Source: Armatimonadota bacterium (lineage in GTDB: Bacteria; Armatimonadota; Fimbriimonadia; Fimbriimonadales; Fimbriimonadaceae). From it: a DNA stretch of 64,000 bases. The DNA is taken from NCBI GenBank assembly GCA_016125185.1, contig WGMG01000002.1:62001-126000 (forward strand), written 5' to 3'. A program made the translations under genes and the position numbers. Within the stretch, counting starts at the first letter, position 1; each line of letters starts with the position of its first letter. The notes under the pieces are model-generated. The model had not been told where the DNA came from, ran no database searches, and was given only the letters and a program-made list of their open reading frames with translations. Shown here piece after piece: positions 1-64,000 of the stretch.

Positions 1-765
1 AGAGTGCTGTTCGAAATTGGTTTGACGCCGGAGACCACGGCACGGAGCCTTGCGGAGCGTTTCGATCTCGATCCTGGCTACTTGAGCCGTGTCATTGCCA
101 CTCACACAAAGCGCAGCCTCGTTATTGCAACGCAGTCCGAGATAGATGGACGCGAAAAGCATCTTTCACTCACAGAAGCAGGCTTGGAAGCGGTTAAGGC
201 AATTGATCAAAAATCAGCCAAGGAAGTCGAAATGATATTGTCGTCAGTGAGCCCCAGCGACCGAAAGAAACTGACGGATGCGGTTTCAACCATTCAGTCA
301 ATTCTTAGTAAGGACACATTGGAAATCACAAAGCTCACCAACATTGATCCCGACGCCGTCGCTATTATTCACGAATACTACGATGCCGTGGATGTCATCG
401 TCCGAGATCCGGACGAGAAGCTGACGCAGATCGTCGAGGATACGAAGTCGGGGTTCTGGGTTGCGTCGCTCGGCGGTGCGCTGGTTGGGTGCGTGATCCT
501 GCGCCCGTTGCCTTCCGTGCCAAACGCCAGCGAATGCAAGCGCCTGTATGTTCGCCCTGAGGGGCGAGGCAAGCGTATTGCCGACCGTTTGCTGACCGAG
601 ATGGAGGACTTCGCGAAGGAGGTTGGGTACGAGTGGGTGTACCTCGATACCCACGACGGATTGCAGGCGGCGATCAATCTGTATCGAAAGCGAGGGTACG
701 AGCCGTGCGAACGGTACAACGACAATCCGCAAGCCACCGTCTTCCTGCGCAAGCGCCTCGATTAG
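1..765 (+). CDS. MarR-family regulator fused to GNAT acetyltransferase (5' end outside window)
   Basis: The reading frame is open from the window edge, so the true start lies upstream; the GTG at 4 is only the first in-window candidate. Residues 1-95 (counted from 4) look like the second half of a MarR winged helix: a recognition-helix stretch around LDPGYLSRVI, then a wing with the DGREKHLSLTEAG signature. Residues about 110-253 form a GNAT N-acetyltransferase domain with an acetyl-CoA loop in RPEGRGKRIADRLL and the C-terminal NLYRKRGYEP motif. MarR-GNAT fusions are a known architecture, likely coupling ligand sensing with acetylation of a small molecule. The acceptor cannot be told from sequence. 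The next gene starts 18 bases downstream on the same strand, so the two regulators may be co-transcribed. Confidence 0.88.
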   Translation, partial: RVLFEIGLTPETTARSLAERFDLDPGYLSRVIATHTKRSLVIATQSEIDGREKHLSLTEAGLEAVKAIDQKSAKEVEMILSSVSPSDRKKLTDAVSTIQSILSKDTLEITKLTNIDPDAVAIIHEYYDAVDVIVRDPDEKLTQIVEDTKSGFWVASLGGALVGCVILRPLPSVPNASECKRLYVRPEGRGKRIADRLLTEMEDFAKEVGYEWVYLDTHDGLQAAINLYRKRGYEPCERYNDNPQATVFLRKRLD

Positions 766-783
766 GGCATAATTGGGCCACGC

Positions 784-1458
784 ATGAAGGAGCGCGACCC
801 CAAAGCCGAAAAACAGGCCAAGCGCCTCCTCAAGAAAGTCGATGCGGCCACGTTTGGACAGCGCCTCAAACGTCTGCGAATTCGCCAAGGTCTCTCTGTA
901 CGGGCGCTGGCCGAGATGGCCAACCTCAACAAGAACTCGATTGTGCGGATAGAGGCCGGGCACTTGGGCTATCCCAGCACGATCATCAAAGTCTGCGAAG
1001 CGCTCGGAATCCACCTTGATCGTCTTTGTCGCGGTGATGAAGGCACCGATACGTCCTCGGCGGTTCATCGCCACGAACAAGATCGTTGGTTCGACCTTCA
1101 GGGTCTAGTCGAGGGACCAATCGGCGATGCCGAAACCCCACTGTCCCAAGCCGAGCGACGACAATATGCCGAGCAAGGCATTGAAACCCAAATGGTTCTG
1201 TTTCAAAGCCGTCCGAGCGGTGGCAAGTTGTGGCCAGGACTTATCGAACTCTACGGACCAAGCCGATCTCGAGCACACCCAGGCGAGGAGTTTGTGTATG
1301 TCCTCTCTGGCTCGCTTACCATCATAATCGGGAACGAGAAATTCGATTTAGCTGCGGGCGAGTCAATCGGATTTTGGCCATCGGAGCCCCACAGCTATGC
1401 CCCTGCGAAAGATTCGGAGCTTCCGACACGTATTCTCTGCATCCGCATCGACCCCTAG
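784..1458 (+). CDS. XRE-family transcriptional regulator with C-terminal cupin domain
   Basis: A 224-residue protein. Residues 24-80 form a Cro/CI helix-turn-helix (FGQRLKRLRIRQGLSVRALA, then NKNSIVRIEAG). Residues about 155-215 form a small cupin barrel with HPGEEFVYVLSG and the second motif GESIGFWPSEPHSY. This HTH-cupin layout is that of the PuuR/SutR-type small-molecule-responsive repressors; the cupin ligand is unknown. The ATG at 784 gives a highly charged 20-residue extension before the HTH. A perfect inverted repeat lies just downstream (1481-1496) and could be its operator, which is inference only. Confidence 0.88.
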   Translation: MKERDPKAEKQAKRLLKKVDAATFGQRLKRLRIRQGLSVRALAEMANLNKNSIVRIEAGHLGYPSTIIKVCEALGIHLDRLCRGDEGTDTSSAVHRHEQDRWFDLQGLVEGPIGDAETPLSQAERRQYAEQGIETQMVLFQSRPSGGKLWPGLIELYGPSRSRAHPGEEFVYVLSGSLTIIIGNEKFDLAAGESIGFWPSEPHSYAPAKDSELPTRILCIRIDP

Positions 1459-1480
1459 AGAGATTTTGGAACAAAGTGAA

Positions 1481-1496
1481 AGTACAATACTGTACT
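1481..1496. promoter_or_regulatory. Perfect inverted repeat between regulator and metallopeptidase gene
   Basis: AGTACA-ATAC-TGTACT: 6-base arms, 4-base spacer, 17 bases upstream of the next start codon. Symmetry and location suggest an operator, possibly for the adjacent XRE-cupin regulator. No convincing -35/-10 pair was recognised around it. Confidence 0.35.
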
Positions 1497-1512
1497 AATC
1501 TTTGAGTTCAAA

Positions 1513-3153
1513 ATGATTCACTATTTAGCCGTCGTCTGCTTGCATCTCCAAACTTCGCCTTTCCCGCCTGTCGATCCAAAGGAACTCAAGGCCGCTTTGG
1601 CTAAGGGGTGGAAGCTAAAGGAGTCCACCGATGACGATAGCGGGGTATTCCGTCGCTTTTTCGTCGCCACCAAGGATGGTCAAGAACAGATCCAGGGGGT
1701 CTATCATAGCTGGTTTAAGTCGGGAAAGCCCCGAACCATCGCGTTTTATCGAGACGGCGCACGGCAAGGCAAGGGAACGTGGTGGCACGAGACGGGCAAG
1801 AAGTGGCGCGAAGGAACCTACAAAGACGACAAATTCGACGGGATATGGACCACCTGGGATGACGAAGGGCGGAAGATTCAGACGTCGGGGTATAGGGACG
1901 ACATGCCCGACGGTCCTTCGCAGTTTTGGTCGAGCGATGGCAAAGTCACGGCCGCCGGCACTTACAAGATGGGTGTGCCCGAAGGAAATTGGACCATCTC
2001 CGAACACGAGAAGTCGCACCGCTATTCCTTCCGCGACGGGGCCGTTCAGACTCCATCCGAGCCGTCGGTAATGGCAGCAATCGCGCCACCACCTATGACT
2101 TTTCCCGCTGGCGCCGATCATCTTAACATCGAGGTCGATCCTCGCACCGAACTCCTCGCTGTTGTACAGAATTTCACCAGTTGGGAGACATCCGGGGCTT
2201 TTTCAACCGTCGATGAGCCTTACAAGCGAGACATCGTTCGATGGTTCAGCCCCTACAAAGACCACCCCGCCGTCAAACTCTACGAGTCCATTCTCGATGG
2301 CGGAACGAATTTTGCCTTCGATGGTCCAGTCAACTGGATTCTTCATCTTGGCTCCCCTCCCGATTTAGCCGTCATGTCTCCCATCCCCGAAGGGATCGTT
2401 CGACGCGGAGGAGGAGCCGAAAAGATAGAGAACCTACGAAAGTCCCTCGTGCAGTTCGCAAAGGACTCGCACTTCGAAGAGTTCTTTCGCGCCCATCGGT
2501 CGTTTTATGACGAACTCATCAAGAACTACCGGACCAACTCGCCGGGAGACCCTGCGCTTCGGCTGGTGATGGAGCACTATGGCGAGGTCAAACAGTCGGG
2601 CACTGCCGTCATTTGTCCGATGTTTGGTCCGGGAAACTACGGCATTATCGTCCAGGAGCCGACCGGTCCGAAAATCTTCAACGTCGGTGCCCCTTCGTAT
2701 GAGAATGGCAAATTTACCTACGATCCCAATGTGCTTCAGTCTATGATCTACCACGAGTTCGGGCATTCGTTTTCGAATCCGGCCGTTGACGCCAATCATG
2801 CGTGGGGAACCAAGGGTGACTCCCTTTTTCCAATCGTAAAATCCGTCATGGCTCAGCAGGCCTATGGCGATTGGAAGTCCGTCGTTTATGAACTTTTCGA
2901 TCGGACCAACGAGATTCACCTCGTATCGCTTGGAGGCAATCCGAAGTGGGCTCGGCAGCTTCTCAGCTACTATATCTACAACCGAGGGTTCTGTTGGCTG
3001 CCCTACACGCTCCGAAAGCTGATCCAATACGAGAGTAACCGAACGAAGTATCCAACCTTCAAATCGTTTGCGGGCGAAATGGCCAAGGTGTTCGACGAAA
3101 CTAGGCCAATCGTCATCAACGGAACGATCGTATGCGTTGTCCCGCTTGAATAG
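1513..3153 (+). CDS. MORN-repeat protein with C-terminal HExxH zinc metallopeptidase-like domain
   Basis: 546 residues. The N-terminus (MIHYLAVVCLHLQTS) is a short hydrophobic stretch that could be a weak export signal. Residues about 60-175 contain YwqK/MORN-2 type repeats (for example HSWFKSGKPRTIAFYRDG, HETGKKWREGTYKDD, WDDEGRKIQTSGYRDD). The C-terminal half has the zinc motif HEFGH at residues 414-418 within MIYHEFGHSFSNP, resembling the DUF4932 putative metallopeptidase family. An export role is inferred from the N-terminus and from MORN-type proteins in this phylum. Substrate unknown. The 54-base upstream gap holds a palindrome and a purine-poor leader; ATG 1513 is the first in-frame start. 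Confidence 0.7.
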   Translation: MIHYLAVVCLHLQTSPFPPVDPKELKAALAKGWKLKESTDDDSGVFRRFFVATKDGQEQIQGVYHSWFKSGKPRTIAFYRDGARQGKGTWWHETGKKWREGTYKDDKFDGIWTTWDDEGRKIQTSGYRDDMPDGPSQFWSSDGKVTAAGTYKMGVPEGNWTISEHEKSHRYSFRDGAVQTPSEPSVMAAIAPPPMTFPAGADHLNIEVDPRTELLAVVQNFTSWETSGAFSTVDEPYKRDIVRWFSPYKDHPAVKLYESILDGGTNFAFDGPVNWILHLGSPPDLAVMSPIPEGIVRRGGGAEKIENLRKSLVQFAKDSHFEEFFRAHRSFYDELIKNYRTNSPGDPALRLVMEHYGEVKQSGTAVICPMFGPGNYGIIVQEPTGPKIFNVGAPSYENGKFTYDPNVLQSMIYHEFGHSFSNPAVDANHAWGTKGDSLFPIVKSVMAQQAYGDWKSVVYELFDRTNEIHLVSLGGNPKWARQLLSYYIYNRGFCWLPYTLRKLIQYESNRTKYPTFKSFAGEMAKVFDETRPIVINGTIVCVVPLE

Positions 3154-3193
3154 AGTTGCATTTCGGGGCCAGGTGGGATAACCTACGATTGCA

Positions 3194-4279
3194 ATGGTGC
3201 TCACGAGTGTTGCTGTGGCTATGGTTATGCAGGCAAGTCATTTTGGTACGTACGAAGGAAAGCCGGTTACGCTTTACACGCTGAAGAATAAGCGAGGCAT
3301 GGTCGCCAAGATCATGGATTACGGCGCGACCGTGGTTTCCCTGACCGCCCCCGACCGCAAGGGCAAGTATGAGGAGGTTACGCTCGGCTTCGACACGTTC
3401 GACCCGTATCCGACCAGCAGTCCCTACTTCGGCGCGATCGTTGGCCGAGTCGGCAACCGAATTGCCAACGGCAAATTCACCCTGGACGGCAAGGAATACA
3501 CCCTTGCGGTGAACAACGGTCCCAACAGCCTCCACGGTGGCCTGAAGGGGTTTGACAAGCGCATTTGGTCGGTGATCTCGAAGCCTTCGGCTATGAACCC
3601 GTCGATTACGTTTAAGTACGTGAGCGCAGACGGCGAAGAAGGCTATCCGGGTGAGCTGACGGCGGTGGTGAAGTACACGCTGACGCCGGACAATGCGATG
3701 CGGATCGACTACGACATTCGGGCGAAGGCGCACACGATCGCCAACCTGACCAACCACACGTATTGGAACCTCGGCGGTCCGAAAGTGTCGACGATTCTCG
3801 ATCATCAGATGCAGATCATGGCCGACGCGATTACGCCGGTGGATAGCACGCTGATTCCGGCCAACGGACGGATGGCCGTGCGTGGCACGCCGTTCGACTT
3901 CAACAAGCTCACGCGGATCGGCGACCGAATCGAGGACATCAGCAACCAGCAGATCGAGTTTGGCGGCGGATATGACCATAACTTCATTCTGCGAGGTCAG
4001 ATGGGACAGCTACGAAAGTCGTGCGCTGTTCTTGAGCCGACAAGCGGCCGGTATATGGAGGTTTGGACCACCGAGCCGGGTGTGCAGTTCTACAGCGGCA
4101 ACTTCCTCGATGGAACGCTTCACGGCCATGGCGGCAAGGTCTATCCGCGACGCGGCGGTTTCTGTCTGGAGACCCAGCACTTCCCGGATTCGGTGAATCA
4201 GCCGGACTTCCCGCCGGTCGATGTGTATCCGGGCAAGCCGTACATGTCCACGACGATCTACAAGTTCAAGACAAAGTAG
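3194..4279 (+). CDS. galM: Aldose 1-epimerase (galactose mutarotase)
   Basis: 361 residues, the usual GalM length. It interconverts alpha and beta anomers of free hexoses. Family landmarks are in order: DYGATVVSLTAPDR near the N-terminus, FGAIVGRVGNRIANGKF, NGPNSLHGG (first catalytic His), NLTNHTYWNLGG (second catalytic His), GYDHNFILR, and CLETQHFPDSVNQPDFPP carrying the catalytic Glu. The start at 3194 adds about 15 hydrophobic residues (MVLTSVAVAMVMQAS) before the domain; these may be a short signal peptide or a mis-set start, with an alternative ATG at 3224. The gene ends in a strong terminator. Confidence 0.93.
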   Translation: MVLTSVAVAMVMQASHFGTYEGKPVTLYTLKNKRGMVAKIMDYGATVVSLTAPDRKGKYEEVTLGFDTFDPYPTSSPYFGAIVGRVGNRIANGKFTLDGKEYTLAVNNGPNSLHGGLKGFDKRIWSVISKPSAMNPSITFKYVSADGEEGYPGELTAVVKYTLTPDNAMRIDYDIRAKAHTIANLTNHTYWNLGGPKVSTILDHQMQIMADAITPVDSTLIPANGRMAVRGTPFDFNKLTRIGDRIEDISNQQIEFGGGYDHNFILRGQMGQLRKSCAVLEPTSGRYMEVWTTEPGVQFYSGNFLDGTLHGHGGKVYPRRGGFCLETQHFPDSVNQPDFPPVDVYPGKPYMSTTIYKFKTK

Positions 4280-4295
4280 AGATTCGGCGTTTTGC

Positions 4296-4333
4296 GGGCT
4301 CCGGCGGATTCTGCCGGAGCCCATCTTTGTTTT
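4296..4333 (+). terminator. Rho-independent terminator after galM
   Basis: A 10-base perfect stem, GGGCTCCGGC (4296-4305) / GCCGGAGCCC (4313-4322), with a 7-base loop, followed by ATCTTTGTTTT. It lies 17 bases after the galM stop. Confidence 0.9.
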
Positions 4334-4368
4334 GAACAATCCGCCTCCAGCACGGCACTCACTACCAG

Positions 4369-4848
4369 ATGCTCACTGCGTTTCTCATTCTTCAGCAAGT
4401 CACACCGACGGTTCCGATCGGATCGCCGATTAGCCAAATCGGCGTTAAGGCTCCGGGGCAGTACACCGTCACGCGGTCCCAGAAGTCATTCCCGACCATT
4501 TCCTCGCTCAGCAAGAAGCGACGGGAGACTTTCAGCGGCATGGTTTACGTCGTGTGGACTTCGCGGAGCAATATCAAGATGCCGTTTGTGCCGTTCAGGA
4601 ACGGCAAGCGGGTGGGGATCAAATACGACGACCCCTTTGCCGGACAGACACTGGCCAAGTTCCTGCAGAGCCTTGGACCAAAGGCGAATCCAAAATGGTC
4701 GGACGATACGATGACGGGCTTCCAAGTCTCTCTCCCCGGCGACGAGAAGCGGGTGCCGAAGGATGATTGCGCTTTGATCGGCAGGCAAATCACGATCACC
4801 ATTGAGCATGGCAAGGTGACTCATTGCGTGCTTTCGAACCACAAGTAG
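4369..4848 (+). CDS. Hypothetical protein, 159 aa
   Basis: No family recognised. It starts with a short hydrophobic stretch (MLTAFLILQQV) that is too short for a confident signal peptide. The body is basic and rich in Lys/Ser/Pro, with two Cys near the C-terminus (DDCALIG and THCVLSN). It follows a terminator, so it must have its own promoter. Its stop abuts the stop of the convergent PfkB-family gene (4848/4849). The competing reverse-strand frames here are shorter and less protein-like. Confidence 0.55.
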   Translation: MLTAFLILQQVTPTVPIGSPISQIGVKAPGQYTVTRSQKSFPTISSLSKKRRETFSGMVYVVWTSRSNIKMPFVPFRNGKRVGIKYDDPFAGQTLAKFLQSLGPKANPKWSDDTMTGFQVSLPGDEKRVPKDDCALIGRQITITIEHGKVTHCVLSNHK

Positions 4849-5787
4849 TTAGATCTGGGTGGCCAGGGCTTCGGGAAAGAGTTGTTCGGTGGTCGCTTTG
4901 CCACCGATGGCCGTTCCGTCGGTGAGGGCGGTTGCGGCCCCCGCGGCGAGACCCCAGCGAAGGGCTTCCTCGGCAGACTTCCCTTCCACCAACGCCCACA
5001 GCATTCCCGCGATCATCGAGTCGCCGCTCCCGATGGTACTTTTCGGATGGACTTTCGGGCTCTTGCCAAGGAACGTTCCTTCTTGGCAAGCCATCACGGC
5101 TCCCTTCTCTCCCCGGCTGATGACGACATAGCGGTGCCCGCCGCCGATCTTGGCGTAGAGTTCCTTTGCTGCGGCGATGACGTCCTCGTCGGATTCGATC
5201 GGACGCCCGAGAAGGCGACCAGCCTCCTTGCTATTGGGCTTGATGAAGTCGGGATCAGCCTTCAGGCCCTCGGCGAGCACGGCTCCGTCGGCATCGATGA
5301 CCACCTTGGCACCCGCCTTTTTGGCGATGAGGGCAAGTTGGTAGAAGGCGTCCGTGCTCAAGCCGGGCGGTAAGGAGCCTCCGAATGAGACCCAAGTCGC
5401 CTTGGTCGCCAGAATCTCTACCGACTCCACCAGCGCTTTCCATTCGTCGTCGGAGATGGTCGGGCCCTTTTGATTGAAAGTGGTGGGCGGATCGTCGGAA
5501 TTGTCTTCCACCGAGAAGTTGGTGCGGGTCTCGCCCGCGATCTGCACGAAGCCATCTTCGACCCCTTCTTCTTCCATCACGTGGCGGATGAAGGCGGCAG
5601 TGGCTCCACCGAGGAAGCCGGTCGCGATGGTTTCGCCGCCGAGATGGGCATAGACACGCGAGGTGTTGAGGCCCTTCCCGCCAGCGTCCTTTTCGGAAAC
5701 GAGCACGCGGTTGGTGTCGTTCGGCAGGAACTTGTCCACCCTCAGCAGGTAGTCGACGCAGGGGTTGAGGGTGACAGTGAGGACCAT
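4849..5787 (-). CDS. PfkB-family sugar kinase, probable 1-phosphofructokinase
   Basis: 312 residues, normal for the FruK/LacC/PfkB branch of the ribokinase superfamily. The protein opens with MVLTVTLNPCVDYLLRVD, typical of FruK/PfkB. It has the substrate loop GGKGLNTSRV (about 37-46) and the C-terminal anion-hole/catalytic-base motif GSGDSMIAGML. It phosphorylates a phosphorylated sugar: fructose-1-P, fructose-6-P or tagatose-6-P cannot be separated by eye. No PTS genes are adjacent. It is followed upstream by an inverted repeat and then pfkA on the same strand, so two phosphofructokinase-type enzymes sit together. Confidence 0.85.
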   Translation of the reverse strand: MVLTVTLNPCVDYLLRVDKFLPNDTNRVLVSEKDAGGKGLNTSRVYAHLGGETIATGFLGGATAAFIRHVMEEEGVEDGFVQIAGETRTNFSVEDNSDDPPTTFNQKGPTISDDEWKALVESVEILATKATWVSFGGSLPPGLSTDAFYQLALIAKKAGAKVVIDADGAVLAEGLKADPDFIKPNSKEAGRLLGRPIESDEDVIAAAKELYAKIGGGHRYVVISRGEKGAVMACQEGTFLGKSPKVHPKSTIGSGDSMIAGMLWALVEGKSAEEALRWGLAAGAATALTDGTAIGGKATTEQLFPEALATQI

Positions 5788-5801
5788 CTGTTTAGTTTAC
5801 A

Positions 5802-5874
5802 GTTTGGAGTTGGAAGTTGGAAGTTAGGAGATCAGAGAGAGCCACGATAGGTCCGCCGACCGCCAACTCCAAAC
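5802..5874. repeat. Intergenic inverted repeat (12-base arms)
   Basis: GTTTGGAGTTGG (5802-5813) is the exact reverse complement of CCAACTCCAAAC (5863-5874). The flanks carry tandem GGAAGTTGG copies. The same GGAGTTGG unit recurs in the gaps near 10789 and 11755, so this looks like a dispersed intergenic repeat family and not a gene-specific terminator. Confidence 0.6.
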
Positions 5875-5885
5875 TCCCAACTAAG

Positions 5886-6860
5886 TTACTGCGCCATGAC
5901 TTCGGCCAGGAGGAGCTTTTCGGGATCGATGGTGCGTTCGGTGCTGAGGACGTAGGTCAGTGGGTGCGAGACCAGCTTACTGCCATCGACACCGGCCATT
6001 TCGCCTCGGAATCCGCTCAGGAGTCGGTTGGTGGCCAGGGCACTGAGGCGGAGGGCTAGGACGCGATCGAAGACGGTCGGGCTTCCACCCCGCTGGAGGT
6101 GTCCCAGTACGAGGTATCGGCAGTCGAAGCCGGTGTTCTTCTCGATGAACAGCTTGACGTCGCTGGCTCGCGCGGCACCTTCGGCGACGACGATGATCGA
6201 GCTTTTCTTTCCTCGATCCGCCGCCGAGCGCAGGTTCTTGCAGATATCCAGAAGCGAGTATGGGACTTCGGGGATCAGGATGGCCTCTGCGCCGCCAGCT
6301 AAACCTGACTCGATCGCGATAAATCCGTTGCGACGGCCCATGACCTCGACCACGAAGACGCGCTCGTGGGAGTAGGCGGTGTCGCGCAGGCGGTCGATCG
6401 CCTCGACGGAAATGTTCACGGCGGTGTCGAAGCCGATAGAGAAGTCGGTGCCGGAGATGTCGTTGTCGATGGAGCCAGGCACGCCCATGACCGGAAATTG
6501 GAATTCTTCTTGCAGCTTTAGCGCACCGGTCAGCGAGCCGTCGCCGCCGATGACCACCAGCCCTTCAACTTTATTCTTGCGAAGGTTATCGAGAGCTTTG
6601 ACTCGGCCGTCGGGTGTACGGAATTCGGCGCTTCGGGCCGAGCGAAGGATGGTGCCGCCGCGGTCGATGATGCCGCCCACAACCTTCGAGTCCATCACTT
6701 GAGACTCATCGTTGATGACGCCTTCCCAGCCGTGCGCGAAGCCGATGATCTCGGTGTTGCGGTAGAGCGCGGCTCGAACCACGCCCCGAATCGCCGCATT
6801 CATTCCAGGCGCGTCCCCTCCGCTCGTAATCACACCAATTCGCTTCACGTACCAGTTCAT
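5886..6860 (-). CDS. pfkA: ATP-dependent 6-phosphofructokinase
   Basis: Committed step of glycolysis: fructose-6-P plus ATP to fructose-1,6-bisphosphate. Motifs: TSGGDAPGMNAAIRG (ATP loop), VIGGDGSLTGA (the GGDGS form indicates ATP and not PPi use), PGSIDNDISGTDFSIGFDTA (catalytic Asp), EVMGRRNG, and GHLQRGGSPTVFDR. The ATG at 6860 is preferred over the longer frame to 6977, which would run into the divergent gene. A GTG at 6848 gives the even more family-like MKRIGVITSGGD. The start is 1 base from the divergent CBS-DUF1385 start, so promoters must lie inside coding sequence or one start is further in. Confidence 0.93.
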   Translation of the reverse strand: MNWYVKRIGVITSGGDAPGMNAAIRGVVRAALYRNTEIIGFAHGWEGVINDESQVMDSKVVGGIIDRGGTILRSARSAEFRTPDGRVKALDNLRKNKVEGLVVIGGDGSLTGALKLQEEFQFPVMGVPGSIDNDISGTDFSIGFDTAVNISVEAIDRLRDTAYSHERVFVVEVMGRRNGFIAIESGLAGGAEAILIPEVPYSLLDICKNLRSAADRGKKSSIIVVAEGAARASDVKLFIEKNTGFDCRYLVLGHLQRGGSPTVFDRVLALRLSALATNRLLSGFRGEMAGVDGSKLVSHPLTYVLSTERTIDPEKLLLAEVMAQ

Positions 6861-6861
6861 T

Positions 6862-7983
6862 ATGCCCAAAACGCGCCATACTATTCGCGTGATCTCGGAT
6901 CGGCTTGCGCAACCAGTTGGGCGATTCATGCGCCCGTGCGTCTGCGCGGAACAGTCGATGAGCATCCATCTCGCCATCGAAAAGATGCGCGAGTCCGGCC
7001 AGGAAGTGATTCCGGTCGTGAACGAGGGACACCTAGTTGGGCTCCTGACCGAAGCGGGAATTCTGCGCTACGTGGGCGATGGGGCCTCGCCCAATGACGC
7101 TGTTAGCGACTATATGTCGCCGACGACGCCGATCCTCAATCGCAACACGGGTGCGGAAGCCCTGCGGCAGTTGGAGGCGACGCCGATCTTAGTGGTGGTC
7201 GACGGCCATGATGTCGTATGCGGCTTAGTAGCCGCTTCGAACTTTGTCGGCACGGTTCCCGAGAAACCTCGACCGCCGATGGTGGGGGGGATGGCGACGC
7301 CGTTTGGCGTGTATTTGACCAACGGTGCGGTGATGGGTGGCAAGAAGGGGTGGTACCTGGTCACGACCGGCTTCTTCCTTATCGCGATCTTTCTTGTCGG
7401 CGACTTTCTTACTGACCTGATCGGTCGGTATGTTCCAGAAACGACGCTTTGGAATACGTTCCTTAATATCGTTCCGTTTCTTGTCATGGTGCTGGCTTTT
7501 CGCATTCATCCCATCGCCGGATACCACGCGGCCGAACACCAGGTGGTCCACGCCATCGAGCGGGACGAGGAGATTACGCCGGAGGTTGTGGCGCGGATGC
7601 CCCGGGTGCATCCACGGTGCGGAACCAACCTCGCGGTCGCCGCAGCAATCTTTTCGGCCCTCGCCTTTAACCCTTGGTTCGGCAACGACCGGAGTGCGGT
7701 TTTCCTTGGCCTTTTCTTCACGATTATGCTTTGGAAACCGCTCGGATCCCTCGCGCAGTACTGGATCACGACCAAGAAAGCGAACGCCAAACAGATTGCC
7801 AGCGCGATCGAAGCGGCCAAAGAACTACTGGCAAACTACGAGGTCGCGCCGAGCCGAACGCCTAGTCCATTTCAAAGAATTTACACGAGCGGGCTCCTGC
7901 ATGTAATGGCTGGTTCGACGGCGGCGTTATTAATAGCGGTGCTAATCGGGATGCTGACCGGAGTGGTCCTTGTCACGTTTTAG
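6862..7983 (+). CDS. CBS-domain pair fused to DUF1385 membrane protein
   Basis: 373 residues. Residues about 17-130 are a CBS pair (VGRFMRPCVCAEQSMSIHLAIEKM, PVVNEGHLVGLLTEAG, VSDYMSPTTPILNRN), usually an adenosyl-nucleotide sensor. From about 138 the protein is DUF1385/YqhQ-like: VGGMATPFGVYLTNGAVMGGKKGW, membrane helices around 165-185 and 200-220, the HAAEHQVVHAIE signature (about 228-239), then HPRCGTNLA. Further hydrophobic helices follow near 275-290 and at the C-terminus (345-373). DUF1385 function is unsettled. The N-terminal CBS pair suggests nucleotide-regulated activity. secG follows 18 bases downstream. Confidence 0.85.
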   Translation: MPKTRHTIRVISDRLAQPVGRFMRPCVCAEQSMSIHLAIEKMRESGQEVIPVVNEGHLVGLLTEAGILRYVGDGASPNDAVSDYMSPTTPILNRNTGAEALRQLEATPILVVVDGHDVVCGLVAASNFVGTVPEKPRPPMVGGMATPFGVYLTNGAVMGGKKGWYLVTTGFFLIAIFLVGDFLTDLIGRYVPETTLWNTFLNIVPFLVMVLAFRIHPIAGYHAAEHQVVHAIERDEEITPEVVARMPRVHPRCGTNLAVAAAIFSALAFNPWFGNDRSAVFLGLFFTIMLWKPLGSLAQYWITTKKANAKQIASAIEAAKELLANYEVAPSRTPSPFQRIYTSGLLHVMAGSTAALLIAVLIGMLTGVVLVTF

Positions 7984-8001
7984 GTATCCTATGAGATTGC
8001 T

Positions 8002-8427
8002 GTGGCTATTCTGAGCTCTATCGTCCTTGCCCTCGCGATTTTGGTCGCAATCTTTTTCTCGTTGATTGTCCTCATTACGGGAAAGGGCGACGCGATGGGC
8101 GGTGGCAGCAGCGTCCGCACGACTTATAAGGGCAAAGCCACTTTCGACGACATCATGTCGCAGATGGCGCTTTATTCCGGCATCGCGTTTATGGGGCTGG
8201 TTCTGCTCTACAACGTCGTCTCCGAAAAGGTTCAGGCTCAAGAGGCTATGCCATCTGCACCGATCACGGCACCTGCGAATAACGTTCCGGCCGTCAACAC
8301 CCCGGTGACGAATACGCCAGCCGCCAACACGCCTGCATCCAACACTCCGTCCTCTAACTCGACGGCTTCCACGTCCTCCGCGACGACGCCTTCGACGAAC
8401 TCTCCGGCGGCCGCGAACAACAAGTAG
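8002..8427 (+). CDS. secG: Preprotein translocase subunit SecG
   Basis: 141 residues with a GTG start at 8002. SecG is the accessory membrane subunit of the SecYEG channel. Two transmembrane helices (residues about 2-26 and 54-74) flank the cytosolic loop LITGKGDAMGGGSSVRTTYKG, the SecG hallmark. Residues 85-141 are a low-complexity tail of Asn/Thr/Pro/Ala built from NTPxxNTP-like units. The tail makes the protein about twice the usual 70-75 residue core. It sits between the CBS-DUF1385 gene and arginase, all on the plus strand. Confidence 0.87.
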   Translation: MAILSSIVLALAILVAIFFSLIVLITGKGDAMGGGSSVRTTYKGKATFDDIMSQMALYSGIAFMGLVLLYNVVSEKVQAQEAMPSAPITAPANNVPAVNTPVTNTPAANTPASNTPSSNSTASTSSATTPSTNSPAAANNK

Positions 8428-8458
8428 TCCGCCCCGGACTGCCAGGTACCCTTACACC

Positions 8459-9391
8459 GTGATCGAGATTCATGGCGCTCCGTTCGACCTCGGCGGCGCT
8501 CGACAAGGGAGTCGGCTCGGACCGGACGCACTGAGGCTTGCGGGCCTCATTCCTTCGCTTTCTTCGACGGGTCAGACGGAAATCGTCGACCTCGGCAACT
8601 TACCCACCGACCTGCACGCGGAAGCGGGACCGGGAATCCCCTTCGCCAAAGCGGCAGGCGATGTCATCGTGCAGATCAAAGAACTCACGTCTCGAATCGT
8701 GGATCGTGGCAGCTTCCCAATCATGCTCGGAGGAGAGCATTCGATGGCCGCCGGTCCAATCGCGGCCCTTCTGGACCGATACGGCGACGAACTTGCGGTG
8801 CTGTGGATCGATGCGCACGCCGACCTGAACTACCCTGGAATTTCCCCATCGATGAATATCCACGGGATGCCGTTGGCGCTCTTGGCTGGCCTTTCCAGTG
8901 GGATGTCGGGCGCGGTCGACCAGGATTGGAACGAATTGAAGGAGCGCGTGGTCGGGCACACTCTTAAGCTCGACCAGGTTTGCTGGTTCGGCTTGCGGGA
9001 CGTCGATCCTGGCGAGAAGCAGTTGGCAAAGCAAGGCTTCCCCATCACCATGCATGAAATTGACCGGTACGGTGTGCTGGGATGCTGGGGCAAAATCGAC
9101 GAACGGCTCCGAAAGAACGGTTGTAAGTACCTCTACATATCGCTCGATGTGGACGCGATGGACCCGATTTTGGCCCCCGGCACCGGAACAGCGGTGCGTG
9201 GAGGTCTGACCTATCGCGAAGCGCACTTCTTGGCGGAGTTGATCTGCCAATCGTTGAACACGCCAGATGGGTACATACTGGTAGGGATGGATGTGGTCGA
9301 GGTGAGCCCGATCCACGACCGGAACAACGAGACGGCGACGGTGGCGGCGGAGTGGGTAGCGTCGCTCTTCGGCAAGAGCATTTTAGGATGA
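8459..9391 (+). CDS. rocF: Arginase/agmatinase-family ureohydrolase, probable arginase
   Basis: 310 residues with a GTG start. The family hydrolyses arginine (or related guanidino compounds) to ornithine and urea at a di-manganese centre. Metal and active-site motifs: GGEHSMAAG, WIDAHADLN and SLDVDAMDP, in the right order. The N-terminal GAPFDLGGARQGSRLGPDALR and the C-terminal GMDVVEVSP favour arginase over agmatinase. The stop overlaps the next start (ATGATGA), implying translational coupling to the isomerase. Confidence 0.88.
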   Translation: MIEIHGAPFDLGGARQGSRLGPDALRLAGLIPSLSSTGQTEIVDLGNLPTDLHAEAGPGIPFAKAAGDVIVQIKELTSRIVDRGSFPIMLGGEHSMAAGPIAALLDRYGDELAVLWIDAHADLNYPGISPSMNIHGMPLALLAGLSSGMSGAVDQDWNELKERVVGHTLKLDQVCWFGLRDVDPGEKQLAKQGFPITMHEIDRYGVLGCWGKIDERLRKNGCKYLYISLDVDAMDPILAPGTGTAVRGGLTYREAHFLAELICQSLNTPDGYILVGMDVVEVSPIHDRNNETATVAAEWVASLFGKSILG

Positions 9392-10350
9392 TGATTGAGA
9401 ACGGCAAGCGAATTCTGAAGCAGGAGGCCGAGGCGGTTCTGCACTGCGCAGCGAACCTGGATGGCGGATTTGAGACGGCGGCGGAGTGGATTCTTAACTG
9501 CACCGGCCGCGTGATCTGCTGCGGGGTCGGGAAGTCGGGTCATATCGCCAATAAGACGGCGGCGACGCTCGCCAGCACGGGCTCGCCTGCGTTCTTTATG
9601 CACGCGGCGGAGGCGGTTCATGGCGATCTGGGGATGGTCACCAAAGACGACATCATGCTGGTCTACACGCACAGCGGCGAGACCGACGAACTCGTGCGCC
9701 TGTTTCCAAGCTTTAAGGCGTCGGGCGCCAAGACGATTTTGATTACGGGTAGGCCGACCAGCACTGCCGCGAGGCTGTCCGACCTGGTGCTCGACACGGG
9801 AGTCCGCGAAGAGGCATGTCCGAACAACCTAGCGCCCACCACGAGCACGACGGTCATGATCGCCCTCAGCGATGCGCTCGCAATCTCAGTGATGGAGGCG
9901 CGCGGCTTTGGCAAAGAGGATTTTGCCCGGTACCACCCGGCGGGCGCGCTGGGCAAGCGGCTCTTGTTGAGAGTCGAGGACGTGATGCGCTCTCACGACG
10001 ACATCGCGATCGCCTCGCCAAGTAACACGGTGTTGGAGATCATGCAGAAGATCGCAAACGCGGGCGTGGGCGCGGCGTGCGTGGTCGACGATAGCGAGGC
10101 ACTGATCGGGTTCATCACAGAGGGCGACATCCGCCGCCAACTGCTGAAGCAACCAATCGAGATTGAGACCCAGGCTCAGCAGTTCATGAATACGACGCCG
10201 TCGGTAATCGAGCCGGACCTGCTCGCCATCGAGGCGCTTGAGGTGTTTCAGAACTCTCCGTTCAAAATCGGTGAAATGCCGGTGGTCAAAAATAGAAAGG
10301 TCCTTGGGCTTTTGATGCTCAAGGACCTTTTGCGTTCCGGAATCGTGTAG
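9388..10350 (+). CDS. kdsD: Arabinose-5-phosphate isomerase (KpsF/GutQ/KdsD family)
   Basis: About 320 residues. An N-terminal SIS domain (about 30-185; GVGKSGHIANKTAATLASTG and YTHSGETDE) is followed by two CBS domains (about 200-320; VEDVMRSHDDIA and FMNTTPSVIEPD). It converts ribulose-5-P to arabinose-5-P, the first step to KDO of LPS, implying a Gram-negative-type outer envelope. Start chosen at the ATGATG pair (9388/9391), which overlaps the arginase stop; the upstream GTG at 9352 would embed 36 bases in arginase. The C-terminal codons also form a perfect hairpin (10296-10330). Confidence 0.9.
   Translation: MMIENGKRILKQEAEAVLHCAANLDGGFETAAEWILNCTGRVICCGVGKSGHIANKTAATLASTGSPAFFMHAAEAVHGDLGMVTKDDIMLVYTHSGETDELVRLFPSFKASGAKTILITGRPTSTAARLSDLVLDTGVREEACPNNLAPTTSTTVMIALSDALAISVMEARGFGKEDFARYHPAGALGKRLLLRVEDVMRSHDDIAIASPSNTVLEIMQKIANAGVGAACVVDDSEALIGFITEGDIRRQLLKQPIEIETQAQQFMNTTPSVIEPDLLAIEALEVFQNSPFKIGEMPVVKNRKVLGLLMLKDLLRSGIV
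10296..10330. terminator. Bidirectional terminator hairpin inside the 3' end of kdsD
   Basis: An 11-base perfect stem, AAAGGTCCTTG (10296-10306) / CAAGGACCTTT (10320-10330), with a 13-base loop. U-rich flanks occur on both strands: TTTTG on plus, TCTATTTTTG on minus. It is 22 bases past the rpsR stop, and the two genes' stops are only 1 base apart, so it can end both convergent transcripts. Confidence 0.75.
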
Positions 10351-10351
10351 T

Positions 10352-10723
10352 TTATTCTTCGGCGGCGGGAGCGGCTGGTGCCGGAGCCGGAGCTTCGGAT
10401 CGTCGAGATTCACGCTTTTCGGTGTTCATCTCGGTGACGACGAACGGGATCAGCGCCATTTCTCGGGCTCGCTTGATCGCCTTGGCAACCTGTCGTTGCT
10501 GGCGGGCGGTGGTACCGCTCTGTCGCGACGAGATCATCTTGCCGCGATCGTTAATAAATTTTCGGAGAAGGGCGACGTCCTTGTAATCGACGACCTCAAT
10601 CTTGTTGAGGGTGAGGTAGCTCACCTTTCGCTTGCGTCGCGGACGTGCTTTCGACGAAACGTCGGCGTCCTTGTCCTTCATGGCGGCTTCAACCGTCAAT
10701 GCTTTGTTCAGATCTTCACTCAT
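10352..10723 (-). CDS. rpsR: 30S ribosomal protein S18
   Basis: 123 residues against about 75-80 for most S18 proteins. The S18 core is residues about 30-100: [31 protein letters not shown] (split here for reading), then [24 protein letters not shown] and ALIPFV. The N-terminus has about 28 extra charged residues and the C-terminus an [14 protein letters not shown] tail. The N-terminal Cys motif of some S18 proteins is absent. It is not beside rpsF/ssb/rplI as in most bacteria. A GGGGC-TTGC-GCCCC hairpin lies at 10742-10755 upstream of the start. Confidence 0.92.
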
Positions 10724-10779
10724 GCTCGTGGTCTCCAGGCGGGGGCTTGCGCCCCGAGCGGTAGACGAGGAGTATACCT

Positions 10780-10835
10780 GAGATCGGGAGTTGGGAGTTG
10801 GCCCCGATAGATCGGGGTCTCCGCTTCGCTCCGAG
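10780..10835. repeat. Intergenic repeat-rich segment upstream of rpsR
   Basis: Contains GGGAGTTGGGAGTTGG (about 10789-10800), the perfect palindrome CCCCGATAGATCGGGG with 7-base arms (10802-10817), and CTCCGCTTCGCTCCGAG. It shares the GGAGTTGG unit with the gap at 5802. It resembles a REP-like element; no gene is seen. Confidence 0.45.
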
Positions 10836-10863
10836 AGTTGGCTAGAGGCTTGCGACTTTCAAG

Positions 10864-11724
10864 TCAATCGATCTGATTGGCGATCTTCAGCAAATTGTGC
10901 CAACTCGACTGGAGGTCCGAGATGAGCGGGGTTTGGGCACGGGCGATGGGGACGAGTTCTAGGTCGATGTCGGCCGCGATGATAGCCTCGACGCCGACCG
11001 GCGCCTCGACCAAGACTCGACCAAGTGGGTCGCAGATCATGGAGCCGCCAATGAACCCTTTGCCGCCTTCGTGGCCCACCAACTGGGCGAGGAAAGTGAA
11101 CACACCGTGCTCCTCGGAGATGGCTCGCACCAGGCGTTGGTAGCGCTCGTGATTCTCGATATGCTCGCTCCGAAAGCCACGCGCGGGCGAGGCCGACGGA
11201 ATGATCATGGCGGTCGCCCCGGCGACGGCGTTCAGCGTTGGGAACACGGAGTGCCACACATCTTCGCAGATCATGAGCGAAGTCCGGCCAACGCTGGAAT
11301 CGAGGACGCAGAGGTCGGTGCCTTTCGACACAAACCGGTCCTCGTCAAACACGCCGTAGGTCGGCAGAAAGAACTTCTGGTATGCCTTGATGAGCTGAAT
11401 GCGACTGCCATTGAAGCGGCAAAAGGCGGCCGAATTGTAGATATTGCCACCCAGAACTTCATAGAATCCGACTACGAATTCGAGCGGAGACTTGATTCGT
11501 CCCTCGACCCGGTTCTGAAGCTTTTGCACCAAGCTTTCGGCGCTTAGCGCGAGTTCGACCACGCCGCCTTCAAGAAAATAGCCAGTGGTGCTGGTCTCGG
11601 GGAAGAGGGCCAGTTGAATACCTTCGGAGGCACACTGCACCAGGTGGTCGGCGATGCGATCAAGATTGACCTCCAGTTTGCCTTTATCCGGAGAAAATTG
11701 AACAATACCGACGCTGACTGACAC
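10864..11724 (-). CDS. Carbon-nitrogen hydrolase (nitrilase superfamily amidase)
   Basis: 286 residues with the Glu-Lys-Cys catalytic triad visible: FPETSTTGY (Glu), KFFLPTYGVFDE (Lys, with the following DE loop), and MICEDVWHS (Cys). GGSMICDPLGR and later strands also fit. The sequence resembles the glutaminase domain of NAD synthetase and predicted amidases, but no synthetase domain is attached, so the substrate (amide, nitrile or N-carbamoyl) is unresolved. It is monocistronic: a 58-base gap separates it from the helicase gene upstream. Confidence 0.87.
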   Translation of the reverse strand: MSVSVGIVQFSPDKGKLEVNLDRIADHLVQCASEGIQLALFPETSTTGYFLEGGVVELALSAESLVQKLQNRVEGRIKSPLEFVVGFYEVLGGNIYNSAAFCRFNGSRIQLIKAYQKFFLPTYGVFDEDRFVSKGTDLCVLDSSVGRTSLMICEDVWHSVFPTLNAVAGATAMIIPSASPARGFRSEHIENHERYQRLVRAISEEHGVFTFLAQLVGHEGGKGFIGGSMICDPLGRVLVEAPVGVEAIIAADIDLELVPIARAQTPLISDLQSSWHNLLKIANQID

Positions 11725-11782
11725 GCTACCTCTTGTATACCAGTTCGAGATATTCGGGAGTTGGTTTCAGACGCGAAATGAG

Positions 11783-14047
11783 CTACGGCGATTCGCTTGG
11801 ATGCCAAGTGGCGAGGCGGTCGAAACCCGAGCCGCCGACTGCGGTTCGGACCAGTTGGATCATGCCCGCGCTGGAGTCACCCCAGGTCGTGAGGACGAGA
11901 CGCTTCTTGGCCCGTGTCATCGCCACGTACTGTAATCGGACCAGTTCTTCGCGTTCTTTGGCGGCTTTTTGTGTGCGGAGGTACTCGGCAGCGTAAGTGG
12001 ATTTGCCGCGTAGCCAGTAGCCGATCCAGCCCGTGTCGGCATCGAAGATCGGCGAGAAAATCGGGGGCGATTTGTGGTCCATTCCGTCGGCGATGATGAC
12101 TGTATCCCACTCGAGCCCCTTGGCTTTATGGATGGTCATGAGGGTGACCAACTCTTCGGATTCGTCGGTCGTAGCGGCGTCACCCTCGTCGTGGCGCAGG
12201 CGCTCAATGTTGCGGATCAACTCGGCGAACTCGCGAGCCGAAAGCTCGGGCGAATCCATCGCTAGGAGCAAGAGCTTGCGGACGTTTTCGATTCTACGCC
12301 GCCCCTCGGGAAGCGACAAAAGGTTCAAGAACAGGTCGGATTTATTGATGATTTTGGAAAGGACTTCCGACGCGGGGACGTGGTCTACCTGTGCTCGCAG
12401 GTCGAGGAACCAGGGCATGAATCGATCTAGTTTTTGCTGGTCCTCGGGGTCCAACTCCTGGTCCTGCTGCGGCTTGGCGAGAAGGACGATGGCGTCGAGC
12501 GAGAGCCCGACGATGGGACTGCGAAGCGTCGCCAACCATGCAAAGTTTTCATGCCGCGATGAGACGGCAAGGAGTGCGTTGACGAGATCGCGAACTTCGG
12601 ACCGGGCGAAGAACTGCGATTGCCCCGCGTTCATACGGACGCCGATGCCTCGTCGCTTCAGCGCAGCCTCGATGGCTTCGGCCTCGCGATGGCGACGAAT
12701 GAGGATGCAAATGGAGTTTAGATTTACTCCGCTCGCCTTTTGCTGAGCCACGTATTCCGCCAACTCATGCCAGTTCGATTTCGACGTAAGATGGATTCGC
12801 TCGACGGCGTCGTAGGTCACGTCTTCGTCGAAGTCCTCGTAAGTGCCAGACAAGAAGTAGTCGGCTCCGAACGCCTGACTGAAGACGACATCGACCATGT
12901 TGATGATCGTTTTGTCGGACCGGAAGTTGCGCGACAGCTTGAGGAACCCTTGACGAGCGCGGTCCTTGAACATCGCGACGTCCGCATTGCGGAATGCGTA
13001 GATCGACTGTTTGCCGTCTCCGACCAGCATTTTCGATTGGCTGTCGATGGCATCGAAGAGGCGAAACTGATTGCGGTTGAGGTCTTGCGATTCGTCAACA
13101 ATAACGTGGAGAAACTGATCCGAAACGCGGTGGCGCACTTGCGGTGAGGTCTCCAACAGACGTACCGCGCGACTCTCCAACCCGTCGAAGTCGATCATCC
13201 GCTCGGCGCTCAGCATCCGCTCGTATCCGGCCCAGGCGTAGAGGGCGAGTTGAGCGAGGCCGCAGGTCAGGTTCGCGATGGTCAACTCGTCGTCCTGCAC
13301 GGTTCGCAACCATGAGTACTTCGTCTTCTCGCCGCGAATTTTCCCCGCTTCTTGGTAGGCGACGTCCCGCCAAGGGACGCCGATGGTGCTCGCGATGGCA
13401 TTGCGCATGTATTCCGGCAGGTGCTTGATCAGTTCCTCTTGGGTCACTTCCAGAAAGTGCTCACCGGACTGGTAGAGGTCCTCAAAATACGACGGCTCGT
13501 GGCCACTAGATCGCATCTGGTTAAGGATTTTGATCGCCTCGCTTTCCAGCTTTTCGTAAGCACCGATCTGTCCGTATTCGGCGCGGCCCACGGTCGCACG
13601 AACGAACATGGCGATGAGTTCGTTATCGTCATCCTCGGCCGAATTGATCACGAACCGGACGGCGTCACGCTTGAGTCGATCCGACTCTCCGCCTCCGGCC
13701 AGTTCGAATTTCGGGTCCATTCCCGCCTCGACTGAGTTCTCACGCAGGAGCTTTTCATAGAACGAGTGGATCGTCTGGATCGGACCAGTTTCCGCCTCTT
13801 GGGCCTCTTCGAACAGCTCCTTCTCAAACAGCCGGTCGACGATTCGCCGCTTCATTTCGGCGGCCGCCTTGTTGGTGAAGGTGATGGTGAGAATCTGCGA
13901 AGGGCGAACGCCGAACTCCTGCACGAGGCGGAGGTAGCGTTCAACGACGACAAACGTCTTGCCTGAGCCGGCCGACGCCACAACGACCGAGGAACCCTCG
14001 TTTTGGGCGATGATGTCGACCTGTTCTTGGGTGGGCTTATTAGCCAC
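11783..14047 (-). CDS. UvrD/AddA-like superfamily 1 helicase
   Basis: About 755 residues. Motifs in order: Q-motif region PTQEQVDIIA, Walker A ASAGSGKT (24-31), TFTNKAAAEMKRR, Walker B VDESQDLN, LSRNFRSDKTI, LMTIHKAKGLEWDTVIIADG, and AMTRAKKRLVLTTWG. It unwinds DNA 3'-5'. It lacks the C-terminal nuclease domain of true AddA/RecB (about 1200 aa). The GTG start at 14047 is chosen because GGTGGAGG lies 5 bases upstream; it overlaps the stop of the partner gene by 8 bases. Acting with that partner, it probably forms an AddAB-like double-strand-break repair complex. Confidence 0.85.
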   Translation of the reverse strand: MANKPTQEQVDIIAQNEGSSVVVASAGSGKTFVVVERYLRLVQEFGVRPSQILTITFTNKAAAEMKRRIVDRLFEKELFEEAQEAETGPIQTIHSFYEKLLRENSVEAGMDPKFELAGGGESDRLKRDAVRFVINSAEDDDNELIAMFVRATVGRAEYGQIGAYEKLESEAIKILNQMRSSGHEPSYFEDLYQSGEHFLEVTQEELIKHLPEYMRNAIASTIGVPWRDVAYQEAGKIRGEKTKYSWLRTVQDDELTIANLTCGLAQLALYAWAGYERMLSAERMIDFDGLESRAVRLLETSPQVRHRVSDQFLHVIVDESQDLNRNQFRLFDAIDSQSKMLVGDGKQSIYAFRNADVAMFKDRARQGFLKLSRNFRSDKTIINMVDVVFSQAFGADYFLSGTYEDFDEDVTYDAVERIHLTSKSNWHELAEYVAQQKASGVNLNSICILIRRHREAEAIEAALKRRGIGVRMNAGQSQFFARSEVRDLVNALLAVSSRHENFAWLATLRSPIVGLSLDAIVLLAKPQQDQELDPEDQQKLDRFMPWFLDLRAQVDHVPASEVLSKIINKSDLFLNLLSLPEGRRRIENVRKLLLLAMDSPELSAREFAELIRNIERLRHDEGDAATTDESEELVTLMTIHKAKGLEWDTVIIADGMDHKSPPIFSPIFDADTGWIGYWLRGKSTYAAEYLRTQKAAKEREELVRLQYVAMTRAKKRLVLTTWGDSSAGMIQLVRTAVGGSGFDRLATWHPSESP

Positions 14048-16868
14048 TTGTGCCTCCACCGAAGTCGAAAATGTCGTCCGAGCTGCCCAGTGACTGGCGG
14101 CACAGATCCGCGTAGGAGCAGTAGGTGCAGTGGTCGCCGGCACGAGTCGTCATCTGCCCTGAAACCGCGATCGCTTTCGGGTTTCGAAGAAGGTCCTTCA
14201 TGCGGTCAGCGAGTTCGATTTTGTTGCCAAACTGCCGCGACAGATTTAGGACCAGGAACTGCTCTCCTTGCTTGTTGAGGTGCGTGAACTCCGAGAAAAG
14301 CAGGGTGGTGCGGTGATCGCTCAGGCCATCGATCTCAAGTCGAACTTCGGAGACACCCTCCCAGGCGGATGCAAAATACATCCCGTATTCGGACAGGTAG
14401 AGGTCGATGGCGGCCTCCTTGGTGTCCTTTGGCGGCGTGCGGCGGTAGAGGTGGACGATCCGTACGCCATCTTGGTCGGTGATACCTTCGACCTTGCCGC
14501 TCAAGCGGTACTTGAAGCGCTCAGGATTGAGCTGAGGATCACCAAACTTGACATCGAGGACCGTGTTTCTGGGATCGCGACCCCATAGGTCGCGGGAGGC
14601 GAATTCGCGTTCGACCAAGCCTTCGACGAGCCGCGTGGAGCCGTGGTACATCATCTCAAACTCCCACGCAGGCAGGCGGGGCCGAAGTTCGTCCAGGTAT
14701 TCGTCCAGCACGCGCTTTATCTCCGCCCTCGCGGCGCGGATATCAGAGATGGTCAGCAGTTGGGCTCTTCGCGGGACTTCGAGGAGCCAACCCCAATGGT
14801 CGTTTGCCTGCTGTTGCTCGGGGAGGAGGCGTTCGGCGGAAAATTTGTAGTTGCACTCGACCAGCGAGCGGAGGGAACGCGGGTTGACGTCAGCCATGTC
14901 GAAGCGAACGGTCTCGACGGCACGCTCGTCTTTCAGCACGTTATCGACCGACTGCAGAGTGGGATGCTGGATTCGTTCGGCGATAGCGATGTCGCGGGGA
15001 GATTGGCACTCATCGACCGGCGGCGTAAGCAACCGTCGAGGATGGACGACGGCCCCCTCAATTCCGCAGATGCGCTTAACCTCCTCCAGGTAAAAGGCGG
15101 GAACATTGTCGGATTCACCGTCCGACATCGGATAGCTGAAGTAGAGGGCCTTTGCCGGGCAGGCACAGACTCGGTAAAAGAGGTCGCGCTCACTCCGCGC
15201 GATGTCGAAGGAGTCGTTCATGGGGGGGCCGTCTATCAGTTCGGACAAGCGGCGCTTGAGGTCGTCGCTGAGAATCGCGTCCTCTGACCGGCGGCGCGGG
15301 AATGAGCCTTCGAGCATGCCGAGGACGAAAAGATTATCGATGTCGCTCAGCTCTTCGGGCGAAGAAACCAACAGCACCCCATCGCCAGTGCTGGGGACGC
15401 TGACGTCGCTCATCCCCCAGACGCGCTCAGCGTGGGAAAGCCAGTCGTGATACGTCATTGGATCGGGCGTCTGGATGAGCTGAATCGTGGCATCCTGGGC
15501 GAGATTGGAGAGCATTGAGGTTTGGGCACGAAGGTCACGCTCTTGGGCGTTGTCAAGCCATGGAGCGGACTCAAGGAAGGTCTTGAGCTCTGAATGCCAA
15601 TCTGCCGGTCCTCGTGCCTTCTCGAAACAAGTGGTGCGGAACGTGCGAAAGTGGCTCAGCACGACGCGGACACTGTCGTCGATCTCGGTCGAATGGTCGA
15701 GGTAGTTGCCGAGGGCTTCCCAGTCCTTCTCAGGTCCGTGGTGAACTTCATTAAGGAGTTGGGTGAGATCGTCAATACCGAAGTAGGAGGTCCTGAGTGG
15801 CGTCGCGAGGACGCGAACGTCATCCGACGCGACCGCCTTGAGTGCAGCCAGCGTGACCTTAGCGAAGCCGCTCGCGAGGAGCGGGATTCGGCGTCGGCTC
15901 TCGACGGGTACGCCCAAGCTCTCGCCAGCGTGGAGCAGGATTGGGCCGTATTTGTCGAGATTCCGCGTCAGGATGGCGGTCGCGGCGTAATCGCCGATCT
16001 CTAAACACCGCCGCAATGCCCATTCACATTCCGCGAGCGGATCGCCGCAACAGTGAAGCTCGACCCAGTCGAGGTCTGCCCCCGAATATTTTTCTTTGGC
16101 GAAAAGGTTGTTGATGAGACGACTTCCCTCTCCCGGCTCGGCGGGACTAACTTCCAGTTCTGCGGCAACCACCTTCGACAGTTGGAAGATGTCTCCATCG
16201 GTGGCGTGACGGTCGAGGATAACCTCGACCTCCGCCCCTTCCTCGACCAGCCACTTGATCCAGCGAATCGCCATCGGGTGGACCGTACTGCCCATGAAGA
16301 ACTGAAGGCGCGAATCCTGGCCGTCGGTATCGATATTTGTATCCAGGCACTCGGCGATCATCTTGGCGACGATGGTGGCGTTCGCGCGTTCCAGCAAAGA
16401 GATGACCTCGTTGAAGATTTCGATCAGCTCGCCGATCTTGGCAAGACCGGTTTGAGCCGCCAGACGTTGGACGTCCACCGTGTTGGCGCCGATAACGCCC
16501 CAGTGCCCCAGTTCGCGAAAAGCTTCCAGCAGGCACTCATGGAAGCCGGGCATATCTGCCACCTTGCGGAACGGGCTATCCGACCCAATTTCTGAGCAAA
16601 CGATGGAAATGGCGGTGAGAATTTGGCGCGAAGTCGCGATGAGACGCGGCGGCATTCCGGTGAGGAGGTGCACCTGGCGAACGACTTCGCCGAACGATTT
16701 GACGTCGACCATCGTTTGGTCGCCCAACTGCGCGCGGAGCATCGGCAACTGAGAGTCGTTTAGGGAGGTCACAAGGCCATATTCGTTTTGCCCGAACCTC
16801 TGCACCAGTCGAGTTACGTTTTTGGGCCCAGGAATGATGCTAATCACGTCCAAACGACCCTTCGGCAT
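14040..16868 (-). CDS. AddB-like protein with Fe-S cysteines and degenerate PD-(D/E)XK nuclease domain
   Basis: 942 residues. The N-terminus (VISIIPGPKNVTRLVQRF) sits where AddB has a Walker A but lacks GKT, so it is an inactive helicase-like half. AddB-type iron-sulfur cysteines are present: Cys672 (LVECNYKF) and Cys914, Cys917, Cys923 (HCTYCSYADLC). The nuclease core between them reads SGKVEGITDQDG (about 790-802) and VRIVHLYRR (about 802-810), where active enzymes have a G-x-x-D-R-x-D then DYK pattern. The key Asp and Lys are not evident, so it may be a structural and not catalytic subunit. The helicase gene follows with an 8-base overlap. Confidence 0.78.
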   Translation of the reverse strand: MPKGRLDVISIIPGPKNVTRLVQRFGQNEYGLVTSLNDSQLPMLRAQLGDQTMVDVKSFGEVVRQVHLLTGMPPRLIATSRQILTAISIVCSEIGSDSPFRKVADMPGFHECLLEAFRELGHWGVIGANTVDVQRLAAQTGLAKIGELIEIFNEVISLLERANATIVAKMIAECLDTNIDTDGQDSRLQFFMGSTVHPMAIRWIKWLVEEGAEVEVILDRHATDGDIFQLSKVVAAELEVSPAEPGEGSRLINNLFAKEKYSGADLDWVELHCCGDPLAECEWALRRCLEIGDYAATAILTRNLDKYGPILLHAGESLGVPVESRRRIPLLASGFAKVTLAALKAVASDDVRVLATPLRTSYFGIDDLTQLLNEVHHGPEKDWEALGNYLDHSTEIDDSVRVVLSHFRTFRTTCFEKARGPADWHSELKTFLESAPWLDNAQERDLRAQTSMLSNLAQDATIQLIQTPDPMTYHDWLSHAERVWGMSDVSVPSTGDGVLLVSSPEELSDIDNLFVLGMLEGSFPRRRSEDAILSDDLKRRLSELIDGPPMNDSFDIARSERDLFYRVCACPAKALYFSYPMSDGESDNVPAFYLEEVKRICGIEGAVVHPRRLLTPPVDECQSPRDIAIAERIQHPTLQSVDNVLKDERAVETVRFDMADVNPRSLRSLVECNYKFSAERLLPEQQQANDHWGWLLEVPRRAQLLTISDIRAARAEIKRVLDEYLDELRPRLPAWEFEMMYHGSTRLVEGLVEREFASRDLWGRDPRNTVLDVKFGDPQLNPERFKYRLSGKVEGITDQDGVRIVHLYRRTPPKDTKEAAIDLYLSEYGMYFASAWEGVSEVRLEIDGLSDHRTTLLFSEFTHLNKQGEQFLVLNLSRQFGNKIELADRMKDLLRNPKAIAVSGQMTTRAGDHCTYCSYADLCRQSLGSSDDIFDFGGGTSG

Positions 16869-16894
16869 GGCGTTATCAAGTGTAACATGAGCAA

Positions 16895-17473
16895 GTGCCT
16901 CCGCGCATTTGGAATCTTCGACGACAGCTGCTAGGAAACGTTATTCCCCTTCTCTTCGGCATCGTCGTCGGGGTCTTTATGTTCGTGCTCCCGCTGGCCC
17001 TGCGAATTGTGGCGGGAATCGCGGCTGCCTATTTTGGTATCAATGTCTGGGGCTTCTACGAAAATGAGAAGATCGATCGGGAGTTGCGCAAGCTCACCCA
17101 GTCCAACGGAGAGTTGATCGGGTTCGTCTATCTTCAGCCCCCAACGATGTACGACGCCCACGCCGAGGTCGGCATCCTGACCGTGGCAGAGAGCTACTTG
17201 GAGATCTCTTCGGAGCGGGGTGGCATTGTCCTCAATCGGAGCGATATCGTGGCCCTCAACCGACGATACAACATCCATTCTGTGCTTCTGCTCGGCGGCT
17301 GGATCGTACTGGAACTCAAGAACGGCTCCGAGTTCAAATTCGAGAGCCGGAAGTTCCCAACTATGCACATGAGCAAGCTACGGACGGACCAGCTCTTTCT
17401 CGACCTGGCCTTGTGGCACGGCGAACCGGAGAAGTGGCGGTCGATGGCCAAATATGAAAAAAGCCCCGCCTAA
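16895..17473 (+). CDS. Hypothetical membrane protein, 192 aa
   Basis: No family recognised. A hydrophobic stretch at residues about 13-50 (NVIPLLFGIVVGVFMFVLPLAL and RIVAGIAAAYFGINVWGF) suggests two transmembrane helices. A cytosolic beta-rich domain follows, resembling a PH-like/GRAM fold in layout (YLEISSERGGIVLNRSDIVAL, then GGWIVLELKNGSEFKFESRKF); that comparison is only impressionistic. The start is GTG 16895, 26 bases from the divergent AddB-like gene. Its stop codon lies in the loop of a terminator hairpin. Confidence 0.65.
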   Translation: MPPRIWNLRRQLLGNVIPLLFGIVVGVFMFVLPLALRIVAGIAAAYFGINVWGFYENEKIDRELRKLTQSNGELIGFVYLQPPTMYDAHAEVGILTVAESYLEISSERGGIVLNRSDIVALNRRYNIHSVLLLGGWIVLELKNGSEFKFESRKFPTMHMSKLRTDQLFLDLALWHGEPEKWRSMAKYEKSPA

Positions 17474-17487
17474 GCGGGGCTTCTTTG
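17461..17487. terminator. Bidirectional terminator between membrane protein and flagellin
   Basis: AAGCCCCGC (17461-17469) / GCGGGGCTT (17474-17482) with loop CTAA, then CTTTGTT on plus and a T-run (TTTTTTCATAT) on minus. The TAA stop of the plus-strand gene is inside the loop. It serves the flagellin gene on the other strand as well. Confidence 0.85.
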
Positions 17488-17505
17488 TTATCCCAGATTC
17501 TTCTC

Positions 17506-18930
17506 TTAGCCGCGGAGCAGCGAGAGGACGGACTGACCACCCTGGTTGGCCTGACCCAGCATCGCCATACCGGCTTGCTGCATGACCTGAAGCTTGGTGT
17601 AGTTCGTCATTTCGGACGCGACGTCGAGGTCTCGGATCGCGCTCTCAGAGTTCGAGAGGTTCTCCTTCATGCTCTGGAGCGATCGGTTGTTGGATTCCAA
17701 CGTGTTGCGCTGGAAGTTACCGATTCGACCTCGCATCTGGCTGACTTCGTCGATCGCCTTGTCGAGAACCGACAGAGCGGACGTAGCACCGGCCGAGGTG
17801 GTGATGTCGAGGTTAGCAACCGTAAGACCGGAAGAAACACCCGAACCGAGCTGGTTGGCGCTCATGTTTCGCAGAGCGAGGTTAGCCGTGGTGTTCGCAA
17901 GGAATCCGATCTGGAAGGCCGAATCCGCTGCGATGACCTGGCCCATGAGGGCGGTACCCGTGGTGTTGCCACCCTGGGTGATGACGAGTTTGTTGCCGTT
18001 GGCATCCGACAGAGTCAGACCATCGGCTCCGGCTCGACCGCCGGTGAAGAGGACGTTCTGGCCGCCGACCGTGATGGTCGCTGCCGCGTCCGTTCCCTGA
18101 ACGCTCGCCGAGGTGTTCGCCGCCGAAGAAACTGCGCCGGACGTATCGACGAAGTTGATCGATCGGTTGGTACCCGTCTGAGTCTGCGTGAAGATCAGCT
18201 GGTTCGAGGAGTTGAACGAAGCGGTAACGCCCGTCTGGCCCGAAGCCGCGTTGATCATCGAAGCGACGTTGGCACCCGAAGTACCGGCAGAGATCGAGAA
18301 GCTCACACCGTTGATGCTGATCGAACCCGACGCAGCTGCACCGGTGGTGAGAAGCGCCGTCGCAGTGTACAGAGCCGAGGTGGCTGCCGTCGTCTGGTTG
18401 ATCGTGATCAGACCAGTCTGCGTAACCGTCGTGCTGTTGGCCGTACCGCCGAAGCTGAAGCCAGCAACCTTCGAAGTGTTCGAAATCTGGGTCGTGACAC
18501 CAGCGGAACCGTCGAGAAGCTTTCGGCCAGAGTAGCTGGTCGAGCTAGCGATTCGGTTGATCGAGCTGATGATCGAGTTGAGCTGGTCCTGGTTCGCAGC
18601 GAGCTGCGTGGACGTCAGAGTTGCCGAGTTGCCCGAGGCGACGGCGAGGCTTCGCGCATCGTCCAGAAGCTGGTTCATTTCACCAAGCGCGTTCTCAGCG
18701 GTCTTGGCGTAGTTCATGGCTTCCGTGTTGTTGCGAGTCGCAGCATCCATCGAGGCGATCTGAGAGCGGAAAAGCTCCGAGGAGATGAGACCCGCAGGGT
18801 CATCCGACGCATCCGAAATGCGAAGACCCTTGGAAAGTCGATTCATCGACTTGCTCATCAAGTTCGAGACATTGGAAACGCTATTGTAAGCGCCCAAAGC
18901 TGCAATGTTGTTGTTAATCTGAAATGACAT
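17506..18930 (-). CDS. fliC: Flagellin
   Basis: 474 residues. The N-terminal D0/D1 region is classic: NNNIAALGAYNSVSNVSNLM, RLSKGLRISDASDDPAGLIS, NNTEAMNYAKTAENALGEMN. The C-terminal D1/D0 matches too: LDKAIDEVSQMRGRIGNFQR, NRSLQSMKENLSNSESAIRD and a hydrophobic end MLGQANQGGQSVLSLLRG. The middle (about 140-390) is a Thr/Ser/Ala-rich variable domain. No cysteines. Start ATG 18930 has GGAGG 6 bases upstream. No other flagellar gene is in the window, so it sits alone, with its own long leader and terminator. Confidence 0.95.
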   Translation of the reverse strand: MSFQINNNIAALGAYNSVSNVSNLMSKSMNRLSKGLRISDASDDPAGLISSELFRSQIASMDAATRNNTEAMNYAKTAENALGEMNQLLDDARSLAVASGNSATLTSTQLAANQDQLNSIISSINRIASSTSYSGRKLLDGSAGVTTQISNTSKVAGFSFGGTANSTTVTQTGLITINQTTAATSALYTATALLTTGAAASGSISINGVSFSISAGTSGANVASMINAASGQTGVTASFNSSNQLIFTQTQTGTNRSINFVDTSGAVSSAANTSASVQGTDAAATITVGGQNVLFTGGRAGADGLTLSDANGNKLVITQGGNTTGTALMGQVIAADSAFQIGFLANTTANLALRNMSANQLGSGVSSGLTVANLDITTSAGATSALSVLDKAIDEVSQMRGRIGNFQRNTLESNNRSLQSMKENLSNSESAIRDLDVASEMTNYTKLQVMQQAGMAMLGQANQGGQSVLSLLRG

Positions 18931-19148
18931 TCGATCCTCCGTGACTGTCGGGCCACTTCCTCAGCGTCTCAGCTTTGGTTCAAATCCTCCCCAGGACTTG
19001 GTACCGTTGGGATGACCCACCCTCAGCACACTGAAGCATTTCCACCTGGCTGAAATTTCTTTACCTGGTAAAAACACCGTGATTTTTCGAACCCGACAAA
19101 ATTACTAGCTGGCAATCTTAACAGGTGCGGAGCAATAGCTTTTGAAAC
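18931..19148 (-). promoter_or_regulatory. Flagellin upstream region (218 bases, long leader)
   Basis: A non-coding gap. Read on minus it contains GCTGAGG repeats (three copies of GCTGAG), a GTGGGTCATCCCAAC hairpin-like segment, and GGAGGATCGA-ATG as ribosome site. I could not identify a confident sigma-28 (TAAA-N15-GCCGATAA) or sigma-54 (TGGCAC-N5-TTGC) promoter. The GC-rich leader may fold, but it does not match the c-di-GMP-I (GEMM) consensus. Confidence 0.35.
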
Positions 19149-19871
19149 TTAGGTACTTGGCTTCACGGCCAAGGGAACCAGACCGCCGCTCAGAATTTCG
19201 TCTTCGTAGGTGTAAACGCCAGCGAAGCGGGCGTGCGAGCCGCCTTGGACGATCCAAGTATGATTAATCTTTTCTGGGTGCTCCAGAACCGTGTGCGAGT
19301 GACCGCCAAAGATGATATCGATATCTCCACACTGCTCGGCCAAAAGGCGATCCTGGCTGTATCCGATGTGGGTGAGGGCGATCAAAAGGTCAACATGGGG
19401 TCGGACTTCCTGAGCCAACTTGATGGCTGTTTCGATGGGATTGGTCCAGCGGCAGAACCAGGCGCCGGACGTCTTCATCTTGTCGGTTGCCATTGCCACC
19501 ATCGTGCTGATCACACCAATCTTGAAGCCATCCTTTTCGAGGCGGAGGGTTCGAGGGAGCACTTCTTTCCCGCCTTTGAACCCCATGTTGCCAGCGAGGA
19601 CGGGATGCGTGTGCCCTTCGATCTTCTTCTCGAACGCCGAGCGGAGGGGATGGGTTTCTCGGTTGCCGAGCACGGAAGCGGTGCATCGCAGGGACGCGAA
19701 AGCGCCCCATACTGGGTCGGCATCTAGCGGGATTGCCAGGTTTCCGGCCTTGATGGCGTCGCCCGAGTCGAAATAGAAATCCGCTTCGTCCCGGAGGGAC
19801 GTCAGCTTGGCCGCGACCTCCTCGTCTAATTTGCCGTGGAAATCGTTCGTATGCAGAAATCGAAGCTTCAT
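19149..19871 (-). CDS. Metallophosphoesterase (UshA/5'-nucleotidase-like)
   Basis: 240 residues covering only the N-terminal calcineurin-like phosphoesterase domain of the UshA family. Metal-binding motifs: FLHTNDFHGKL (5-15), FDSGDAIKAG, VLGNRETH, LIALTHIGYSQD and FGGHSHTVLE. The usual GNH of motif III reads GNR here, so the conserved general-acid His is replaced, although a His follows three residues later. There is no signal peptide, so it is probably cytosolic. The substrate is unknown. It is divergent from the YHS gene with a 39-base gap. Confidence 0.82.
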   Translation of the reverse strand: MKLRFLHTNDFHGKLDEEVAAKLTSLRDEADFYFDSGDAIKAGNLAIPLDADPVWGAFASLRCTASVLGNRETHPLRSAFEKKIEGHTHPVLAGNMGFKGGKEVLPRTLRLEKDGFKIGVISTMVAMATDKMKTSGAWFCRWTNPIETAIKLAQEVRPHVDLLIALTHIGYSQDRLLAEQCGDIDIIFGGHSHTVLEHPEKINHTWIVQGGSHARFAGVYTYEDEILSGGLVPLAVKPST

Positions 19872-19910
19872 GACCGAGGATCGAGCAATACGAATATACT
19901 GGAAACACCG

Positions 19911-20198
19911 ATGAAAAAGATTCTCCTGGCCCTCGCCGCCGCCAGCCTGTTGGTTCCGGCGTTCGCCCAGAAACCTGTCAAGAAGGACCCGACGGAAATC
20001 ACTTGCGCCGTCATGAAGGGCGACAAGGTCAATATCGCCAAGGCGTTGAAGACCAAGATGTACGCGGACTATAAGGGCCGCCGATACTTCTTCTGCTGTG
20101 CTGCGTGCAAGCCGCAGTTCCTGAAGGACCCGGCCAAGTTCAAGGACTCACCCAGCGTTCCGGCTCCAAAAGAGTCGACCAAGAAGAAGAAGGGTTAA
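19911..20198 (+). CDS. Exported YHS-domain (metal-binding) protein
   Basis: 95 residues from ATG 19911. A signal peptide MKKILLALAAASLLVPAFAQ (cleavage after Ala-Phe-Ala) precedes a YHS/TRASH-like module: ITCAVMKGDKVNI, then YADYKGRRYFFCCAACKPQF and LKDPAKF. The C-x-V-M and FCCAAC cysteines are those that bind soft or transition metals (Cu, Hg, Fe) in this family. The tail PAPKESTKKKKG is basic. The longer frame from 19836 overlaps the divergent gene and hides the signal peptide, so it was rejected. It probably binds metal in the periplasm, next to a heme peroxidase. Confidence 0.85.
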   Translation: MKKILLALAAASLLVPAFAQKPVKKDPTEITCAVMKGDKVNIAKALKTKMYADYKGRRYFFCCAACKPQFLKDPAKFKDSPSVPAPKESTKKKKG

Positions 20199-20207
20199 CC
20201 CAGCGTG

Positions 20208-20239
20208 AAAAAGCCCGTCCGAATCGGACGGGCTTTTTT
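20208..20239. terminator. Terminator between YHS gene and di-heme peroxidase
   Basis: AAAAAGCCCGTCC (20208-20220) / GGACGGGCTTTTTT (20226-20239), 5-base loop GAATC. The stem is flanked by A-run and T-run, so it works on both strands for the convergent genes. Confidence 0.93.
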
Positions 20240-20242
20240 GAT

Positions 20243-21367
20243 TTATGGCTGATAGCCGTCGGTGAGAGTTTTGAGGAAAGCCACCAAATCGGTCTGCTCT
20301 TGAGCCGTCAAGTGGAGGTCTCCAAGCTCTTCGTCATTGACGCCCTCGTCGCACTCGGGAGGACCAAATCCGCCGAGGTCGCGCTGGTTGTAGAAGCGAA
20401 CCACGTCTTCCAGCGTGGTAAAGACGCCATCGTGGAAGTACGGACCGGTCATCGCGATATTGCGCAGCGTTGGGACCTTGAACCGTCCGTGGTCACCGGG
20501 TCGGCTTGTGGTATCCGACAGGCCGAGGTCCACGAAGCTGTTGCCGTCAGGGTTGTTCCACGACGGCTGGCTGTAAAACGGATTGTTCGTGTTCTTGGGC
20601 AGGCCGATGTTGTCATACGAGAAGTCGGTAAAGAGCGGCGGCTCGCCGTGCGGGCCAGGCCGGTTCGGATGGCATGCCGCGCAGTTGCCCTTGTTCGGCT
20701 CTTCGAAGACGTGCAGCCCACGCATCTCGGCGTCGGTCAGTTGGACCTTGCCCTTCAGATATTGGTCGTACTTGGAGCTGAACGGATGGAAGACATCCGT
20801 TCGTTCGAACGCCGCGATCGCGTCGGCCAAGTCGTCGTACGCCTTCTCGGTGTCGGAGAACACGTCGCTACCGTACACCTTGCGGAACTGCTCCGCCAGC
20901 GGGCCCGTGCGAATCTTGTCGATGACTTCCTGCTTTGAGCCGTTGTGCATTTCCGCCGGGTTCAGGAACGGCCCTTTGGCCTGCTCCTCAAGCGTGGCCG
21001 CACGCCCATCCCAGAACTGGCCGCCGATGTAGTCGCCTTCCTCCGCGCTAAATCCAAACTTTGGCGAGAACGACATGTACATTGCCGTCGGCACCTGGCG
21101 CTTACCAAAGACGCCGGGAAGAACGCCCTGCGCAGTGACCGTTCCCCTCGGATCGGTAAAGAAACTGCCCGGGTCGTGACATGTGCCGCACGACTGACCA
21201 CCAGGACTAGAGAGACTTGTATCGAAGAACAAAGCTTTGCCTAGATCTTCTTTGCTTGCCGTTGAGCTAGAAAGCGTGCCAGCGCATCCGCTCATGAAGA
21301 TGCCGGTCGCGAACGTACCAGCCCCCACTAAAAGTATCCACCCCTTCATACCAGACAAAATTATCAT
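20243..21367 (-). CDS. Di-heme cytochrome c peroxidase (MauG/CcpA family) lipoprotein
   Basis: About 374 residues. Two c-type heme sites: CGTCHDPGSFF and CAACHPNRPG. It also has the MauG/CCP signatures LGKALFFDTSLS, PTAMYMSFSPKFG(FSAEEG), WDGRAATLEEQAKGPFLNP and KVPTLRNIAMTGPYFHDG. The N-terminus is a lipoprotein signal with lipobox FMSGC, so it is anchored to a periplasmic membrane face. It reduces hydrogen peroxide or oxidises a partner protein. ATG 21367 is preferred: GGTGG lies 5 bases upstream. Alternatives are GTG 21376 and ATG 21349. The YHS metal protein is next door. Confidence 0.9.
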   Translation of the reverse strand: MIILSGMKGWILLVGAGTFATGIFMSGCAGTLSSSTASKEDLGKALFFDTSLSSPGGQSCGTCHDPGSFFTDPRGTVTAQGVLPGVFGKRQVPTAMYMSFSPKFGFSAEEGDYIGGQFWDGRAATLEEQAKGPFLNPAEMHNGSKQEVIDKIRTGPLAEQFRKVYGSDVFSDTEKAYDDLADAIAAFERTDVFHPFSSKYDQYLKGKVQLTDAEMRGLHVFEEPNKGNCAACHPNRPGPHGEPPLFTDFSYDNIGLPKNTNNPFYSQPSWNNPDGNSFVDLGLSDTTSRPGDHGRFKVPTLRNIAMTGPYFHDGVFTTLEDVVRFYNQRDLGGFGPPECDEGVNDEELGDLHLTAQEQTDLVAFLKTLTDGYQP

Positions 21368-21441
21368 GTTTGCCACCGTTTGTGTAGCCCATCCGGGGTA
21401 CCTCTAATGAGAATCTAATAAGACAAAAGACCCTTCCCGCC

Positions 21442-21471
21442 TTGTTAGATAAAACGTTTTTGCTGTACAGT
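21442..21471 (+). promoter_or_regulatory. Possible promoter upstream of pdxT
   Basis: TTGTTA (21442-21447), an 18-base spacer, TACAGT (21466-21471). It is 100 bases upstream of the pdxT start in a 200-base gap with no gene. Box matches are moderate only. Confidence 0.3.
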
Positions 21472-21570
21472 GTAGTGCGAGCGGGCACTTCGGTCAAATC
21501 TCCATCGCTGGTTCGTATCGGGTGCCCCGCTCTCACCGCTATAGTCCTTCCTGGTACCCTATATACTTCC

Positions 21571-22137
21571 ATGCGCGTTGGCGTTATCGCAATTCAGGGC
21601 GACTTCGAGAAGCATTCCGAAGCCCTTCGTCAAACCGGCGTCAATGGCCTCGAAATCCGAGAAATTCGCACCCCTGAGGAGCTGGCCAAAGTTGACCGTG
21701 CCATCCTCCCTGGCGGCGAAAGCACCACAGTTGGGCTCCTGATGGAGCGGTATGGCATGGGCGATGCGCTAAAGCGAGCAGGCAAGGAAGGGATGCCGCT
21801 TTGGGGAACCTGCATGGGCATGATCATGCTGGCGACGGACATCGAAGATCGCCAACAGTACACGCTGGGGCTCTTGGATATCACCGTCCGCCGCAACGCC
21901 TTCGGAGCCCAAATCCACAGTTTTGAGGACGAGGTCGAAGTAAGAGGTTTGGATGAGCCGGTGACCGGAGTCTTCATCCGCGCTCCAGTCGTGACGCGAG
22001 TGGGACCGAGCGCCGATGTGTTGTGCGAGTATCGCCGCCAGGTTGTCGGGGTGCGTCAGGGAAAGATCATCGGGACCAGCTTCCATCCAGAACTGACCGA
22101 CGACTTTCGCCTTCACCGCTGGTTTCTGACTCTCTAA
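21571..22137 (+). CDS. pdxT: Pyridoxal 5'-phosphate synthase glutaminase subunit PdxT
   Basis: 188 residues, the normal length. PdxT releases ammonia from glutamine for PdxS in the DXP-independent PLP pathway. Evidence: start MRVGVIAIQGDFEKHSEAL, oxyanion/loop LPGGESTTVGLL, nucleophile Cys in WGTCMGMIML, FGAQIHSFEDE, and the catalytic His/Glu in SFHPELTDD. The frame is open back to 21442 but the family starts at 21571. pdxS is not in the window, although the two are usually adjacent. A GGCCAT/ATGGCC stem (22197-22214) lies after the gene, without a T-run. Confidence 0.94.
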   Translation: MRVGVIAIQGDFEKHSEALRQTGVNGLEIREIRTPEELAKVDRAILPGGESTTVGLLMERYGMGDALKRAGKEGMPLWGTCMGMIMLATDIEDRQQYTLGLLDITVRRNAFGAQIHSFEDEVEVRGLDEPVTGVFIRAPVVTRVGPSADVLCEYRRQVVGVRQGKIIGTSFHPELTDDFRLHRWFLTL

Positions 22138-22250
22138 GAAAGGAATTGCCCCGGCCTTTGGGGGAAATGGCGCGGGGCGTTTGGGGAGGGAGATTAGGCC
22201 ATCGCTTAATGGCCCACTTATTCAGTGCTGTCAGTTATAGATCTCGCGAC

Positions 22251-23276
22251 CTACAGGTTGTAGGACGCCAGGAATGTCCCAAGGTTCCGTGATCGGTAAC
22301 GGATTTTGATGTCTTGGCCGACTGGCAGGACTTCGATAAGTTCGAACTCGGGCGCCGAAGCAAGTTCTGATAAACCAAAAGCCCCACACCAAGCCATCCC
22401 CTCGCCAAAGACCTTCGGTGCGACATAGAGGACAAGTTCATCCACGAGGCCAGCCTTCAAGAACGATGCGGTGGTGGTCGGACCGCCCTCTATCAGTACG
22501 CCAGTTCGGCCTTCCTGACGGATTCTTTCGAGGACGTCGAGAGGACCGTCGAAGTCGGTTAGGTGTAGGGTTGGAGCCGAATCGTCAAAGACGGGAAGTT
22601 CGGGGTCGAGAACCTTTCGAGGATCGAGCACTACGCGAAGCGGCTGATTTTGGAGATCGATTCCGCGAACGTTGAGCCTGGCCCGGTCTAGTTCGGCCGT
22701 TTTTCGACCAACAAGCACGGCCCCGATCTTTGCCCTCAGCTCCATCGCGTCGCGCCGGGACTCTTCGCTCGTGATCCACTGACTCTCACCGGAGGGGAGT
22801 GCGACTTTGCCGTCCAGCGTCATTCCGGCCTTGACGGTCACCATCGGACGTCCCTGGGTGAAGGCGAACAGGAACTGGCGATTCGCTTCGGCGGCCTCGC
22901 GAGTGCAAACGCCTTGGACGACTTCAACGCTATGCTGCTTGAGCTTTTCGAGCCCGCCCGCGGCCCGTGGGTTTGGGTCGCGCACGGCGATAACCACTTT
23001 CGCGATGCCATATTCCAAAAGGGCGTCGGTGCAGGGCGGCGTCTTGCCGTGATGGTTGCACGGCTCAAGCGTGACGTAGGCGGTTGCCCCCTTGGCTTTG
23101 TCTTTTGCGTCGCGCAAGGCGACGACCTCGGCATGAGGGCCGCCCGTGTAGTCGTGGAAGCCCCGCCCCACCACTTCGCCATGCTTCACGACGACGCAAC
23201 CTACATGAGCGAAAAAGGGGTAGCCGAGCCGGGAGAGCTCAATGGCCTCCCGCATGAAGGCTTCAGGATTCGACAT
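22251..23276 (-). CDS. ribD: Riboflavin biosynthesis bifunctional deaminase/reductase RibD
   Basis: 341 residues. N-terminal deaminase (1-145) with zinc motif HAEVVAL and PCNHHGKTPPC; C-terminal reductase (about 146-335) with PMVTVKAGMTLDGKVAL, WITSEESRRD, VGRKTAELD and LIEGGPTTTASFL. It deaminates and then reduces the pyrimidine intermediate of riboflavin synthesis. Last gene of the aroK-aroB-...-ribD minus operon; its start overlaps the preceding small membrane gene by 14 bases. No other rib genes or FMN riboswitch are adjacent. Confidence 0.95.
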   Translation of the reverse strand: MSNPEAFMREAIELSRLGYPFFAHVGCVVVKHGEVVGRGFHDYTGGPHAEVVALRDAKDKAKGATAYVTLEPCNHHGKTPPCTDALLEYGIAKVVIAVRDPNPRAAGGLEKLKQHSVEVVQGVCTREAAEANRQFLFAFTQGRPMVTVKAGMTLDGKVALPSGESQWITSEESRRDAMELRAKIGAVLVGRKTAELDRARLNVRGIDLQNQPLRVVLDPRKVLDPELPVFDDSAPTLHLTDFDGPLDVLERIRQEGRTGVLIEGGPTTTASFLKAGLVDELVLYVAPKVFGEGMAWCGAFGLSELASAPEFELIEVLPVGQDIKIRYRSRNLGTFLASYNL

Positions 23277-23538
23277 CCTGCTTCTTCCTGATGTCTTCCT
23301 GCGTGCCCTCGATCAATTCCTTGAGATTCTCGGTGCGCGCGTCGTTATATTCCTCGCGGGCTTGTCGCACAATCAACAGCGCCCCGATGACCGCCAAAGC
23401 AAAACAGAGCACGGATACGCCGACCAGGGCGACTCCACGCTTCAGGAACTCGAGCTTCACCTCATAGGTGGCTTCGGAGGACGGACGACGACCGATGATC
23501 CAGGGCCAACCAAAGGCAACGGCGATGCCGACGACCAC
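23263..23538 (-). CDS. Small membrane protein, 91 aa
   Basis: Two hydrophobic helices (residues about 1-16, MVVGIAVAFGWPWIIG, and about 34-57, GVALVGVSVLCFALAVIGALLIV). A charged C-terminal tail follows (REEYNDARTENLKELIEGTQ), probably a short coiled coil. The GTG start at 23538 lies 11 bases after rpe; the frame is open upstream but contains no ATG/GTG. It overlaps ribD by 14 bases. No family recognised. Confidence 0.6.
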   Translation of the reverse strand: MVVGIAVAFGWPWIIGRRPSSEATYEVKLEFLKRGVALVGVSVLCFALAVIGALLIVRQAREEYNDARTENLKELIEGTQEDIRKKQDVES

Positions 23539-23549
23539 GAACAGACTCG

Positions 23550-24203
23550 TCAGGAATTTGAGGGGAATCCGCTTAAGATCGATTGCACTCCCTCCTCGAG
23601 TGACGGTGCCCGCAACAGGTAACTTCCGACGACAAAGACGTTGGCCCCGGCCCCGATGACCACCGGGAGGGTTTCAGGATCGATCCCACCATCGACTTGG
23701 ATATCGACGTCTGGCCACCACCGACGGATCGTCCGAATCTTTTCAAGGGTTGTGTCGATGAACTTTTGACCGCCCCAGCCGGGGTTAACCGTCATCACCA
23801 GAGCCATGTCGATATCTTCGATAACCGCCGATAGAGCTTCGACCGGCGTACCGGGGTTGATGGCGATTCCCGCTTCAATGCCCCTGGACTTGAGGTCCTG
23901 GATTAGGCGGTGGGCATGCGGCGTGGCCTCGGCGTGGAAGATGATTCGTCGGCACCCTGCCTTGATGAAAGCGTCGAAATGCCTCTCGGGCGTCAAGGTC
24001 ATCAAGTGTGCCTCCATCGGAGCGTCGGTGTGATTGCGTAGATTTGCCGCGATGACATCGCCGAAGGTGATTGGTGGCACGAACTGCCCATCCATGACGT
24101 CGAGGTGAACAATGTGGGCGCCAGCGGCCATCAGGCGGGGAACCTGACTTGAGAGCGTCGTGATATCGAACGATAAGATGGAGGGCGCGAGATGGTACGT
24201 CAA
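23550..24203 (-). CDS. rpe: Ribulose-phosphate 3-epimerase
   Basis: 217 residues, a standard TIM barrel. Motifs: LAPSILSFDITTL, HLDVMDGQFVPPITFG (metal-binding His and Asp), MEAHLMTLTPE, IFHAEATPH, MTVNPGWGGQKFI, and QVDGGIDPETLP. It interconverts ribulose-5-P and xylulose-5-P in the pentose phosphate pathway. The start overlaps the stop of the pseudokinase gene by 4 bases. Confidence 0.95.
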   Translation of the reverse strand: MTYHLAPSILSFDITTLSSQVPRLMAAGAHIVHLDVMDGQFVPPITFGDVIAANLRNHTDAPMEAHLMTLTPERHFDAFIKAGCRRIIFHAEATPHAHRLIQDLKSRGIEAGIAINPGTPVEALSAVIEDIDMALVMTVNPGWGGQKFIDTTLEKIRTIRRWWPDVDIQVDGGIDPETLPVVIGAGANVFVVGSYLLRAPSLEEGVQSILSGFPSNS

Positions 24204-25975
24204 TTGCTGCTCTTTACTCCTGGCTGGACTTCGATAGTGTCTTTCAGTTCCCCATCGTAGAAGATGCGGAACGTCGCCTTGTCGCCGTAGCCGATTTGGC
24301 GGGCTGTGATGTGCTCGCCAGGCTCGCAGTCACGCTCAAGGACGGTCTTGATGCCATTGCGGTCCTCGAATTCTACTCGAACCGTCACCGACCATTTAAC
24401 GTCCTTGATCTTGTAGTCCAACGAGAAGCTATGGGCGGGGTTGTCGGTTGGTTCTCCGTTTTCGCCCGGCAGACTGCCGGTAGGGGCTTCGTTGGTGGCG
24501 GCAATCCAAATTTGAACTTTGCTGGTTCGGACCACGGTCTCGCCGGGGTCGGGAACTTGCTTGACGATCGATCCTTCTGCATCGTCGTAGTCGACAATGC
24601 GTGACGGCTTGCCATCGAGCCGGAGGTTTTCAGCTTCAAGGGCGATCCGAGCTTCGTCGGCAGTCATGCCTTTCAGGTCCGGCACCTTGACGAGTCGGGT
24701 ACCAGAGCTTTCGATAACCGTAATCGTGCCTCCTTCGCGGATCGTCTCGCCTGCCGCCGGACTGGTTCGCAAAATCTTACCGATTTCCATTCTCTCGTTC
24801 GACTCTTTACCCGCGACCCGCAGGTTGAGCTTTAGCTGCTTGACCTGATCCATCGCGGTCTTGGTGAGAACGCCTTTGAGATTTGGCACCTTCACTTCGC
24901 GGGGCTTTTGGGCTATATAGGCGAAGAAGGCTACTACCGCGCCAACGGCAGAGAGGACGAAGACGGCGAGGATGGCCTGGACCCAGACGGGTACATCCCG
25001 CTCTTTCCGTTGTTTTTTTCGTTCTTTCACGGCTTCGTCGTCGGTGCGCTTTGGGGCCAGCTCTGCTTTCTTCGACGGTGTTCGGATCGGTTGGGCAGGC
25101 TCGACCACCACGGGTTGTCCGACTTCCGGCGACTTGGCCGTCGGCACTCGACCAAATCGAAGTTGATCGAGGATGGTGCGAAGTTCTGATAGCAGGTCTC
25201 GGGCTGATTGGTAACGCGACTCAGGATCCTTCGCGAGAAGCTTGTTTACGACCTGTTCGACGGCGGCGGGGACCGAGGCGTTGATGCCGCGGAGGCTCGG
25301 CACCGGACTAGTGAGGTGCCTAACCGTCGTTGCCGTCGGCGTTTCGCCAAGGTGCGGCACTCGTCCGGTCAGCAGCTCGAAAAGGACAACGCCCACGCTA
25401 TAGAGATCGGATTGCGGGCTGGGCTTTTGGCCAGTGCAGACCTCGGGCGCGAGATAAGGCGCCATTTGGCTAAGGACGGCCACGCCGGCCGTTCTACTGG
25501 ACGAGTACGCCTTCCATACGCCGGCCAACTGGAGTTTGGCGCTGCCATCGTGCATGGCGATGATATTGTGCGGTCCTACGTCGCCGTGGGCGATACCGCG
25601 GGTGTGGATGGCGTCGAGCGCCTCGACGACTCCGATAACGGTTGCCAGGGAGACGGGCACCGTAAAGGGAGCGAATCGCTTTATTCGCTCGGTGAGAAGC
25701 GAGCCCTTTGGGAGCTCGGAGATCAGGTAGTGTTGGCCCGAATCTTCGACAATTTCGTAAAGTGATTCGACGTTTGGATGGGAAATCTGGAGGTTAGGAA
25801 GGAGTTCAACAAGCGTGTTAATGAAGTCTGCCTCGGCATTGAAGGGCATTTTCACCTGCCGGATACCGAGGTTACGACCACTGAGGCGGTCCCTGGCTGC
25901 GAACATCACGAAAATGGGGCCATCGGACACTTGGGCCAGGATTTCGTACTTGACCGCCAGGGTCTGACCGATCAC
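24200..25975 (-). CDS. PASTA-domain membrane protein with a Ser/Thr kinase-like (probable pseudokinase) domain
   Basis: 591 residues. Kinase-fold domain 8-272, basic linker, one transmembrane helix about 331-355, then two PASTA domains (about 360-428 and 431-500) and a C-terminal domain outside. Hallmarks retained: HGDVGPHN (130-137, catalytic-loop Asp132 and Asn137), APE (176-178), SDLYSVGVVLFELLTG. Lost: the glycine loop (AQVSDGPIFVMF), the VAIK lysine (Arg39 in LGIRQV) and the DFG Asp (LAG at 150-152). Active PASTA kinases (PknB, PrkC) sense muropeptides. Here the intracellular part may be a scaffold. The gene is embedded in the aroK-aroB-rpe operon. Confidence 0.85.
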   Translation of the reverse strand: MIGQTLAVKYEILAQVSDGPIFVMFAARDRLSGRNLGIRQVKMPFNAEADFINTLVELLPNLQISHPNVESLYEIVEDSGQHYLISELPKGSLLTERIKRFAPFTVPVSLATVIGVVEALDAIHTRGIAHGDVGPHNIIAMHDGSAKLQLAGVWKAYSSSRTAGVAVLSQMAPYLAPEVCTGQKPSPQSDLYSVGVVLFELLTGRVPHLGETPTATTVRHLTSPVPSLRGINASVPAAVEQVVNKLLAKDPESRYQSARDLLSELRTILDQLRFGRVPTAKSPEVGQPVVVEPAQPIRTPSKKAELAPKRTDDEAVKERKKQRKERDVPVWVQAILAVFVLSAVGAVVAFFAYIAQKPREVKVPNLKGVLTKTAMDQVKQLKLNLRVAGKESNERMEIGKILRTSPAAGETIREGGTITVIESSGTRLVKVPDLKGMTADEARIALEAENLRLDGKPSRIVDYDDAEGSIVKQVPDPGETVVRTSKVQIWIAATNEAPTGSLPGENGEPTDNPAHSFSLDYKIKDVKWSVTVRVEFEDRNGIKTVLERDCEPGEHITARQIGYGDKATFRIFYDGELKDTIEVQPGVKSSN

Positions 25976-26190
25976 GGGCTACCTTCCTCGCTGTCGGTCT
26001 TTATGGCCGCTAGCGCGACGATGCCAACTAGCAAAAGCAGAGACAAGATTTGGATGGGTGGTTGGTCCATTTGCGCTGCGAACTGAACCTGTCGGCCCTG
26101 AGAGTAGGCAAAGAGGTAAGCCGCGTAGCAAAGGAATAGGAAGGCTGCGACAAGAACGCCGAAAAGGACCCTAACTTTGGCCAAATTCAC
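25972..26190 (-). CDS. Small membrane protein, 72 aa
   Basis: Two predicted helices (residues about 6-29, VRVLFGVLVAAFLFLCYAAY, and about 45-62, PIQILSLLLLVGIVALAAI) joined by a short polar loop. No family recognised. It overlaps the aroB stop by 20 bases and the pseudokinase start by 4 bases, so it is translationally coupled to both. A membrane partner of the PASTA protein is possible, but that is inference. Confidence 0.6.
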   Translation of the reverse strand: MNLAKVRVLFGVLVAAFLFLCYAAYLFAYSQGRQVQFAAQMDQPPIQILSLLLLVGIVALAAIKTDSEEGSP

Positions 26191-27184
26191 CGAGCACCTC
26201 CCGGACGACGCCTTCTTCGACGTTGGAAGCCAACACGCAGTCCCCCACCTCGCGCACGAGACTCATCGAAAGTTCACCTTGCAATGATTTCTTGTCTTTT
26301 CTCATGACCGAAACCACCTGATCGATTTCTTTCAACTCTACCGCGTCGACAGGCAAACCGTGCTTAAAAAGTAAGTTGGCAACGCGTTCCGTCAGACCAT
26401 TTTGTGCCATTCCGAGCTTTTCGGCGATCTTAGTTTCGACGACCATTCCGACCGAAATTGCCTCGCCATGGGTGTACTTTTCGTAATTCGTCATTTGCTC
26501 AAGGGCGTGCCCGACCGTGTGTCCGAAGTTAAGTTGAGCCCGGATTCCGAGCGTTTCGAACTCATCTTCCTGCACCATTCGCGCTTTGATCCCTATGCAC
26601 TCTTCAACCACGCTTTGCAGACGAAAGTCTCCCGGCTGAAGCGCATTTCCTTCCAGGCTGTCGGTGAGAGACGGACTCTGGATGAACCCGTACTTGATGA
26701 CCTCGGCCATGCCGCAACGGAACTGACGTTCAGGCAGGGTATTCAACAGGACGGTGTCGATCTGCACTAATGACGGAGGATAGAAAGCGCCGACAAGATT
26801 CTTGCCTTCGGGCAAGTCGATTCCGGTTTTGCCTCCGACGGAGCTATCGACTTGCGCGAGCAAGGTAGTCGGAATTTGAACGTAGCGAATACCGCGCATG
26901 TAGGTTGCGGCGACGAACCCAACCAGATCGCCCAGCACTCCGCCTCCCAAGGCGACGAGCGTTGATTTGCGGGTGACTTTTCGACCGATAAGATCGCGGC
27001 ACATTTGGCCGTAGACATCGAGGGATTTTGACTGCTCACCCGGCTCTAACACGATGACCTCTCTTGATTTGAGAAGATCGGGGTGGGCCTCGGCCACGTT
27101 TCGGTCCGTGATCACGACGCCTTCGGGTAGCTCGACGCGCTGAAAGCGAATTTCGTATTCCCCGGTAGCGTGCTTGACGATCAT
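26171..27184 (-). CDS. aroB: 3-dehydroquinate synthase
   Basis: 337 residues. Second step of the shikimate pathway (DAHP to 3-dehydroquinate, NAD and metal dependent). Motifs: LEPGEQSKSLDVY, ALGGGVLGDLVGFVAATYMRG, QIPTTLLAQVDSSVGGKTGID (read as two blocks), GMAEVIKYG, LNFGHTVGHALEQM and HGEAISVGMV. The start overlaps aroK by 4 bases. Confidence 0.96.
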   Translation of the reverse strand: MIVKHATGEYEIRFQRVELPEGVVITDRNVAEAHPDLLKSREVIVLEPGEQSKSLDVYGQMCRDLIGRKVTRKSTLVALGGGVLGDLVGFVAATYMRGIRYVQIPTTLLAQVDSSVGGKTGIDLPEGKNLVGAFYPPSLVQIDTVLLNTLPERQFRCGMAEVIKYGFIQSPSLTDSLEGNALQPGDFRLQSVVEECIGIKARMVQEDEFETLGIRAQLNFGHTVGHALEQMTNYEKYTHGEAISVGMVVETKIAEKLGMAQNGLTERVANLLFKHGLPVDAVELKEIDQVVSVMRKDKKSLQGELSMSLVREVGDCVLASNVEEGVVREVLGEFGQS

Positions 27185-27690
27185 TCTTGGTCGCTCATGA
27201 GCCGAACGATTTCTTCGACAATACTATTTTGATCAGTTTGGTCGACTTCGATAACGAAGTCTGCACTTTCGTACCGATCTTTTCGGGATTCCAGCAGATC
27301 GACTATGCGTTGCTCCCAATCGTCGGTGTGGAGCAAAGGTCGCTTTTTCTTGCTCATCTGTAGGCGTTCGATCAGTTCTGCGGGTTCCGACTTTAGGTAG
27401 ATGACCTTTCCGATTTTGCGAAGGTGATTGAAATTTGCGTCTCGCAAAATTGCTCCTCCGCCGGTAGCCACCACGATCGAAGCAGGTTCAAGAGACTCGA
27501 TAACGGCCGTTTCGTGATCGCGAAACGCTTCTTCACCATATAGCTTGAAGAACTGAGCAATGGGGCGCCCGACACGCTTCTCGATCAGATGGTCGGTGTC
27601 GATGAATCTCCGACCGGTTTCTTGGGCCAGGAGCTTACCAATCGTGGACTTCCCTGCCCCCATCATTCCGATCAGTATCCAAGCTTGCAT
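27181..27690 (-). CDS. aroK: Shikimate kinase
   Basis: 169 residues. Walker A GMMGAGKSTIGK (about 8-19), shikimate-binding DTDHLIEKRVG and FRDHETAVIE, VVATGGGAIL, and LID region MSKKKRPLL. It phosphorylates shikimate at the 3-OH. First gene of the minus operon running to ribD; 15 bases upstream is the pilQ terminator, leaving little room for a promoter, so some read-through or a promoter overlapping the terminator is likely. Confidence 0.95.
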   Translation of the reverse strand: MQAWILIGMMGAGKSTIGKLLAQETGRRFIDTDHLIEKRVGRPIAQFFKLYGEEAFRDHETAVIESLEPASIVVATGGGAILRDANFNHLRKIGKVIYLKSEPAELIERLQMSKKKRPLLHTDDWEQRIVDLLESRKDRYESADFVIEVDQTDQNSIVEEIVRLMSDQE

Positions 27691-27705
27691 GGTTTGAAAT
27701 GAAAG

Positions 27706-27730
27706 CGGGTAGCGTTGGAAACGCTACCCG
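27706..27730 (-). terminator. Terminator after the secretin gene
   Basis: CGGGTAGCGTT (27706-27716) / AACGCTACCCG (27720-27730), perfect 11-base stem, 3-base loop. On minus it is followed by CTTTCATTTC. It ends the pilMNOPQ operon. Confidence 0.85.
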
Positions 27731-27757
27731 ACAGTGTGATTGTAGGAGTTTGTTTGG

Positions 27758-29410
27758 TTACGGAGTGATCGACGTGTCGTCGTCCTCGATGATGACCGGA
27801 GTCACGAAGATCAGCAGTTCGTTAGCAGATCGTCCCTTGACAACCTTGCGGAAGAACTGACCGACGATCGGCAGATCGCTGAGAACCGGAACTCGGTTCA
27901 CGGTCGTGTTCGTGCTTTCCGAGTTGAGACCGCCGATGACGATCGTGTCTCGGTTCTTCACGTTGACGACGCACTGAGCGAACTGGATGCTGTTGATCGG
28001 AAGATCGAACGACGTGCCGCTGGACGAGTTGACCGATCGCGTGCCGACCGGAGTCGAAACGTTCGGGGTAAGACCCATCGTGATCGTATCGTCAGCGTTG
28101 ATTCGCGGGGTGATCGTCAACTGCGTACCAAGAACCTGTTGCTGCGGGTTAACGGTGGTCAAGAAGCCGCCGTTCGTCGCAACCGTGGTCGAGGTCAGGA
28201 TCCAGTCGAGCGTGTACGCTGCAACCGTAGCCGGCGTGTTGTTCATCGTTCGCAGAATCGGAGCCGTCACAACTCGACCGGTACCTTCGGAAAGGCGCGT
28301 TCGGAGTCGCAGAACCGCGTCGCCCGTCGCATAGGTGAGGAAGACCGGGTCCGAAGCTCGCAGGAAGTCGGAACCGGACATACCGGCGACGACCGTTCCT
28401 CGCGTGTAGTTGATGTTGTAGCCGAGCGATTGGTCCAGGTTCTCGGTCGTCGTGATGAACTCGACCTTGATCTGCACCTGTCGGGGGCGAACATCGAACT
28501 GCGCGATGATGTTCTGCAAGTTGTTGATATCTTCTTCGCTCGAACCTCGAACGATCAGGCTGTTGTCCGTCGGATCGTACGAAATGTGATCGATCGTATC
28601 CGGAACAAGACCTTGACCAGGCTGGAGCTGAGCGTTGGTGCCACCGTTGCCCTGACCACCGCCAAAGCCGTTACCACCGTTGCCGCCGCCCTGACCGCCG
28701 CCGGGGTTGCCGAAACCGCCACCCTGGTTGCCGCCGCCGAAGCCGCCGCGCTGGTTTCCGCTTTCCGTTCCGGGAAGGGCGACCGAATTACCGGAAACCT
28801 CTTGATTGGTCTGGGGAATGGTCGACGAAGGCTGATAGCTGTTGACCGTGCTCAAGTTGTTGAGAACTTGGCTCGTCGAGCGTCCCGCGCTATTGTAGTC
28901 GGTGCTACCCGAAACCATCATCTTGGCCATGTTGAGCGCTCGATACATCTCGGCATGCTTGGTCAGCGGGTCGAGAACGCGGTTGAGCACCACTTGGGCG
29001 AAGACTTCATCGGCACCAGCGTGCAGCAGCTTGATCTTACGGAAGATCTTGGCCGCTGGCTTGGCGACGTTGGTAATTTCTGGAACCGGGACCTTGGGAG
29101 CCTCGTCCGTGATCACGTAGACGCCATTATCGTCTCGCGTCACATAGGCACCCGCTGCGTCGCAGATGTACCGAATGACATCGTCGGCGGTCTGATCCTT
29201 CAGTTGAAGGGTGACCTTATTGAACGACTTAGTCGACTTGAAAATGAACTGAAGGCCAGTCCTCTCCGTGACCATCTTGGTTGCGGTCACGAGATCCGCA
29301 TCCTTGAGATTCACATTGAGCCGTGTATCTTTGTCCTGGGCAAAGGCGAAGGATGCAGCCAGAACTGCGCCCATCGCCATTGCCACCATCTTCATCTTAA
29401 TGTTTTGCAT
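27758..29410 (-). CDS. pilQ: Type IV pilus secretin PilQ
   Basis: 550 residues from ATG 29410 (AGGAG 5 bases upstream; the longer frame to 29428 lacks a better site). Signal peptide about 1-24, ending ASFAFAQ. STN/N0 domain about 25-95 (LNVNLKDADLVTATKMV). An Asn/Gln/Gly-rich spacer at about 205-265 is built of GGFGGGNQGGG-like units. An N3-type domain follows (IDHISYDPTDNSLIVRGSSE), then the secretin barrel about 310-545 ending in VPVLSDLPIVGQFFRKV and ANELLIFVTPVII. It forms the outer-membrane gate for pili, so a diderm cell is implied. Last gene of the pilM operon. Confidence 0.93.
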   Translation of the reverse strand: MQNIKMKMVAMAMGAVLAASFAFAQDKDTRLNVNLKDADLVTATKMVTERTGLQFIFKSTKSFNKVTLQLKDQTADDVIRYICDAAGAYVTRDDNGVYVITDEAPKVPVPEITNVAKPAAKIFRKIKLLHAGADEVFAQVVLNRVLDPLTKHAEMYRALNMAKMMVSGSTDYNSAGRSTSQVLNNLSTVNSYQPSSTIPQTNQEVSGNSVALPGTESGNQRGGFGGGNQGGGFGNPGGGQGGGNGGNGFGGGQGNGGTNAQLQPGQGLVPDTIDHISYDPTDNSLIVRGSSEEDINNLQNIIAQFDVRPRQVQIKVEFITTTENLDQSLGYNINYTRGTVVAGMSGSDFLRASDPVFLTYATGDAVLRLRTRLSEGTGRVVTAPILRTMNNTPATVAAYTLDWILTSTTVATNGGFLTTVNPQQQVLGTQLTITPRINADDTITMGLTPNVSTPVGTRSVNSSSGTSFDLPINSIQFAQCVVNVKNRDTIVIGGLNSESTNTTVNRVPVLSDLPIVGQFFRKVVKGRSANELLIFVTPVIIEDDDTSITP

Positions 29411-29457
29411 TTGAACTCCTACAATCACCTCGCTAAAGTTATCGGAAGACCGACGGA

Positions 29458-30165
29458 CTAGCCGCCGAATCCTCCACGGCCGCCACCGCCGCCGCCGAAG
29501 CCGCCGCCACCAAAGCCGCCGCCGCCGAAGCCGCCGCCGCCGAAGCCACCGGAGCCGCCGCCAAAGCCGCCGCCACCGAAGCCAGAGCCACCGCCGAAGC
29601 CGCCGGAGCCGCTTCCAAATCCGCCGGAGCCGCTGCCGAAGCCGCCGCCACCGAAACCGCTACTGCTTCCCATTCGGGAGATGCTCGTCGGTTCCGGGCT
29701 GCCGTTGTACTGTTGGCTGCTGCTGGAGAGAAGCATCGCGATCAGAGCCGGATCGGCCGATCGGATGTAAATCTTTCGAATGATCTTGCCCTTGTCTTTC
29801 GAGTTGGGAAGATTCTCGTCCGGCGTAGTCGGTACCGGATTCGTCGATTCTCGCTTCACGATGACGAACACGCCACCCTCGTATCGGTACGTCGCATCGA
29901 CCTGTCCCAGAACGTTCTGAAGAACGAGTTCAAACTTCGCGTTCTTCATGCTGAGCGTAATCGAACCCTGAATGTCCGGCGGAATGCTGTAACTCGCATT
30001 CACTTCCTTAAAGATGGTTTTCAGGACTTCGCGAAGATCAGCGTTCTGATATTCAGCAGACTTGATTTCGTGATCAAGAATGTCTCCCTGGGCGTGTGCC
30101 AGCGGAGCCATGCAAGCAGTTGTCATCGCAAGCGCGATTACCATCATCATGTTTTTGATTTTCAT
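29458..30165 (-). CDS. STN-domain protein with glycine-rich tail (no secretin barrel)
   Basis: 235 residues from ATG 30165 (GAGG upstream; the TTG at 30180 only extends it). Signal peptide about 1-25 (MKIKNMMMVIALAMTTACMA...AHAQ). Residues about 28-100 are an STN/N0-like module (AEYQNADLREVLKTIFKEVN, SYSIPPDIQGSITLSMKN). A short beta region follows (IIRKIYIRSADPALIAMLLS). Residues about 165-235 are nearly pure GGFGGGGFGSGSG repeats ending in the stop codon. It resembles the N-terminal third of PilQ with the barrel missing. It lies between the PilP-like gene and pilQ, and may be a periplasmic adaptor or a cap for the secretin. Confidence 0.75.
   Translation of the reverse strand: MKIKNMMMVIALAMTTACMAPLAHAQGDILDHEIKSAEYQNADLREVLKTIFKEVNASYSIPPDIQGSITLSMKNAKFELVLQNVLGQVDATYRYEGGVFVIVKRESTNPVPTTPDENLPNSKDKGKIIRKIYIRSADPALIAMLLSSSSQQYNGSPEPTSISRMGSSSGFGGGGFGSGSGGFGSGSGGFGGGSGFGGGGFGGGSGGFGGGGFGGGGFGGGGFGGGGGGRGGFGG
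29461..29660. repeat. Tandem coding repeat (glycine-rich tail)
   Basis: About 200 bases of tandem CCGCCGCCGAAGCC-type units of 9-18 bases encode the GGFGGG tail. Unit length varies, as expected of replication slippage, so copy number may differ between strains. Confidence 0.85.
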
Positions 30166-30248
30166 GTTCTTTGACCTCAAAATTTGGACGTTCCTCTAAT
30201 TAAATCGTTTCTTTTCCTCAATGTTACGAAGCTTTTGAAAAAAGCGGA

Positions 30249-30962
30249 CTAGTCGGCTCCTGCCGAAACGCCTCCGCCTTTCTTTCCACCACCAGGGCGG
30301 CCACCGCCAGGCCCGGGGAATCCACCTTGGGACGGACCCGGTCCGGTCGGCACACCGTTTGCACCTGGCAGACCAACTTCGAGACGGACTTCAACTTCCT
30401 TGGGCAGCGTGTTTCCATCGCGTCGAAGGATAGCCTTGTCTCGGTCGATCGAAACCACTCGCCATTCGGTATCCGGAATGCGCATGCCCGGTCGAATGAT
30501 GGTCGACTTGCCTTCCTCTTCCAAAATTGCAAGCACCGAGTCGCCGATCAGGATTCCCGAGAGACGTCGGTACGGCTGCGGCTCCACAGGGACGCCAGCA
30601 CCTTCCGGCAACTTATCTTCGGGCAACTGATACATCTGACCAAAGGAACCGCCATCAATGACGATCTTTTCGGCGGCTTGAGCCTGGTCAAAGGCAACCT
30701 CGCCCGCGTCGAGAGCAAAGGGATTCGTTCGATGACCGAAGCGAACCGTCGAAGAGACCAGGGTAGCCAATCGCTTGGGATCCTGCGACTTGGAGATGTC
30801 CTTACTGATGCCAGCCGCAGCCATCGGCACATAGTCTTTCGACATCTTGCCACCGCTCGGCGTTGTAGTCACCAGGTCAGCATTCGGGTCGGCACAACCG
30901 ACCATTCCGACGCCAACGACGATTGAACCAAGGATCAAGAGAGTTGTGGAATTCTTTTTCAT
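30249..30962 (-). CDS. pilP: PilP-like pilus assembly lipoprotein
   Basis: 237 residues. Lipoprotein signal with lipobox GMVGC at about 19-23. Then a low-complexity linker, a PilP-type beta domain (about 75-200: RRLSGILIGDSVLAILEE, STIIRPGMRIPDTEWRVVSID) and a Gly/Pro tail (GGFPGPGGGRPGGGKKGGG). PilP links the inner-membrane PilNO complex to the secretin. Identification rests on position after PilN and PilO, the lipobox and the beta domain. The stop of pilO and this start share one base (30962). Confidence 0.75.
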   Translation of the reverse strand: MKKNSTTLLILGSIVVGVGMVGCADPNADLVTTTPSGGKMSKDYVPMAAAGISKDISKSQDPKRLATLVSSTVRFGHRTNPFALDAGEVAFDQAQAAEKIVIDGGSFGQMYQLPEDKLPEGAGVPVEPQPYRRLSGILIGDSVLAILEEEGKSTIIRPGMRIPDTEWRVVSIDRDKAILRRDGNTLPKEVEVRLEVGLPGANGVPTGPGPSQGGFPGPGGGRPGGGKKGGGVSAGAD

Positions 30963-31834
30963 TACCTTCCCGACATTCCTGAAGCTGTAGGGCCATTAGA
31001 AGGCCCACCTCTCGGAGCGCCACCAGGGCCTCCGCTAGGACCGAACGAAGGACCACCGCGACCACCGGCGGCACCGAGACCGGCAGCAAAGCCAGCCTTT
31101 CCAGCACCGAAGCCACCGGAACCACTCGACGAAGACGCCCCGCCAAGGTCCGGCACTGGGCCGAAGATTCCATCGTATCGGATATAGCCGACGACTGAGA
31201 GATCGTACGTAGCCGACAAGAGCGGCGCCGTACCGTTGATTTGAAGATTGTGCGTGACCGCAAGGTAGTGCGGGAAACCAGCCCAAGCCCGAACGTTCTT
31301 CATGATCTGCTCGTAGGTGCCTTGAATCTGCACCTGACCGAGATCGTAGATCACGACTGGGAACGGAATAGCCGGATAGTTATAGTAGCTCGCCATCACT
31401 TGGTTCGGAGCGTCGTTATCATCGACACCCGGGACACGAGGACCAGCAATTACCTTCACGCCGCCGTAGATAAGCTGCTTGTTCACAGCTCGCTGCACGT
31501 CGTTGCGGAACTTCTTAGTGTCCAGCAGAAGTTGGTAAGGGTTCACATTAACATTGATGCCACCACTGCCGGTCTGTTCAGAAGGCGTTCGGCTGACTAC
31601 GGTTGGAAGCCAAGCAGCTTCCGCATCCTTTACGGCCTGAATAGCCTTGTTCTTTTTGGTGACAGCCTGCTTTAGCTTGTTCGCTTCGTCGTACAGGCTA
31701 TTTGCCTGTGTGACGTTAAACTTTGCTTCCTCCTGATTCGGGAGCCAGTACCAGAACAGTCCCAAACAGAGAATGATTGCCGAGAACGAGAGAAAGATCA
31801 GCCAAATCGTTCGTGGGTAGAGCGCTCTAAACAT
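30962..31834 (-). CDS. pilO: PilO-like pilus alignment protein
   Basis: 290 residues. One N-terminal helix (about 8-30, TIWLIFLSFSAIILCLGLFWYW), a coiled coil (about 38-75, VTQANSLYDEANKLKQAVTKK), a ferredoxin-like periplasmic domain including QGTYEQIMKNVRAWAGFPHYL, then a Gly/Ser/Pro tail from about 230. This is the PilO layout. It follows the PilN gene with no gap (31834/31835). Confidence 0.8.
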   Translation of the reverse strand: MFRALYPRTIWLIFLSFSAIILCLGLFWYWLPNQEEAKFNVTQANSLYDEANKLKQAVTKKNKAIQAVKDAEAAWLPTVVSRTPSEQTGSGGINVNVNPYQLLLDTKKFRNDVQRAVNKQLIYGGVKVIAGPRVPGVDDNDAPNQVMASYYNYPAIPFPVVIYDLGQVQIQGTYEQIMKNVRAWAGFPHYLAVTHNLQINGTAPLLSATYDLSVVGYIRYDGIFGPVPDLGGASSSSGSGGFGAGKAGFAAGLGAAGGRGGPSFGPSGGPGGAPRGGPSNGPTASGMSGR

Positions 31835-32707
31835 TTAGTCTCCTTGTCCTTTAGGAGCCGACGACCCTCCACTCGGGGCCGAAGTCGGGATTCCCGGTGC
31901 TCCAGTTGGGGCAGTGCTTGTACCAGTACCAGCAAGACCCTGAATCGTTTGACGCGGGTCCGGCACCTGAATGTCACGCGGAATAATCACAGAAACTGTA
32001 ATCAGCGACTCGCCAGGTCGAACCGTCTTCACGGTTCCAACTTCGGTATCACCGAAGCCACCACTGTTGAGGAAGCCGGTGCCCGTGGTGTCGACATTGT
32101 TTTCGAAGTAGGTCAGGCGATCGAGCGGATCGTCGGGGATTGCACCTTTGCTTTCCAGTCGTGGCCGACCAGTGTTATCGATAGCCTCCAGCGAGGGAAC
32201 AACCATGTCTTCCTTCTGATACCCCGCTCGCGAAACTCCAGACGCGCCAGGGATTCGCAGAAGAGCCAACTGAAGGTCGGCGTACTCCTGAGCGTCCTTG
32301 ACGGCACCGGTCATATTCACCGAGCAAGTCTTATCGTCGATCGGAGTCGCCGCCAGACTGGTAATGCGGAAGAAGCGCGGGATGTACGGCTTCACGAAAT
32401 CGTAGAGGTCAGGATAAAGGTTGTTAGCCTTGATCATTGCCTTAGCAAGCGCGGCGTTCACCACCAGCTGCTTGACAGCAGGCTGAGTCATGATCGCATC
32501 GGCGTCGTTTGCAACCTTAACCGCATTTTGGTAAAGCGGTTGAGCTTCTTCGACAGATGCCTTCGCTTTTGCAACCCGAGCGCTTGAAATGCTGACCATC
32601 AAGAAGAAGGCAACGCACGAGATGACAAAAACGAGAAGGCCGCCAAAGAATGCCCGCTTGGCGCGACCCGTTGTATCGACGATCTTAGGTAGAAGATTTA
32701 GTTTCAA
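31835..32707 (-). CDS. pilN: PilN-like pilus alignment protein
   Basis: 290 residues. It starts MKLNLLPKIVDT, matching the short NLLP motif by which PilN binds PilM, then one membrane helix (about 21-42, GGLLVFVISCVAFFLMVSIS). A coiled coil follows (about 43-70, ARVAKAKASVEEAQPLY), then a periplasmic domain (about 90-230) and a Pro/Ser/Gly-rich tail. It is longer than the usual 180-210 residues mainly through the tail. Spacing to pilM is 9 bases. Confidence 0.82.
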   Translation of the reverse strand: MKLNLLPKIVDTTGRAKRAFFGGLLVFVISCVAFFLMVSISSARVAKAKASVEEAQPLYQNAVKVANDADAIMTQPAVKQLVVNAALAKAMIKANNLYPDLYDFVKPYIPRFFRITSLAATPIDDKTCSVNMTGAVKDAQEYADLQLALLRIPGASGVSRAGYQKEDMVVPSLEAIDNTGRPRLESKGAIPDDPLDRLTYFENNVDTTGTGFLNSGGFGDTEVGTVKTVRPGESLITVSVIIPRDIQVPDPRQTIQGLAGTGTSTAPTGAPGIPTSAPSGGSSAPKGQGD

Positions 32708-32716
32708 TACATTCCC

Positions 32717-34066
32717 TCAATCGAACATGATGTGCAGACCGTTGCCGACTGCCACTGCGAGTTGCTCACGGTACTCGTTAATGTAGTCAATTCCGACCTT
32801 CTTCGGGGCCAATCCAAGATTCTTCAACGGATCGTAGACTTCGCACTGTACGTTGAGTGAGCGCTGAATGAATCCAGACAGACCTTTCAGCTTGGAGCCC
32901 CCTCCACAAAGTACGATTCTCGAAACCGTTCCTCCCCGACCATTATAATAGTCTATAGATCGTCGTAATTCTGCAACTAAATCGTCAAGAATGCCCTGAA
33001 CCGCAGAAAAAACGTGATCGCCCGCTGGCTGCTGCACAACCGGAGCGGACGACATTGCAACCGTCTCGTTCGGGTTAGGCGCTGATGGCGTATCCGCCAC
33101 CGCAAAAGGATCGTTTGTATAGGCTGGTGAAGCCCCCGTTACAGGCAGCCCAGTCACCGGGTCGATGTCCAAGTCAGGCTGAGCCGGCATGCCCGTTGTA
33201 GCGCCGGTGTCGGCCATCGGAGCACCAGCTTGGTAAGTACCACCAAATCCGGCATCAAACGCTTGCGTTGCACCCCCTACGGAGAAAGGATCCATCCCTC
33301 CACCGCCTGACGTCGCGGAGTCCGGAACAGAGAAACTGGTGCACTTATACGTCTCGGCTTCCTGTACGCCGGTCTGCATAGCGTCCGCTATGGCCTTGGT
33401 GACCATTTCTCCGCCGCCTGGCACCGGTCGCGGCAGAACCAGGTTGTTTCGCTCGTAAACGTTGATGCAGGTCGTAGAATGGCCAATATCGACCACTACG
33501 ACACCACTCTCATTGGCGAACTCGGGATAGCTAGCAGCTACCGATCGCGCAATGCCGAGCGGCTCGACATCGATTGCGACCGGCTTCTTGCCGGACCGCT
33601 TGATGCAGTCCAAAATCGTATCGATCGCCGACTGGGGAGCCATCGCCATGACGACCTCCATGTTGGCCGAGTTCGGATCGGCACTGGGAAGCACCTTGTA
33701 ATCCGACATGATCGTCGTTTCTGCGAACGGAATGTTCTTGTTGATCTCCCATTCCATATGCGACTTCAGTTCCTTGTCCGGGTCCATACGAGGAACGTCG
33801 ATCACCCGCACTAGGACGGAATGCTGACCGGCAATGGTAACCACCGCCGACGAAGAGGAGGCGCCAACTTGAGAGATGATCTGCTTAAGGGCATTTCCGA
33901 CCGCTTCGCTGTTGTAGACACCACTGTAATCTACCGCGCCTTCGGGAGTCGGAACGACGCCAACGGCAGTCACTGTAGCGCTGCCGCCGGAAGCCTTAAC
34001 TTCACACACCTTAATGCTTTGGCTCCCGATGTCGATCCCGAGAACACTACTGAGCTTACTAGCCAT
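32717..34066 (-). CDS. pilM: Type IV pilus actin-like protein PilM
   Basis: 449 residues against about 350 in most PilM. Actin-like ATPase: LGIDIGSQSIKV (phosphate 1), VVVVDIGHSTTCINV (about 189-203, phosphate 2), and VSRIVLCGGGSKLKGLSGFI (adenosine motif). A shared SHMEWEINKNIPF helix is present. Residues about 248-348 are a Gly/Pro/Ala/Asp-rich insert absent from known PilM, just before the HVFSAVQGILDDLVAEL helix. PilM sits in the cytosol and binds the PilN N-terminus. First gene of the pilM-N-O-P-(STN)-Q operon, with a good promoter upstream. Confidence 0.93.
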   Translation of the reverse strand: MASKLSSVLGIDIGSQSIKVCEVKASGGSATVTAVGVVPTPEGAVDYSGVYNSEAVGNALKQIISQVGASSSSAVVTIAGQHSVLVRVIDVPRMDPDKELKSHMEWEINKNIPFAETTIMSDYKVLPSADPNSANMEVVMAMAPQSAIDTILDCIKRSGKKPVAIDVEPLGIARSVAASYPEFANESGVVVVDIGHSTTCINVYERNNLVLPRPVPGGGEMVTKAIADAMQTGVQEAETYKCTSFSVPDSATSGGGGMDPFSVGGATQAFDAGFGGTYQAGAPMADTGATTGMPAQPDLDIDPVTGLPVTGASPAYTNDPFAVADTPSAPNPNETVAMSSAPVVQQPAGDHVFSAVQGILDDLVAELRRSIDYYNGRGGTVSRIVLCGGGSKLKGLSGFIQRSLNVQCEVYDPLKNLGLAPKKVGIDYINEYREQLAVAVGNGLHIMFD

Positions 34067-34098
34067 TGATGAGATACCTGCCGCTGCAGAGGCGACTC

Positions 34099-34128
34099 AT
34101 GTTATCATTCTCCGCTGACTTCTGTCAA
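34099..34128 (-). promoter_or_regulatory. Sigma-70-type promoter for the pilM operon
   Basis: On minus: TTGACA (34128-34123), 18-base spacer, TAACAT (34104-34099), about 32 bases before the pilM ATG. The -35 is a perfect match and the -10 is 4 of 6. Confidence 0.6.
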
Positions 34129-34191
34129 CTTGAAAATGAAACAATTCGTAGCAACTTTACTGCCGCGAAAATTGTACACCACCGCAACAAG

Positions 34192-34218
34192 AAAGCCCTA
34201 GCGAAATGCTAGGGCTTT
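34192..34218 (-). terminator. Terminator after the giant propeller gene
   Basis: AAAGCCCTAGC (34192-34202) / GCTAGGGCTTT (34208-34218), 11-base perfect stem, loop GAAAT; on minus followed by CTTGTTG. It separates the pseudopilin operon from the pilM operon. The plus-strand side also has a T-run (34224-34229). Confidence 0.88.
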
Positions 34219-34239
34219 CGGGCTTTTTTCAGTCTGAGA

Positions 34240-37200
34240 CTAGTTCGGTGGCAAGACTGGGACGATCTTGCGGGCCATCGTTTGCATGAAGATGGACGGA
34301 GCGCCGTTTCGAGTGCTCGACCAAAGCATCCAAATCATGCCTCGTCGGTTGGTGGTTGTACCCACCGGATCGAGGAACAAGAACAGATTGCTTTCGTTCA
34401 GAGGAGCGTCCATGGTGATGAAGTTCTCCGCCGATTCTCCAATGAACGTAACCGGTCGCGAAATGTCCACAGCCGCCGCCGAGCCACCGCCACCCAACTG
34501 GATACGCAGTACCTTATCCTCGTCGTAGCGAGTGAAGTAGATGCGCCCTGCGGCTGGATCGATCTGGTAGGAGCCAGTGTTACCGGTTACCGTCACGCTT
34601 TCGGCGAGACTGCCGTCTGCGTTGACCAAGATCGAGCGTCCGACCCGGATTCCAAGGCGGAGAGTCGACATGGCCGGTCGCGAGACTTGGGCCGACGCCG
34701 CAGCGGAGGTTGCGCTTCGCACAGCCGAGACCACCAGCCGATCCGCGAAGGTATTCGCGCTCGTTGCCGGCTCGTCATTACCAGATGGCGTCTTCCAGAA
34801 GGCATAGCTGGCCGCCGTGTTGGAGCTTTCCAGTCGTCGGTCGAACAGCGCCGAGGTGCTGTTGTAGCCCGCAACACTCGTATCCGAGAGTCGGAGGAAC
34901 GTTGGCGTGTAGGTCACTTGGAGCTGAGCCGACTTCGGTAGGGTCGCACCGGTGAGCTTGACGGTTCCCAGCATCGGGTCCACAACAACTCTTCCACCAA
35001 AGATCGTGGTCGCAGCCTGGATTCCAGTCTGACGATCTTCAACCGGCGTCGACGTGATGATCGAGGAGCCGTTGACGGTGATGTCGAAGTCGCCGCTCCA
35101 AGCCGCGCCACGGACGCGGTAAGCGCCATAGCGAGCATCGTAGACTCCAGTCTCGACCAGCGCGCCGTTCGTTGCCGTCGTACCGAAGGTTCGGTAGTTC
35201 AGGTTCGGATCGAGGCGAGCCATGAAGACTTCGTCGACGTTGCTGTTTCGCAGGCGACCCGTGAAGGTCAGGTCGTATTCGGTCGTCGCCGTTCCATTCA
35301 GGACTGCATTGCGGAGAACGACCGACGGGCTGGATACCGTCTCGAAGCCTGTTCCGAACTGCAGCATCTGCGGGACGGTGAATCCAGTGCTCTCGTTGAA
35401 CGACGTCGCATAGATCGACCACACACCGTTGCTGAACGCTGGGTAGAAGATCGTGACGTTGTTGCCGTTCTGCACCATCGTCGGTCGCCCCTTCAGCGAG
35501 AACGGATCGGCATCGAGGACATAGGTTTGTCCTGGAGGACCGCTTGTGTTGATGCGAGTGACGATGATGCGCGAATCGTCAACGACACCCGAGTCGGTCT
35601 GTCGCTTGGCCTTACCGGTGTACACCACGTAGGTTCGAGCTTGCGAGAGTCCCGCAAGGTCCTTATCACCGTTCGTGGAGAAGACCGGGTTACCATAGCT
35701 GACGTCGCTGGTCAGCGTTCCGCCGATGTTTGTCTGAGAAGCGACACCGCTCGTCAGCGTATTGCCGAAGATGGTCGTGTCAGCCACTGTTGGCAACATC
35801 GCAAGAGCCTGCATCCAACGTCGGTTAGCCGGATCGTCGGGAACGAACTTGTTGAGGTCCCGAATCTGCGAGTCTTGGCCACGCGAGTCGTTTGCACCCA
35901 ACTGACCGCCAGCCACCAGCCCAACAAAGATGTGGGTATTGCGGCTATTCGGCGTCGTGTTTCCGGCGGCCGGATAGAACGAAGGTCGGTTCGAGGCGAA
36001 CGCCACCATCAGGCTACCGCTTGTCAGGCGGAGACCGGACGGCTGCATATCGGCCCACTGCGATGTGTGCGCGGCATCGACGGCGTTTCCGTTATCGACA
36101 ATCGCGTCGGTGTAGTCGCTCGTACCACCTGTCATCTGCGTCTCCTTCACGGTGAAGGACAGAATGAAGGTCGGGTCGCTGAACGACTCGTAGGGGACCA
36201 CCGTACCCGAGGCCGTGTATCCAAGCGAAAGACTTTCGTCGTTCGCACCGATCGCAGGTCCGGTACCTTGCGTATCTTCGACCAGTCGCATCAGCTGCGA
36301 GTACTTGCCAATCGGCGTACCCAGCGGAGGCGTGACGGAGACAATGGTCGGTGAGTTCGCATTGTTCGGAACGAGCGGGAAGCCCGAGCCCGGCAGGTTC
36401 GAGTTGATTCTCGAAGACGGGTTGACAAAGATCTGCTTTCCGCTTGAATCACCAACACGAGGCTTTGCGGCGAAGATCGTGTTCACACCGCCACCGAGGA
36501 CCGGCGAGAACCGACCATCGATATTGGATTGGACGTCCGCCGCAGAATCGAGCCAGATGTCGTCGTTGTTGCCGCCCGACTTGACTTCCCACGGCCAGTA
36601 GAGGCCGCCGGTCACGTCGTACGTCCCCTTGGCGAGTCGGACATTCCACAGGTTCACGTTGCCATCGTTATAGGCAGAGAACGGCTTGAACATGTTCGAG
36701 TACTCGGCCTGGTAGGGGCTGAAGAACGTCGTTGGCGAGAGCGTGCGATACGGGAAGGTTGGCGAGTAGGTTAGCCGAGTATCGTATCCAGCACCCGCAG
36801 ACAGCGAGCCTAGATCGACATTTGGCGTGCCGATCGTGATCTTCTCGTCAGGCGAGACAGCCGCGCCGAGGTTAAAGGTTCGATAGGCTTCTCTCGAGGA
36901 ACCGCCAAACGAACCACTCTGGTCGCTGTCCACGTAGACCGTGAACCGACCTGCGTAGCCCGCCTGCCAGAACGTACCATTCTGATTCGGGATCGAGATG
37001 TTGCCTGCGTTCGCCGGTTGATACTTCGGCACGTCGACTTCGAATTCGAAGGTCGTCGGCACGATCACACGGGTAGACGCGTTGGATTCATCCACAAATC
37101 CAATACCGGATGCGGTGAGAGGACCCTTCAGGGAAACCGGGTTGAAGACCGGGTTCTCCACGTTGCCGTTTGGCTCTTTACGAACCTGAACGTCTTCGCG

Positions 37201-40200
37201 AGCGATGTCCGGATAGTCAAGCGAGTTGTTCGGGAAGTTGACCGGCAAGTCCTCGAAGTTACCGAGGAGAGCGCCGAGTCCTGGCACTAACGCGAACGGC
37301 TTGTAGATCGAGGCCGTGCCGCCCTGCCATCGGAGGTCCTTACGATCGACCTTCACCAAGTCGATGCCTCGGCCCTCGCCACGAAGGAGGGTCACCAAGC
37401 TACGGTCGAACACATAAACGTTCGTCTTCTTGGCCGAGCCGTGTGCGGTGGTACCGACCGACTTGCCGAAGAGCAGTCCGTTGACCAAGCCGACACCGGT
37501 AACCGTCAGGTTCGGCGAACCATTGGCCAGAGCATCCTCTCGCGTTGGATCATTGGTGTAGCCAAGCTGCTCGGTCGAGGTGCCCGATGTCGTAAAGGTG
37601 TTCTCCACCGAAATGCCAATCGGATTAGCGACTTGGTAGTCGAGGTTCGTCAGCGCCGGATTCAGCGTGATCGACTGCTGGGTGTTGTTATTATTCACCG
37701 CACTCGTTCGAAGCTGAACGCGGATCGAACCAGGGCCCGGAGTCTGCGCCGTTCCGCCACCCGCTGTCAGCGGGATTTGGAAAATGGCGTATCCACCGTC
37801 TGAGTCGGCGGAAGTCTTGTCGGAGAACAGCCGCGCTTCGGCAGCGATCGGTCGGCTGGCTCGACCCTCGGTCGTAACCGTGGCCTCGACCACCGGCGGA
37901 GCAACATCGTTACCCGACGTATCCTGCGTCTTGTATGGGAAGTTGTAGGCGATCAGGTAGATCGTCTCACCCCATTCGAACGCAGCTCCGTGCGTACTCT
38001 TATACGGTGCCTTCAGTCGGCCGTACGGCTTCGTGTAAGGCAGGGCCGTATCAATCACGTTTGCATACGGCTCGGTTCCGGTAATGGCACCCGAAAGATT
38101 CTGACGCAACGCAACGAATCCAGCTCGGCTGAGGAACGCGACTTCGCAGTTGCGATACTCATCGTATGCCGGGTCGTTGTCGGCGGCAGTTTCGTTACCT
38201 GGTCCAGGGCCGGTCAGCGTCGAACCTGCGTTGGCAAGGTCAGACCAAGCCAAGAGGTAACCGTTGGTAGTCGCGCCAAAGAGCCACTTGTTCGAAACCG
38301 TCATCGTCGCCTGGATGGAGGCATCCATTTCGTAGCCCCACGCCAGGCGGTTTCCGAATCGCGTCTCTTCACCCAGTCGGGCAAAGAGGGCAGCAAAGCG
38401 TCCGCTGTCGGTTGGGACCATGATGACCGGGAATTCGGCCGGGGCACCCGTGGTGTCGTAGGTAATGATCCTCGTGTAAACGATCGAACCTAGGCCACCC
38501 GACTGGAGTTCGTTGGTTCGCCAAAGCACATCACCCGTACCCGCGTTGATGGCGTAAACGTTTCCGTTCTCGTTCATCGCGAAGACGGTGTCCGGCATAA
38601 CCTGAGCTGCCGCCGTGGGATTGGTGTTCAACTCAGCCGCCGAAACGTAACAGGCACCGCTGAACCAGTCAAGCTGGGTTGGCGGAGTACCAATTGCGTC
38701 GTTGATCGAATTATTCGTCGTCGCCCACAGGGTCGCTCCGGTATCGGCGTTGAGCGCCATGAACCGGGACGGATTGCCGTCCACATAATGCGTACCGAAG
38801 AAGAGCCGGTGGTTCACCTGGTCGAGGACCGGTGCACCCGAGATCGCCGGAAGCGTATCGGACGTCTGTGGCGGGTACTGCCATACGACGCTCGTCTTCA
38901 GTTCTTTGCCATTTGAATAGTTGAAGTCACCCGTTGCATCCAGACAGTAGATTCGTCCCTGTTCGGTTGCTACGTAGATGACGTTCTGTCCACCGGTTGT
39001 TGTGCCTGAGACGACCGATGCGATCGATCCGAGCAGCGTCGGTTGCGGACTGGCCGCTGGGAATGTCTCGGGATAGGTCCACGAGCGGAAGGTTGTTCCG
39101 GGCGTGTGGTTCGTAGCCGAAAAGTCGCCACGTCCCTCCATCGCGATGCTGTAGATACGGCCATTCTTGCTTCCGATGATGAGGAAGTCACGGTCAATTG
39201 GTCCACCGGGCGTCGTCACCGTAAGGCGTTGGACGACGGCAGTGCTGAGGTCGAAGTCCGTTGGCATCGTCGCTTCGAGCGTGTCGGATTCGCCATCAAA
39301 CTTCTGATACACGCCGCCCGCGTTCGGGTCAGTCGGATCCTGGCCCGGCTGAAGGTTCGGATCATTGGCTGCGTCCGTGGAGCTGGGGTATGTCCAGTAA
39401 CAGGTCGTCGTTCCATCGGCATTGCCGGTTGCGTCCAGGCAGTGGAGGTAACCGCGCTCATCGGCGACGATGACCACCTTCGTCAAAACCGGATCGACGC
39501 CAGGAGTCTGTCGGACATAGGCCTCGGCTTCGACGGGCGTCGAAGTGATCTGCGTACCGACGGCTCCCACAAAGCGGAATTGGTCGACGTAGATGCTCTT
39601 ACCCGCGTCCGTAGCGTTGGCACTATGGTTCGTCATCATGACGGTCAGCGGATTCGCGACCGAGTGTACATAACGACGATTACCAAGGCGGACCCAGCCA
39701 CCCTTGCTCATGTCGAGTGTGAACTGCCCCGCCGAGACGCCGCCCTCAAAGATTTCATATTGAGCGGACTGAGCGTAGTTGACGCCCGCCACATCGCCGC
39801 CGACGTACATGTAAACATCGTAAGAACCTTCGGCGAGATCGGTCTGCGGATCGACCGTCACGTTCTGCGATACAGCTACCGTATCGACGGTTCCCTTCAA
39901 ATACTCGCCGCCACGCGCATTCGCGTTATCGGCCGCTGAGGTGAATCCTGGGGAAGCGATGAACCGCACGTTGGTGTCTTCAAACGACGTTGTGTTGGTT
40001 CCTTCCTCAAGTGGGCTGTAGCGCCATCGCTCGGTGCCGGTGTTGTAGTCATAGCTACGAACAACTCCGTTACCAATGCTCAGCGGTTTGGCTGTCCAGT
40101 CTGTGGAAGTCACCGACGGAATGCTGTTGGGGTCGATCTGGACTTCGTTTCGCGCACCGATGACTCGAATGTCCGTCGTGCCAAAGCCAGCGGAAGTTGG

Positions 40201-41235
40201 AGTCGCGACATAGCTATCCGTCTCGGCCGAGAACAGGGCTGCATCCGCTAATACGGAGAACCGATTGTCGGGGTGAGTCGCATCCACCGTCTCCGTCAAC
40301 TGATCGAGGCTGTTTCGGACGATGGTGTTGTAAAGCTTGATCGTGATTGGATACGGATTTCCAAGTCCGTCCAGACCAGCGTATTGGAAGAGCTGGTTGG
40401 TCGGGTGTCCACCATTACCGAGGCGTACCCAACCAAAGCCAGACGCTTCGGTGTCAACTACGTCGACATACTTCTGGCCGATGCCGTACGTGACTTCATA
40501 GGACATGTATCGCGGACGAGGACGAGAAACGCCGCCGGGCGATACCAGGCCGGCAGGAATCCACACGTAAAGGGCATATCCCTTCGGCGTGGCGTCGTTG
40601 GTGACGACATAGTTGCCAGCGACAAGAGTTGAAATCCTCGGAGAGAAAACCCAGGAGAACGTGCTGAGGTTAGCGGGCACAATCGCCTGTCGAGGGTCGC
40701 CACCGACCCCGCCGAGCGAAGACGTGGTTGCCGCCCAAAGATGGGCTGGCCATCGAAGGTTGGGGTTTCGACCCTGGAAAGGCGCGGCATTCGCCGCATT
40801 TGCGTTGCGGCGGATGACCGGAACATAGGTGGCTTGTGCGGCTTCATCCGTCGTCGGCGCGAACCAGGTACCCGTGGAGGCAACGGCACCGTTCGGCAGC
40901 GGATCGTATGGACCAACATCGTTGCCGAACTCATCCAAGTTGATGGTTGCACCGGCATCGGTGTTGTCGATGATCGTCTTCATCGGGTTGATTTCGTTCA
41001 GGCGAAGCGATTCAACCGGCGTATTCGAGACGAACGGAAGGTACCAGCGCAAAGAAGACGCCGTCAGTCCGTTAGCCGTCGTCAAACGTCCAGGATCGGA
41101 GTTAATGACATCACCATTGACACCGGTTCTGCCATTGTTGCTCTTCAAATTCGGGTGGTCGGTGGTCGACTGACCCAGGGCCAGCGTCGCGACTCCGAGT
41201 GCGATTGCGCTTACAATTAATTTCATCCTATGCAT
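34240..41235 (-). CDS. Giant exported beta-propeller protein (PQQ-like repeats), PilY1-analogue candidate
   Basis: About 2331 residues. Signal peptide MHRMKLIVSAIALGVATLALGQ. The start at 41235 has GAGG 6 bases upstream; ATG 41256 (overlapping the upstream stop as TAATG) and ATG 41226 are alternatives. Residues about 600-1050 carry PQQ/WD-type propeller strands: VVIVADERGYLHCLDATG, FLIIGSKNGRIYSIAMEG, VIYVATEQGRIYCLDATGD, TVFAMNENGNVYAINAGTGDVLWRT. The rest is beta-rich and repetitive, with no named domain recognised. Last gene of the minor-pilin operon, in the place where pilY1 sits in Pseudomonas. A pilus-tip or surface adhesin/assembly role is inferred. Confidence 0.75.
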   Translation of the reverse strand: MHRMKLIVSAIALGVATLALGQSTTDHPNLKSNNGRTGVNGDVINSDPGRLTTANGLTASSLRWYLPFVSNTPVESLRLNEINPMKTIIDNTDAGATINLDEFGNDVGPYDPLPNGAVASTGTWFAPTTDEAAQATYVPVIRRNANAANAAPFQGRNPNLRWPAHLWAATTSSLGGVGGDPRQAIVPANLSTFSWVFSPRISTLVAGNYVVTNDATPKGYALYVWIPAGLVSPGGVSRPRPRYMSYEVTYGIGQKYVDVVDTEASGFGWVRLGNGGHPTNQLFQYAGLDGLGNPYPITIKLYNTIVRNSLDQLTETVDATHPDNRFSVLADAALFSAETDSYVATPTSAGFGTTDIRVIGARNEVQIDPNSIPSVTSTDWTAKPLSIGNGVVRSYDYNTGTERWRYSPLEEGTNTTSFEDTNVRFIASPGFTSAADNANARGGEYLKGTVDTVAVSQNVTVDPQTDLAEGSYDVYMYVGGDVAGVNYAQSAQYEIFEGGVSAGQFTLDMSKGGWVRLGNRRYVHSVANPLTVMMTNHSANATDAGKSIYVDQFRFVGAVGTQITSTPVEAEAYVRQTPGVDPVLTKVVIVADERGYLHCLDATGNADGTTTCYWTYPSSTDAANDPNLQPGQDPTDPNAGGVYQKFDGESDTLEATMPTDFDLSTAVVQRLTVTTPGGPIDRDFLIIGSKNGRIYSIAMEGRGDFSATNHTPGTTFRSWTYPETFPAASPQPTLLGSIASVVSGTTTGGQNVIYVATEQGRIYCLDATGDFNYSNGKELKTSVVWQYPPQTSDTLPAISGAPVLDQVNHRLFFGTHYVDGNPSRFMALNADTGATLWATTNNSINDAIGTPPTQLDWFSGACYVSAAELNTNPTAAAQVMPDTVFAMNENGNVYAINAGTGDVLWRTNELQSGGLGSIVYTRIITYDTTGAPAEFPVIMVPTDSGRFAALFARLGEETRFGNRLAWGYEMDASIQATMTVSNKWLFGATTNGYLLAWSDLANAGSTLTGPGPGNETAADNDPAYDEYRNCEVAFLSRAGFVALRQNLSGAITGTEPYANVIDTALPYTKPYGRLKAPYKSTHGAAFEWGETIYLIAYNFPYKTQDTSGNDVAPPVVEATVTTEGRASRPIAAEARLFSDKTSADSDGGYAIFQIPLTAGGGTAQTPGPGSIRVQLRTSAVNNNNTQQSITLNPALTNLDYQVANPIGISVENTFTTSGTSTEQLGYTNDPTREDALANGSPNLTVTGVGLVNGLLFGKSVGTTAHGSAKKTNVYVFDRSLVTLLRGEGRGIDLVKVDRKDLRWQGGTASIYKPFALVPGLGALLGNFEDLPVNFPNNSLDYPDIAREDVQVRKEPNGNVENPVFNPVSLKGPLTASGIGFVDESNASTRVIVPTTFEFEVDVPKYQPANAGNISIPNQNGTFWQAGYAGRFTVYVDSDQSGSFGGSSREAYRTFNLGAAVSPDEKITIGTPNVDLGSLSAGAGYDTRLTYSPTFPYRTLSPTTFFSPYQAEYSNMFKPFSAYNDGNVNLWNVRLAKGTYDVTGGLYWPWEVKSGGNNDDIWLDSAADVQSNIDGRFSPVLGGGVNTIFAAKPRVGDSSGKQIFVNPSSRINSNLPGSGFPLVPNNANSPTIVSVTPPLGTPIGKYSQLMRLVEDTQGTGPAIGANDESLSLGYTASGTVVPYESFSDPTFILSFTVKETQMTGGTSDYTDAIVDNGNAVDAAHTSQWADMQPSGLRLTSGSLMVAFASNRPSFYPAAGNTTPNSRNTHIFVGLVAGGQLGANDSRGQDSQIRDLNKFVPDDPANRRWMQALAMLPTVADTTIFGNTLTSGVASQTNIGGTLTSDVSYGNPVFSTNGDKDLAGLSQARTYVVYTGKAKRQTDSGVVDDSRIIVTRINTSGPPGQTYVLDADPFSLKGRPTMVQNGNNVTIFYPAFSNGVWSIYATSFNESTGFTVPQMLQFGTGFETVSSPSVVLRNAVLNGTATTEYDLTFTGRLRNSNVDEVFMARLDPNLNYRTFGTTATNGALVETGVYDARYGAYRVRGAAWSGDFDITVNGSSIITSTPVEDRQTGIQAATTIFGGRVVVDPMLGTVKLTGATLPKSAQLQVTYTPTFLRLSDTSVAGYNSTSALFDRRLESSNTAASYAFWKTPSGNDEPATSANTFADRLVVSAVRSATSAAASAQVSRPAMSTLRLGIRVGRSILVNADGSLAESVTVTGNTGSYQIDPAAGRIYFTRYDEDKVLRIQLGGGGSAAAVDISRPVTFIGESAENFITMDAPLNESNLFLFLDPVGTTTNRRGMIWMLWSSTRNGAPSIFMQTMARKIVPVLPPN

Positions 41236-41255
41236 GCTTTGCCTCAAGCTGCTCA

Positions 41256-44200
41256 TTAGCGTCGATCTGCGAAGACGGGCAGTCTCAAACCTCGGGTTCC
41301 TTCGATGGGACCGTAGCGAAGCTTGATGCTGCGGGTGTTGAATCCAAGGTTCACGATGTTGGTCGAGAAGCCTTGGCTGACGTAGGCGGCGCCCTGAAGG
41401 CCGCTCACCGGGTCCAGTCGTCCGTCGAGTTGAAGTACTTCACCGGTGTAGTTGTTGCCGTAGTACAGGGTCTTGCCAGAGTATCCGTTCACTACGACGA
41501 CATTGTCCGTGTCGAGCCGTCGCGCGTACGTGGCGAAGAATCGGAGCGGATTATCGCTAGTCGGTACTCCGCCGGTTCGTCGCATCGATTGGAAGGCCCA
41601 GTTGGGCAACATCCACCGAGTCGTGAGAACGGTTGGGTTCGTGGGGTCCGTGACAACCTCATAGACGCCGGTTCCGTCCGTAATCATGATCGTCATCTGC
41701 GGTGTGCCTCCGAGAGTCGCGGCCGGAACCAGCGAAGCCGTCACCGACTGCAGATTGTTCATGACGTGGACGCGCGGAGCGATGTCGGCCGTCGTGCTCG
41801 TCGACCAGTTGCCGGTGTTGAAGTCCCAGACTCGACTGTGATCCACTGCCGGAGTAGCGAACTGGCTAAAGACTCGGTAGCCACCCGGAAGAGTGTCATC
41901 GAACATCACCACGCCGCCGTTTCCAGTGTTCGAGGTGCGCTGATCGTCAGGATTCGTGTCGCCGATCACCGAGCTTCCGGTGTTCGGTTCACCCGAGTCG
42001 ATGCGCGACGGAGCTTTTCCGCCCACGCCAGCGACCACGACGAAGTGACCGGTACCCACTTGGATTCTCGACAGCGAGTTATAGGCGAATCCTTTGCCAG
42101 AAATTGCCGTCGGGGAGTGCCAGAGCAACACGCCCGCCGCAAGCGGCTTGACGATATCGCCCGTTGCCGGATCTTCTTGATAACGATCGACGATTTCGAT
42201 CAATCGGTCGTTACCTTGGTCGGCGATCAGGTAATGCACCCAATACTCTGGCCAAGTTACAGCAAACGGGTTGTTGGCAGCGGAAACTTCAGATACGAAT
42301 GTTGCCGCATCTCTCGGATTTGCGAGCTTCAGCGATTCGCCGCTTGCGTAACCGCTCGGAACGAAGTTTGCATCCAGTTGGAACTCTGAGATATTTCGGC
42401 TTACGCTGCCGTTCGGGTTCATCCTGAGGACACGATTCTGATTGCTGTCCACCACCAAGAGGTCGTTGCTGTCGCCAACTGTGTACACACGGGTCGGGCG
42501 GTCGAACTTCGTCAGATCGGCCCCTCCAGTGTCGCCAGCGGTGAGCCCGGTCAGCGTTTGGAGCGAACTGTCATAGATGACGTTGCCACTTGGGTCGAAC
42601 GCCGCAATTCGTCCTTCATCCGCCACCCACATATCGGAGCGTCGGAAGCAGAATACGTTCTGATCGTTCCAGGCCAAAACTGCGCCATCGCCGCCAACCA
42701 CGCCGTAGCTAGCGTCGTGAGCGCCGGTGCTGGACCGAAGAGTGCATTGGTTGACACGAATCTTGAAGTCGTCAAACGAAGTGCGTCCGTTCTCAGCCGA
42801 ATTCTTGGGGACTTGCGGCCAAACATACAACTGGTTCGGATACATGTTTGTAAAGTCGTTCTCCGTGGTAGTCCAGCCCGATGCTGCGCGCAGGTAGTCC
42901 AGAGAGATGACCTGTCGCATGTACGGACGGCTGTCATCGGCAACGATCTGAGCAGGCACGAAGTTGGACGGATTCGCATCGTACGGGAAGTGCGTCTGGC
43001 TGGTCTTCTGCGCCACGCTCGGATCAAAGTCTGTTCGGAGAGCCGTTACGTAGCCATCCGGTCCAGGAACCGATCCGGTAAATTCCAAAGCCTGAGGCAG
43101 AATCGAGGAACCACTGACAAACACCGTGTTACCACTTGCGTAGGCACTGCTGCGCACGGTCATGCCGTGGAGGATGACGTACCATTTCAGCGGGTTCCAT
43201 CGGTCGCCAAGTTGGGCGGGGTCAATGATCGTATCTGGTCGACCCGATTCACGAAGAATGATGGGCTGACTCGTATTGATACTATCGATGATCTGGCCAC
43301 GCTGAGCCGTCATCATGTTATCGATTCGAATGGTGGAGCCGACATCACCTGCTTCCTGCTCAATACGGAAGGATGCGGGCGGCAGAACGCTGAACGTGTT
43401 CGGCAACGTCGGGTCGGATGAACGAGCAAAATCGGGTTGGACGATCGCCGCGTTCGAGCTCACACTTCGACCAATCTTGATCTCGCGAGAACTGGTGTCG
43501 TCCTTGAAACACAGAAGGGCCGACGCAGGAACTGTCAGACCGGCCGGAGTGAACTTGCTGCCGCTGACCGTGACGAAGACGTTGCCATCGCGAACAACCG
43601 GAGCACCCTGGAAGCTAGCCTTAATGAAGTTGCCACCGAGATACTGGCTCAGGCTCAAGGCGCCAAAAGTCAGGTATTGAACCGGATCGTTATCGGGCAG
43701 GACGGGCGGAACCGTTTGCGTACCACCGCTATAGCTAAACGTATGCTGCGGGTAGAGATCCCAGCGGTACACCATTCGGAAGATGCCGCGTCCTTCTTCG
43801 CGAAGCGCAAAGAAGGAACCAAGATAATCGTTGGTACCAGAGCTTCCCGGAGAAAGATTCTGCGTGCTACACGTTGCGTAAATCGTGCCGTTCGGCGAAA
43901 GCGCGACGCCGTCAACGATATGCCGTTGCGCGGTCGCGGGAGTCGGGAACTGCAGTCGTCCTCGTTCCACCGAACCGATCGTGGTCGGGAATGCAGCACC
44001 CCAGTCGATCGTGTAATCGACTCGGACCGGATTCTCGGGATCGAGATCGGCAGGCGGCCAGGTTGCGGCCGGTGCCAAGGTTAGCGAAAGCGTTCCTTGA
44101 CTCTGCGATATCGCGCCGGAGAAGACGGCCGCCATTTGCGCAGCGGTGTAGACTGTTCCGTCCGTTCGGACGAGCGAAACATGAACTGAAAGCGGATCGC

Positions 44201-46166
44201 CGGTGTTACCGATGTAAACCGGAAGACCGCCTTGATCTGAGGCACGGGTCGTGATCGTCACCACTCCGCCAGCTTCGCTGACCAGACGAGGATGCTCGCC
44301 CTTGGCCCCAAGCCACACACTCATGATTCCTGCATTCGCCAGATTCGGCGACGCTTGCGGCGTGAGCGGGAGGTACATGACCTTATCCAGACCACCGGAG
44401 TTATCCAAAATCGGAATGTAACCAACCGTCGGCGAACTAGAGATTCGCTGAATCGCGTTGCCGGTGCCGCCAAAGACGAACGGGTTCGAGCTTGCCGAGG
44501 TCGATCGCACGAGTTGAAGCGTGCGCAGGTCGACCTGCCAAACGCGACCGATGTAGGTTCCCGCCGTCGAAACGGTATCCACCACATAGGCGATACCTTC
44601 GTGAACAGTCGGCGCCTTCGGCACTTCGCCTGGAGCCAGACCAGCCGTACCGCCCAGACCTGGAGTCAAGGCTGCAACCGGCGTAAGAGCTTCGGTTGCC
44701 GGACAGCGGCGTGTCACCGGATCAAAGATCGGATAAACCAACAGTCGTCCGTCACCGGTTGTTACAAGAAGCTGGTCGGTCGGCACGCCAGTCGCAGGGT
44801 TCGGGATCTCGGCGCACACCGCGCTCGAAATTCCACTTGCAACCGGAGAGGTCGCAAAAATTAGGTCATCCTCATTTCCGAGGTTCGCATCTTGGAATCC
44901 ATCGTCAGGATTGCCGTCTCGATCCACATCGGACCGCGGGTTGACGTCGTGACAAAAGACTCGGTCGTCGGCTACCGAGAAGGACATTCCCTTATAGATA
45001 ACCGGCGGTCGATAGTCCTCGACTGGGGCCGTGTAGGTCGCAGACGAAGAGGGGGTTGCGTAGGGAGCGGCCCACGACTGAAGGAGCGGAGCGCCCTCAT
45101 CGATGAAGCTACTATAGTTGCGGCGCGATCCAGCACCAGCCTGACGCGATTGATTCGCAAGCGAAATAGCGTTGACGGCGAACTTGGCGGCGGCTGTGGC
45201 GTACTGGCCAGCCACTGACTTCCCTGCCGTTTGTCCACCTGGGTCGGCGGCGAAGTATTCGCGGTTCAAATTGGATCCCACTCGATTGAGCGCTTCGCTA
45301 ACACCGCGAGTAGTCACCACGACATAGCCGTCGCCGATGTTGGCGACAGAAGTAGTGGGCGGTACATTCTGCCCGGCTCTTGTGACAGGTTGAAGTCGAC
45401 TGTAGGAACTCGTATTGCCGACAATGTCCAACATAAGCGGTGCGACTGCGCCGGCTCCTTCACTTGCCGGATCGCTTGGCGCCATGCTTATGTTATTGAT
45501 TGGCTGGTTCAGGAAAAGCGGCCCCACCGTGAGCATGCCGACCTCGGATGACGCAAGACGGAACGGATATCGCACCAATCGGCTGTTAAAGTCTGCCTGA
45601 ACAATCAGTCTGTCTTGGGGCGGATCGTAAACCTGGAAGGAAATGGGCCCGCCCTGAGTTTGGTCGAGCCAACCATAGGTGTAGTCGATCCACAGCACAC
45701 CGCCCTTGTCCACGAATCGTCGCAGTTTCTCACGATCCGAAGGGCTGACGGCCAAATTCGGAGTCGTGACCTGCAAAAGAGCAACATCCAGCTTGGCAAA
45801 GTCGTCGTCCGTCATGTTTGCGACGTTTACCCACCAATAGCGTACGGTTCGCTTGTTGACGGCGCTTCCTGCTGCCGGAGTGTTGTTATATCGCGCCGCG
45901 AAAAATGCCGTTTCGCTTGCATCCAACCAGCCCGGAGCCAGCGGATTGTAGATATTCCAGCCGGCCGGCTTAACCGACGTGTTGGAATCCAAATTGAACC
46001 AGACGAATGGGCCCGTTAAGCTTTGCCCCACTCCAGTCGGCTGATGGTCGCCGTTCAAATGCAGATACGCGGCCCGAATGTCAACATTCCGGCTCGCGTA
46101 TGCCTGCTGTGCGTAGGCGGAAACCGCCGCGACCGCTAGGCTGACGACTGTAAGTAGTCTCTTCAT
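41256..46166 (-). CDS. Giant exported beta-propeller-like protein, 1636 aa
   Basis: Signal peptide MKRLLTVVSLAVAAVSAYAQQ. The N-terminal part (about 90-165) contains LDVALLQVTTPNLAVSPSDR and KLRRFVDKGGVLWIDYTYGW, like the DUF4159/glutamine-amidotransferase-like fold used in surface proteins. At about 400-415 DVDRDGNPDD is an EF-hand/dockerin-type calcium loop. The C-terminal third has NHL/propeller-like strands (YTVGDSNDLLVVDSNQNRVL, YLIADQGNDRLIEIVDRY). It abuts the PilX-like gene and overlaps the next giant by TAATG. Function unknown; linked to pili by operon position. Confidence 0.72.
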   Translation of the reverse strand: MKRLLTVVSLAVAAVSAYAQQAYASRNVDIRAAYLHLNGDHQPTGVGQSLTGPFVWFNLDSNTSVKPAGWNIYNPLAPGWLDASETAFFAARYNNTPAAGSAVNKRTVRYWWVNVANMTDDDFAKLDVALLQVTTPNLAVSPSDREKLRRFVDKGGVLWIDYTYGWLDQTQGGPISFQVYDPPQDRLIVQADFNSRLVRYPFRLASSEVGMLTVGPLFLNQPINNISMAPSDPASEGAGAVAPLMLDIVGNTSSYSRLQPVTRAGQNVPPTTSVANIGDGYVVVTTRGVSEALNRVGSNLNREYFAADPGGQTAGKSVAGQYATAAAKFAVNAISLANQSRQAGAGSRRNYSSFIDEGAPLLQSWAAPYATPSSSATYTAPVEDYRPPVIYKGMSFSVADDRVFCHDVNPRSDVDRDGNPDDGFQDANLGNEDDLIFATSPVASGISSAVCAEIPNPATGVPTDQLLVTTGDGRLLVYPIFDPVTRRCPATEALTPVAALTPGLGGTAGLAPGEVPKAPTVHEGIAYVVDTVSTAGTYIGRVWQVDLRTLQLVRSTSASSNPFVFGGTGNAIQRISSSPTVGYIPILDNSGGLDKVMYLPLTPQASPNLANAGIMSVWLGAKGEHPRLVSEAGGVVTITTRASDQGGLPVYIGNTGDPLSVHVSLVRTDGTVYTAAQMAAVFSGAISQSQGTLSLTLAPAATWPPADLDPENPVRVDYTIDWGAAFPTTIGSVERGRLQFPTPATAQRHIVDGVALSPNGTIYATCSTQNLSPGSSGTNDYLGSFFALREEGRGIFRMVYRWDLYPQHTFSYSGGTQTVPPVLPDNDPVQYLTFGALSLSQYLGGNFIKASFQGAPVVRDGNVFVTVSGSKFTPAGLTVPASALLCFKDDTSSREIKIGRSVSSNAAIVQPDFARSSDPTLPNTFSVLPPASFRIEQEAGDVGSTIRIDNMMTAQRGQIIDSINTSQPIILRESGRPDTIIDPAQLGDRWNPLKWYVILHGMTVRSSAYASGNTVFVSGSSILPQALEFTGSVPGPDGYVTALRTDFDPSVAQKTSQTHFPYDANPSNFVPAQIVADDSRPYMRQVISLDYLRAASGWTTTENDFTNMYPNQLYVWPQVPKNSAENGRTSFDDFKIRVNQCTLRSSTGAHDASYGVVGGDGAVLAWNDQNVFCFRRSDMWVADEGRIAAFDPSGNVIYDSSLQTLTGLTAGDTGGADLTKFDRPTRVYTVGDSNDLLVVDSNQNRVLRMNPNGSVSRNISEFQLDANFVPSGYASGESLKLANPRDAATFVSEVSAANNPFAVTWPEYWVHYLIADQGNDRLIEIVDRYQEDPATGDIVKPLAAGVLLWHSPTAISGKGFAYNSLSRIQVGTGHFVVVAGVGGKAPSRIDSGEPNTGSSVIGDTNPDDQRTSNTGNGGVVMFDDTLPGGYRVFSQFATPAVDHSRVWDFNTGNWSTSTTADIAPRVHVMNNLQSVTASLVPAATLGGTPQMTIMITDGTGVYEVVTDPTNPTVLTTRWMLPNWAFQSMRRTGGVPTSDNPLRFFATYARRLDTDNVVVVNGYSGKTLYYGNNYTGEVLQLDGRLDPVSGLQGAAYVSQGFSTNIVNLGFNTRSIKLRYGPIEGTRGLRLPVFADRR

Positions 46167-49100
46167 TTACTTAGATTCTCCAAAGTAGGCCAGAGTCGGG
46201 CTGACCGGGAGCCGCGGCATTGGCGGCAACTGGTAAGTGACTCCGTTCACAGTGCTCGTGCGAATCATCGCATTCGGATTCGCCGGATTGGCCGCCGTCA
46301 CCGTGGAATCGAAACCAAACACGCCACCTACTCGACCAGTTGCGAGGGTCGGATCGTAGGAGATCGTCAGGTTCGAGGTGTAGGGTCGGGCCGCAGGGTT
46401 CGCCTTGGTCCAAGCCGATACGTGGCTGTAAGGAATGTAGTGCGGATTGCCCGTAGAACCGTCGAAGGTGCCCGCCTGCTTGGTGGGAATCCATCCCCAC
46501 TTCTTCAGCCATTCGTTTTGAACTGAGATTGGTGGCGGCAGGTTCTCGGCGATGGAACCCACGATGTCGATTCGAACATCGATCGGTTCGCCGTAGAACG
46601 GTGCATTCGGCATATTGCCGTAGTTCTCAAGTCGATCTTTCGCAGCCTGGTTTCTTGCATCGACCAGCGATGCGCCACCGGACATCAATTTGGCGACCTC
46701 ATTCTCGAAAGTGTCTCGGCGATCGTTCGGGTCCATGTTGTACCAGTCGCCCGGAATCACGAAGAACGAACCTTCCTCTGCAAAGATTGAGGCCTCGATC
46801 TTAACATCGAGCGGAACGGCTGCGGCTCGGGCCAACAGGTAGTTGCCGCTCGCCTGCGTACCGAACTGGGTCAGGCCAAGCGAAACGCTGTTCGAACCTT
46901 GAATCAACATTTCGTAGTTGTTCGTGTTAAACGTGTTCAAGAACCGGTTGTTGACGATGCTCGCGGTTGCCGCCGTCGGGTCAACGAGCGGAAATGCGAC
47001 CGACTCAAACTTCGGCGACTGTTGGAAGACCTCGGTGCCCAATCCGTAAATATCTCCGAAAGCAGGAGGCGGTGCTGGGTTGTTGATGGCCGCCCAAATC
47101 AGCTTGGCCGAGTTGGTGACCGAATTGAGGACTTCAAACTGATACTGATCGTTGCCCCCGAACAATTGGCTGCCACGGTTCACCTTGATGTTGAAGAAGG
47201 AGTTCGAGGGTCCCGGGTTGGAATACTCCAGCGCCTGGGTCAGCAGGAGGTTCGTGCTCTCCGTCACACCCGTACCATTTGCATCAGCCGGATTGGCCGG
47301 ATTGAATTCCTTGTAGGAAAGCGGAGCCGGGAGCCAGTTCTGGTAAGGCAGCGTGTTATTGGAGTTAGCCGGATCGCGGTCGCTCAGCGGGAAGTCAACC
47401 TGAAGATTGGTTTCACCATCGGGCGAACTGAGATGATCCGGACTGTAGCCGTTGATGCCAATGCCACCCTGTTCGACCTGAGCATTTGTCTCAGACGACG
47501 GGCCAACGAACATGGTCGGGTTCAGCGTAACGTAATCCTTCGCCATCAGCATCAGGGCCGATCGGCTCGGACGGGTCAAGCGGTTGTTCGTGATGACAGC
47601 CGGATAAGCGGCGGTGACATCGTTCGCCTGAACACCCTTCAGGATGCTGCCCTCGATGTAAACCGTCTTGTTCGATACGACGGTCATCTGAACGTCGGTG
47701 GGAATCACACCACGAACGCGGACGTTCCCTTCGAAGTACACAACACCGTTGAATACCGGCCCGAGACTGAAGTCGCTCGGCGTCAGCGCATCATTGATCG
47801 AGGCCGACATGCCCTGCGTGAGGGTGTTGATAATGTGGATTCGACCATCGTTGCCATAACCCACTCGGTATCGCATCGAGGTCAAACCACTATCCGTACC
47901 GTCCGCCCGCTTCCAGGTTCGCTCTTCTGGCTCCTGGTCGGGGTGGGCGTTGCGTTGAATAACGAAGCCGTCTTTGGTGAGGAGCAGGAACGCGCCGACC
48001 GGAATATAGAACGGTCCGTGCCATCCGGTTCGGAAGTTCGAGCTCGACGAAGCGTCGCCGAACGAGCTGAGCCAGTCCTGGACGAGAGAGGAAGTCCCAC
48101 CGGCGATGCGGCGGCCTTGTTCGTCGTCAGGAACCTGGTAGTCGCTGGAGTTATCGACGTACGGGCCTTCGCCGTGGCCAAAGAGACCGGTGTTGCCCGA
48201 CGGACCGAGAATGCCCGAATCCTTTGTCAGCTTCAGGTAGCGATTGGTGTTGGCGCTTTCGGCCACATCCGCGCTTGAGAGCATCGAAGCCGGCGTCAGG
48301 TAGCCAACGCCTCGAACATCGTTCGAGCCGTCTGCATCCGACAAACCGTCGCGGAACACGCCGCCAAACGTCGAAAAGGCCGGATTGTAGCTGTCGAGGA
48401 CCATGTTAGCCGACGTCACCTGCCAGGAGTTCGTCGTTCGATCCCACCACGACTTATTGACCGTGAGGGTTCCACCCGAAGCCGACTGAATCGCGCCCGA
48501 AGCCTCGATTCCGTCGCCCATCGTCTGGTTCAGGTCAGCGATCATCGGACCATAAACTCGAAGGTCGCCATTCACGCGCATCGAACCACCACTCGGCAGT
48601 CCCATGATTGCCGCGCCCGCGCCCGTCGGAGAAAGGTTATAGGCATCCTGCGTATCGCCAACCTGGCGAGGGGCATCAACCGGTGTACCATCGGCACCCG
48701 GAGTCTCTCGATACATCGCGCCACTGTCCGTAGCAAAGCCCATCTCGATTGGGTGAGTGCTCTTATACTTGTTGGTTTCGAACCGGGCGTAGTCGATCAG
48801 GCCGATTTGAGCGAGGGCCAGGAGCTTACGACTAGATGTTTCCTTGCCGTCGTAGTCCTTCATCTTGGCGTAGGCTGCGTCAAACCCCGCTTGGTCGGCA
48901 AAGTTCTGGAATTGAACTGTCGCATTGGCTGCCACGGTCGTCGGGTCCTTGGCGTTCACCTCGCCTTGTCGACCGATTGATTCGATCTTCAAGTAATTTC
49001 GAGCCAAACCGGGATCATAAAATGTCCCAACACCGGTGCTAGAGAAGATGCTTTGGTCGCCCGGAGCGTAGGTCACGCGCACCAATGCTCGACCACCTTT

Positions 49101-49505
49101 GTAGTCGATTCGGAAGAATGGGCCAAGGCCGTCCGGGCCTCCGTTATCGATTCGAGTGGTTCCCGGGAAGTTCAGAGGAACACCGCCAGCCGTCGCGGGA
49201 GGACGCAGGTAGTAAGCGTCTGGGTCGCGAGTGGTGTCTGGAACGAGCTGAGTCAGCGGCGTCGCCTGCCCACGCCAGTCGGCACCGAGGTCCGAATTGA
49301 CGAGTTGGGACTGAGCATATCGGACTCCCGACTCGGCGAAGTCGCTGTTTACACCACGAGCTTTCGCATTCGAGGCGCCGCGAATCGTTCGGCTCAAGAT
49401 CGACGCGAAGGCCGCGCCAAGAATCAAGAGGACGAACAGAACCAAGAGCGCGATGATCAGCGTCTGACCATGCTGCATTCGTGGACGGTAGTTTCTTCTC
49501 TTCAT
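46167..49505 (-). CDS. PilX-like large exported protein, 1112 aa
   Basis: The N-terminus MKRRNYRPRMQHGQTLIIALLVLFVLLILG is a type III/PilX-like signal and membrane helix (residues about 12-36) with Gly13 before the hydrophobic stretch but no Glu at +5, as in PilX. The remaining 1070 residues are a beta-rich Asn/Gly/Pro/Thr-rich ectodomain of no known family. Typical PilX is under 200 residues. ATG 49505 lies 6 bases after the PilW-like gene. It probably is a minor component of the pilus tip complex. Confidence 0.68.
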   Translation of the reverse strand: MKRRNYRPRMQHGQTLIIALLVLFVLLILGAAFASILSRTIRGASNAKARGVNSDFAESGVRYAQSQLVNSDLGADWRGQATPLTQLVPDTTRDPDAYYLRPPATAGGVPLNFPGTTRIDNGGPDGLGPFFRIDYKGGRALVRVTYAPGDQSIFSSTGVGTFYDPGLARNYLKIESIGRQGEVNAKDPTTVAANATVQFQNFADQAGFDAAYAKMKDYDGKETSSRKLLALAQIGLIDYARFETNKYKSTHPIEMGFATDSGAMYRETPGADGTPVDAPRQVGDTQDAYNLSPTGAGAAIMGLPSGGSMRVNGDLRVYGPMIADLNQTMGDGIEASGAIQSASGGTLTVNKSWWDRTTNSWQVTSANMVLDSYNPAFSTFGGVFRDGLSDADGSNDVRGVGYLTPASMLSSADVAESANTNRYLKLTKDSGILGPSGNTGLFGHGEGPYVDNSSDYQVPDDEQGRRIAGGTSSLVQDWLSSFGDASSSSNFRTGWHGPFYIPVGAFLLLTKDGFVIQRNAHPDQEPEERTWKRADGTDSGLTSMRYRVGYGNDGRIHIINTLTQGMSASINDALTPSDFSLGPVFNGVVYFEGNVRVRGVIPTDVQMTVVSNKTVYIEGSILKGVQANDVTAAYPAVITNNRLTRPSRSALMLMAKDYVTLNPTMFVGPSSETNAQVEQGGIGINGYSPDHLSSPDGETNLQVDFPLSDRDPANSNNTLPYQNWLPAPLSYKEFNPANPADANGTGVTESTNLLLTQALEYSNPGPSNSFFNIKVNRGSQLFGGNDQYQFEVLNSVTNSAKLIWAAINNPAPPPAFGDIYGLGTEVFQQSPKFESVAFPLVDPTAATASIVNNRFLNTFNTNNYEMLIQGSNSVSLGLTQFGTQASGNYLLARAAAVPLDVKIEASIFAEEGSFFVIPGDWYNMDPNDRRDTFENEVAKLMSGGASLVDARNQAAKDRLENYGNMPNAPFYGEPIDVRIDIVGSIAENLPPPISVQNEWLKKWGWIPTKQAGTFDGSTGNPHYIPYSHVSAWTKANPAARPYTSNLTISYDPTLATGRVGGVFGFDSTVTAANPANPNAMIRTSTVNGVTYQLPPMPRLPVSPTLAYFGESK

Positions 49506-49511
49506 CGGGGA

Positions 49512-51812
49512 TTACCTTATAAAGTTGCGGACGTTGGCAGTGGCCTTCATCGTGACAGTCTGCGGGAACGGCACATCGGATTGCGGATAGTTGCGAATCG
49601 TCATGATGACCTGCATCAACTGCCTTGTGTCGTACTCAACTCGAACCACGTCGTCGGGCGCCGTGAATTGGAATTTGTACGCTACACGTATTCGACCGGG
49701 AACGTCGTTGGTTGTTCCAGGAATTCTCATAGTCGCCGGAATTGGGACTTCTGGCGCAGAGCAGAGTTGCACGTAGCCCACCTTGAACCGAGGTTGGAAG
49801 ATCGCGCTAACCAAGCTCGTTCGGTCGTACACGGCCGGCGGAGTCGGGAAGCCGAGGGCAGCATAACCTGCCGGCGTCGGTTCAGCGATGTTTGCATAGT
49901 TGATGCGGTACTCGTTCGGACCCGGCTCGTGGTTGACGCGGTGGTATCGAACTTCGAAGCCATTGTTCGGGCCAGGATTCTGGTCGGGACCATAGATTTC
50001 TTCGCTTCCCGGAACAATGATGGCTCGCGGGAACATCGCCAGCGGACTCATCGAGCCGTCGCCCTGCGGAATCGTGCGCAGGTCGATGAATCGATGGGCG
50101 CCACCCGTCTCACCTAACTGAGAAGGCACACCGTTTCGACCATACTTAGCGTCATCCCAAATCTTGTCAAAGACTCGGTTGATATTGAACCGACCGAATG
50201 TGTTGTCCCAATACGGGGAGTCCGAGAAGACTCCGGTCGCTAGACCAGTATCTGTCGAAGGCGTCAATCCCGTATCTGTATTCACCCATCCGCTCGAGAC
50301 CGTGCTCTGTGCCGGCACCTGAGGAAGGTTCAGGCTGTTCAAGTCAAGCGGGCTAAAGAGGTTCGCCGAGGCGTTCGGGTCCTTGGTGACATCACCCACT
50401 TCCCAGTTATTGAAGCTGCCGATGAGCCGTCCGGTAAGGTTGTTCGTGAAGAACGGCATGAACTTCGCGTATACGTCTGCATTCGCCGAGCTCAGCCAGC
50501 CGCTCACCATGTTGGCGGCGTTCAGGCCGGCAGTGAACGGGTATCGGCTATTCGGATCATATCCGTGGCTCTTATAGGCCGTTGTGTAGGCGGTGATATC
50601 GAAGGTCTCGATACCGCTACCTGCCGTGGTATCGGGAATTCCCGACGTATTAGGATCGACGTAGAACGTTGCAAAATTAGCGTTGTCCGTCCGGCCAACC
50701 TGGTAAGCGGTTCCACCGCCGTTGTTCCAGTTGGAACCATAGGACCGGACCACCACGTTGCTCCACATCGAGAACTGTCCGGCGTAGACCTCGGAGCCGA
50801 TCTGATCGGCGCTCTCCGATTCGCTACCCAGCGCTGCCGCAGCTTCACCATCCACGCCATCGCCTTCCACGTGCGACGGACGGAAGAGCACTAGAGGAGT
50901 GATGCGGGGCGACCATACGCCCGCCGCATTCGTCATCTTTACGAGCCGTTGTGCCTTGTCGATCTGCGGTTGGATCAGGTCGTAGCGGGTCATTTCCGTT
51001 TCGACCTTAGCGACCTTCAGCCAGTTCTGAATGCGCATCGCCTTCGAGTCGTTATTGACCGGCGTGCCAACTGCTGCATTGGTGGCGAGGAAGAAGTCGG
51101 GATCATCCAGGTTCGGGGTTCGGTTCGTTGCGTCGGTCGCGTCGAAGAACTTAGCATTGACCTGAGGGATGAAGTTTCCGCTTCCCGGAGGCACCTCGGT
51201 CATGACAACCGGCTGAACCTCGGCCGAATAGAGAACGAAAAGGTTGTCTCGTCCGCCGCCGCGGGTCATCAGAAGCCCGTCGTAAGGGTTGTTGTAATTC
51301 TTGAACGGATCGCGCAATCCAATCCAATAGCGCTTGATCGTCGTTCCCGCCGCGAGAGGAAGCTGGACTTGCCCCTTGGCCGACTGAAGCGTCGGGTCTT
51401 CTTTGCCCGTGACAGGATCGATGAAGCCGCCGCCAGGACCACGCTGACCAACCTTTTGGGGCAGAACCAGATCGAGCTTGGTGTAGTTCATGCCGATCTT
51501 GACATAGCCGCCCGGAGTGGTGACTACCGCGCCGGTGTCGTCGATGCCCTTGGTCGGAATCGGAGCCACGATACTAACTCGGCCCTTGACCCCTTCCACA
51601 TCGCGTACGGCAACTGCTTCGCCGATTTCCTTGGACAACTCTTCGGTGAGAATTCGAGCCTTATCTTGCGCGTCGGAGTACGCCTGAGCCGTTCGCGTCG
51701 CATTGAAGGTCTGAACCATCGGGATCGTGATGATGGTCATCAGGATCGCCGTGATCGCCATGACGGTGATCAACTCGATCAGGGTGAAAGCGTACTGTCG
51801 CCGGTTTCTCAT
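49512..51812 (-). CDS. PilW/PulJ-like minor prepilin, 766 aa
   Basis: Start ATG 51812 overlaps the upstream stop (CAATGAG). Leader MRNRRQYA, then FTLIELITVMAITAILMTIITIPM: cleavage after Ala8, methylated Phe9, Glu13 at +5. So it has a class III prepilin signal with Ala in place of Gly at -1. The ectodomain is about 740 residues against about 200-250 in PilW/PulJ, beta-rich, with no named domain. The longer frame from 51863 is disfavoured since it would hide the prepilin leader. Confidence 0.78.
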   Translation of the reverse strand: MRNRRQYAFTLIELITVMAITAILMTIITIPMVQTFNATRTAQAYSDAQDKARILTEELSKEIGEAVAVRDVEGVKGRVSIVAPIPTKGIDDTGAVVTTPGGYVKIGMNYTKLDLVLPQKVGQRGPGGGFIDPVTGKEDPTLQSAKGQVQLPLAAGTTIKRYWIGLRDPFKNYNNPYDGLLMTRGGGRDNLFVLYSAEVQPVVMTEVPPGSGNFIPQVNAKFFDATDATNRTPNLDDPDFFLATNAAVGTPVNNDSKAMRIQNWLKVAKVETEMTRYDLIQPQIDKAQRLVKMTNAAGVWSPRITPLVLFRPSHVEGDGVDGEAAAALGSESESADQIGSEVYAGQFSMWSNVVVRSYGSNWNNGGGTAYQVGRTDNANFATFYVDPNTSGIPDTTAGSGIETFDITAYTTAYKSHGYDPNSRYPFTAGLNAANMVSGWLSSANADVYAKFMPFFTNNLTGRLIGSFNNWEVGDVTKDPNASANLFSPLDLNSLNLPQVPAQSTVSSGWVNTDTGLTPSTDTGLATGVFSDSPYWDNTFGRFNINRVFDKIWDDAKYGRNGVPSQLGETGGAHRFIDLRTIPQGDGSMSPLAMFPRAIIVPGSEEIYGPDQNPGPNNGFEVRYHRVNHEPGPNEYRINYANIAEPTPAGYAALGFPTPPAVYDRTSLVSAIFQPRFKVGYVQLCSAPEVPIPATMRIPGTTNDVPGRIRVAYKFQFTAPDDVVRVEYDTRQLMQVIMTIRNYPQSDVPFPQTVTMKATANVRNFIR

Positions 51813-53833
51813 TGGATTGCATCCCCTCGGTGAAGGTAGGTTTCTTTCGTCGTGACACTCCACTCTTTCGCCCAGTTGCCAAAACCGGTGTTCAAGTTCA
51901 CAACCGGATCGGTACCCAAAGCGAAGGAGTTGATGTTGTAGAAGACTTTAGCCAGAACCGAGACGCCCTTTACGTCAGTGACCGCATAGGCCATCGACTC
52001 AGGACTGCTTGTATCCTGCGCGATGTTGGTCGCCGCCACACGGTCGTTCAGGTCGATCGAAGGCAAGGGCTGAGCCATGCCGTCTCCCGATCGGTACTTG
52101 ATCATGAATTCCGCCCCCTCAAGCGTTTCGGCTGTCGCGCCGTTGTAGTATCGAACTTTGCCGATCGAAACCTTGCGGTTCACATCCATCGGCGGGAAGT
52201 AGATACGAGTCGGAAGTCCACCCAAGGCTGACGATCCGCCAACGTAATACTGAGCCGCGCCGGGAATATTGTAGGTGAAGTCATAATGCGACGGGTTACG
52301 CGCAATCTGCACCGCCCACTCTTCTCGGCCCATGTAAAAAATTCGGAGTACACGACCAGTGACGTTCGTCATCACAGTTCCGCCCGCCGTCGCGACTGCC
52401 TGGGTCAGGCCGTTCGTGTCGTCATTATCGATATCGAACAACGTCACGTAGCCGTTCGTCTTGTCGATCTTCATCGTCGGGCTGCCGTTGTACGACTCAA
52501 GCAATTGCCCGCCCGTCTCTACATCGATGATCAGAACGTTGTCGGCATCCTTTGTGTTAGCGCCTGGCACCTGCGTGTTATTGACGAAGCAGATGTCTTC
52601 CATGCCTTGGTTCGGCGTGGGCGGCGGTACCGCGATCGAATCGTGATCGGGGGCCGACTTACCGTCTGGGCCGTTGACCGAGTTGGTTCGAATGGACGGA
52701 ACCGCCAGCTTCAGAACTTTCGGCAGGCCCGCCGGACTGCTGGAGCTCACGCGAAAATCTTCGTGAAGGATTCGCCAGTCGCGGACGTCGTAGTCGATGC
52801 GCGCGACATAAGGCTGCCGCGTCGCGCCTGCTCGTTCTTCGTATTTATTGTAGAGGCCAGGGTTAAACAACACCTCACCAATCAGTGGGTTAATCACCTT
52901 GTAGGTGAAGATTTCGTTGGGATCCCAAGCCGACGCCGTAGTAATTTCGCGGTAAAGCCGAGCGATCTTGATTGAATTAACTTCGACGTTGACAAGATTC
53001 TCGCCGCCGCCTAGCACACCCGGGATCGACGCCACCGGTACCACAACGTAGCCCGTCGTAGACGTACCGATCGTCACGATTTGCGACGTCAGAGTCCGAG
53101 TAAAGACATTGCCGCCGCTGTTGATCGTTGCCGTCAGCGAAACTCGGAAGTTGCCCGATACGGTCGCCGACGCCGGGAAGGCGATTTCAACAAGATTCGT
53201 GTCTTCGTTGCCGACGGCGAATTCATAGTCGCGCAAACCTTCATAGTCCGTCGTCTCATGAACCGCCCGTCGGTACATGTCGCGTCCGTAGATCAGAAGT
53301 TGACCAGGAAGCGGAGCGCCGTTCGTAAAGTCGGGTGGCCCCAGCTCCAGCATGGCAAGGCAACCGAAGTAGTCGTTTGCGGTCGGCGTGCCAGGTGTCA
53401 GCCATTCAGGGGCGGAAAGACGGTGAGTCTCACCGATCACACGCCGGAAGACGTTAGGCCCGGACTGAAGCTGCCAAGCTCGGTCGGTTCCCTGCACGAT
53501 TCCCGTCGAGTCAATACCGGTCGTGATCGGGCTGTACTCGGTATTCGAAATATTGGAATCTACGACTGGGGTGTAGACACCCGAGATCAGTTGGAACTGG
53601 ATCGGTAGAATGGCCTCCGGGACCAGGTCCGGCCTCGCCTTCAAGGATTCGAGAGCCGATCGGCCAAGACCGACCGCCACCGAGTTGTCCCTGGCACGGT
53701 TCAGGATTCGAATGCCGCCCGGAAAGATTTGGGCGATGGCAAGAATCCCAACCAGGAATACAACGATGACGACCAAGACCTCAACGAGGGTCGTCCCGCC
53801 GATACGGCTAAGTTTTCGCGATGGAGAGATCAT
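51809..53833 (-). CDS. PilV-like minor prepilin, 674 aa
   Basis: Leader MISPSRKLSRIGG, then TTLVEVLVVIVVFLVGILAIAQ: cleavage after Gly13, Glu18 at +5, and the VEV form typical of PilV/PulI. The ectodomain is several times the usual length (PilV is about 170-200 residues). It follows the FimU-like prepilin by 16 bases and is followed by the PilW-like gene with a 4-base overlap. Confidence 0.78.
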   Translation of the reverse strand: MISPSRKLSRIGGTTLVEVLVVIVVFLVGILAIAQIFPGGIRILNRARDNSVAVGLGRSALESLKARPDLVPEAILPIQFQLISGVYTPVVDSNISNTEYSPITTGIDSTGIVQGTDRAWQLQSGPNVFRRVIGETHRLSAPEWLTPGTPTANDYFGCLAMLELGPPDFTNGAPLPGQLLIYGRDMYRRAVHETTDYEGLRDYEFAVGNEDTNLVEIAFPASATVSGNFRVSLTATINSGGNVFTRTLTSQIVTIGTSTTGYVVVPVASIPGVLGGGENLVNVEVNSIKIARLYREITTASAWDPNEIFTYKVINPLIGEVLFNPGLYNKYEERAGATRQPYVARIDYDVRDWRILHEDFRVSSSSPAGLPKVLKLAVPSIRTNSVNGPDGKSAPDHDSIAVPPPTPNQGMEDICFVNNTQVPGANTKDADNVLIIDVETGGQLLESYNGSPTMKIDKTNGYVTLFDIDNDDTNGLTQAVATAGGTVMTNVTGRVLRIFYMGREEWAVQIARNPSHYDFTYNIPGAAQYYVGGSSALGGLPTRIYFPPMDVNRKVSIGKVRYYNGATAETLEGAEFMIKYRSGDGMAQPLPSIDLNDRVAATNIAQDTSSPESMAYAVTDVKGVSVLAKVFYNINSFALGTDPVVNLNTGFGNWAKEWSVTTKETYLHRGDAIQ

Positions 53834-53849
53834 AGTTCTTTCTCCAGCC

Positions 53850-54740
53850 CTAGGGCATCATTCGCCATGCTCGTTCGGACATTTGCTTAGAATCGAGCGG
53901 TCGAGCGCTGCCACCGAGGAAGAGAACGATGTCTTTGCTTCCACCAGGCGTCAAGAAATTGGAGTTGTAGTCGCGGTAGAACGTATCCCACGTCACCACC
54001 GTCGTGTCGGGCGGGTTGCTGTATCCAAGCTGGCGCGGATCATCCAGCGCACTGCCTATACCCAAACCAAAAGTCGTCCAGAAAAGCGTGTAGTGCATCT
54101 CGTAGTAGGAGTTGCCGTCCGAGCTCAGTTTGGTCGGACCTACGTCGTAACCGCTAACGGCATAGAATCGGCCCGCGCTTACATCGGACGGGTCCGTCGT
54201 TTCGTTAGGAGCCGTCCCCGGATTCTGCAAATAGTATTGAGGCGCGCCAGTATAGTCAGTCGAATATTGTTGCCTGGCGCTTAGGATATCGTCATTTGTA
54301 TCGATCACGCCGTCACCGTTCAGATCGAGAATCGGTGCGCTACCGACCGTTCGAGTGTCGGCCTGCGGCCAGATTCCGGGAACCATCAAGTCGTACGCGC
54401 TACGATTGATGCCACCCTTCAGGGTGTCGATCGAGGTGATCCGCTTGGGATACATCGGACCACGAACGAGGTTGGCAGGGACAACGGTGACGCCGTTTTG
54501 GTACTCGTAGGGACTGATATAGCCAAGCAGGTGCGGCGGATATCCCCCTTGGTCGTCTCGATACAACTGGAGTGCCGACCGAATCGAGTTCATCGAAGAC
54601 ATGTCAGCGCTCTTATAGGCATTGAGCTTGACCCGAGCGAAAACTGGAAATATGATCGCAGACAGCAAAGCGATGATCGCAATCACCGTTAATAGCTCGA
54701 TCATTGTAAATGCGCGTTTCTTCATTTCTACCGTTCCCAT
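53850..54740 (-). CDS. GspG/FimU-type prepilin, 296 aa
   Basis: Prepilin signal KKRA-FTMIELLTVIAIIALLSAIIFPVF, with Glu at +5 of the mature protein and Ala at -1. The following SADMSSMNSIRSALQLYRDD and QGGYPPHLLG match the long-helix plus turn of GspG-type pseudopilins. It starts at ATG 54740 (purine-rich upstream) or ATG 54725, the latter giving the shorter leader MKKRA. No other obvious major pilin is in the window, so this may be the main pilin or the first minor one. It follows pilD by 136 bases. Confidence 0.82.
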   Translation of the reverse strand: MGTVEMKKRAFTMIELLTVIAIIALLSAIIFPVFARVKLNAYKSADMSSMNSIRSALQLYRDDQGGYPPHLLGYISPYEYQNGVTVVPANLVRGPMYPKRITSIDTLKGGINRSAYDLMVPGIWPQADTRTVGSAPILDLNGDGVIDTNDDILSARQQYSTDYTGAPQYYLQNPGTAPNETTDPSDVSAGRFYAVSGYDVGPTKLSSDGNSYYEMHYTLFWTTFGLGIGSALDDPRQLGYSNPPDTTVVTWDTFYRDYNSNFLTPGGSKDIVLFLGGSARPLDSKQMSERAWRMMP

Positions 54741-54876
54741 ACCCTCTTCCCTACCAGATTCGACTTAGGCGTCGTCGATCCTGTTCCGTCGTTTCGTGAA
54801 TGTCTCACGATTGGGCCGTTTGGCCTACTATCCCAATCATCGATTATGACTCCAACACCCTGGCAAAGTCGCGGAA

Positions 54877-55896
54877 TCAGGACCCATTTAAGCCCCTGAG
54901 TACGCCATCGGCATATTGTGAAAGTTCGGTCCGTAATAGCATACAAACTATTGCGCCGATTGCCAAGTAGGGACCGAAGGGGATTGTCGTCAACGTAGGC
55001 TTCCAATCGTCGTCCTCGACACTCACATCTTCCATCGGATAGCCCATCTTTACATAGAGCTGTGGGAACCAGATGGCGACAATGTCGAAGCACAGCAGAT
55101 ACGACATGCCCAAGATGAAAAGGTCTTTGATCGGTTCCGGCTGATAATCCTCTTCTTCCCCTTCCGCCTTTTCGCCTTCGGCATCGCCCGATCCCCCTGC
55201 CTTTCGCTCCTTCGCCATTTCGATCGCAATGAACAACAGGCCAAAGATCAGACCCGTGATCACCGCAATGCCGACATCGAAGACAGTCAGGATCGGACCG
55301 AGTAGAGCCCCGACCCCTCGCATCATTTTAATGTCGCCATGCCCCATCGCGTCCTTACCAAAACCGATGCGGCCAAGAAAGGCGATGCCGAAGATGATGC
55401 CCCAGCCCATTAGGTAGCCGTAGAGGCACAGCTTCCAATCGTGGGAGTAGATGGCGAATCCGATCCCAAGGAGCAACAGGAACGCGTTGATCTCGTCGGG
55501 GATGATGAAGTGCTCGCCGTCGATGAAGATGATTGCAACCAGCGCCGCGGTCGCCAGCATGAAGAAGATCGCCAGGACCCACTCTTTGCCGGTCGGCTCT
55601 GCGCAGAAATAGCGATACCAGATGCCCGCCCAGAGACTTCCATTAATCAGCTCGACCCAGAAGTAGCGCGACGGAACCTTTTGGCCGCAGTGCCGGCACT
55701 TACCGCCCGACAGTAGCCAGCTAAAAAGCGGAATGAGGTCGGCCGGGCCTAGTTGGTGCTTGCACGAGGGGCAAAAGCTGTGCTTGGGATTTCCGAGCGA
55801 CAGCAGGCGAGGCATTCGGTAGATGACGACGTTGAGGAAACTCCCGATCGCCGCGCCGATCATCAGCCCCATGATCCATGTCCAATCTGGAAACAT
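54877..55896 (-). CDS. pilD: Prepilin peptidase (leader peptidase/N-methyltransferase)
   Basis: 339 residues. Zinc tetracysteine FCPSCKHQLG and CRHCGQK (about 42-71), GAAIGSFLNVVIYRMP, the first catalytic Asp in IFIDGEHFIIPDEI, and the GxGD-type second Asp in AMGHGDIKMM. Multiple membrane helices. A cytosolic charged loop (KERKAGGSGDAEGEKAEGEEED, read in parts) is inserted before the last helix. It cleaves and N-methylates the prepilins encoded just downstream. It is preceded by a strong hairpin after pilC. Confidence 0.93.
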   Translation of the reverse strand: MFPDWTWIMGLMIGAAIGSFLNVVIYRMPRLLSLGNPKHSFCPSCKHQLGPADLIPLFSWLLSGGKCRHCGQKVPSRYFWVELINGSLWAGIWYRYFCAEPTGKEWVLAIFFMLATAALVAIIFIDGEHFIIPDEINAFLLLLGIGFAIYSHDWKLCLYGYLMGWGIIFGIAFLGRIGFGKDAMGHGDIKMMRGVGALLGPILTVFDVGIAVITGLIFGLLFIAIEMAKERKAGGSGDAEGEKAEGEEEDYQPEPIKDLFILGMSYLLCFDIVAIWFPQLYVKMGYPMEDVSVEDDDWKPTLTTIPFGPYLAIGAIVCMLLRTELSQYADGVLRGLNGS

Positions 55897-55913
55897 ATGT
55901 CTTCCCTAACAAA

Positions 55914-55942
55914 GATGCCCGTTGCAACTTGCAACGGGCATC
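55914..55942 (-). terminator. Long hairpin between pilC and pilD
   Basis: GATGCCCGTTGCAA (55914-55927) / TTGCAACGGGCATC (55929-55942): perfect 14-base arms separated by one base. On minus it is followed by TTTGTTAGG, and the ATG of pilD is 18 bases beyond. Probably a terminator or attenuator between the pilBTC and pilD-pseudopilin units. Confidence 0.75.
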
Positions 55943-55976
55943 GTACCCTTTTCCGGGCGAACTCCGAGTCCTTTCC

Positions 55977-57209
55977 CTATGAGTCGTCGCCGCCGCCCGA
56001 CGAGAGCGAGGCAATAACCTTCACCAGCGGAAGGAACATCGAGATGACGATGAAGCCAACGACAAAGCCCAGACTGACGATCATGATCGGCTCCAGAGCC
56101 GCCGTCAGCGAGGCGAGTGCCGCTTCGACTTCGTTCTCGTAGAAGTCGGCGATTTTCTGGAGCATGAAGTCCAGCGAACCGGATTCTTCACCGACACCGA
56201 TCATGTGAACGACCATCGGCGGGAACAGCTTCGATTCTTCGAGCGGGTCGCCGATTCGGTCTCCTTCACGGATTCGGGCTCGAGCTTCGAGGATCGCATC
56301 CGACATGATCGTGTTACCGACGGTACCGGCGACGGTCTCCATCGCCTGCAGGATCGGAACACCCGAGGTCAGAAGCGTACCCATCGTTCGGCTGAAGCGC
56401 GCCATACAGATTTTGTGGTGCAGCTTGCCGAAGACCGGAACTTTCAGCTTGACGCGGTCCATGACGCGTCGTCCAAACCTTGTCGAGACGAACAGTCGGT
56501 GCGCAATGATCAGGATGACCAGCGAGACAACGACGATCCAGCCCTTATAGACCAACACGTTCGAGATGTCGATCAGGAACTTGGTCGGCGCGGGAAGGTC
56601 GTCGGCCTTCAGACCGAGGTCGACCAGAATCGCCGCCCATTGCGGAACGAACCAATAGACGAGGAAAAGCGTGATGCCCGACGCCATGACGGCAACGAGG
56701 ACCGGATACGTGAGCGCCGACTTGACCTTTCGGCGAAGTTCCACGTCCTTTTCAAGGAAGTGGCTGAGTCGCTGGAGAGATTCTTCCAAGACACCGCCGA
56801 CTTCACCAGCTTTGATAAGACCGATGAAGAGCGAGCTAAATGCCTTGGGGTGTCGCTGCATCGCTCGGCTGAGCGATTCGCCCGCTTCGACGCGGGTACC
56901 AAGGTCGCCGATGATCTTCTTCAGCTTCTTGTTCTGCGTCTGATTACCCAGAACGTCGAGACAGCGGACGAGCGAAACGCCCGCGTCGACCATCGTCGAA
57001 AACTGGCGACACCAGACCGAAAGGTCGGTGAGCTTAACCTTACCGGGGCTCTTTGTCTTCGGGCTTTTCGCCTTGATCATGGTGATCTCGGTGATGGTGA
57101 AGCCCTGCTCTTCAAAGCGCTTCCTCAGGAGCTCTTCGCTTTCGGCATCGGCGGTACCCTTCTGGATCGCGCCGACGGCATCCTTAAATGTGTAGCTGAA
57201 GATAGGCAT
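55977..57209 (-). CDS. pilC: Type IV pilus inner-membrane platform protein PilC
   Basis: 410 residues, the normal GspF/PilC length. N-terminal FSYTFKDAVGAIQKGTADA, two repeated GspF domains (about 70-195 and 270-395), with LSVWCRQFSTMVDAGVSLVR and FSRTMGTLLTSGVPILQAME as the paired motifs. Hydrophobic helices near 170-190, 215-235 and 380-400. It couples the PilB/PilT motors to the pilus base. It lies 12 bases after pilT. Confidence 0.95.
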   Translation of the reverse strand: MPIFSYTFKDAVGAIQKGTADAESEELLRKRFEEQGFTITEITMIKAKSPKTKSPGKVKLTDLSVWCRQFSTMVDAGVSLVRCLDVLGNQTQNKKLKKIIGDLGTRVEAGESLSRAMQRHPKAFSSLFIGLIKAGEVGGVLEESLQRLSHFLEKDVELRRKVKSALTYPVLVAVMASGITLFLVYWFVPQWAAILVDLGLKADDLPAPTKFLIDISNVLVYKGWIVVVSLVILIIAHRLFVSTRFGRRVMDRVKLKVPVFGKLHHKICMARFSRTMGTLLTSGVPILQAMETVAGTVGNTIMSDAILEARARIREGDRIGDPLEESKLFPPMVVHMIGVGEESGSLDFMLQKIADFYENEVEAALASLTAALEPIMIVSLGFVVGFIVISMFLPLVKVIASLSSGGGDDS

Positions 57210-57221
57210 TTCTTTCTCCTA

Positions 57222-58604
57222 TTATCGTCTGATTTGTTGGTTTCCTGGACCTTGTCCGGCAGTCGGGCCGCCGCCACCAGCGGTGGCAAGCATCTTTTTG
57301 AGTTCTTCGACGTTCGTACAACGCGACATGATGTCTTCGAGCGTGACCCAACCCTTGAGGTAGAGGTCTCGAAGGCATTGATCCATCGTGAACATTCCCA
57401 TGTTCGCCGACGTTTGGATCATCGATGTAATCTGGTGCGACTTCGCTTCGCGGATGAGGTTGCGGATAGCGGGCGAAGCGACCATGATCTCGTTGGCAGG
57501 CACACGTCCCTTGCCGCTGGCGTGAGCCAGAAGCTGTTGGGAAATGATCGCCACGAGGTTGTTCGAAAGCTGAACACGAATCTGTTCCTGCTGCCCCGGA
57601 GGGAAGACGTCGATCATTCGGTCAACGCTTTCTGCCGCGTTGTTGGTGTGCAGGGTTGCGAAGACGAGGTGTCCCGTTTCCGCTGCGGTAATCGCGAGCG
57701 AAATCGTTTCCACGTCACGCATTTCACCAACGAGCAGGATATCCGGGTCTTCACGAAGGCTTGCGCGAAGTGCGTTCGAGAAGCTCTTCGTGTCCATTCC
57801 GAGTTCGCGTTGCTGGATGACGCTCAACTTGTGTTCGTGCAGATATTCGATCGGGTCTTCGATCGTAATAATGTGGTGCGCGAAGTTCATGTTGATGTGG
57901 TTGATCATCGCCGCCAGAGACGTCGATTTTCCAGAACCGGTCGGGCCGGTAACCAGAATCAAACCACGAGGCTTTTCGCAAAGCGACTTCAGCATCAGAG
58001 GAAGCTTCAGTTCCTCAACTGTCGGAATCTTGGACGAGATCAGTCGGAACGCTGCCGCACAAGCACCGCGCTCGCGGTACATGTTGACGCGGAATCGGGC
58101 TCGCGCCAACGGTCCGCCCGGAACTCGCTGATGGAACGGAATCGGCAGAGAGTACGAGAAGTCCAACTCAAACGTCGTTTCAAACCGTTGAATCTGATCG
58201 TCGGAAATGATTTCATACAGCATTCGCTGGATGTTTTCCGGGATGAAAGTCTCGTAGTTGAGGCGCTTGATCTTACCGTCGTGGCGCACCACGGGCGGCG
58301 ACTGTGCCGCGATATGCAGGTCCGAGCAGTTCATATCGACGACGATGTTCAACAACTCGTCGATGTGGAGGTCGTCGACCGTCTTGCGCGGTCCTAGCGG
58401 CTTTTCGTCATTGGGGATTCCGCTGATCGTCTCCAAGCGCTCTTTCCAAGCGTCGGGATTTCCGGCGCCCACCATCTGAGCGGCACCGGGTTGCGGACGA
58501 GGCGCCCCGCCCATCGGCGGTGCTTGAGGGGGCGGCGCGCCGCCCATTGGCGGCTGAGGCGGAGGGGCTCCGCCCGGATTCTGTCGCGTAGGATCGTTCT
58601 GCAT
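57222..58604 (-). CDS. pilT: Pilus retraction ATPase PilT
   Basis: 460 residues, about 100 more than usual owing to a Pro/Gly/Ala N-terminus (GGAPPPQPPMGGAPPP...) and a Gly tail. Core: LLNIVVDMNCSDLHIAAQSP, Walker A GPTGSGKST, Asp box IEDPIEYLH, Walker B LLVGEMRDVET, His box GHLVFATLHTNNA. The PilT AIRNLIRE retraction motif appears as PAIRNLIREAKSHQ. It depolymerises the pilus. Positioned between pilB and pilC. Confidence 0.95.
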   Translation of the reverse strand: MQNDPTRQNPGGAPPPQPPMGGAPPPQAPPMGGAPRPQPGAAQMVGAGNPDAWKERLETISGIPNDEKPLGPRKTVDDLHIDELLNIVVDMNCSDLHIAAQSPPVVRHDGKIKRLNYETFIPENIQRMLYEIISDDQIQRFETTFELDFSYSLPIPFHQRVPGGPLARARFRVNMYRERGACAAAFRLISSKIPTVEELKLPLMLKSLCEKPRGLILVTGPTGSGKSTSLAAMINHINMNFAHHIITIEDPIEYLHEHKLSVIQQRELGMDTKSFSNALRASLREDPDILLVGEMRDVETISLAITAAETGHLVFATLHTNNAAESVDRMIDVFPPGQQEQIRVQLSNNLVAIISQQLLAHASGKGRVPANEIMVASPAIRNLIREAKSHQITSMIQTSANMGMFTMDQCLRDLYLKGWVTLEDIMSRCTNVEELKKMLATAGGGGPTAGQGPGNQQIRR

Positions 58605-58626
58605 ATACTCTCTTTCTTACAAAATA

Positions 58627-60387
58627 CTAGAAACCTGCGGTAAAGACAACACGCATGACCTCTTCTGGTGTCGTAACACCTTGCAACACCTTGTAAAGGC
58701 CGTCCTCGCGAAGCTCCTTCATACCGCCTGCTTTTGCCGCCTCCTTAATATCGTTTAGAGGGGCGCGGCGGACAACAAGTTCCGCGATTTCCGCGTTCAT
58801 GATCATTAATTCATGGAAACCAGTTCGGCCCTTGTAACCGGTCATTCGGTTGCTTTCGGCCGGAATGCCTCGGTACAGGGTCACCAATTCGTCCGGATCG
58901 GTCACGTTGAAGCCAAAGCGGCGAAGGTCGATCTGCGGCACTTCGTATCGCTCCTTGTGCTCAGTGTCGATACGTCGGCCAAGTCGCTGGGCGAGAACGC
59001 CGATAACCGTTGCCGAGATCAAGTAGGGCTCAACGCCCATGTCGATCATACGAAGCGTAGCCGACGGAGCGTCGTTCGTGTGAAGCGTCGAAAGAACCAA
59101 GTGGCCCGTCAGCGATGCTTCAATCGCGATTTCTGCCGTTTCAAGGTCACGCATTTCACCGACCATGATGATGTCCGGGTCTTGTCGCAGATAAGCGCGA
59201 AGCGCGGTCGCGAACGTCAGACCCGCCTTTCGGTTCATCTGGACCTGAGCGATACCGTTGAGCTGGTACTCAATCGGGTCTTCAGCCGTGATGATGTTGA
59301 CCGTAACCGTGTTGAGCTTGTTGAGAACCGAATACTGCGTCGTGGTCTTGCCCGAACCCGTAGGACCGGTGCAAAGGAACATACCGTTCGGCTGGCTGAC
59401 CAACTCTTCGATCTTGATCTGGTTCTCTTCCGTAAAGCCGATTTTCTCGAGACCGATCATAACCGAAGTCTTATCGAGAATTCGCATAACGATCTTCTCG
59501 CCGAACGGCGTGGGGATCGAGCTAACGCGAAGGTCGATTTCCTTGTTCTGGTGCTTGACCTCGATACGGCCGTCCTGCGGAATTCGTCGCTCGGCGATGT
59601 TCATGTCCGCCATGATCTTGTAGCGGCTGATGAGTGGAGCCATGAGGTTTCGTGGAACCGTCATCGCCTCCATAAGGACACCGTCGATTCGATACCGGAC
59701 ACGGATCGATCGGGGGCCGGGCTCGATGTGAATATCCGAAGCTCGATCGGCAATCGCCTGCTGAATAAGCGCGCTGGCCAACTTGATGATCGGAGCCGCA
59801 TCGGCGCCTGCGGCGTCGTCCTCTCGGCCCTCGTCCGTCATTTCGGCGTCGCGACCTTGCTTAACGCCCGCTTCGGCCATGATTCGGGCGAAGTCGGCAG
59901 CCGGAGCCTTCGAAGCAGTTGGGGTGGGGTCGGCGGCGGCCTGAACAACCGTGCCCCCTCCGTAATTCTTTCGAATCGCATCTTCGATCGCGCCTGGCAC
60001 AGCAAGGACGGGCACCACACGGCAACCCGACGCAATGCGGAAATCGTCGATGGCCGCCAAATTGTTCGGATTCGTCATCGCGATCCAAAGCGTCTGACCA
60101 TCCTTTCGAACCGGAATCGCGTTGTGATTCTTCACGATGCGCTCGGGGACGACGTTGAGCGCGCTCGACTCGATCGTCATGCGATCGAGATCCGCAAATC
60201 CGAGGCCGGCCTCTTGGGCCTTGGCCTGTAAAACCTCGCGTTCGCCGCAAAATCCGAGTTGGATTATCGCCTTATCGACGGACGTGTTGGTCTGTTTGGC
60301 AACCTTAATGGCCTCATCGGCCTGTTCCTTCTTCAGAAAGCCCTTCTGAATCAGAAACTCAATCATTGACACACGGGGCATAGCCAT
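58627..60387 (-). CDS. pilB: Pilus extension ATPase PilB
   Basis: 586 residues. N1/MshE-N-like domain about 8-140; linker; N2 domain about 194-305 (GADAAPIIKLASALIQQAI, ASDIHIEPG, VRYRIDGVLMEAM, RIPQDGRI); Walker A GPTGSGKTTT; Asp box; Walker B IIMVGEMRDLET; His box GHLVLSTLHTNDAPSA; then MTGYKGRTGFHELM. The zinc tetracysteine of GspE/PilB is absent: the segments read RRIDTEHKER and RGIPAESNRMTGYKGR, and the whole protein has only three Cys. Start ATG 60387 with GAGAG upstream. Followed closely by pilT and pilC. Confidence 0.94.
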   Translation of the reverse strand: MAMPRVSMIEFLIQKGFLKKEQADEAIKVAKQTNTSVDKAIIQLGFCGEREVLQAKAQEAGLGFADLDRMTIESSALNVVPERIVKNHNAIPVRKDGQTLWIAMTNPNNLAAIDDFRIASGCRVVPVLAVPGAIEDAIRKNYGGGTVVQAAADPTPTASKAPAADFARIMAEAGVKQGRDAEMTDEGREDDAAGADAAPIIKLASALIQQAIADRASDIHIEPGPRSIRVRYRIDGVLMEAMTVPRNLMAPLISRYKIMADMNIAERRIPQDGRIEVKHQNKEIDLRVSSIPTPFGEKIVMRILDKTSVMIGLEKIGFTEENQIKIEELVSQPNGMFLCTGPTGSGKTTTQYSVLNKLNTVTVNIITAEDPIEYQLNGIAQVQMNRKAGLTFATALRAYLRQDPDIIMVGEMRDLETAEIAIEASLTGHLVLSTLHTNDAPSATLRMIDMGVEPYLISATVIGVLAQRLGRRIDTEHKERYEVPQIDLRRFGFNVTDPDELVTLYRGIPAESNRMTGYKGRTGFHELMIMNAEIAELVVRRAPLNDIKEAAKAGGMKELREDGLYKVLQGVTTPEEVMRVVFTAGF

Positions 60388-60407
60388 GTTGAACTCTCAG
60401 CAGGAAA

Positions 60408-60439
60408 TACACTCTCCCAAGTGTAATTGGGGCATTGTA
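60408..60439 (-). promoter_or_regulatory. Possible pilB promoter -10 with overlapping inverted repeat
   Basis: On minus, TACAAT (60439-60434) resembles a -10 box; no clear -35 precedes it. A perfect inverted repeat TACACT-CTCCCA-AGTGTA (60408-60425) lies where the transcript would begin, which is the usual place for a repressor operator. The rest of the 60388-60601 gap shows no gene. Confidence 0.35.
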
Positions 60440-60601
60440 ACCTATTTTTCGAGGAAAAGGGAAAGGACTTTGAGAGGATTCGGGAACTTTTTATAGAAAT
60501 TCTTTATACGAACCACCTCGGGCCTCTGCCGCTCATTCCTCACCTGTTTTAGGCAGACGAAATCCGGCTTTGGAATGTTTCTTTCCCCGGCAATTTTGTC
60601 G

Positions 60602-61180
60602 TCACGACTCGTAGTCGAGGACGATCCCGACCATGTGGTCGCCGGTGGGGTCGTAGTGGTCGATCGAGGCGTAGGCAGTTCTCTCCTTGGCCTCAAGGTA
60701 GAGCAGGTTTTCGGGTCCGTCATCGGAGGTGCAGCGGCCGTAGTTGAAGGCATAAGGGTAGGCCCGCACGATCGGCTTGATCAAGCTTGCCGGGATCGTC
60801 AACGCGACCACTCGAAAGCCGGATATCGTATACACGGCGGTTAGGCGGTCTACCGAATTTTCAGTTGCTATGCCGGCCGATTGCAACTCCTTGCGAAATT
60901 CAGCCATCGATCCTTCAGCCCCGTCCCCTTTGCGAATTCGGTCTTCGTACTCTTGAAGGGTTTCCACTCGGTGCAATTCGAGTTCCGGAATACCTGTCCA
61001 GAGATCGATCCGCGAGGCTTGGTCGGCCATTGCTTGAAGAAGGATCGCGCGATTCAGCTTCAGGATGGGGGCCGCATGAGGACTTTTCGTTGGATTTTGT
61101 GAATCCTCGTCCATCCGTTGGAATTTTGGTTCGGGACGATATTTGCCAGCTCCGAGAAACCAGTCAAGCAGGTGTGACAT
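60602..61180 (-). CDS. PilB N2-domain-like protein without ATPase, copy C (192 aa)
   Basis: Segments HAAPILKLNRAILLQAMADQ (35-54) and ASRIDLW (55-61) match PilB DAAPIIKLASALIQQAIADR and ASDIHIE. VYTISGFRVVALTIPASLI (117-135) matches VRYRIDGVLMEAMTVPRNLM. There is no Walker A/B or His box. The C-terminal 45 residues (FNYGRC..., TAYASIDHYDPTGDH, VGIVLDYES) are nearly shared with the 241-aa protein at 61616. An insert of about 50 residues (62-112) splits the domain. The start overlaps the previous gene by 17 bases. Third gene of the trio, 214 bases upstream of pilB. A regulator or adaptor of the PilB hexamer is inferred; this is not a described family to my knowledge. Confidence 0.72.
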   Translation of the reverse strand: MSHLLDWFLGAGKYRPEPKFQRMDEDSQNPTKSPHAAPILKLNRAILLQAMADQASRIDLWTGIPELELHRVETLQEYEDRIRKGDGAEGSMAEFRKELQSAGIATENSVDRLTAVYTISGFRVVALTIPASLIKPIVRAYPYAFNYGRCTSDDGPENLLYLEAKERTAYASIDHYDPTGDHMVGIVLDYES

Positions 61181-61619
61181 CGGTTACCTCCAATCGCACA
61201 TAGAGTTCGGGTTTCAGTTGAAACGCCTCGACTTTTACGTCCAGAATTTTCTCTTTAGACTCCAGCTTGAACCAGTTTCGAGGAGCGTCGAGGCTGGTGA
61301 AGTTGTCAACATTGCCAAGCACGCGAATTTTGGCCGCGACCGAAATTCCGTGCTCGGACGGCAGTTGGCCAACTTCTCGCTCTTCGCCTGCGGAGACATA
61401 GAACAAGGAAGTCGTGTCTTGCGAGGTTGGTTTCAATATTGCAACCGAAGACCCCATTTCGACTGCATTCAAGCAGATGTTTTCGATGATCCCCGTCGAC
61501 AGCATCATGTTGTAGAAACCTCGCTCAGCGTCCTGCTCCCGCGAAGTCGTTTCCGCTACCTCTGTCGGCGAAGCGGCAATACCGCGAAGCCAGTTTCGAA
61601 TCGAAGACATTTGCATCAT
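61164..61619 (-). CDS. PilB N2-domain-like protein without ATPase, copy B (151 aa)
   Basis: Second gene of the trio. Residues about 38-148 can be laid along PilB 200-305 with the same helix-strand order: TGIIENICLNAVEMGSSVAI (helix plus strand), SLFYVSAGEEREVGQLP, AKIRVLGNVDNFTSLDAPRN aligned with SRYKIMADMNIAERRIPQDG, WFKLESKEKILDVKVEAF aligned with RIEVKHQNKEIDLRVSSI, and LYVRLEVTDV aligned with KIVMRILD. Identity is low, so this assignment is weaker than for the other two. No nucleotide-binding motif. It overlaps the upstream gene by 4 bases (ATGATG/TGA). Confidence 0.62.
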   Translation of the reverse strand: MMQMSSIRNWLRGIAASPTEVAETTSREQDAERGFYNMMLSTGIIENICLNAVEMGSSVAILKPTSQDTTSLFYVSAGEEREVGQLPSEHGISVAAKIRVLGNVDNFTSLDAPRNWFKLESKEKILDVKVEAFQLKPELYVRLEVTDVTPA

Positions 61620-62341
61620 GATTCGTACTCGAGGACGATACCAACCTTATGGTCGTCGGCGGGATCGTACTGGTCGATGGAGGCATATGCCCCTCTTCCC
61701 CTTACCTCACAGTACAGTAGGTTGATGGGTCGCACGTAAGATGCACAACGTTGGTAATTAAAGTCGTATTGGTAGATTCGAACCAACCGCTCACTGAGAT
61801 TGGATGGGATTCGCATCGCTTCCATTCGAAGCGTGGCGATCGTGTAGACCACCTGGAGCCTATCCCCGCGAGGAACCTCGACAGCTCCCTGCTTGACTGC
61901 GGCTTCGGCCAAAATGCGCGCAAACTTGGCGAAGTTCGCTGATCGTTGGGGGTTCTGTGCGTTCATCGCCCGATCCCATGCTTCCTCCTCCTCCTTCGCG
62001 ATCATTTCCGGTGGTTTCTCGGGTCCTACCCTTTCCGGTTCGGGAGCATTGGCATAGATGTCGATCCTTGTCGCGCTATCCATTATCGCTTGCCCGATGA
62101 TAGCGGAGGCAAGCTTACATATGGGAGCCGCGTCGGCTCCACTAGTTCTCATAGCCAACTCATCAACGGGGCACCGATGGTTCCGATAGGGCCATAGGGT
62201 TTGATCACCAATGAGCCAATCGAGCGCCGCCGTTAGAGGCGCAGGGAAGGTGGTGTCGATCCCCTGCTCATCAAGGCTCGCTAGCGCCAAGTTGTATGGC
62301 ATAGCAATGCACCTGTCGTAGAGCCTGGCGACGGCATTCAT
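61616..62341 (-). CDS. PilB N2-domain-like protein without ATPase, copy A (241 aa)
   Basis: First gene of the trio. GADAAPICKLASAIIGQAIM (68-87) is almost the PilB stretch at 194-213; by hand 19 of 26 positions are identical through Ile93. FARILAEAAVKQG (140-152) matches PilB FARIMAEAGVKQG (166-178). VVYTIATLRMEAMRIPSNL (164-182) matches PilB 230-248. No Walker motifs or His box. The N-terminal 60 residues are unrecognised. The PilB pieces occur in a different order from PilB. Start ATG 62341 follows AGGATTGAATCTCG. Likely co-transcribed with copies B and C and perhaps pilB. Confidence 0.75.
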   Translation of the reverse strand: MNAVARLYDRCIAMPYNLALASLDEQGIDTTFPAPLTAALDWLIGDQTLWPYRNHRCPVDELAMRTSGADAAPICKLASAIIGQAIMDSATRIDIYANAPEPERVGPEKPPEMIAKEEEEAWDRAMNAQNPQRSANFAKFARILAEAAVKQGAVEVPRGDRLQVVYTIATLRMEAMRIPSNLSERLVRIYQYDFNYQRCASYVRPINLLYCEVRGRGAYASIDQYDPADDHKVGIVLEYES

Positions 62342-62546
62342 CGAGATTCAATCCTATTATCGGATAAATCGAGTCCGCGATTGCACAGATTTCAGGGGCA
62401 GCCCCTAAAGAAGGGGCCCCTGCATAAATACCGGTATTCGAAATTCTTAACTGGAAAGAAGGGAGATTGACCAAGCTAGGTTCAAAATGCACCTAACATG
62501 TACAGCAATTCTTAAGACCAACGGACGACTGGCGTGGTTCCTCGCC
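62342..62546. other. Intergenic region with hairpin and palindrome
   Basis: No gene seen. It holds a bulged hairpin (62393-62422; CAGGGG pairs with CCCCTG, inner CCCC with GGGG, loop TAAAGAA) and the perfect palindrome ATACCGGTAT (62428-62437). Both lie in the leader of the PilB-like trio on minus, where they could be regulatory. Confidence 0.4.
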
Positions 62547-62575
62547 TTGCCTAAGAATACTTTCTTTGGTAGATT
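62547..62575 (+). promoter_or_regulatory. Promoter for the PEP-CTERM gene
   Basis: TTGCCT (62547-62552), 17-base spacer, TAGATT (62570-62575), 42 bases before ATG 62618. Each box matches the sigma-70 consensus at 4 of 6. Confidence 0.45.
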
Positions 62576-62617
62576 GAATCTGTGGGCTGGCTAACAGTCC
62601 ATTTTTTTTGGAGGCTT

Positions 62618-63289
62618 ATGAAAAAGTACTTTGCGCTATTCATTCTTACCGGGATCGCAACGGCGGCAAACGCCCAGCAGATCTTGACCAGAGGAGACCT
62701 AAACTCGATCCTGTCCACCTCGACCACCGACGATTTTGAAACCTTCAACGTCGCCGACCAGGACGCAACGACCCTTTTCGGCAATTCAGTTTTGGATTCG
62801 ACAACAACTTACGACAGTCAAGGGCCCAACTTGGTTCACTCCGGCGCATTCTATGTCGATTCCAGTGAGTATGATTTTCAGTGGAATGGCGACCATTACT
62901 TTGGCCTGAATTCCAAGACGCTGGTAGCTAATGGCACTTCAGGGGGCGTAGAGATCGTCTACAACACGCCGGTCGGAGCCATGGGCGTTGACGCCATGGC
63001 CTACTCGGGCTATGGCTACGCGGGCACCATGAAGGTCTACAGTGGAGTGAACCTGCTTGGCACGGTCAACTTTTCGCTCAGCGGCACCGCCGGAGAAACG
63101 GTCTTCCTCGGTTGGCAGAGCACGCAGTTGATCACGAGCGTTTCGATTTCTTCTCCAGCCTATTCTTGGAGCCCGATCATCGATAACCACACCTACGGCA
63201 GCGTCGGGACCGTTCCTGAACCGGCTTCGATGGCGGTTCTTGGGCTCGGCGCCTTGGCTCTCGTTCGCCGACGACGAACCCAGAAGTAA
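62618..63289 (+). CDS. PEP-CTERM exported protein
   Basis: 223 residues from ATG 62618 (GGAGG 3 bases upstream; the longer frame from 62582 hides the signal). Signal peptide MKKYFALFILTGIATAANAQ. The body is a beta-rich domain with DDFETFNVADQ and SGGVEIVYNTPVGAMGVDAM. C-terminal sorting signal: VPEPASMAVLGLGALALV then RRRRTQK, i.e. Pro-Glu-Pro, hydrophobic helix, basic tail, processed by exosortase. This implies an exosortase and exopolysaccharide system elsewhere in the genome. Ligand unknown. Confidence 0.9.
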   Translation: MKKYFALFILTGIATAANAQQILTRGDLNSILSTSTTDDFETFNVADQDATTLFGNSVLDSTTTYDSQGPNLVHSGAFYVDSSEYDFQWNGDHYFGLNSKTLVANGTSGGVEIVYNTPVGAMGVDAMAYSGYGYAGTMKVYSGVNLLGTVNFSLSGTAGETVFLGWQSTQLITSVSISSPAYSWSPIIDNHTYGSVGTVPEPASMAVLGLGALALVRRRRTQK

Positions 63290-63302
63290 GGCAAGCACCG
63301 AC

Positions 63303-63340
63303 AAAAAGGGGCTCCCTCGAATCGAAGGAGCCCCTTTTTT
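63303..63340. terminator. Bidirectional terminator between PEP-CTERM gene and tdh
   Basis: AAAAAGGGGCTCC (63303-63315) / GGAGCCCCTTTTTT (63327-63340), perfect stem with an 11-base loop and A/T runs on both sides, shared by the convergent genes. Confidence 0.93.
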
Positions 63341-63345
63341 CGCGT

Positions 63346-64000
63346 TTATTCGAAGGTGAAGACGACTTTGCCGGCCTTGCCCGCCTTCATCAGTTCCATC
63401 GCTTCTTGGAACTGCGTGAAATGCATCACATGCGTCACAACCGGATCGAGCTTCAGCTTTCCACTCCCCAGCAGATCCGACATCTGATCCCAGGTCTCCC
63501 AAAGGCGTCGCCCCACGATGGCGTGGACGTCGATTCCCTTGAAGATCAAGTCGTTGATGGGTAATGTCTGGTCGTTGTTGGCATAGACCCCCAACAGCGA
63601 AATTCGTCCGCCCGGACGGACCACTTGACACGCCAACGATAGCTGGGTCGGATGCCCGGACATCTCCAGCACGCCATCCACGCCCTCGGGGTGAAGTTTG
63701 GCAAGTTCGCAGACCACGTCTTCTTGAACCGGATTGAACACCCGATCCGCCCCGACTTGCCGCGCGATATCCGCCCGATATTCGCTAATCTCGGTGGCAT
63801 AAACCGCCTTCGCCCCCATCGCCTTGCAAACGGAAACCGCGAATTGGCCGATCGGTCCCATGCCCGTAATCAGGATCACGCAACCCTCGACTGGCCCAGA
63901 AAGGGCCGTGTGCACGGCGTTGCCCAACGCGTCCTGGAACGACGCGATCAGCGGCGACACCGTTTTCGGCGTCGGCCGTGCGTTTTCCCATGGGATAACG
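63346..64000 (-). CDS. tdh: L-threonine 3-dehydrogenase (5' end outside window)
   Basis: A zinc-dependent medium-chain dehydrogenase that oxidises threonine to 2-amino-3-ketobutyrate. The frame is open to the window edge (VIPWENARPTPKTVSPL), so the start at 63960 is not real; the N-terminal catalytic zinc half is missing. Visible: FQDALGNAVHTAL (TDH signature), Rossmann loop VILITGMGPIGQFAV, TEISEYRADIARQVGADRV, GVLEMSGHP, GGRISLLGVYAN, IVGRRLWETWDQMSDLL. Sorbitol-dehydrogenase relatives are possible, but the WEN and DALGNAVHTAL pieces favour Tdh. Confidence 0.9.
   Translation of the reverse strand, partial: VIPWENARPTPKTVSPLIASFQDALGNAVHTALSGPVEGCVILITGMGPIGQFAVSVCKAMGAKAVYATEISEYRADIARQVGADRVFNPVQEDVVCELAKLHPEGVDGVLEMSGHPTQLSLACQVVRPGGRISLLGVYANNDQTLPINDLIFKGIDVHAIVGRRLWETWDQMSDLLGSGKLKLDPVVTHVMHFTQFQEAMELMKAGKAGKVVFTFE

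Follow-up and report, generated by a model that had tools for sequence, protein, structure and literature searches.

What would a bacterium of the Armatimonadota, a phylum living in soil and water, build from a minor-pilin operon that ends in two giant genes? The window (the whole 64,000-nucleotide stretch of DNA that we analysed) belongs to a Fimbriimonas-like armatimonadote with a genome of 4.52 Mb. It contains six minus-strand ORFs in a tight array from 54740 to 34240, comprising four prepilins followed by two giant proteins, henceforth giant 1 and giant 2. The original prediction described this array as a PilY1-like system of unusual size, and we assessed its gene content, its conservation in the phylum and its relation to known pilus tips.

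All six genes were found in the predicted place, on the minus strand. The FimU/GspG-like prepilin (P0006, 53850..54740, minus strand, 296 aa) is followed on the same strand by the PilV-like (P0005, 51809..53833, 674 aa), PilW-like (49512..51812, 766 aa) and PilX-like (P0003, 46167..49505, 1112 aa) prepilins, then by giant 1 (P0002, 41256..46166, 1636 aa) and giant 2 (P0001, 34240..41256, 2338 aa). Two of the sizes depend on the choice of start codon. For the PilW-like protein, an ATG sharing 4 nt with the pilV stop gives 766 residues; the mechanical ORF, from an upstream GTG at 51863, has 783. The first ATG of giant 2 shares 1 nt with the stop codon of giant 1 and gives 2338 residues, and a start at the eighth codon gives 2331. 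The ATG of giant 1 abuts the pilX stop directly. The cassette is flanked by pilB-T-C-D on one side (PilB, PilT, PilC and prepilin peptidase genes, 54877..60387, minus strand, upstream; Pfam A24, T2SSF, T2SSE and MshEN) and by pilM on the other. The downstream block (27758..34066, minus strand) encodes PilM (PilM_2, E 1.2e-47), two proteins labelled pilN and pilO from position alone, a T2SSC-like protein, an STN protein (E 9e-4) and a secretin (E 1.2e-32). Between giant 2 and pilM there are a terminator-like hairpin (34191-34219) and a sigma-70-like match (34128-34099); across the scanned region, matches of both kinds are no commoner than in shuffled sequence.

Judged by the N-terminal methylation motif, the prepilin genes of the window are predicted to encode type IV prepilins. 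The FimU-like protein has the prepilin site AFTMIE with Ala at -1. Among the window prepilins, only the FimU-like (E 1.9e-5) and PilW-like (E 6.5e-7) proteins passed the cut-off of the N_methyl family (PF07963), and the PilV-like match to this family fell below it. Matches below cut-off also linked the FimU-like protein to gspG (TIGR01710, E 3.2e-8) and residues 13-69 of the PilV-like protein to type_IV_pilV (TIGR02523, E 2.5e-5), and the PilX-like protein had a weak PilX_N match (E 0.021). The motif includes Glu5 in all 47 complete PilV-like ORFs. The PilX type of motif, which lacks it, was found in 63 of the 65 complete PilX-like ORFs, including that of the window (GQTLIIA). GspK and PilX likewise lack Glu5 (PMC7541494).

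The PilX-like protein proved difficult to place by sequence. No Pfam family matched any of 21 members at E up to 0.01, GspK gave a weak match in three of the 21, the profile had no match among PDB sequences at E up to 1, and a single-sequence PDB search returned chance-level rows only. We modelled its structure from 68 sequences (pLDDT 86, pTM 0.88). Foldseek reported no match to the model at E up to 0.001, and ComZ was not among the 50 matches listed. A second structure comparison, from which the ComZ match comes, ranked Thermus ComZ (6qvi_A) first, with Z 11.8, rmsd 4.7, 293 aligned residues and 14% identity. The next rows were CBM35 and CBM6 modules (Z up to 8.5, about 115 aligned residues), which matched residues 667-898 (46812..47507, minus strand) over a stretch that is not contiguous. 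The model combines a pilin fold with a large inserted domain. A pilin helix spans residues 15-70 and the C-terminus is strongly conserved, as expected if the inserted mass sits between them. Thermus ComZ is described as a pilin whose last strand is preceded by a large inserted beta-solenoid; it was argued to lie at the pilus tip and was shown to bind DNA (PMC6561018). We therefore model the PilX-like protein as a tip pilin of the ComZ type carrying a jelly roll similar to CBM35/CBM6, an assignment that is new here. The ComZ-like fold did not feature in the original prediction.

Giant 1 begins with a signal sequence, recognised by eye. A DUF4159-like stretch follows at residues 134-163 (45678..45767, minus strand), with E 0.018 in the window protein; at E up to 0.01, 22 of 28 members match DUF4159 in this N-terminal part, the best of them with E 2e-9. 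We take DUF4159 to have a glutamine-amidotransferase-like fold. This domain had been missed in the first reading of the sequence. Residues 388-1587, modelled from 63 sequences (pLDDT 85, pTM 0.81), form two propellers. Propeller 1 (residues 388-1177, 42636..45005, minus strand) is of the PQQ/BamB type with insertions; its structural matches include Scone-E (Z 18.2) and BamB 9cnz_B (Z 16.2, rmsd 3.0, 300 aligned), and PQQ_2 matched 5 of the 28 members by sequence. Propeller 2 (residues 1175-1587, 41406..42644, minus strand; the model ends 49 residues before the C-terminus) is of the NHL type and matched 7djl_C (Z 16.9) and NHLRC2 6g7w (Z 16.2), with an NHL sequence match in 4 of the 28 members. 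From these structural matches we infer eight and six blades, respectively. The top Foldseek rows for giant 1 had poor TM-scores, the leading ones being spread over both domains, and single-sequence PDB searches with giant 1 and giant 2 found no matches. The calcium loop DxDxDG that had been read in giant 1 is present at the start of propeller 1 (residues 413-426, 44889..44930, minus strand) and lies in conserved columns: D413, D415, D417, G418 and D421 are at least 90% conserved across 63 aligned rows. The stricter pattern DxDxDG-x(1-3)-DDG occurs in 51 of 79 giant 1 ORFs.

Giant 2 also starts with a signal sequence by eye, and the PQQ strands claimed for it are real, with a PQQ_2 match at residues 749-1005 (38242..39012, minus strand; PF13360, E 1.8e-12). 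PQQ_2 was found in 11 of 15 giant 2 members, as was Golvesin_C, which lies just before the propeller in the two members for which we saw coordinates. The giant 2 of the window has no Golvesin_C match at E up to 1. By eye, two of its stretches resemble Golvesin_C. The C-terminal 1,200 residues of giant 2 are a long part without an assigned fold. Predicted structures lacking a propeller had been named as grounds for dropping the reading; giant 1 is modelled with two propellers, and a PQQ propeller is recognised in giant 2 by sequence.

The cassette is a conserved feature of the phylum. Giant 1 had a match in 60 of 61 relatives, and its profile matched 240 of 291 phylum genomes, or 173 of 194 high-quality ones; such retention rules out chance. 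The PilX-like profile matched 272 of the 291 genomes. The spread of giant 2 was counted in loci. We counted neighbours in 79 named loci using blastp, among plus-strand ORFs scoring >45 bits where at least 600 bases of room were available. By title these loci are mostly Armatimonadota, and by giant 1 identity the nearest to the window are a Fimbriimonas sp. MAG and an Armatimonadetes MAG (69 and 67%). A few have other titles, such as Methanoregulaceae (L118) and Propionibacteriaceae (L187), which we take to be bins that are mixed or wrongly labelled, given that the same cassette is present in them. Adjacency was 62/62 for fimU-pilV, 61/62 for pilV-pilW, 64/66 for pilW-pilX, 74/74 for pilX-giant 1, 62/67 for giant 1-giant 2 and 44/56 for giant 2-pilM. 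Looking upstream of giant 1, blastp found pilX in 74 of 76 loci. Searches with tblastn added a pilW (L112), two pilX (L181 and L186), a giant 2 (L154) and a pilM (L121). With these additions pilX precedes giant 1 in all 76 testable named loci, and giant 2 follows giant 1 in 63 of 67. As to the four exceptions, no more than 1,311 bases remain in L141, L144 and L165; in L187 giant 2 was not found over 6.7 kb. In 32 further loci showing giant 1, from regions outside the genome of the window, pilX lies directly before giant 1 in every case and giant 2 scores >45 bits in 29 (the exceptions are L096, L100 and L102).

The predicted fimU-pilV-pilW-pilX-giant-giant order is therefore borne out by the window ORFs and by these neighbour counts, and the proposed refutation, that the giants would occur without pilin genes in most relatives, fails. 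Of the claim of unusual size, the large sizes are real, three of the four prepilins being oversized, whereas the idea of a peculiarity of one genome is ruled out by the 60 relatives and 240 phylum genomes with giant 1. Median lengths of complete ORFs are 281 (FimU-like), 654 (PilV-like), 735 (PilW-like), 1043 (PilX-like), 1578.5 (giant 1) and 2303.5 (giant 2) residues, so that such sizes are the norm of the phylum.

The reverse case, a pilin cassette without giants, does occur. We examined twelve loci, chosen for a weak PilX-like match or for a giant 1 that was absent or weakly matched. In L192, L193 and L201 (families f22 and f23) pilM directly follows pilX with no giants between, and the giants are thus dispensable for a pilus there. 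L200 (f21) carries after pilX a diverged giant 1 together with a PQQ-propeller ORF of at least 2129 aa. No giant was seen in the remaining eight, one of which (L199) offers only about 1 kb of room. The pilin cassette can therefore exist without giants, as some deep-branching families show. In a quick tree of 46 PilX-like proteins the giantless ones cluster, with three label changes; the tree is unrooted and has several long branches, many of the giantless rows among them, which leaves gain and loss of the giants undecided.

Are the giants PilY1 proteins? In position and build they are PilY1-like, and to that extent the original prediction stands: in all 76 testable loci giant 1 is the gene after pilX in a minor-pilin operon. 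Kinship to PilY1 is not supported by sequence. The PilY1 family (PF05567) matched neither P0001 nor P0002 at E up to 1, and with E up to 0.01 it matched none of the members tested, 28 for giant 1 and 15 for giant 2. A phylum-wide scan found PF05567 in 0 of 291 genomes, but also in 0 of 14 controls, and proves nothing alone. Nor was the PilY1 structure (3HX6) among the 50 matches listed for the giant 1 model, which is no evidence of a different fold. Giant 1 could be a true but very diverged PilY1, homologous through the first propeller and calcium loop, an explanation that concerns origin and not function. The shared slot, signal sequence, N-terminal domain, PQQ-type propeller and calcium-type loop would fit this. 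Against it, PF05567 fails on the window giants and on all 28 and 15 members, and the genome scan, which had no positive control, gave no match; we regard it as doubtful. A tentative further possibility is that the PilY1 slot was filled independently in the Armatimonadota, by a ComZ-type pilin with a glycan-binding jelly roll and two giant propeller proteins unrelated to PilY1. The resulting tip would have about 6,800 residues, or roughly 0.7 MDa at 110 Da per residue; we know of no larger PilY1 tip. Pilus tips would then act as modular sockets that keep their pilin scaffold but accept different adhesins.

Our preferred reading, to which we give a probability of about 0.65, is that the six genes encode a type IV pilus tip or priming complex, in which a giant adhesin is carried on a ComZ-type tip pilin and the giants occupy the PilY1 slot. 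It is based on the conserved order, the spread of giant 1 and the PilX-like protein through the phylum, the tight packing between the motor genes and pilM, the way in which starts and stops overlap or abut, the missing Glu5, the ComZ fold, the propellers after pilX and the Golvesin_C matches of giant 2 members (11 of 15); every step past gene order and fold is inferential. FimU, PilV, PilW and PilX would stack as in Myxococcus or as GspI-J-K do. The ComZ-type PilX may cap the fibre and carry giant 1, as the gene order shared with Myxococcus suggests. Giant 1 would dock on PilX as PilY1 does, its first propeller probably stabilised by calcium, and giant 2 would dock on giant 1, or beside it, further out. 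The complex is predicted to prime pilus assembly and then remain at the tip; Myxococcus FimU, PilV, PilW, PilX and PilY1 are described as forming a priming complex, which plugs the vestibule of the secretin and remains at the tip (PMC7541494). The tip might then bind surfaces, with polysaccharide as the probable ligand, by means of its propeller faces, its Golvesin_C-type domains and the CBM-like jelly roll, after which PilT retraction would pull. An adhesive tip would fit Fimbriimonas ginsengisoli, a cultivated soil strain that is fimbriate and non-motile, with pili suggested to serve attachment (PMC4072686).

Several observations weigh against the tip complex: PF05567 fails, Foldseek by itself found nothing for the PilX-like model with E up to 0.001, the giant 2 of the window has no Golvesin_C match (E up to 1), the three deep loci join pilX to pilM without giants, and some 6,800 residues must pass a secretin. 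The ComZ-type fold modelled for the PilX-like protein could also suit a DNA-receptor tip like Thermus ComZ-PilA2, with the giants as accessories of a DNA-uptake pilus. Thermus ComZ has been shown to bind DNA (PMC6561018). The genome encodes ComEC (E 6.5e-42) and an HHH_3/ComEA-type protein (E 2.1e-20), for which reason we keep DNA uptake as an alternative or an added function; the two roles, adhesion and uptake, do not exclude each other. As the main role of the cassette, however, it seems unlikely, as the added domains look carbohydrate-binding and, to our knowledge, no propeller giants follow ComZ in Thermus. More improbable again is that the giants are cargo, surface proteins secreted by a pilus or pseudopilus and not stable parts of a tip. 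Their signal sequences (by eye) and propeller and jelly-roll builds are typical of exoproteins, and GspK contacts T2SS substrates, of which PilY1 has been called an analogue (PMC7541494). Yet the giants are fixed after pilX phylum-wide with coupled starts, and pilT, for retraction, is in the same gene block.

If the tip-complex reading is right, the pilus tip of a whole phylum consists of a ComZ-type pilin together with giants that are not PilY1, and two large conserved proteins of the Armatimonadota, so far unassigned, gain a likely role. That would separate the PilY1 family itself from what is conserved, a propeller adhesin carried by a tip pilin that lacks Glu5. It would also connect the adhesive tips of Proteobacteria and Myxococcota with the competence-type tip known from Thermus, and would make it a testable question how a tip of this size gets through the secretin. 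In the open-access literature searched, we found no paper linking ComZ with Armatimonadota or DUF4159 with pili, and none on Verru_Chthon.

Among known systems, the FimU-PilV-PilW-PilX-PilY1 clusters of Pseudomonas and Myxococcus share with the cassette the gene order, a propeller protein with a signal sequence right after pilX, a PilX without Glu5 and possibly the calcium-type loop. In contrast to PilY1, the giants lack PF05567 and a DUF4159-like N-terminus replaces vWA or DUF4114; giant 1 has two propellers, a second giant follows, and the pilin ectodomains are several times larger. The Thermus cassette (pilA1-pilA2-pilA3-comZ) shares a large pilin in which a big domain is inserted into the pilin fold (Z 11.8 to 6qvi), but the PilX-like protein is about twice as long as the 518-residue chain and bears an extra jelly roll of CBM-like type, and in most families two giants come after it. 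The Verru_Chthon cassette proteins A-D (NCBIfam) are likewise prepilin-like; they are tandem and large. Membership of the cassette among them is not supported, since the matches are far under the curated cut-offs: TIGR02599 matched the PilW-like protein at E 1.1e-5 (24.8 bits against a cut-off of 256.5), TIGR02600 matched 2 of 21 PilX-like members (best E 0.0065), and the TIGR02599 and TIGR02596 matches fall at the N-terminal end of the prepilins. The folds of the giants' propellers are those of BamB/PQQ and NHL propeller proteins, in a different context and architecture, and sharing a propeller fold does not establish a shared function. We would class the cassette as a variant type IV pilus tip, with minor pilins in the FimU-PilV-PilW-PilX order, two propeller giants and a tip pilin of the ComZ type.

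Three of the homologous loci that we compared (L192, L193 and L201) keep the gene order fimU-pilV-pilW-pilX-pilM with neither giant propeller gene between pilX and pilM, and these loci belong to the deep families f22 and f23 of the phylum. Profile searches of two genomes that share one family (G152 and G153), each 1.5 Mb in size, gave no giant 1 and only a weak PilX-like match; the PilX-like open reading frame (ORF) at the G152 locus, L196, is 600 aa long.

At two other loci (L104 and L183), two ORFs were read in place of a single giant 2, which may reflect a frameshift or a split gene. Two cassettes (L154 and L160) were recovered from the metagenome-assembled genome UBA2387. The giant 2 of L154 shares 99.9% identity with its counterpart at L120, a locus from UBA6659, which suggests a mixed bin.

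We also recorded features of the prepilins themselves. Among the ORFs at loci L109 to L187 that contain the prepilin motif, 20 out of 52 FimU-like ones and 34 of the 53 PilW-like ones have alanine rather than glycine at position -1 of the site, and alanine at this position is present in the window too. The FimU-like prepilin of the window (296 aa, 53850-54740) carries a DxNxDG calcium-type loop, identified by eye, at approximately residues 137-149. In the window's own genome, the prepilin N_methyl model matches at 68 places, where the open frames are mostly ~250-340 aa long.

On the plus strand, the interval that separates giant 2 from pilM holds a perfect hairpin of 13 pairs (34191-34219) with a T-rich sequence after it. 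The secretin encoded at 27758-30180 appears to be split in two: a 240-aa STN-only protein with a glycine-rich tail adjoins a 556-aa secretin that has a weak STN of its own.

Follow-up and report, generated by a model that had tools for sequence, protein, structure and literature searches.

Stand-alone N2 domains related to those of PilB-type motors are encoded upstream of pilB in a Fimbriimonadaceae genome

Three overlapping genes upstream of pilB in a Fimbriimonadaceae genome, here called A, B and C, almost certainly encode N2 domains of the kind found in pilus extension motors, each made as a small protein without any ATPase domain, as judged from profile comparisons and AlphaFold models. 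These proteins belong to a wider family of "solo" N2 proteins, appear to derive from two different parent motors and have lost most of the arginines through which an N2 domain acts on its neighbour. We tentatively favour a role as inactive decoys of the pilus motor.

The pilB locus and the N2 domains of A, B and C

All three genes lie on the minus strand of the window (the whole 64,000-nucleotide stretch of DNA that was analysed), where A overlaps B by 4 bases and B overlaps C by 17, with the start of B inside the 3' end of A. A GGAGG ribosome-binding site stands just 5' of the start of C, and a gap of 214 bases separates the block from the downstream pilB gene (Table 1). The coordinates agree exactly with an earlier note on this DNA, which had described three co-directional genes with overlaps of these lengths upstream of pilB. 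Scans for promoters, terminators and RNA folds upstream of A gave nothing above shuffled sequences and, because no promoter was recognised, co-expression of A-B-C with pilB is treated here as an assumption. The part of the window upstream of A (62341-63999) holds a gene for a PEP-CTERM-type secreted protein (62618-63289), where two relatives (L025 and L026) have a ferredoxin-NADP-reductase-like gene upstream of B and pilB.

Table 1 Features of the pilB locus and further solo N2 genes
Feature	Position	Strand	Description
gene A	61616..62341	-	241 aa, class-A solo N2: N-terminal extension, then N2 split by a helical insert
A, N2 helix 1 and strand 1 (ADAAPICKLASAIIGQAIMDSATRIDIY)	62054..62137	-	close to PilB helix 1
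A, relocated PilB N1-N2 linker motif (AKFARILAEAAVKQG)	61886..61930	-	within the insert between N2 strands 1 and 2
A, rest of N2	61619..61864	-	strands 2-3, helix 2, strands 4-6
gene B	61164..61619	-	151 aa, class-B solo N2, kin to PilB2 N2
B, N2 domain (residues 37-151)	61167..61511	-	helix, three strands, helix, three strands
gene C	60602..61180	-	192 aa, class-A solo N2, paralogue of A
pilB	58627..60387	-	586 aa, MshEN N1 and T2SSE; inferred parent of class-A N2
PilB, N2 domain (residues 189-306)	59470..59823	-	
PilB, N1-N2 linker motif ADFARIMAEAGVKQG (residues 164-178)	59854..59898	-	
pilT	57222..58604	-	downstream of pilB, same cluster; GPTGSGK, PilT-type (from translation)
pilC	55977..57209	-	platform protein, downstream, same cluster (from translation)
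A18	L054:6571-7089		class A, one further genome, not beside pilB
B24	L025:4488-4973		class B, directly upstream of pilB
B11	L026:6152-6619		class B, directly upstream of pilB
B23	L055:3911-4339		class B, not beside pilB
class D	L103, L104, L136-L142		nine genomes, none adjoining pilB

A and C, which are 40% identical (E 9e-40), are paralogues, and both carry the matches to the N2 domain of PilB that the earlier note had recognised. To the first helix of the PilB N2, A is 65% identical (15 of 23 positions, PilB residues 199-221) and C 43%, and the two proteins score 35.0 and 21.5 bits, respectively, against a PilB-N2 profile, on which 500 shuffles of each reached at most 8.7 (A) and 4.3 (C). 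B had been taken for a match to PilB at low identity; it is indeed an N2 relative, but it gives no hit to PilB and matches instead the N2 domain of PilB2, a further motor of the same genome, scoring 29.4 bits on a PilB2-N2 profile where shuffles scored at most 5.5. Profile-profile comparison with the N2 domains of ATPases yielded a probability of 97.6% (E 4e-12) for a class-A profile made from A, C and a third relative, and of 95.5% (E 1.5e-8) for a class-B profile.

Structural models point the same way. The AlphaFold2 model of B, generated from an alignment of four solo proteins only and with no ATPase sequence, has a pLDDT of about 90 across most of residues 37-151, which fold as a helix, three strands, a helix and three strands, and the first 25 ranks of a Foldseek search of the PDB with this model were all PilB, PilF, GspE or BfpD. 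The model of A, also built without ATPase sequences, is weak (mean pLDDT 52), and its Foldseek ranking, in which the top 20 were all PilB, PilF or GspE, is used as supporting evidence only; it has a helix at residues 71-87 and a strand at 92-96, and its elements follow the N2 order except for two added helices that separate strand 1 from strand 2. For both A and B, PilB/GspE structures rank first.

Neither Walker A, Walker B nor a His box is visible in the translations of A, B and C, as had been noted from the first, an Asp box is likewise absent, and none of the three has a match to the RecA-like ATPase domain (T2SSE) in Pfam or NCBIfam. They belong to no Pfam, NCBIfam or PADLOC family, B having a sub-threshold Pfam match to DUF1304, and Pfam finds the N1 (MshEN) domain in PilB only, without a match in A, B or C. 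The three proteins therefore share with the N2 domain of PilB, GspE and PilF (the first part of Pfam PF00437, T2SSE) the same fold and element order, a similar helix 1 (API.KL..I.QA) and, in A, the VP.NL..P motif; they differ from these motors in being separate small proteins with no ATPase or N1 domain, in having largely lost the N2 arginines and, in A and C, in possessing a helical insert. Searches of the open-access literature turned up no account of N2 proteins of this solo kind.

Two parent motors and a relocated linker

The window genome carries genes for three or more PilB-like ATPases: the PilB of the operon, PilB2 and a third of 583 aa. Nearly every Fimbriimonadaceae genome searched has PilB2 (L027:1486-2751, on contig C6), a GspE/PilB-like protein of about 421-425 aa with no N1 domain, encoded apart from the pilB-pilT-pilC cluster; the third PilB-like gene (L028:3554-5305) is followed by another PilT-like gene (5362-6681).

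When scored against the N2 profiles of PilB and PilB2, the solo proteins of classes A and B fall into two groups. A, C and their relative A18 reach 35.0, 21.5 and 31.9 bits on the PilB-N2 profile and at most 5.6 on that of PilB2, while B, B24, B11 and B23 reach 29.4, 19.9, 19.1 and 17.1 bits on the PilB2-N2 profile and at most 6.1 on that of PilB. BLAST aligns B with PilB2 (33% over 72 aa, E 5e-9) and finds no match of B to PilB, and the best BLAST match among the ATPases of the window genome follows the same division by parent in seven of seven class A/B solos. By the profile scores and the BLAST division, A/C and B therefore come from different motors, with A and C, on sequence grounds, descending from the N2 domain of PilB and B from that of PilB2. 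B is thus found adjoining pilB, away from its presumed parent. PilB2, whose N2 domain is the nearest relative of B, differs from it in being an entire motor, Walker A and CxxC motifs included, whereas B is an N2 domain only.

In addition, A contains a copy of the helix that links N1 to N2 in PilB (FARILAEAAVKQG), identical at 12 of 15 positions to PilB residues 164-178 and positioned after N2 helix 1, in the insert between strands 1 and 2; 0 of 1000 shuffles scored as well. C retains a weak trace of this motif, and A18 lacks it. The order of elements seen in A could have come about if linker and N2 were duplicated in tandem and an internal stretch was then lost. In the PilB proteins of close relatives, the motif NFAxIMAEAGVKQG (window 59854-59898) is conserved within an otherwise variable N1-N2 linker.

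A fast-evolving family within the Fimbriimonadaceae

Sixteen solo N2 genes in three classes (A, B and D) were identified in 14 of 85 Fimbriimonadaceae genomes. Searches of the phylum placed solo N2 genes only within this family among the matches listed, a limit under which weak members may be missed; class B was searched at the level of the family and through a peptide scan of a genome-contig collection. Class-D proteins combine a common N-terminal helical region of ~100 residues with an N2-like domain, and their profile matches both that of the ATPase N2 (95.2%, E 2.7e-8) and that of class A (94.8%). Among the matches listed for 291 genomes of the phylum, those to class D over its full length came from Fimbriimonadaceae only, and in no genome was class D seen together with class A or B.

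A and C had at first appeared unique, an impression that came from plain BLAST of A against the family, which returned A, C and ATPases only, and that was corrected when profiles found A18 and class D. A search for related loci in the genome-contig collection with A alone found nothing, and a scan of the same collection with B, of low sensitivity, recovered nothing beyond three loci known before, which carry the label Fimbriimonas or Armatimonadetes. Short matches near contig ends in G005 and G130, and weak matches in G064 and G061 whose flagged frames held no N2-like sequence, were left out of the count. An amphipathic N-terminal helix was considered as a feature common to all solos and was significant in B and B24 only.

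B orthologues are found directly upstream of pilB in three genomes, counting that of the window, and the other two, close relatives, lack A and C; the earlier note's expectation of conserved synteny with pilB is borne out to this extent. The modelled fold is not an unrelated one, homologues occur in related genomes and the frames are undisrupted. A18, B23 and all nine class-D genes lie in unrelated neighbourhoods, away from pilB, and a solo gene is often absent even from closely related genomes. For class D, two genomes (G020 and G017) have in common the arrangement sigma factor, D gene, FAD-linked oxidase.

Since most solo relatives are found away from pilus genes, a role outside the pilus is a serious rival, although we consider it somewhat unlikely. 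The N2 fold would then have been co-opted as a general, small protein- or ligand-binding module, and adjacency to pilB would record where copies arose or landed. Besides the eleven relatives in unrelated neighbourhoods (nine of class D, one of class A and one of class B), the loss of motor-specific motifs and the fast divergence would fit such a role; it does not readily explain why B should stand directly upstream of pilB in three genomes though PilB2 is encoded elsewhere, or why PilB-like elements persist, namely helix 1 and, for classes A and D, the IPxNLxxP motif.

The solo genes are constrained, yet change about ten times faster than PilB. Among B orthologues, pS is 0.75-0.80 and pN 0.43-0.49, and between A and C the values are 0.77 and 0.39, compared with a pN of 0.05-0.06 and a pS of 0.60-0.68 for pilB in the same species; synonymous sites are saturated, so these figures do not yield an exact pN/pS ratio. 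In A, B and C alike, the actual reading frame fits the codon usage of the neighbouring genes better than the other frames do. With open frames and a pN of about half pS, the three are intact proteins under selection and not pseudogenes. It is accordingly very unlikely that they are functionless, decaying fragments of duplicated motor genes, as the loss of catalytic and interface residues, the scattered presence and absence of the genes and a dN about ten times that of pilB might suggest: against decay stand not only the pN of about half pS and the open frames but also gene-like codon usage, the 4- and 17-base overlaps, a single architecture held constant between solos of only 22-43% identity and, in class D, an N-terminal region common to nine genomes.

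Rapid evolution would also be expected of proteins of phage or mobile-element origin that block the pilus against superinfection, and phage proteins that inhibit PilB do exist, namely Aqs1 and Tip (PMC11656802). This origin is highly improbable for A, B and C, given that a search of 50,697 phage records gave no match for B or C, that classes A and B have no conserved-peptide match in viral contigs, that PADLOC gives no match, and that the source of the domains appears to be the host's own motors. A, B and C resemble Aqs1 and Tip, which act on PilB, in being small proteins for which such an action is proposed; they differ in being N2 domains encoded on the chromosome, for which the searches gave no phage relatives, where Aqs1 and Tip are helical phage proteins.

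Candidate decoys of the pilus motor

In the motor, the N2 domain of one chain packs on the C-terminal domain of the next over about 1600 A2, and the ring is assembled from such N2-CTD units (PMC5424180). Six residues (D218, R231, R233, R274, R287 and R302 in PilB numbering) are invariant or nearly so in the N2 domains of 36 ATPases. Of the seven solos of classes A and B, every one has D218, R231 and R274 replaced or gapped; for R233 and R287 this holds in six, and for R302 in five. The alignment between solo and ATPase N2 domains is least sure at the last two, C-terminal positions (R287 and R302). By alignment register, R274, R287 and R302 correspond to R257, R271 and R286 of Geobacter PilB, residues that touch ATP or the Asp box on the far side of the subunit interface (PMC5424180). 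Judged from these alignments, most of the N2 arginines through which one subunit acts on the ATP of its neighbour are gone from the solos; a few single arginines persist. The N2 fold and its helix 1 are retained, and in classes A and D helix 2 still begins with IPxNLxxP. A model of the PulE-PulF complex has helix 2 of N2 and the loop that follows touching the platform protein (PMC10790770); the PQDGRI motif of the loop between helix 2 and strand 4, part of this modelled contact, is lost in the solos, leaving the loop altered.

For the function of A, B and C, the earlier note had suggested that they could join or cap the PilB ring, compete for N2 contacts, or bind PilC or PilM. The reading that we favour, tentatively and at somewhat less than even probability, is that the solos are dead N2 decoys or adaptors which, placed on the motor ring or on PilC, limit pilus extension. 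A, B and C would be made in step with pilB from one locus and would each take a site meant for the motor's own N2 domain, candidate sites being the C-terminal domain of a PilB or PilB2 subunit at an open edge of the ring and the cytoplasmic domain of PilC. There, a free N2 domain without its arginines might stall ring closure, ATP hydrolysis or docking on the platform, and extension could be limited or gated motor by motor, with A and C acting on PilB and B on PilB2. On this view, the members of the wider solo family would regulate the pilus motor as fast-evolving accessory proteins.

The two parents, the position of B upstream of pilB in three genomes, the sequence constraint, the N2 identity, the lost arginines and the usual contacts of N2 with the next subunit and, in the PulE-PulF model, with the platform all count for the decoy reading; the solos found away from pilB, the loss of PQDGRI, the patchy presence and the negative promoter scan count against it. 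It is possible, though on balance doubtful, that N2 domains were excised repeatedly from at least two Fimbriimonadaceae motors to give a family of decoys, of which the A-B-C set targets two motors beside pilB.

The same three proteins could instead associate with one another or with PilB as structural subunits, forming a mixed N2 ring or cap that helps to dock the motor on PilC or PilM and promotes extension. One face of the motor ring is made up of N2 domains (PMC5424180), and three tightly overlapping genes suggest joint production. We regard this as unlikely, as two close relatives carry B alone, and we know of no N2-N2 assembly.

The nearest functional parallel to the decoy reading is CpiA of Acinetobacter baylyi, a small host protein that binds and inhibits one of two extension motors and for which no homologue of known function is reported (PMC8213720). 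CpiA and A-C alike are small host proteins encoded in genomes with more than one extension motor, and an action on a motor is proposed for A-C; binding and inhibition have been measured for CpiA, whereas A-C are motor-derived and known here from sequence. Few inhibitors of PilB are known, and none is described as motor-derived in the papers cited here. If the decoy reading is true, a natural N2-only protein binding to PilB or PilC would offer, as a small soluble protein, a means of testing what N2 does in ring assembly and in the coupling of motor and platform, and would show how several extension motors could be controlled one by one within a single bacterium.
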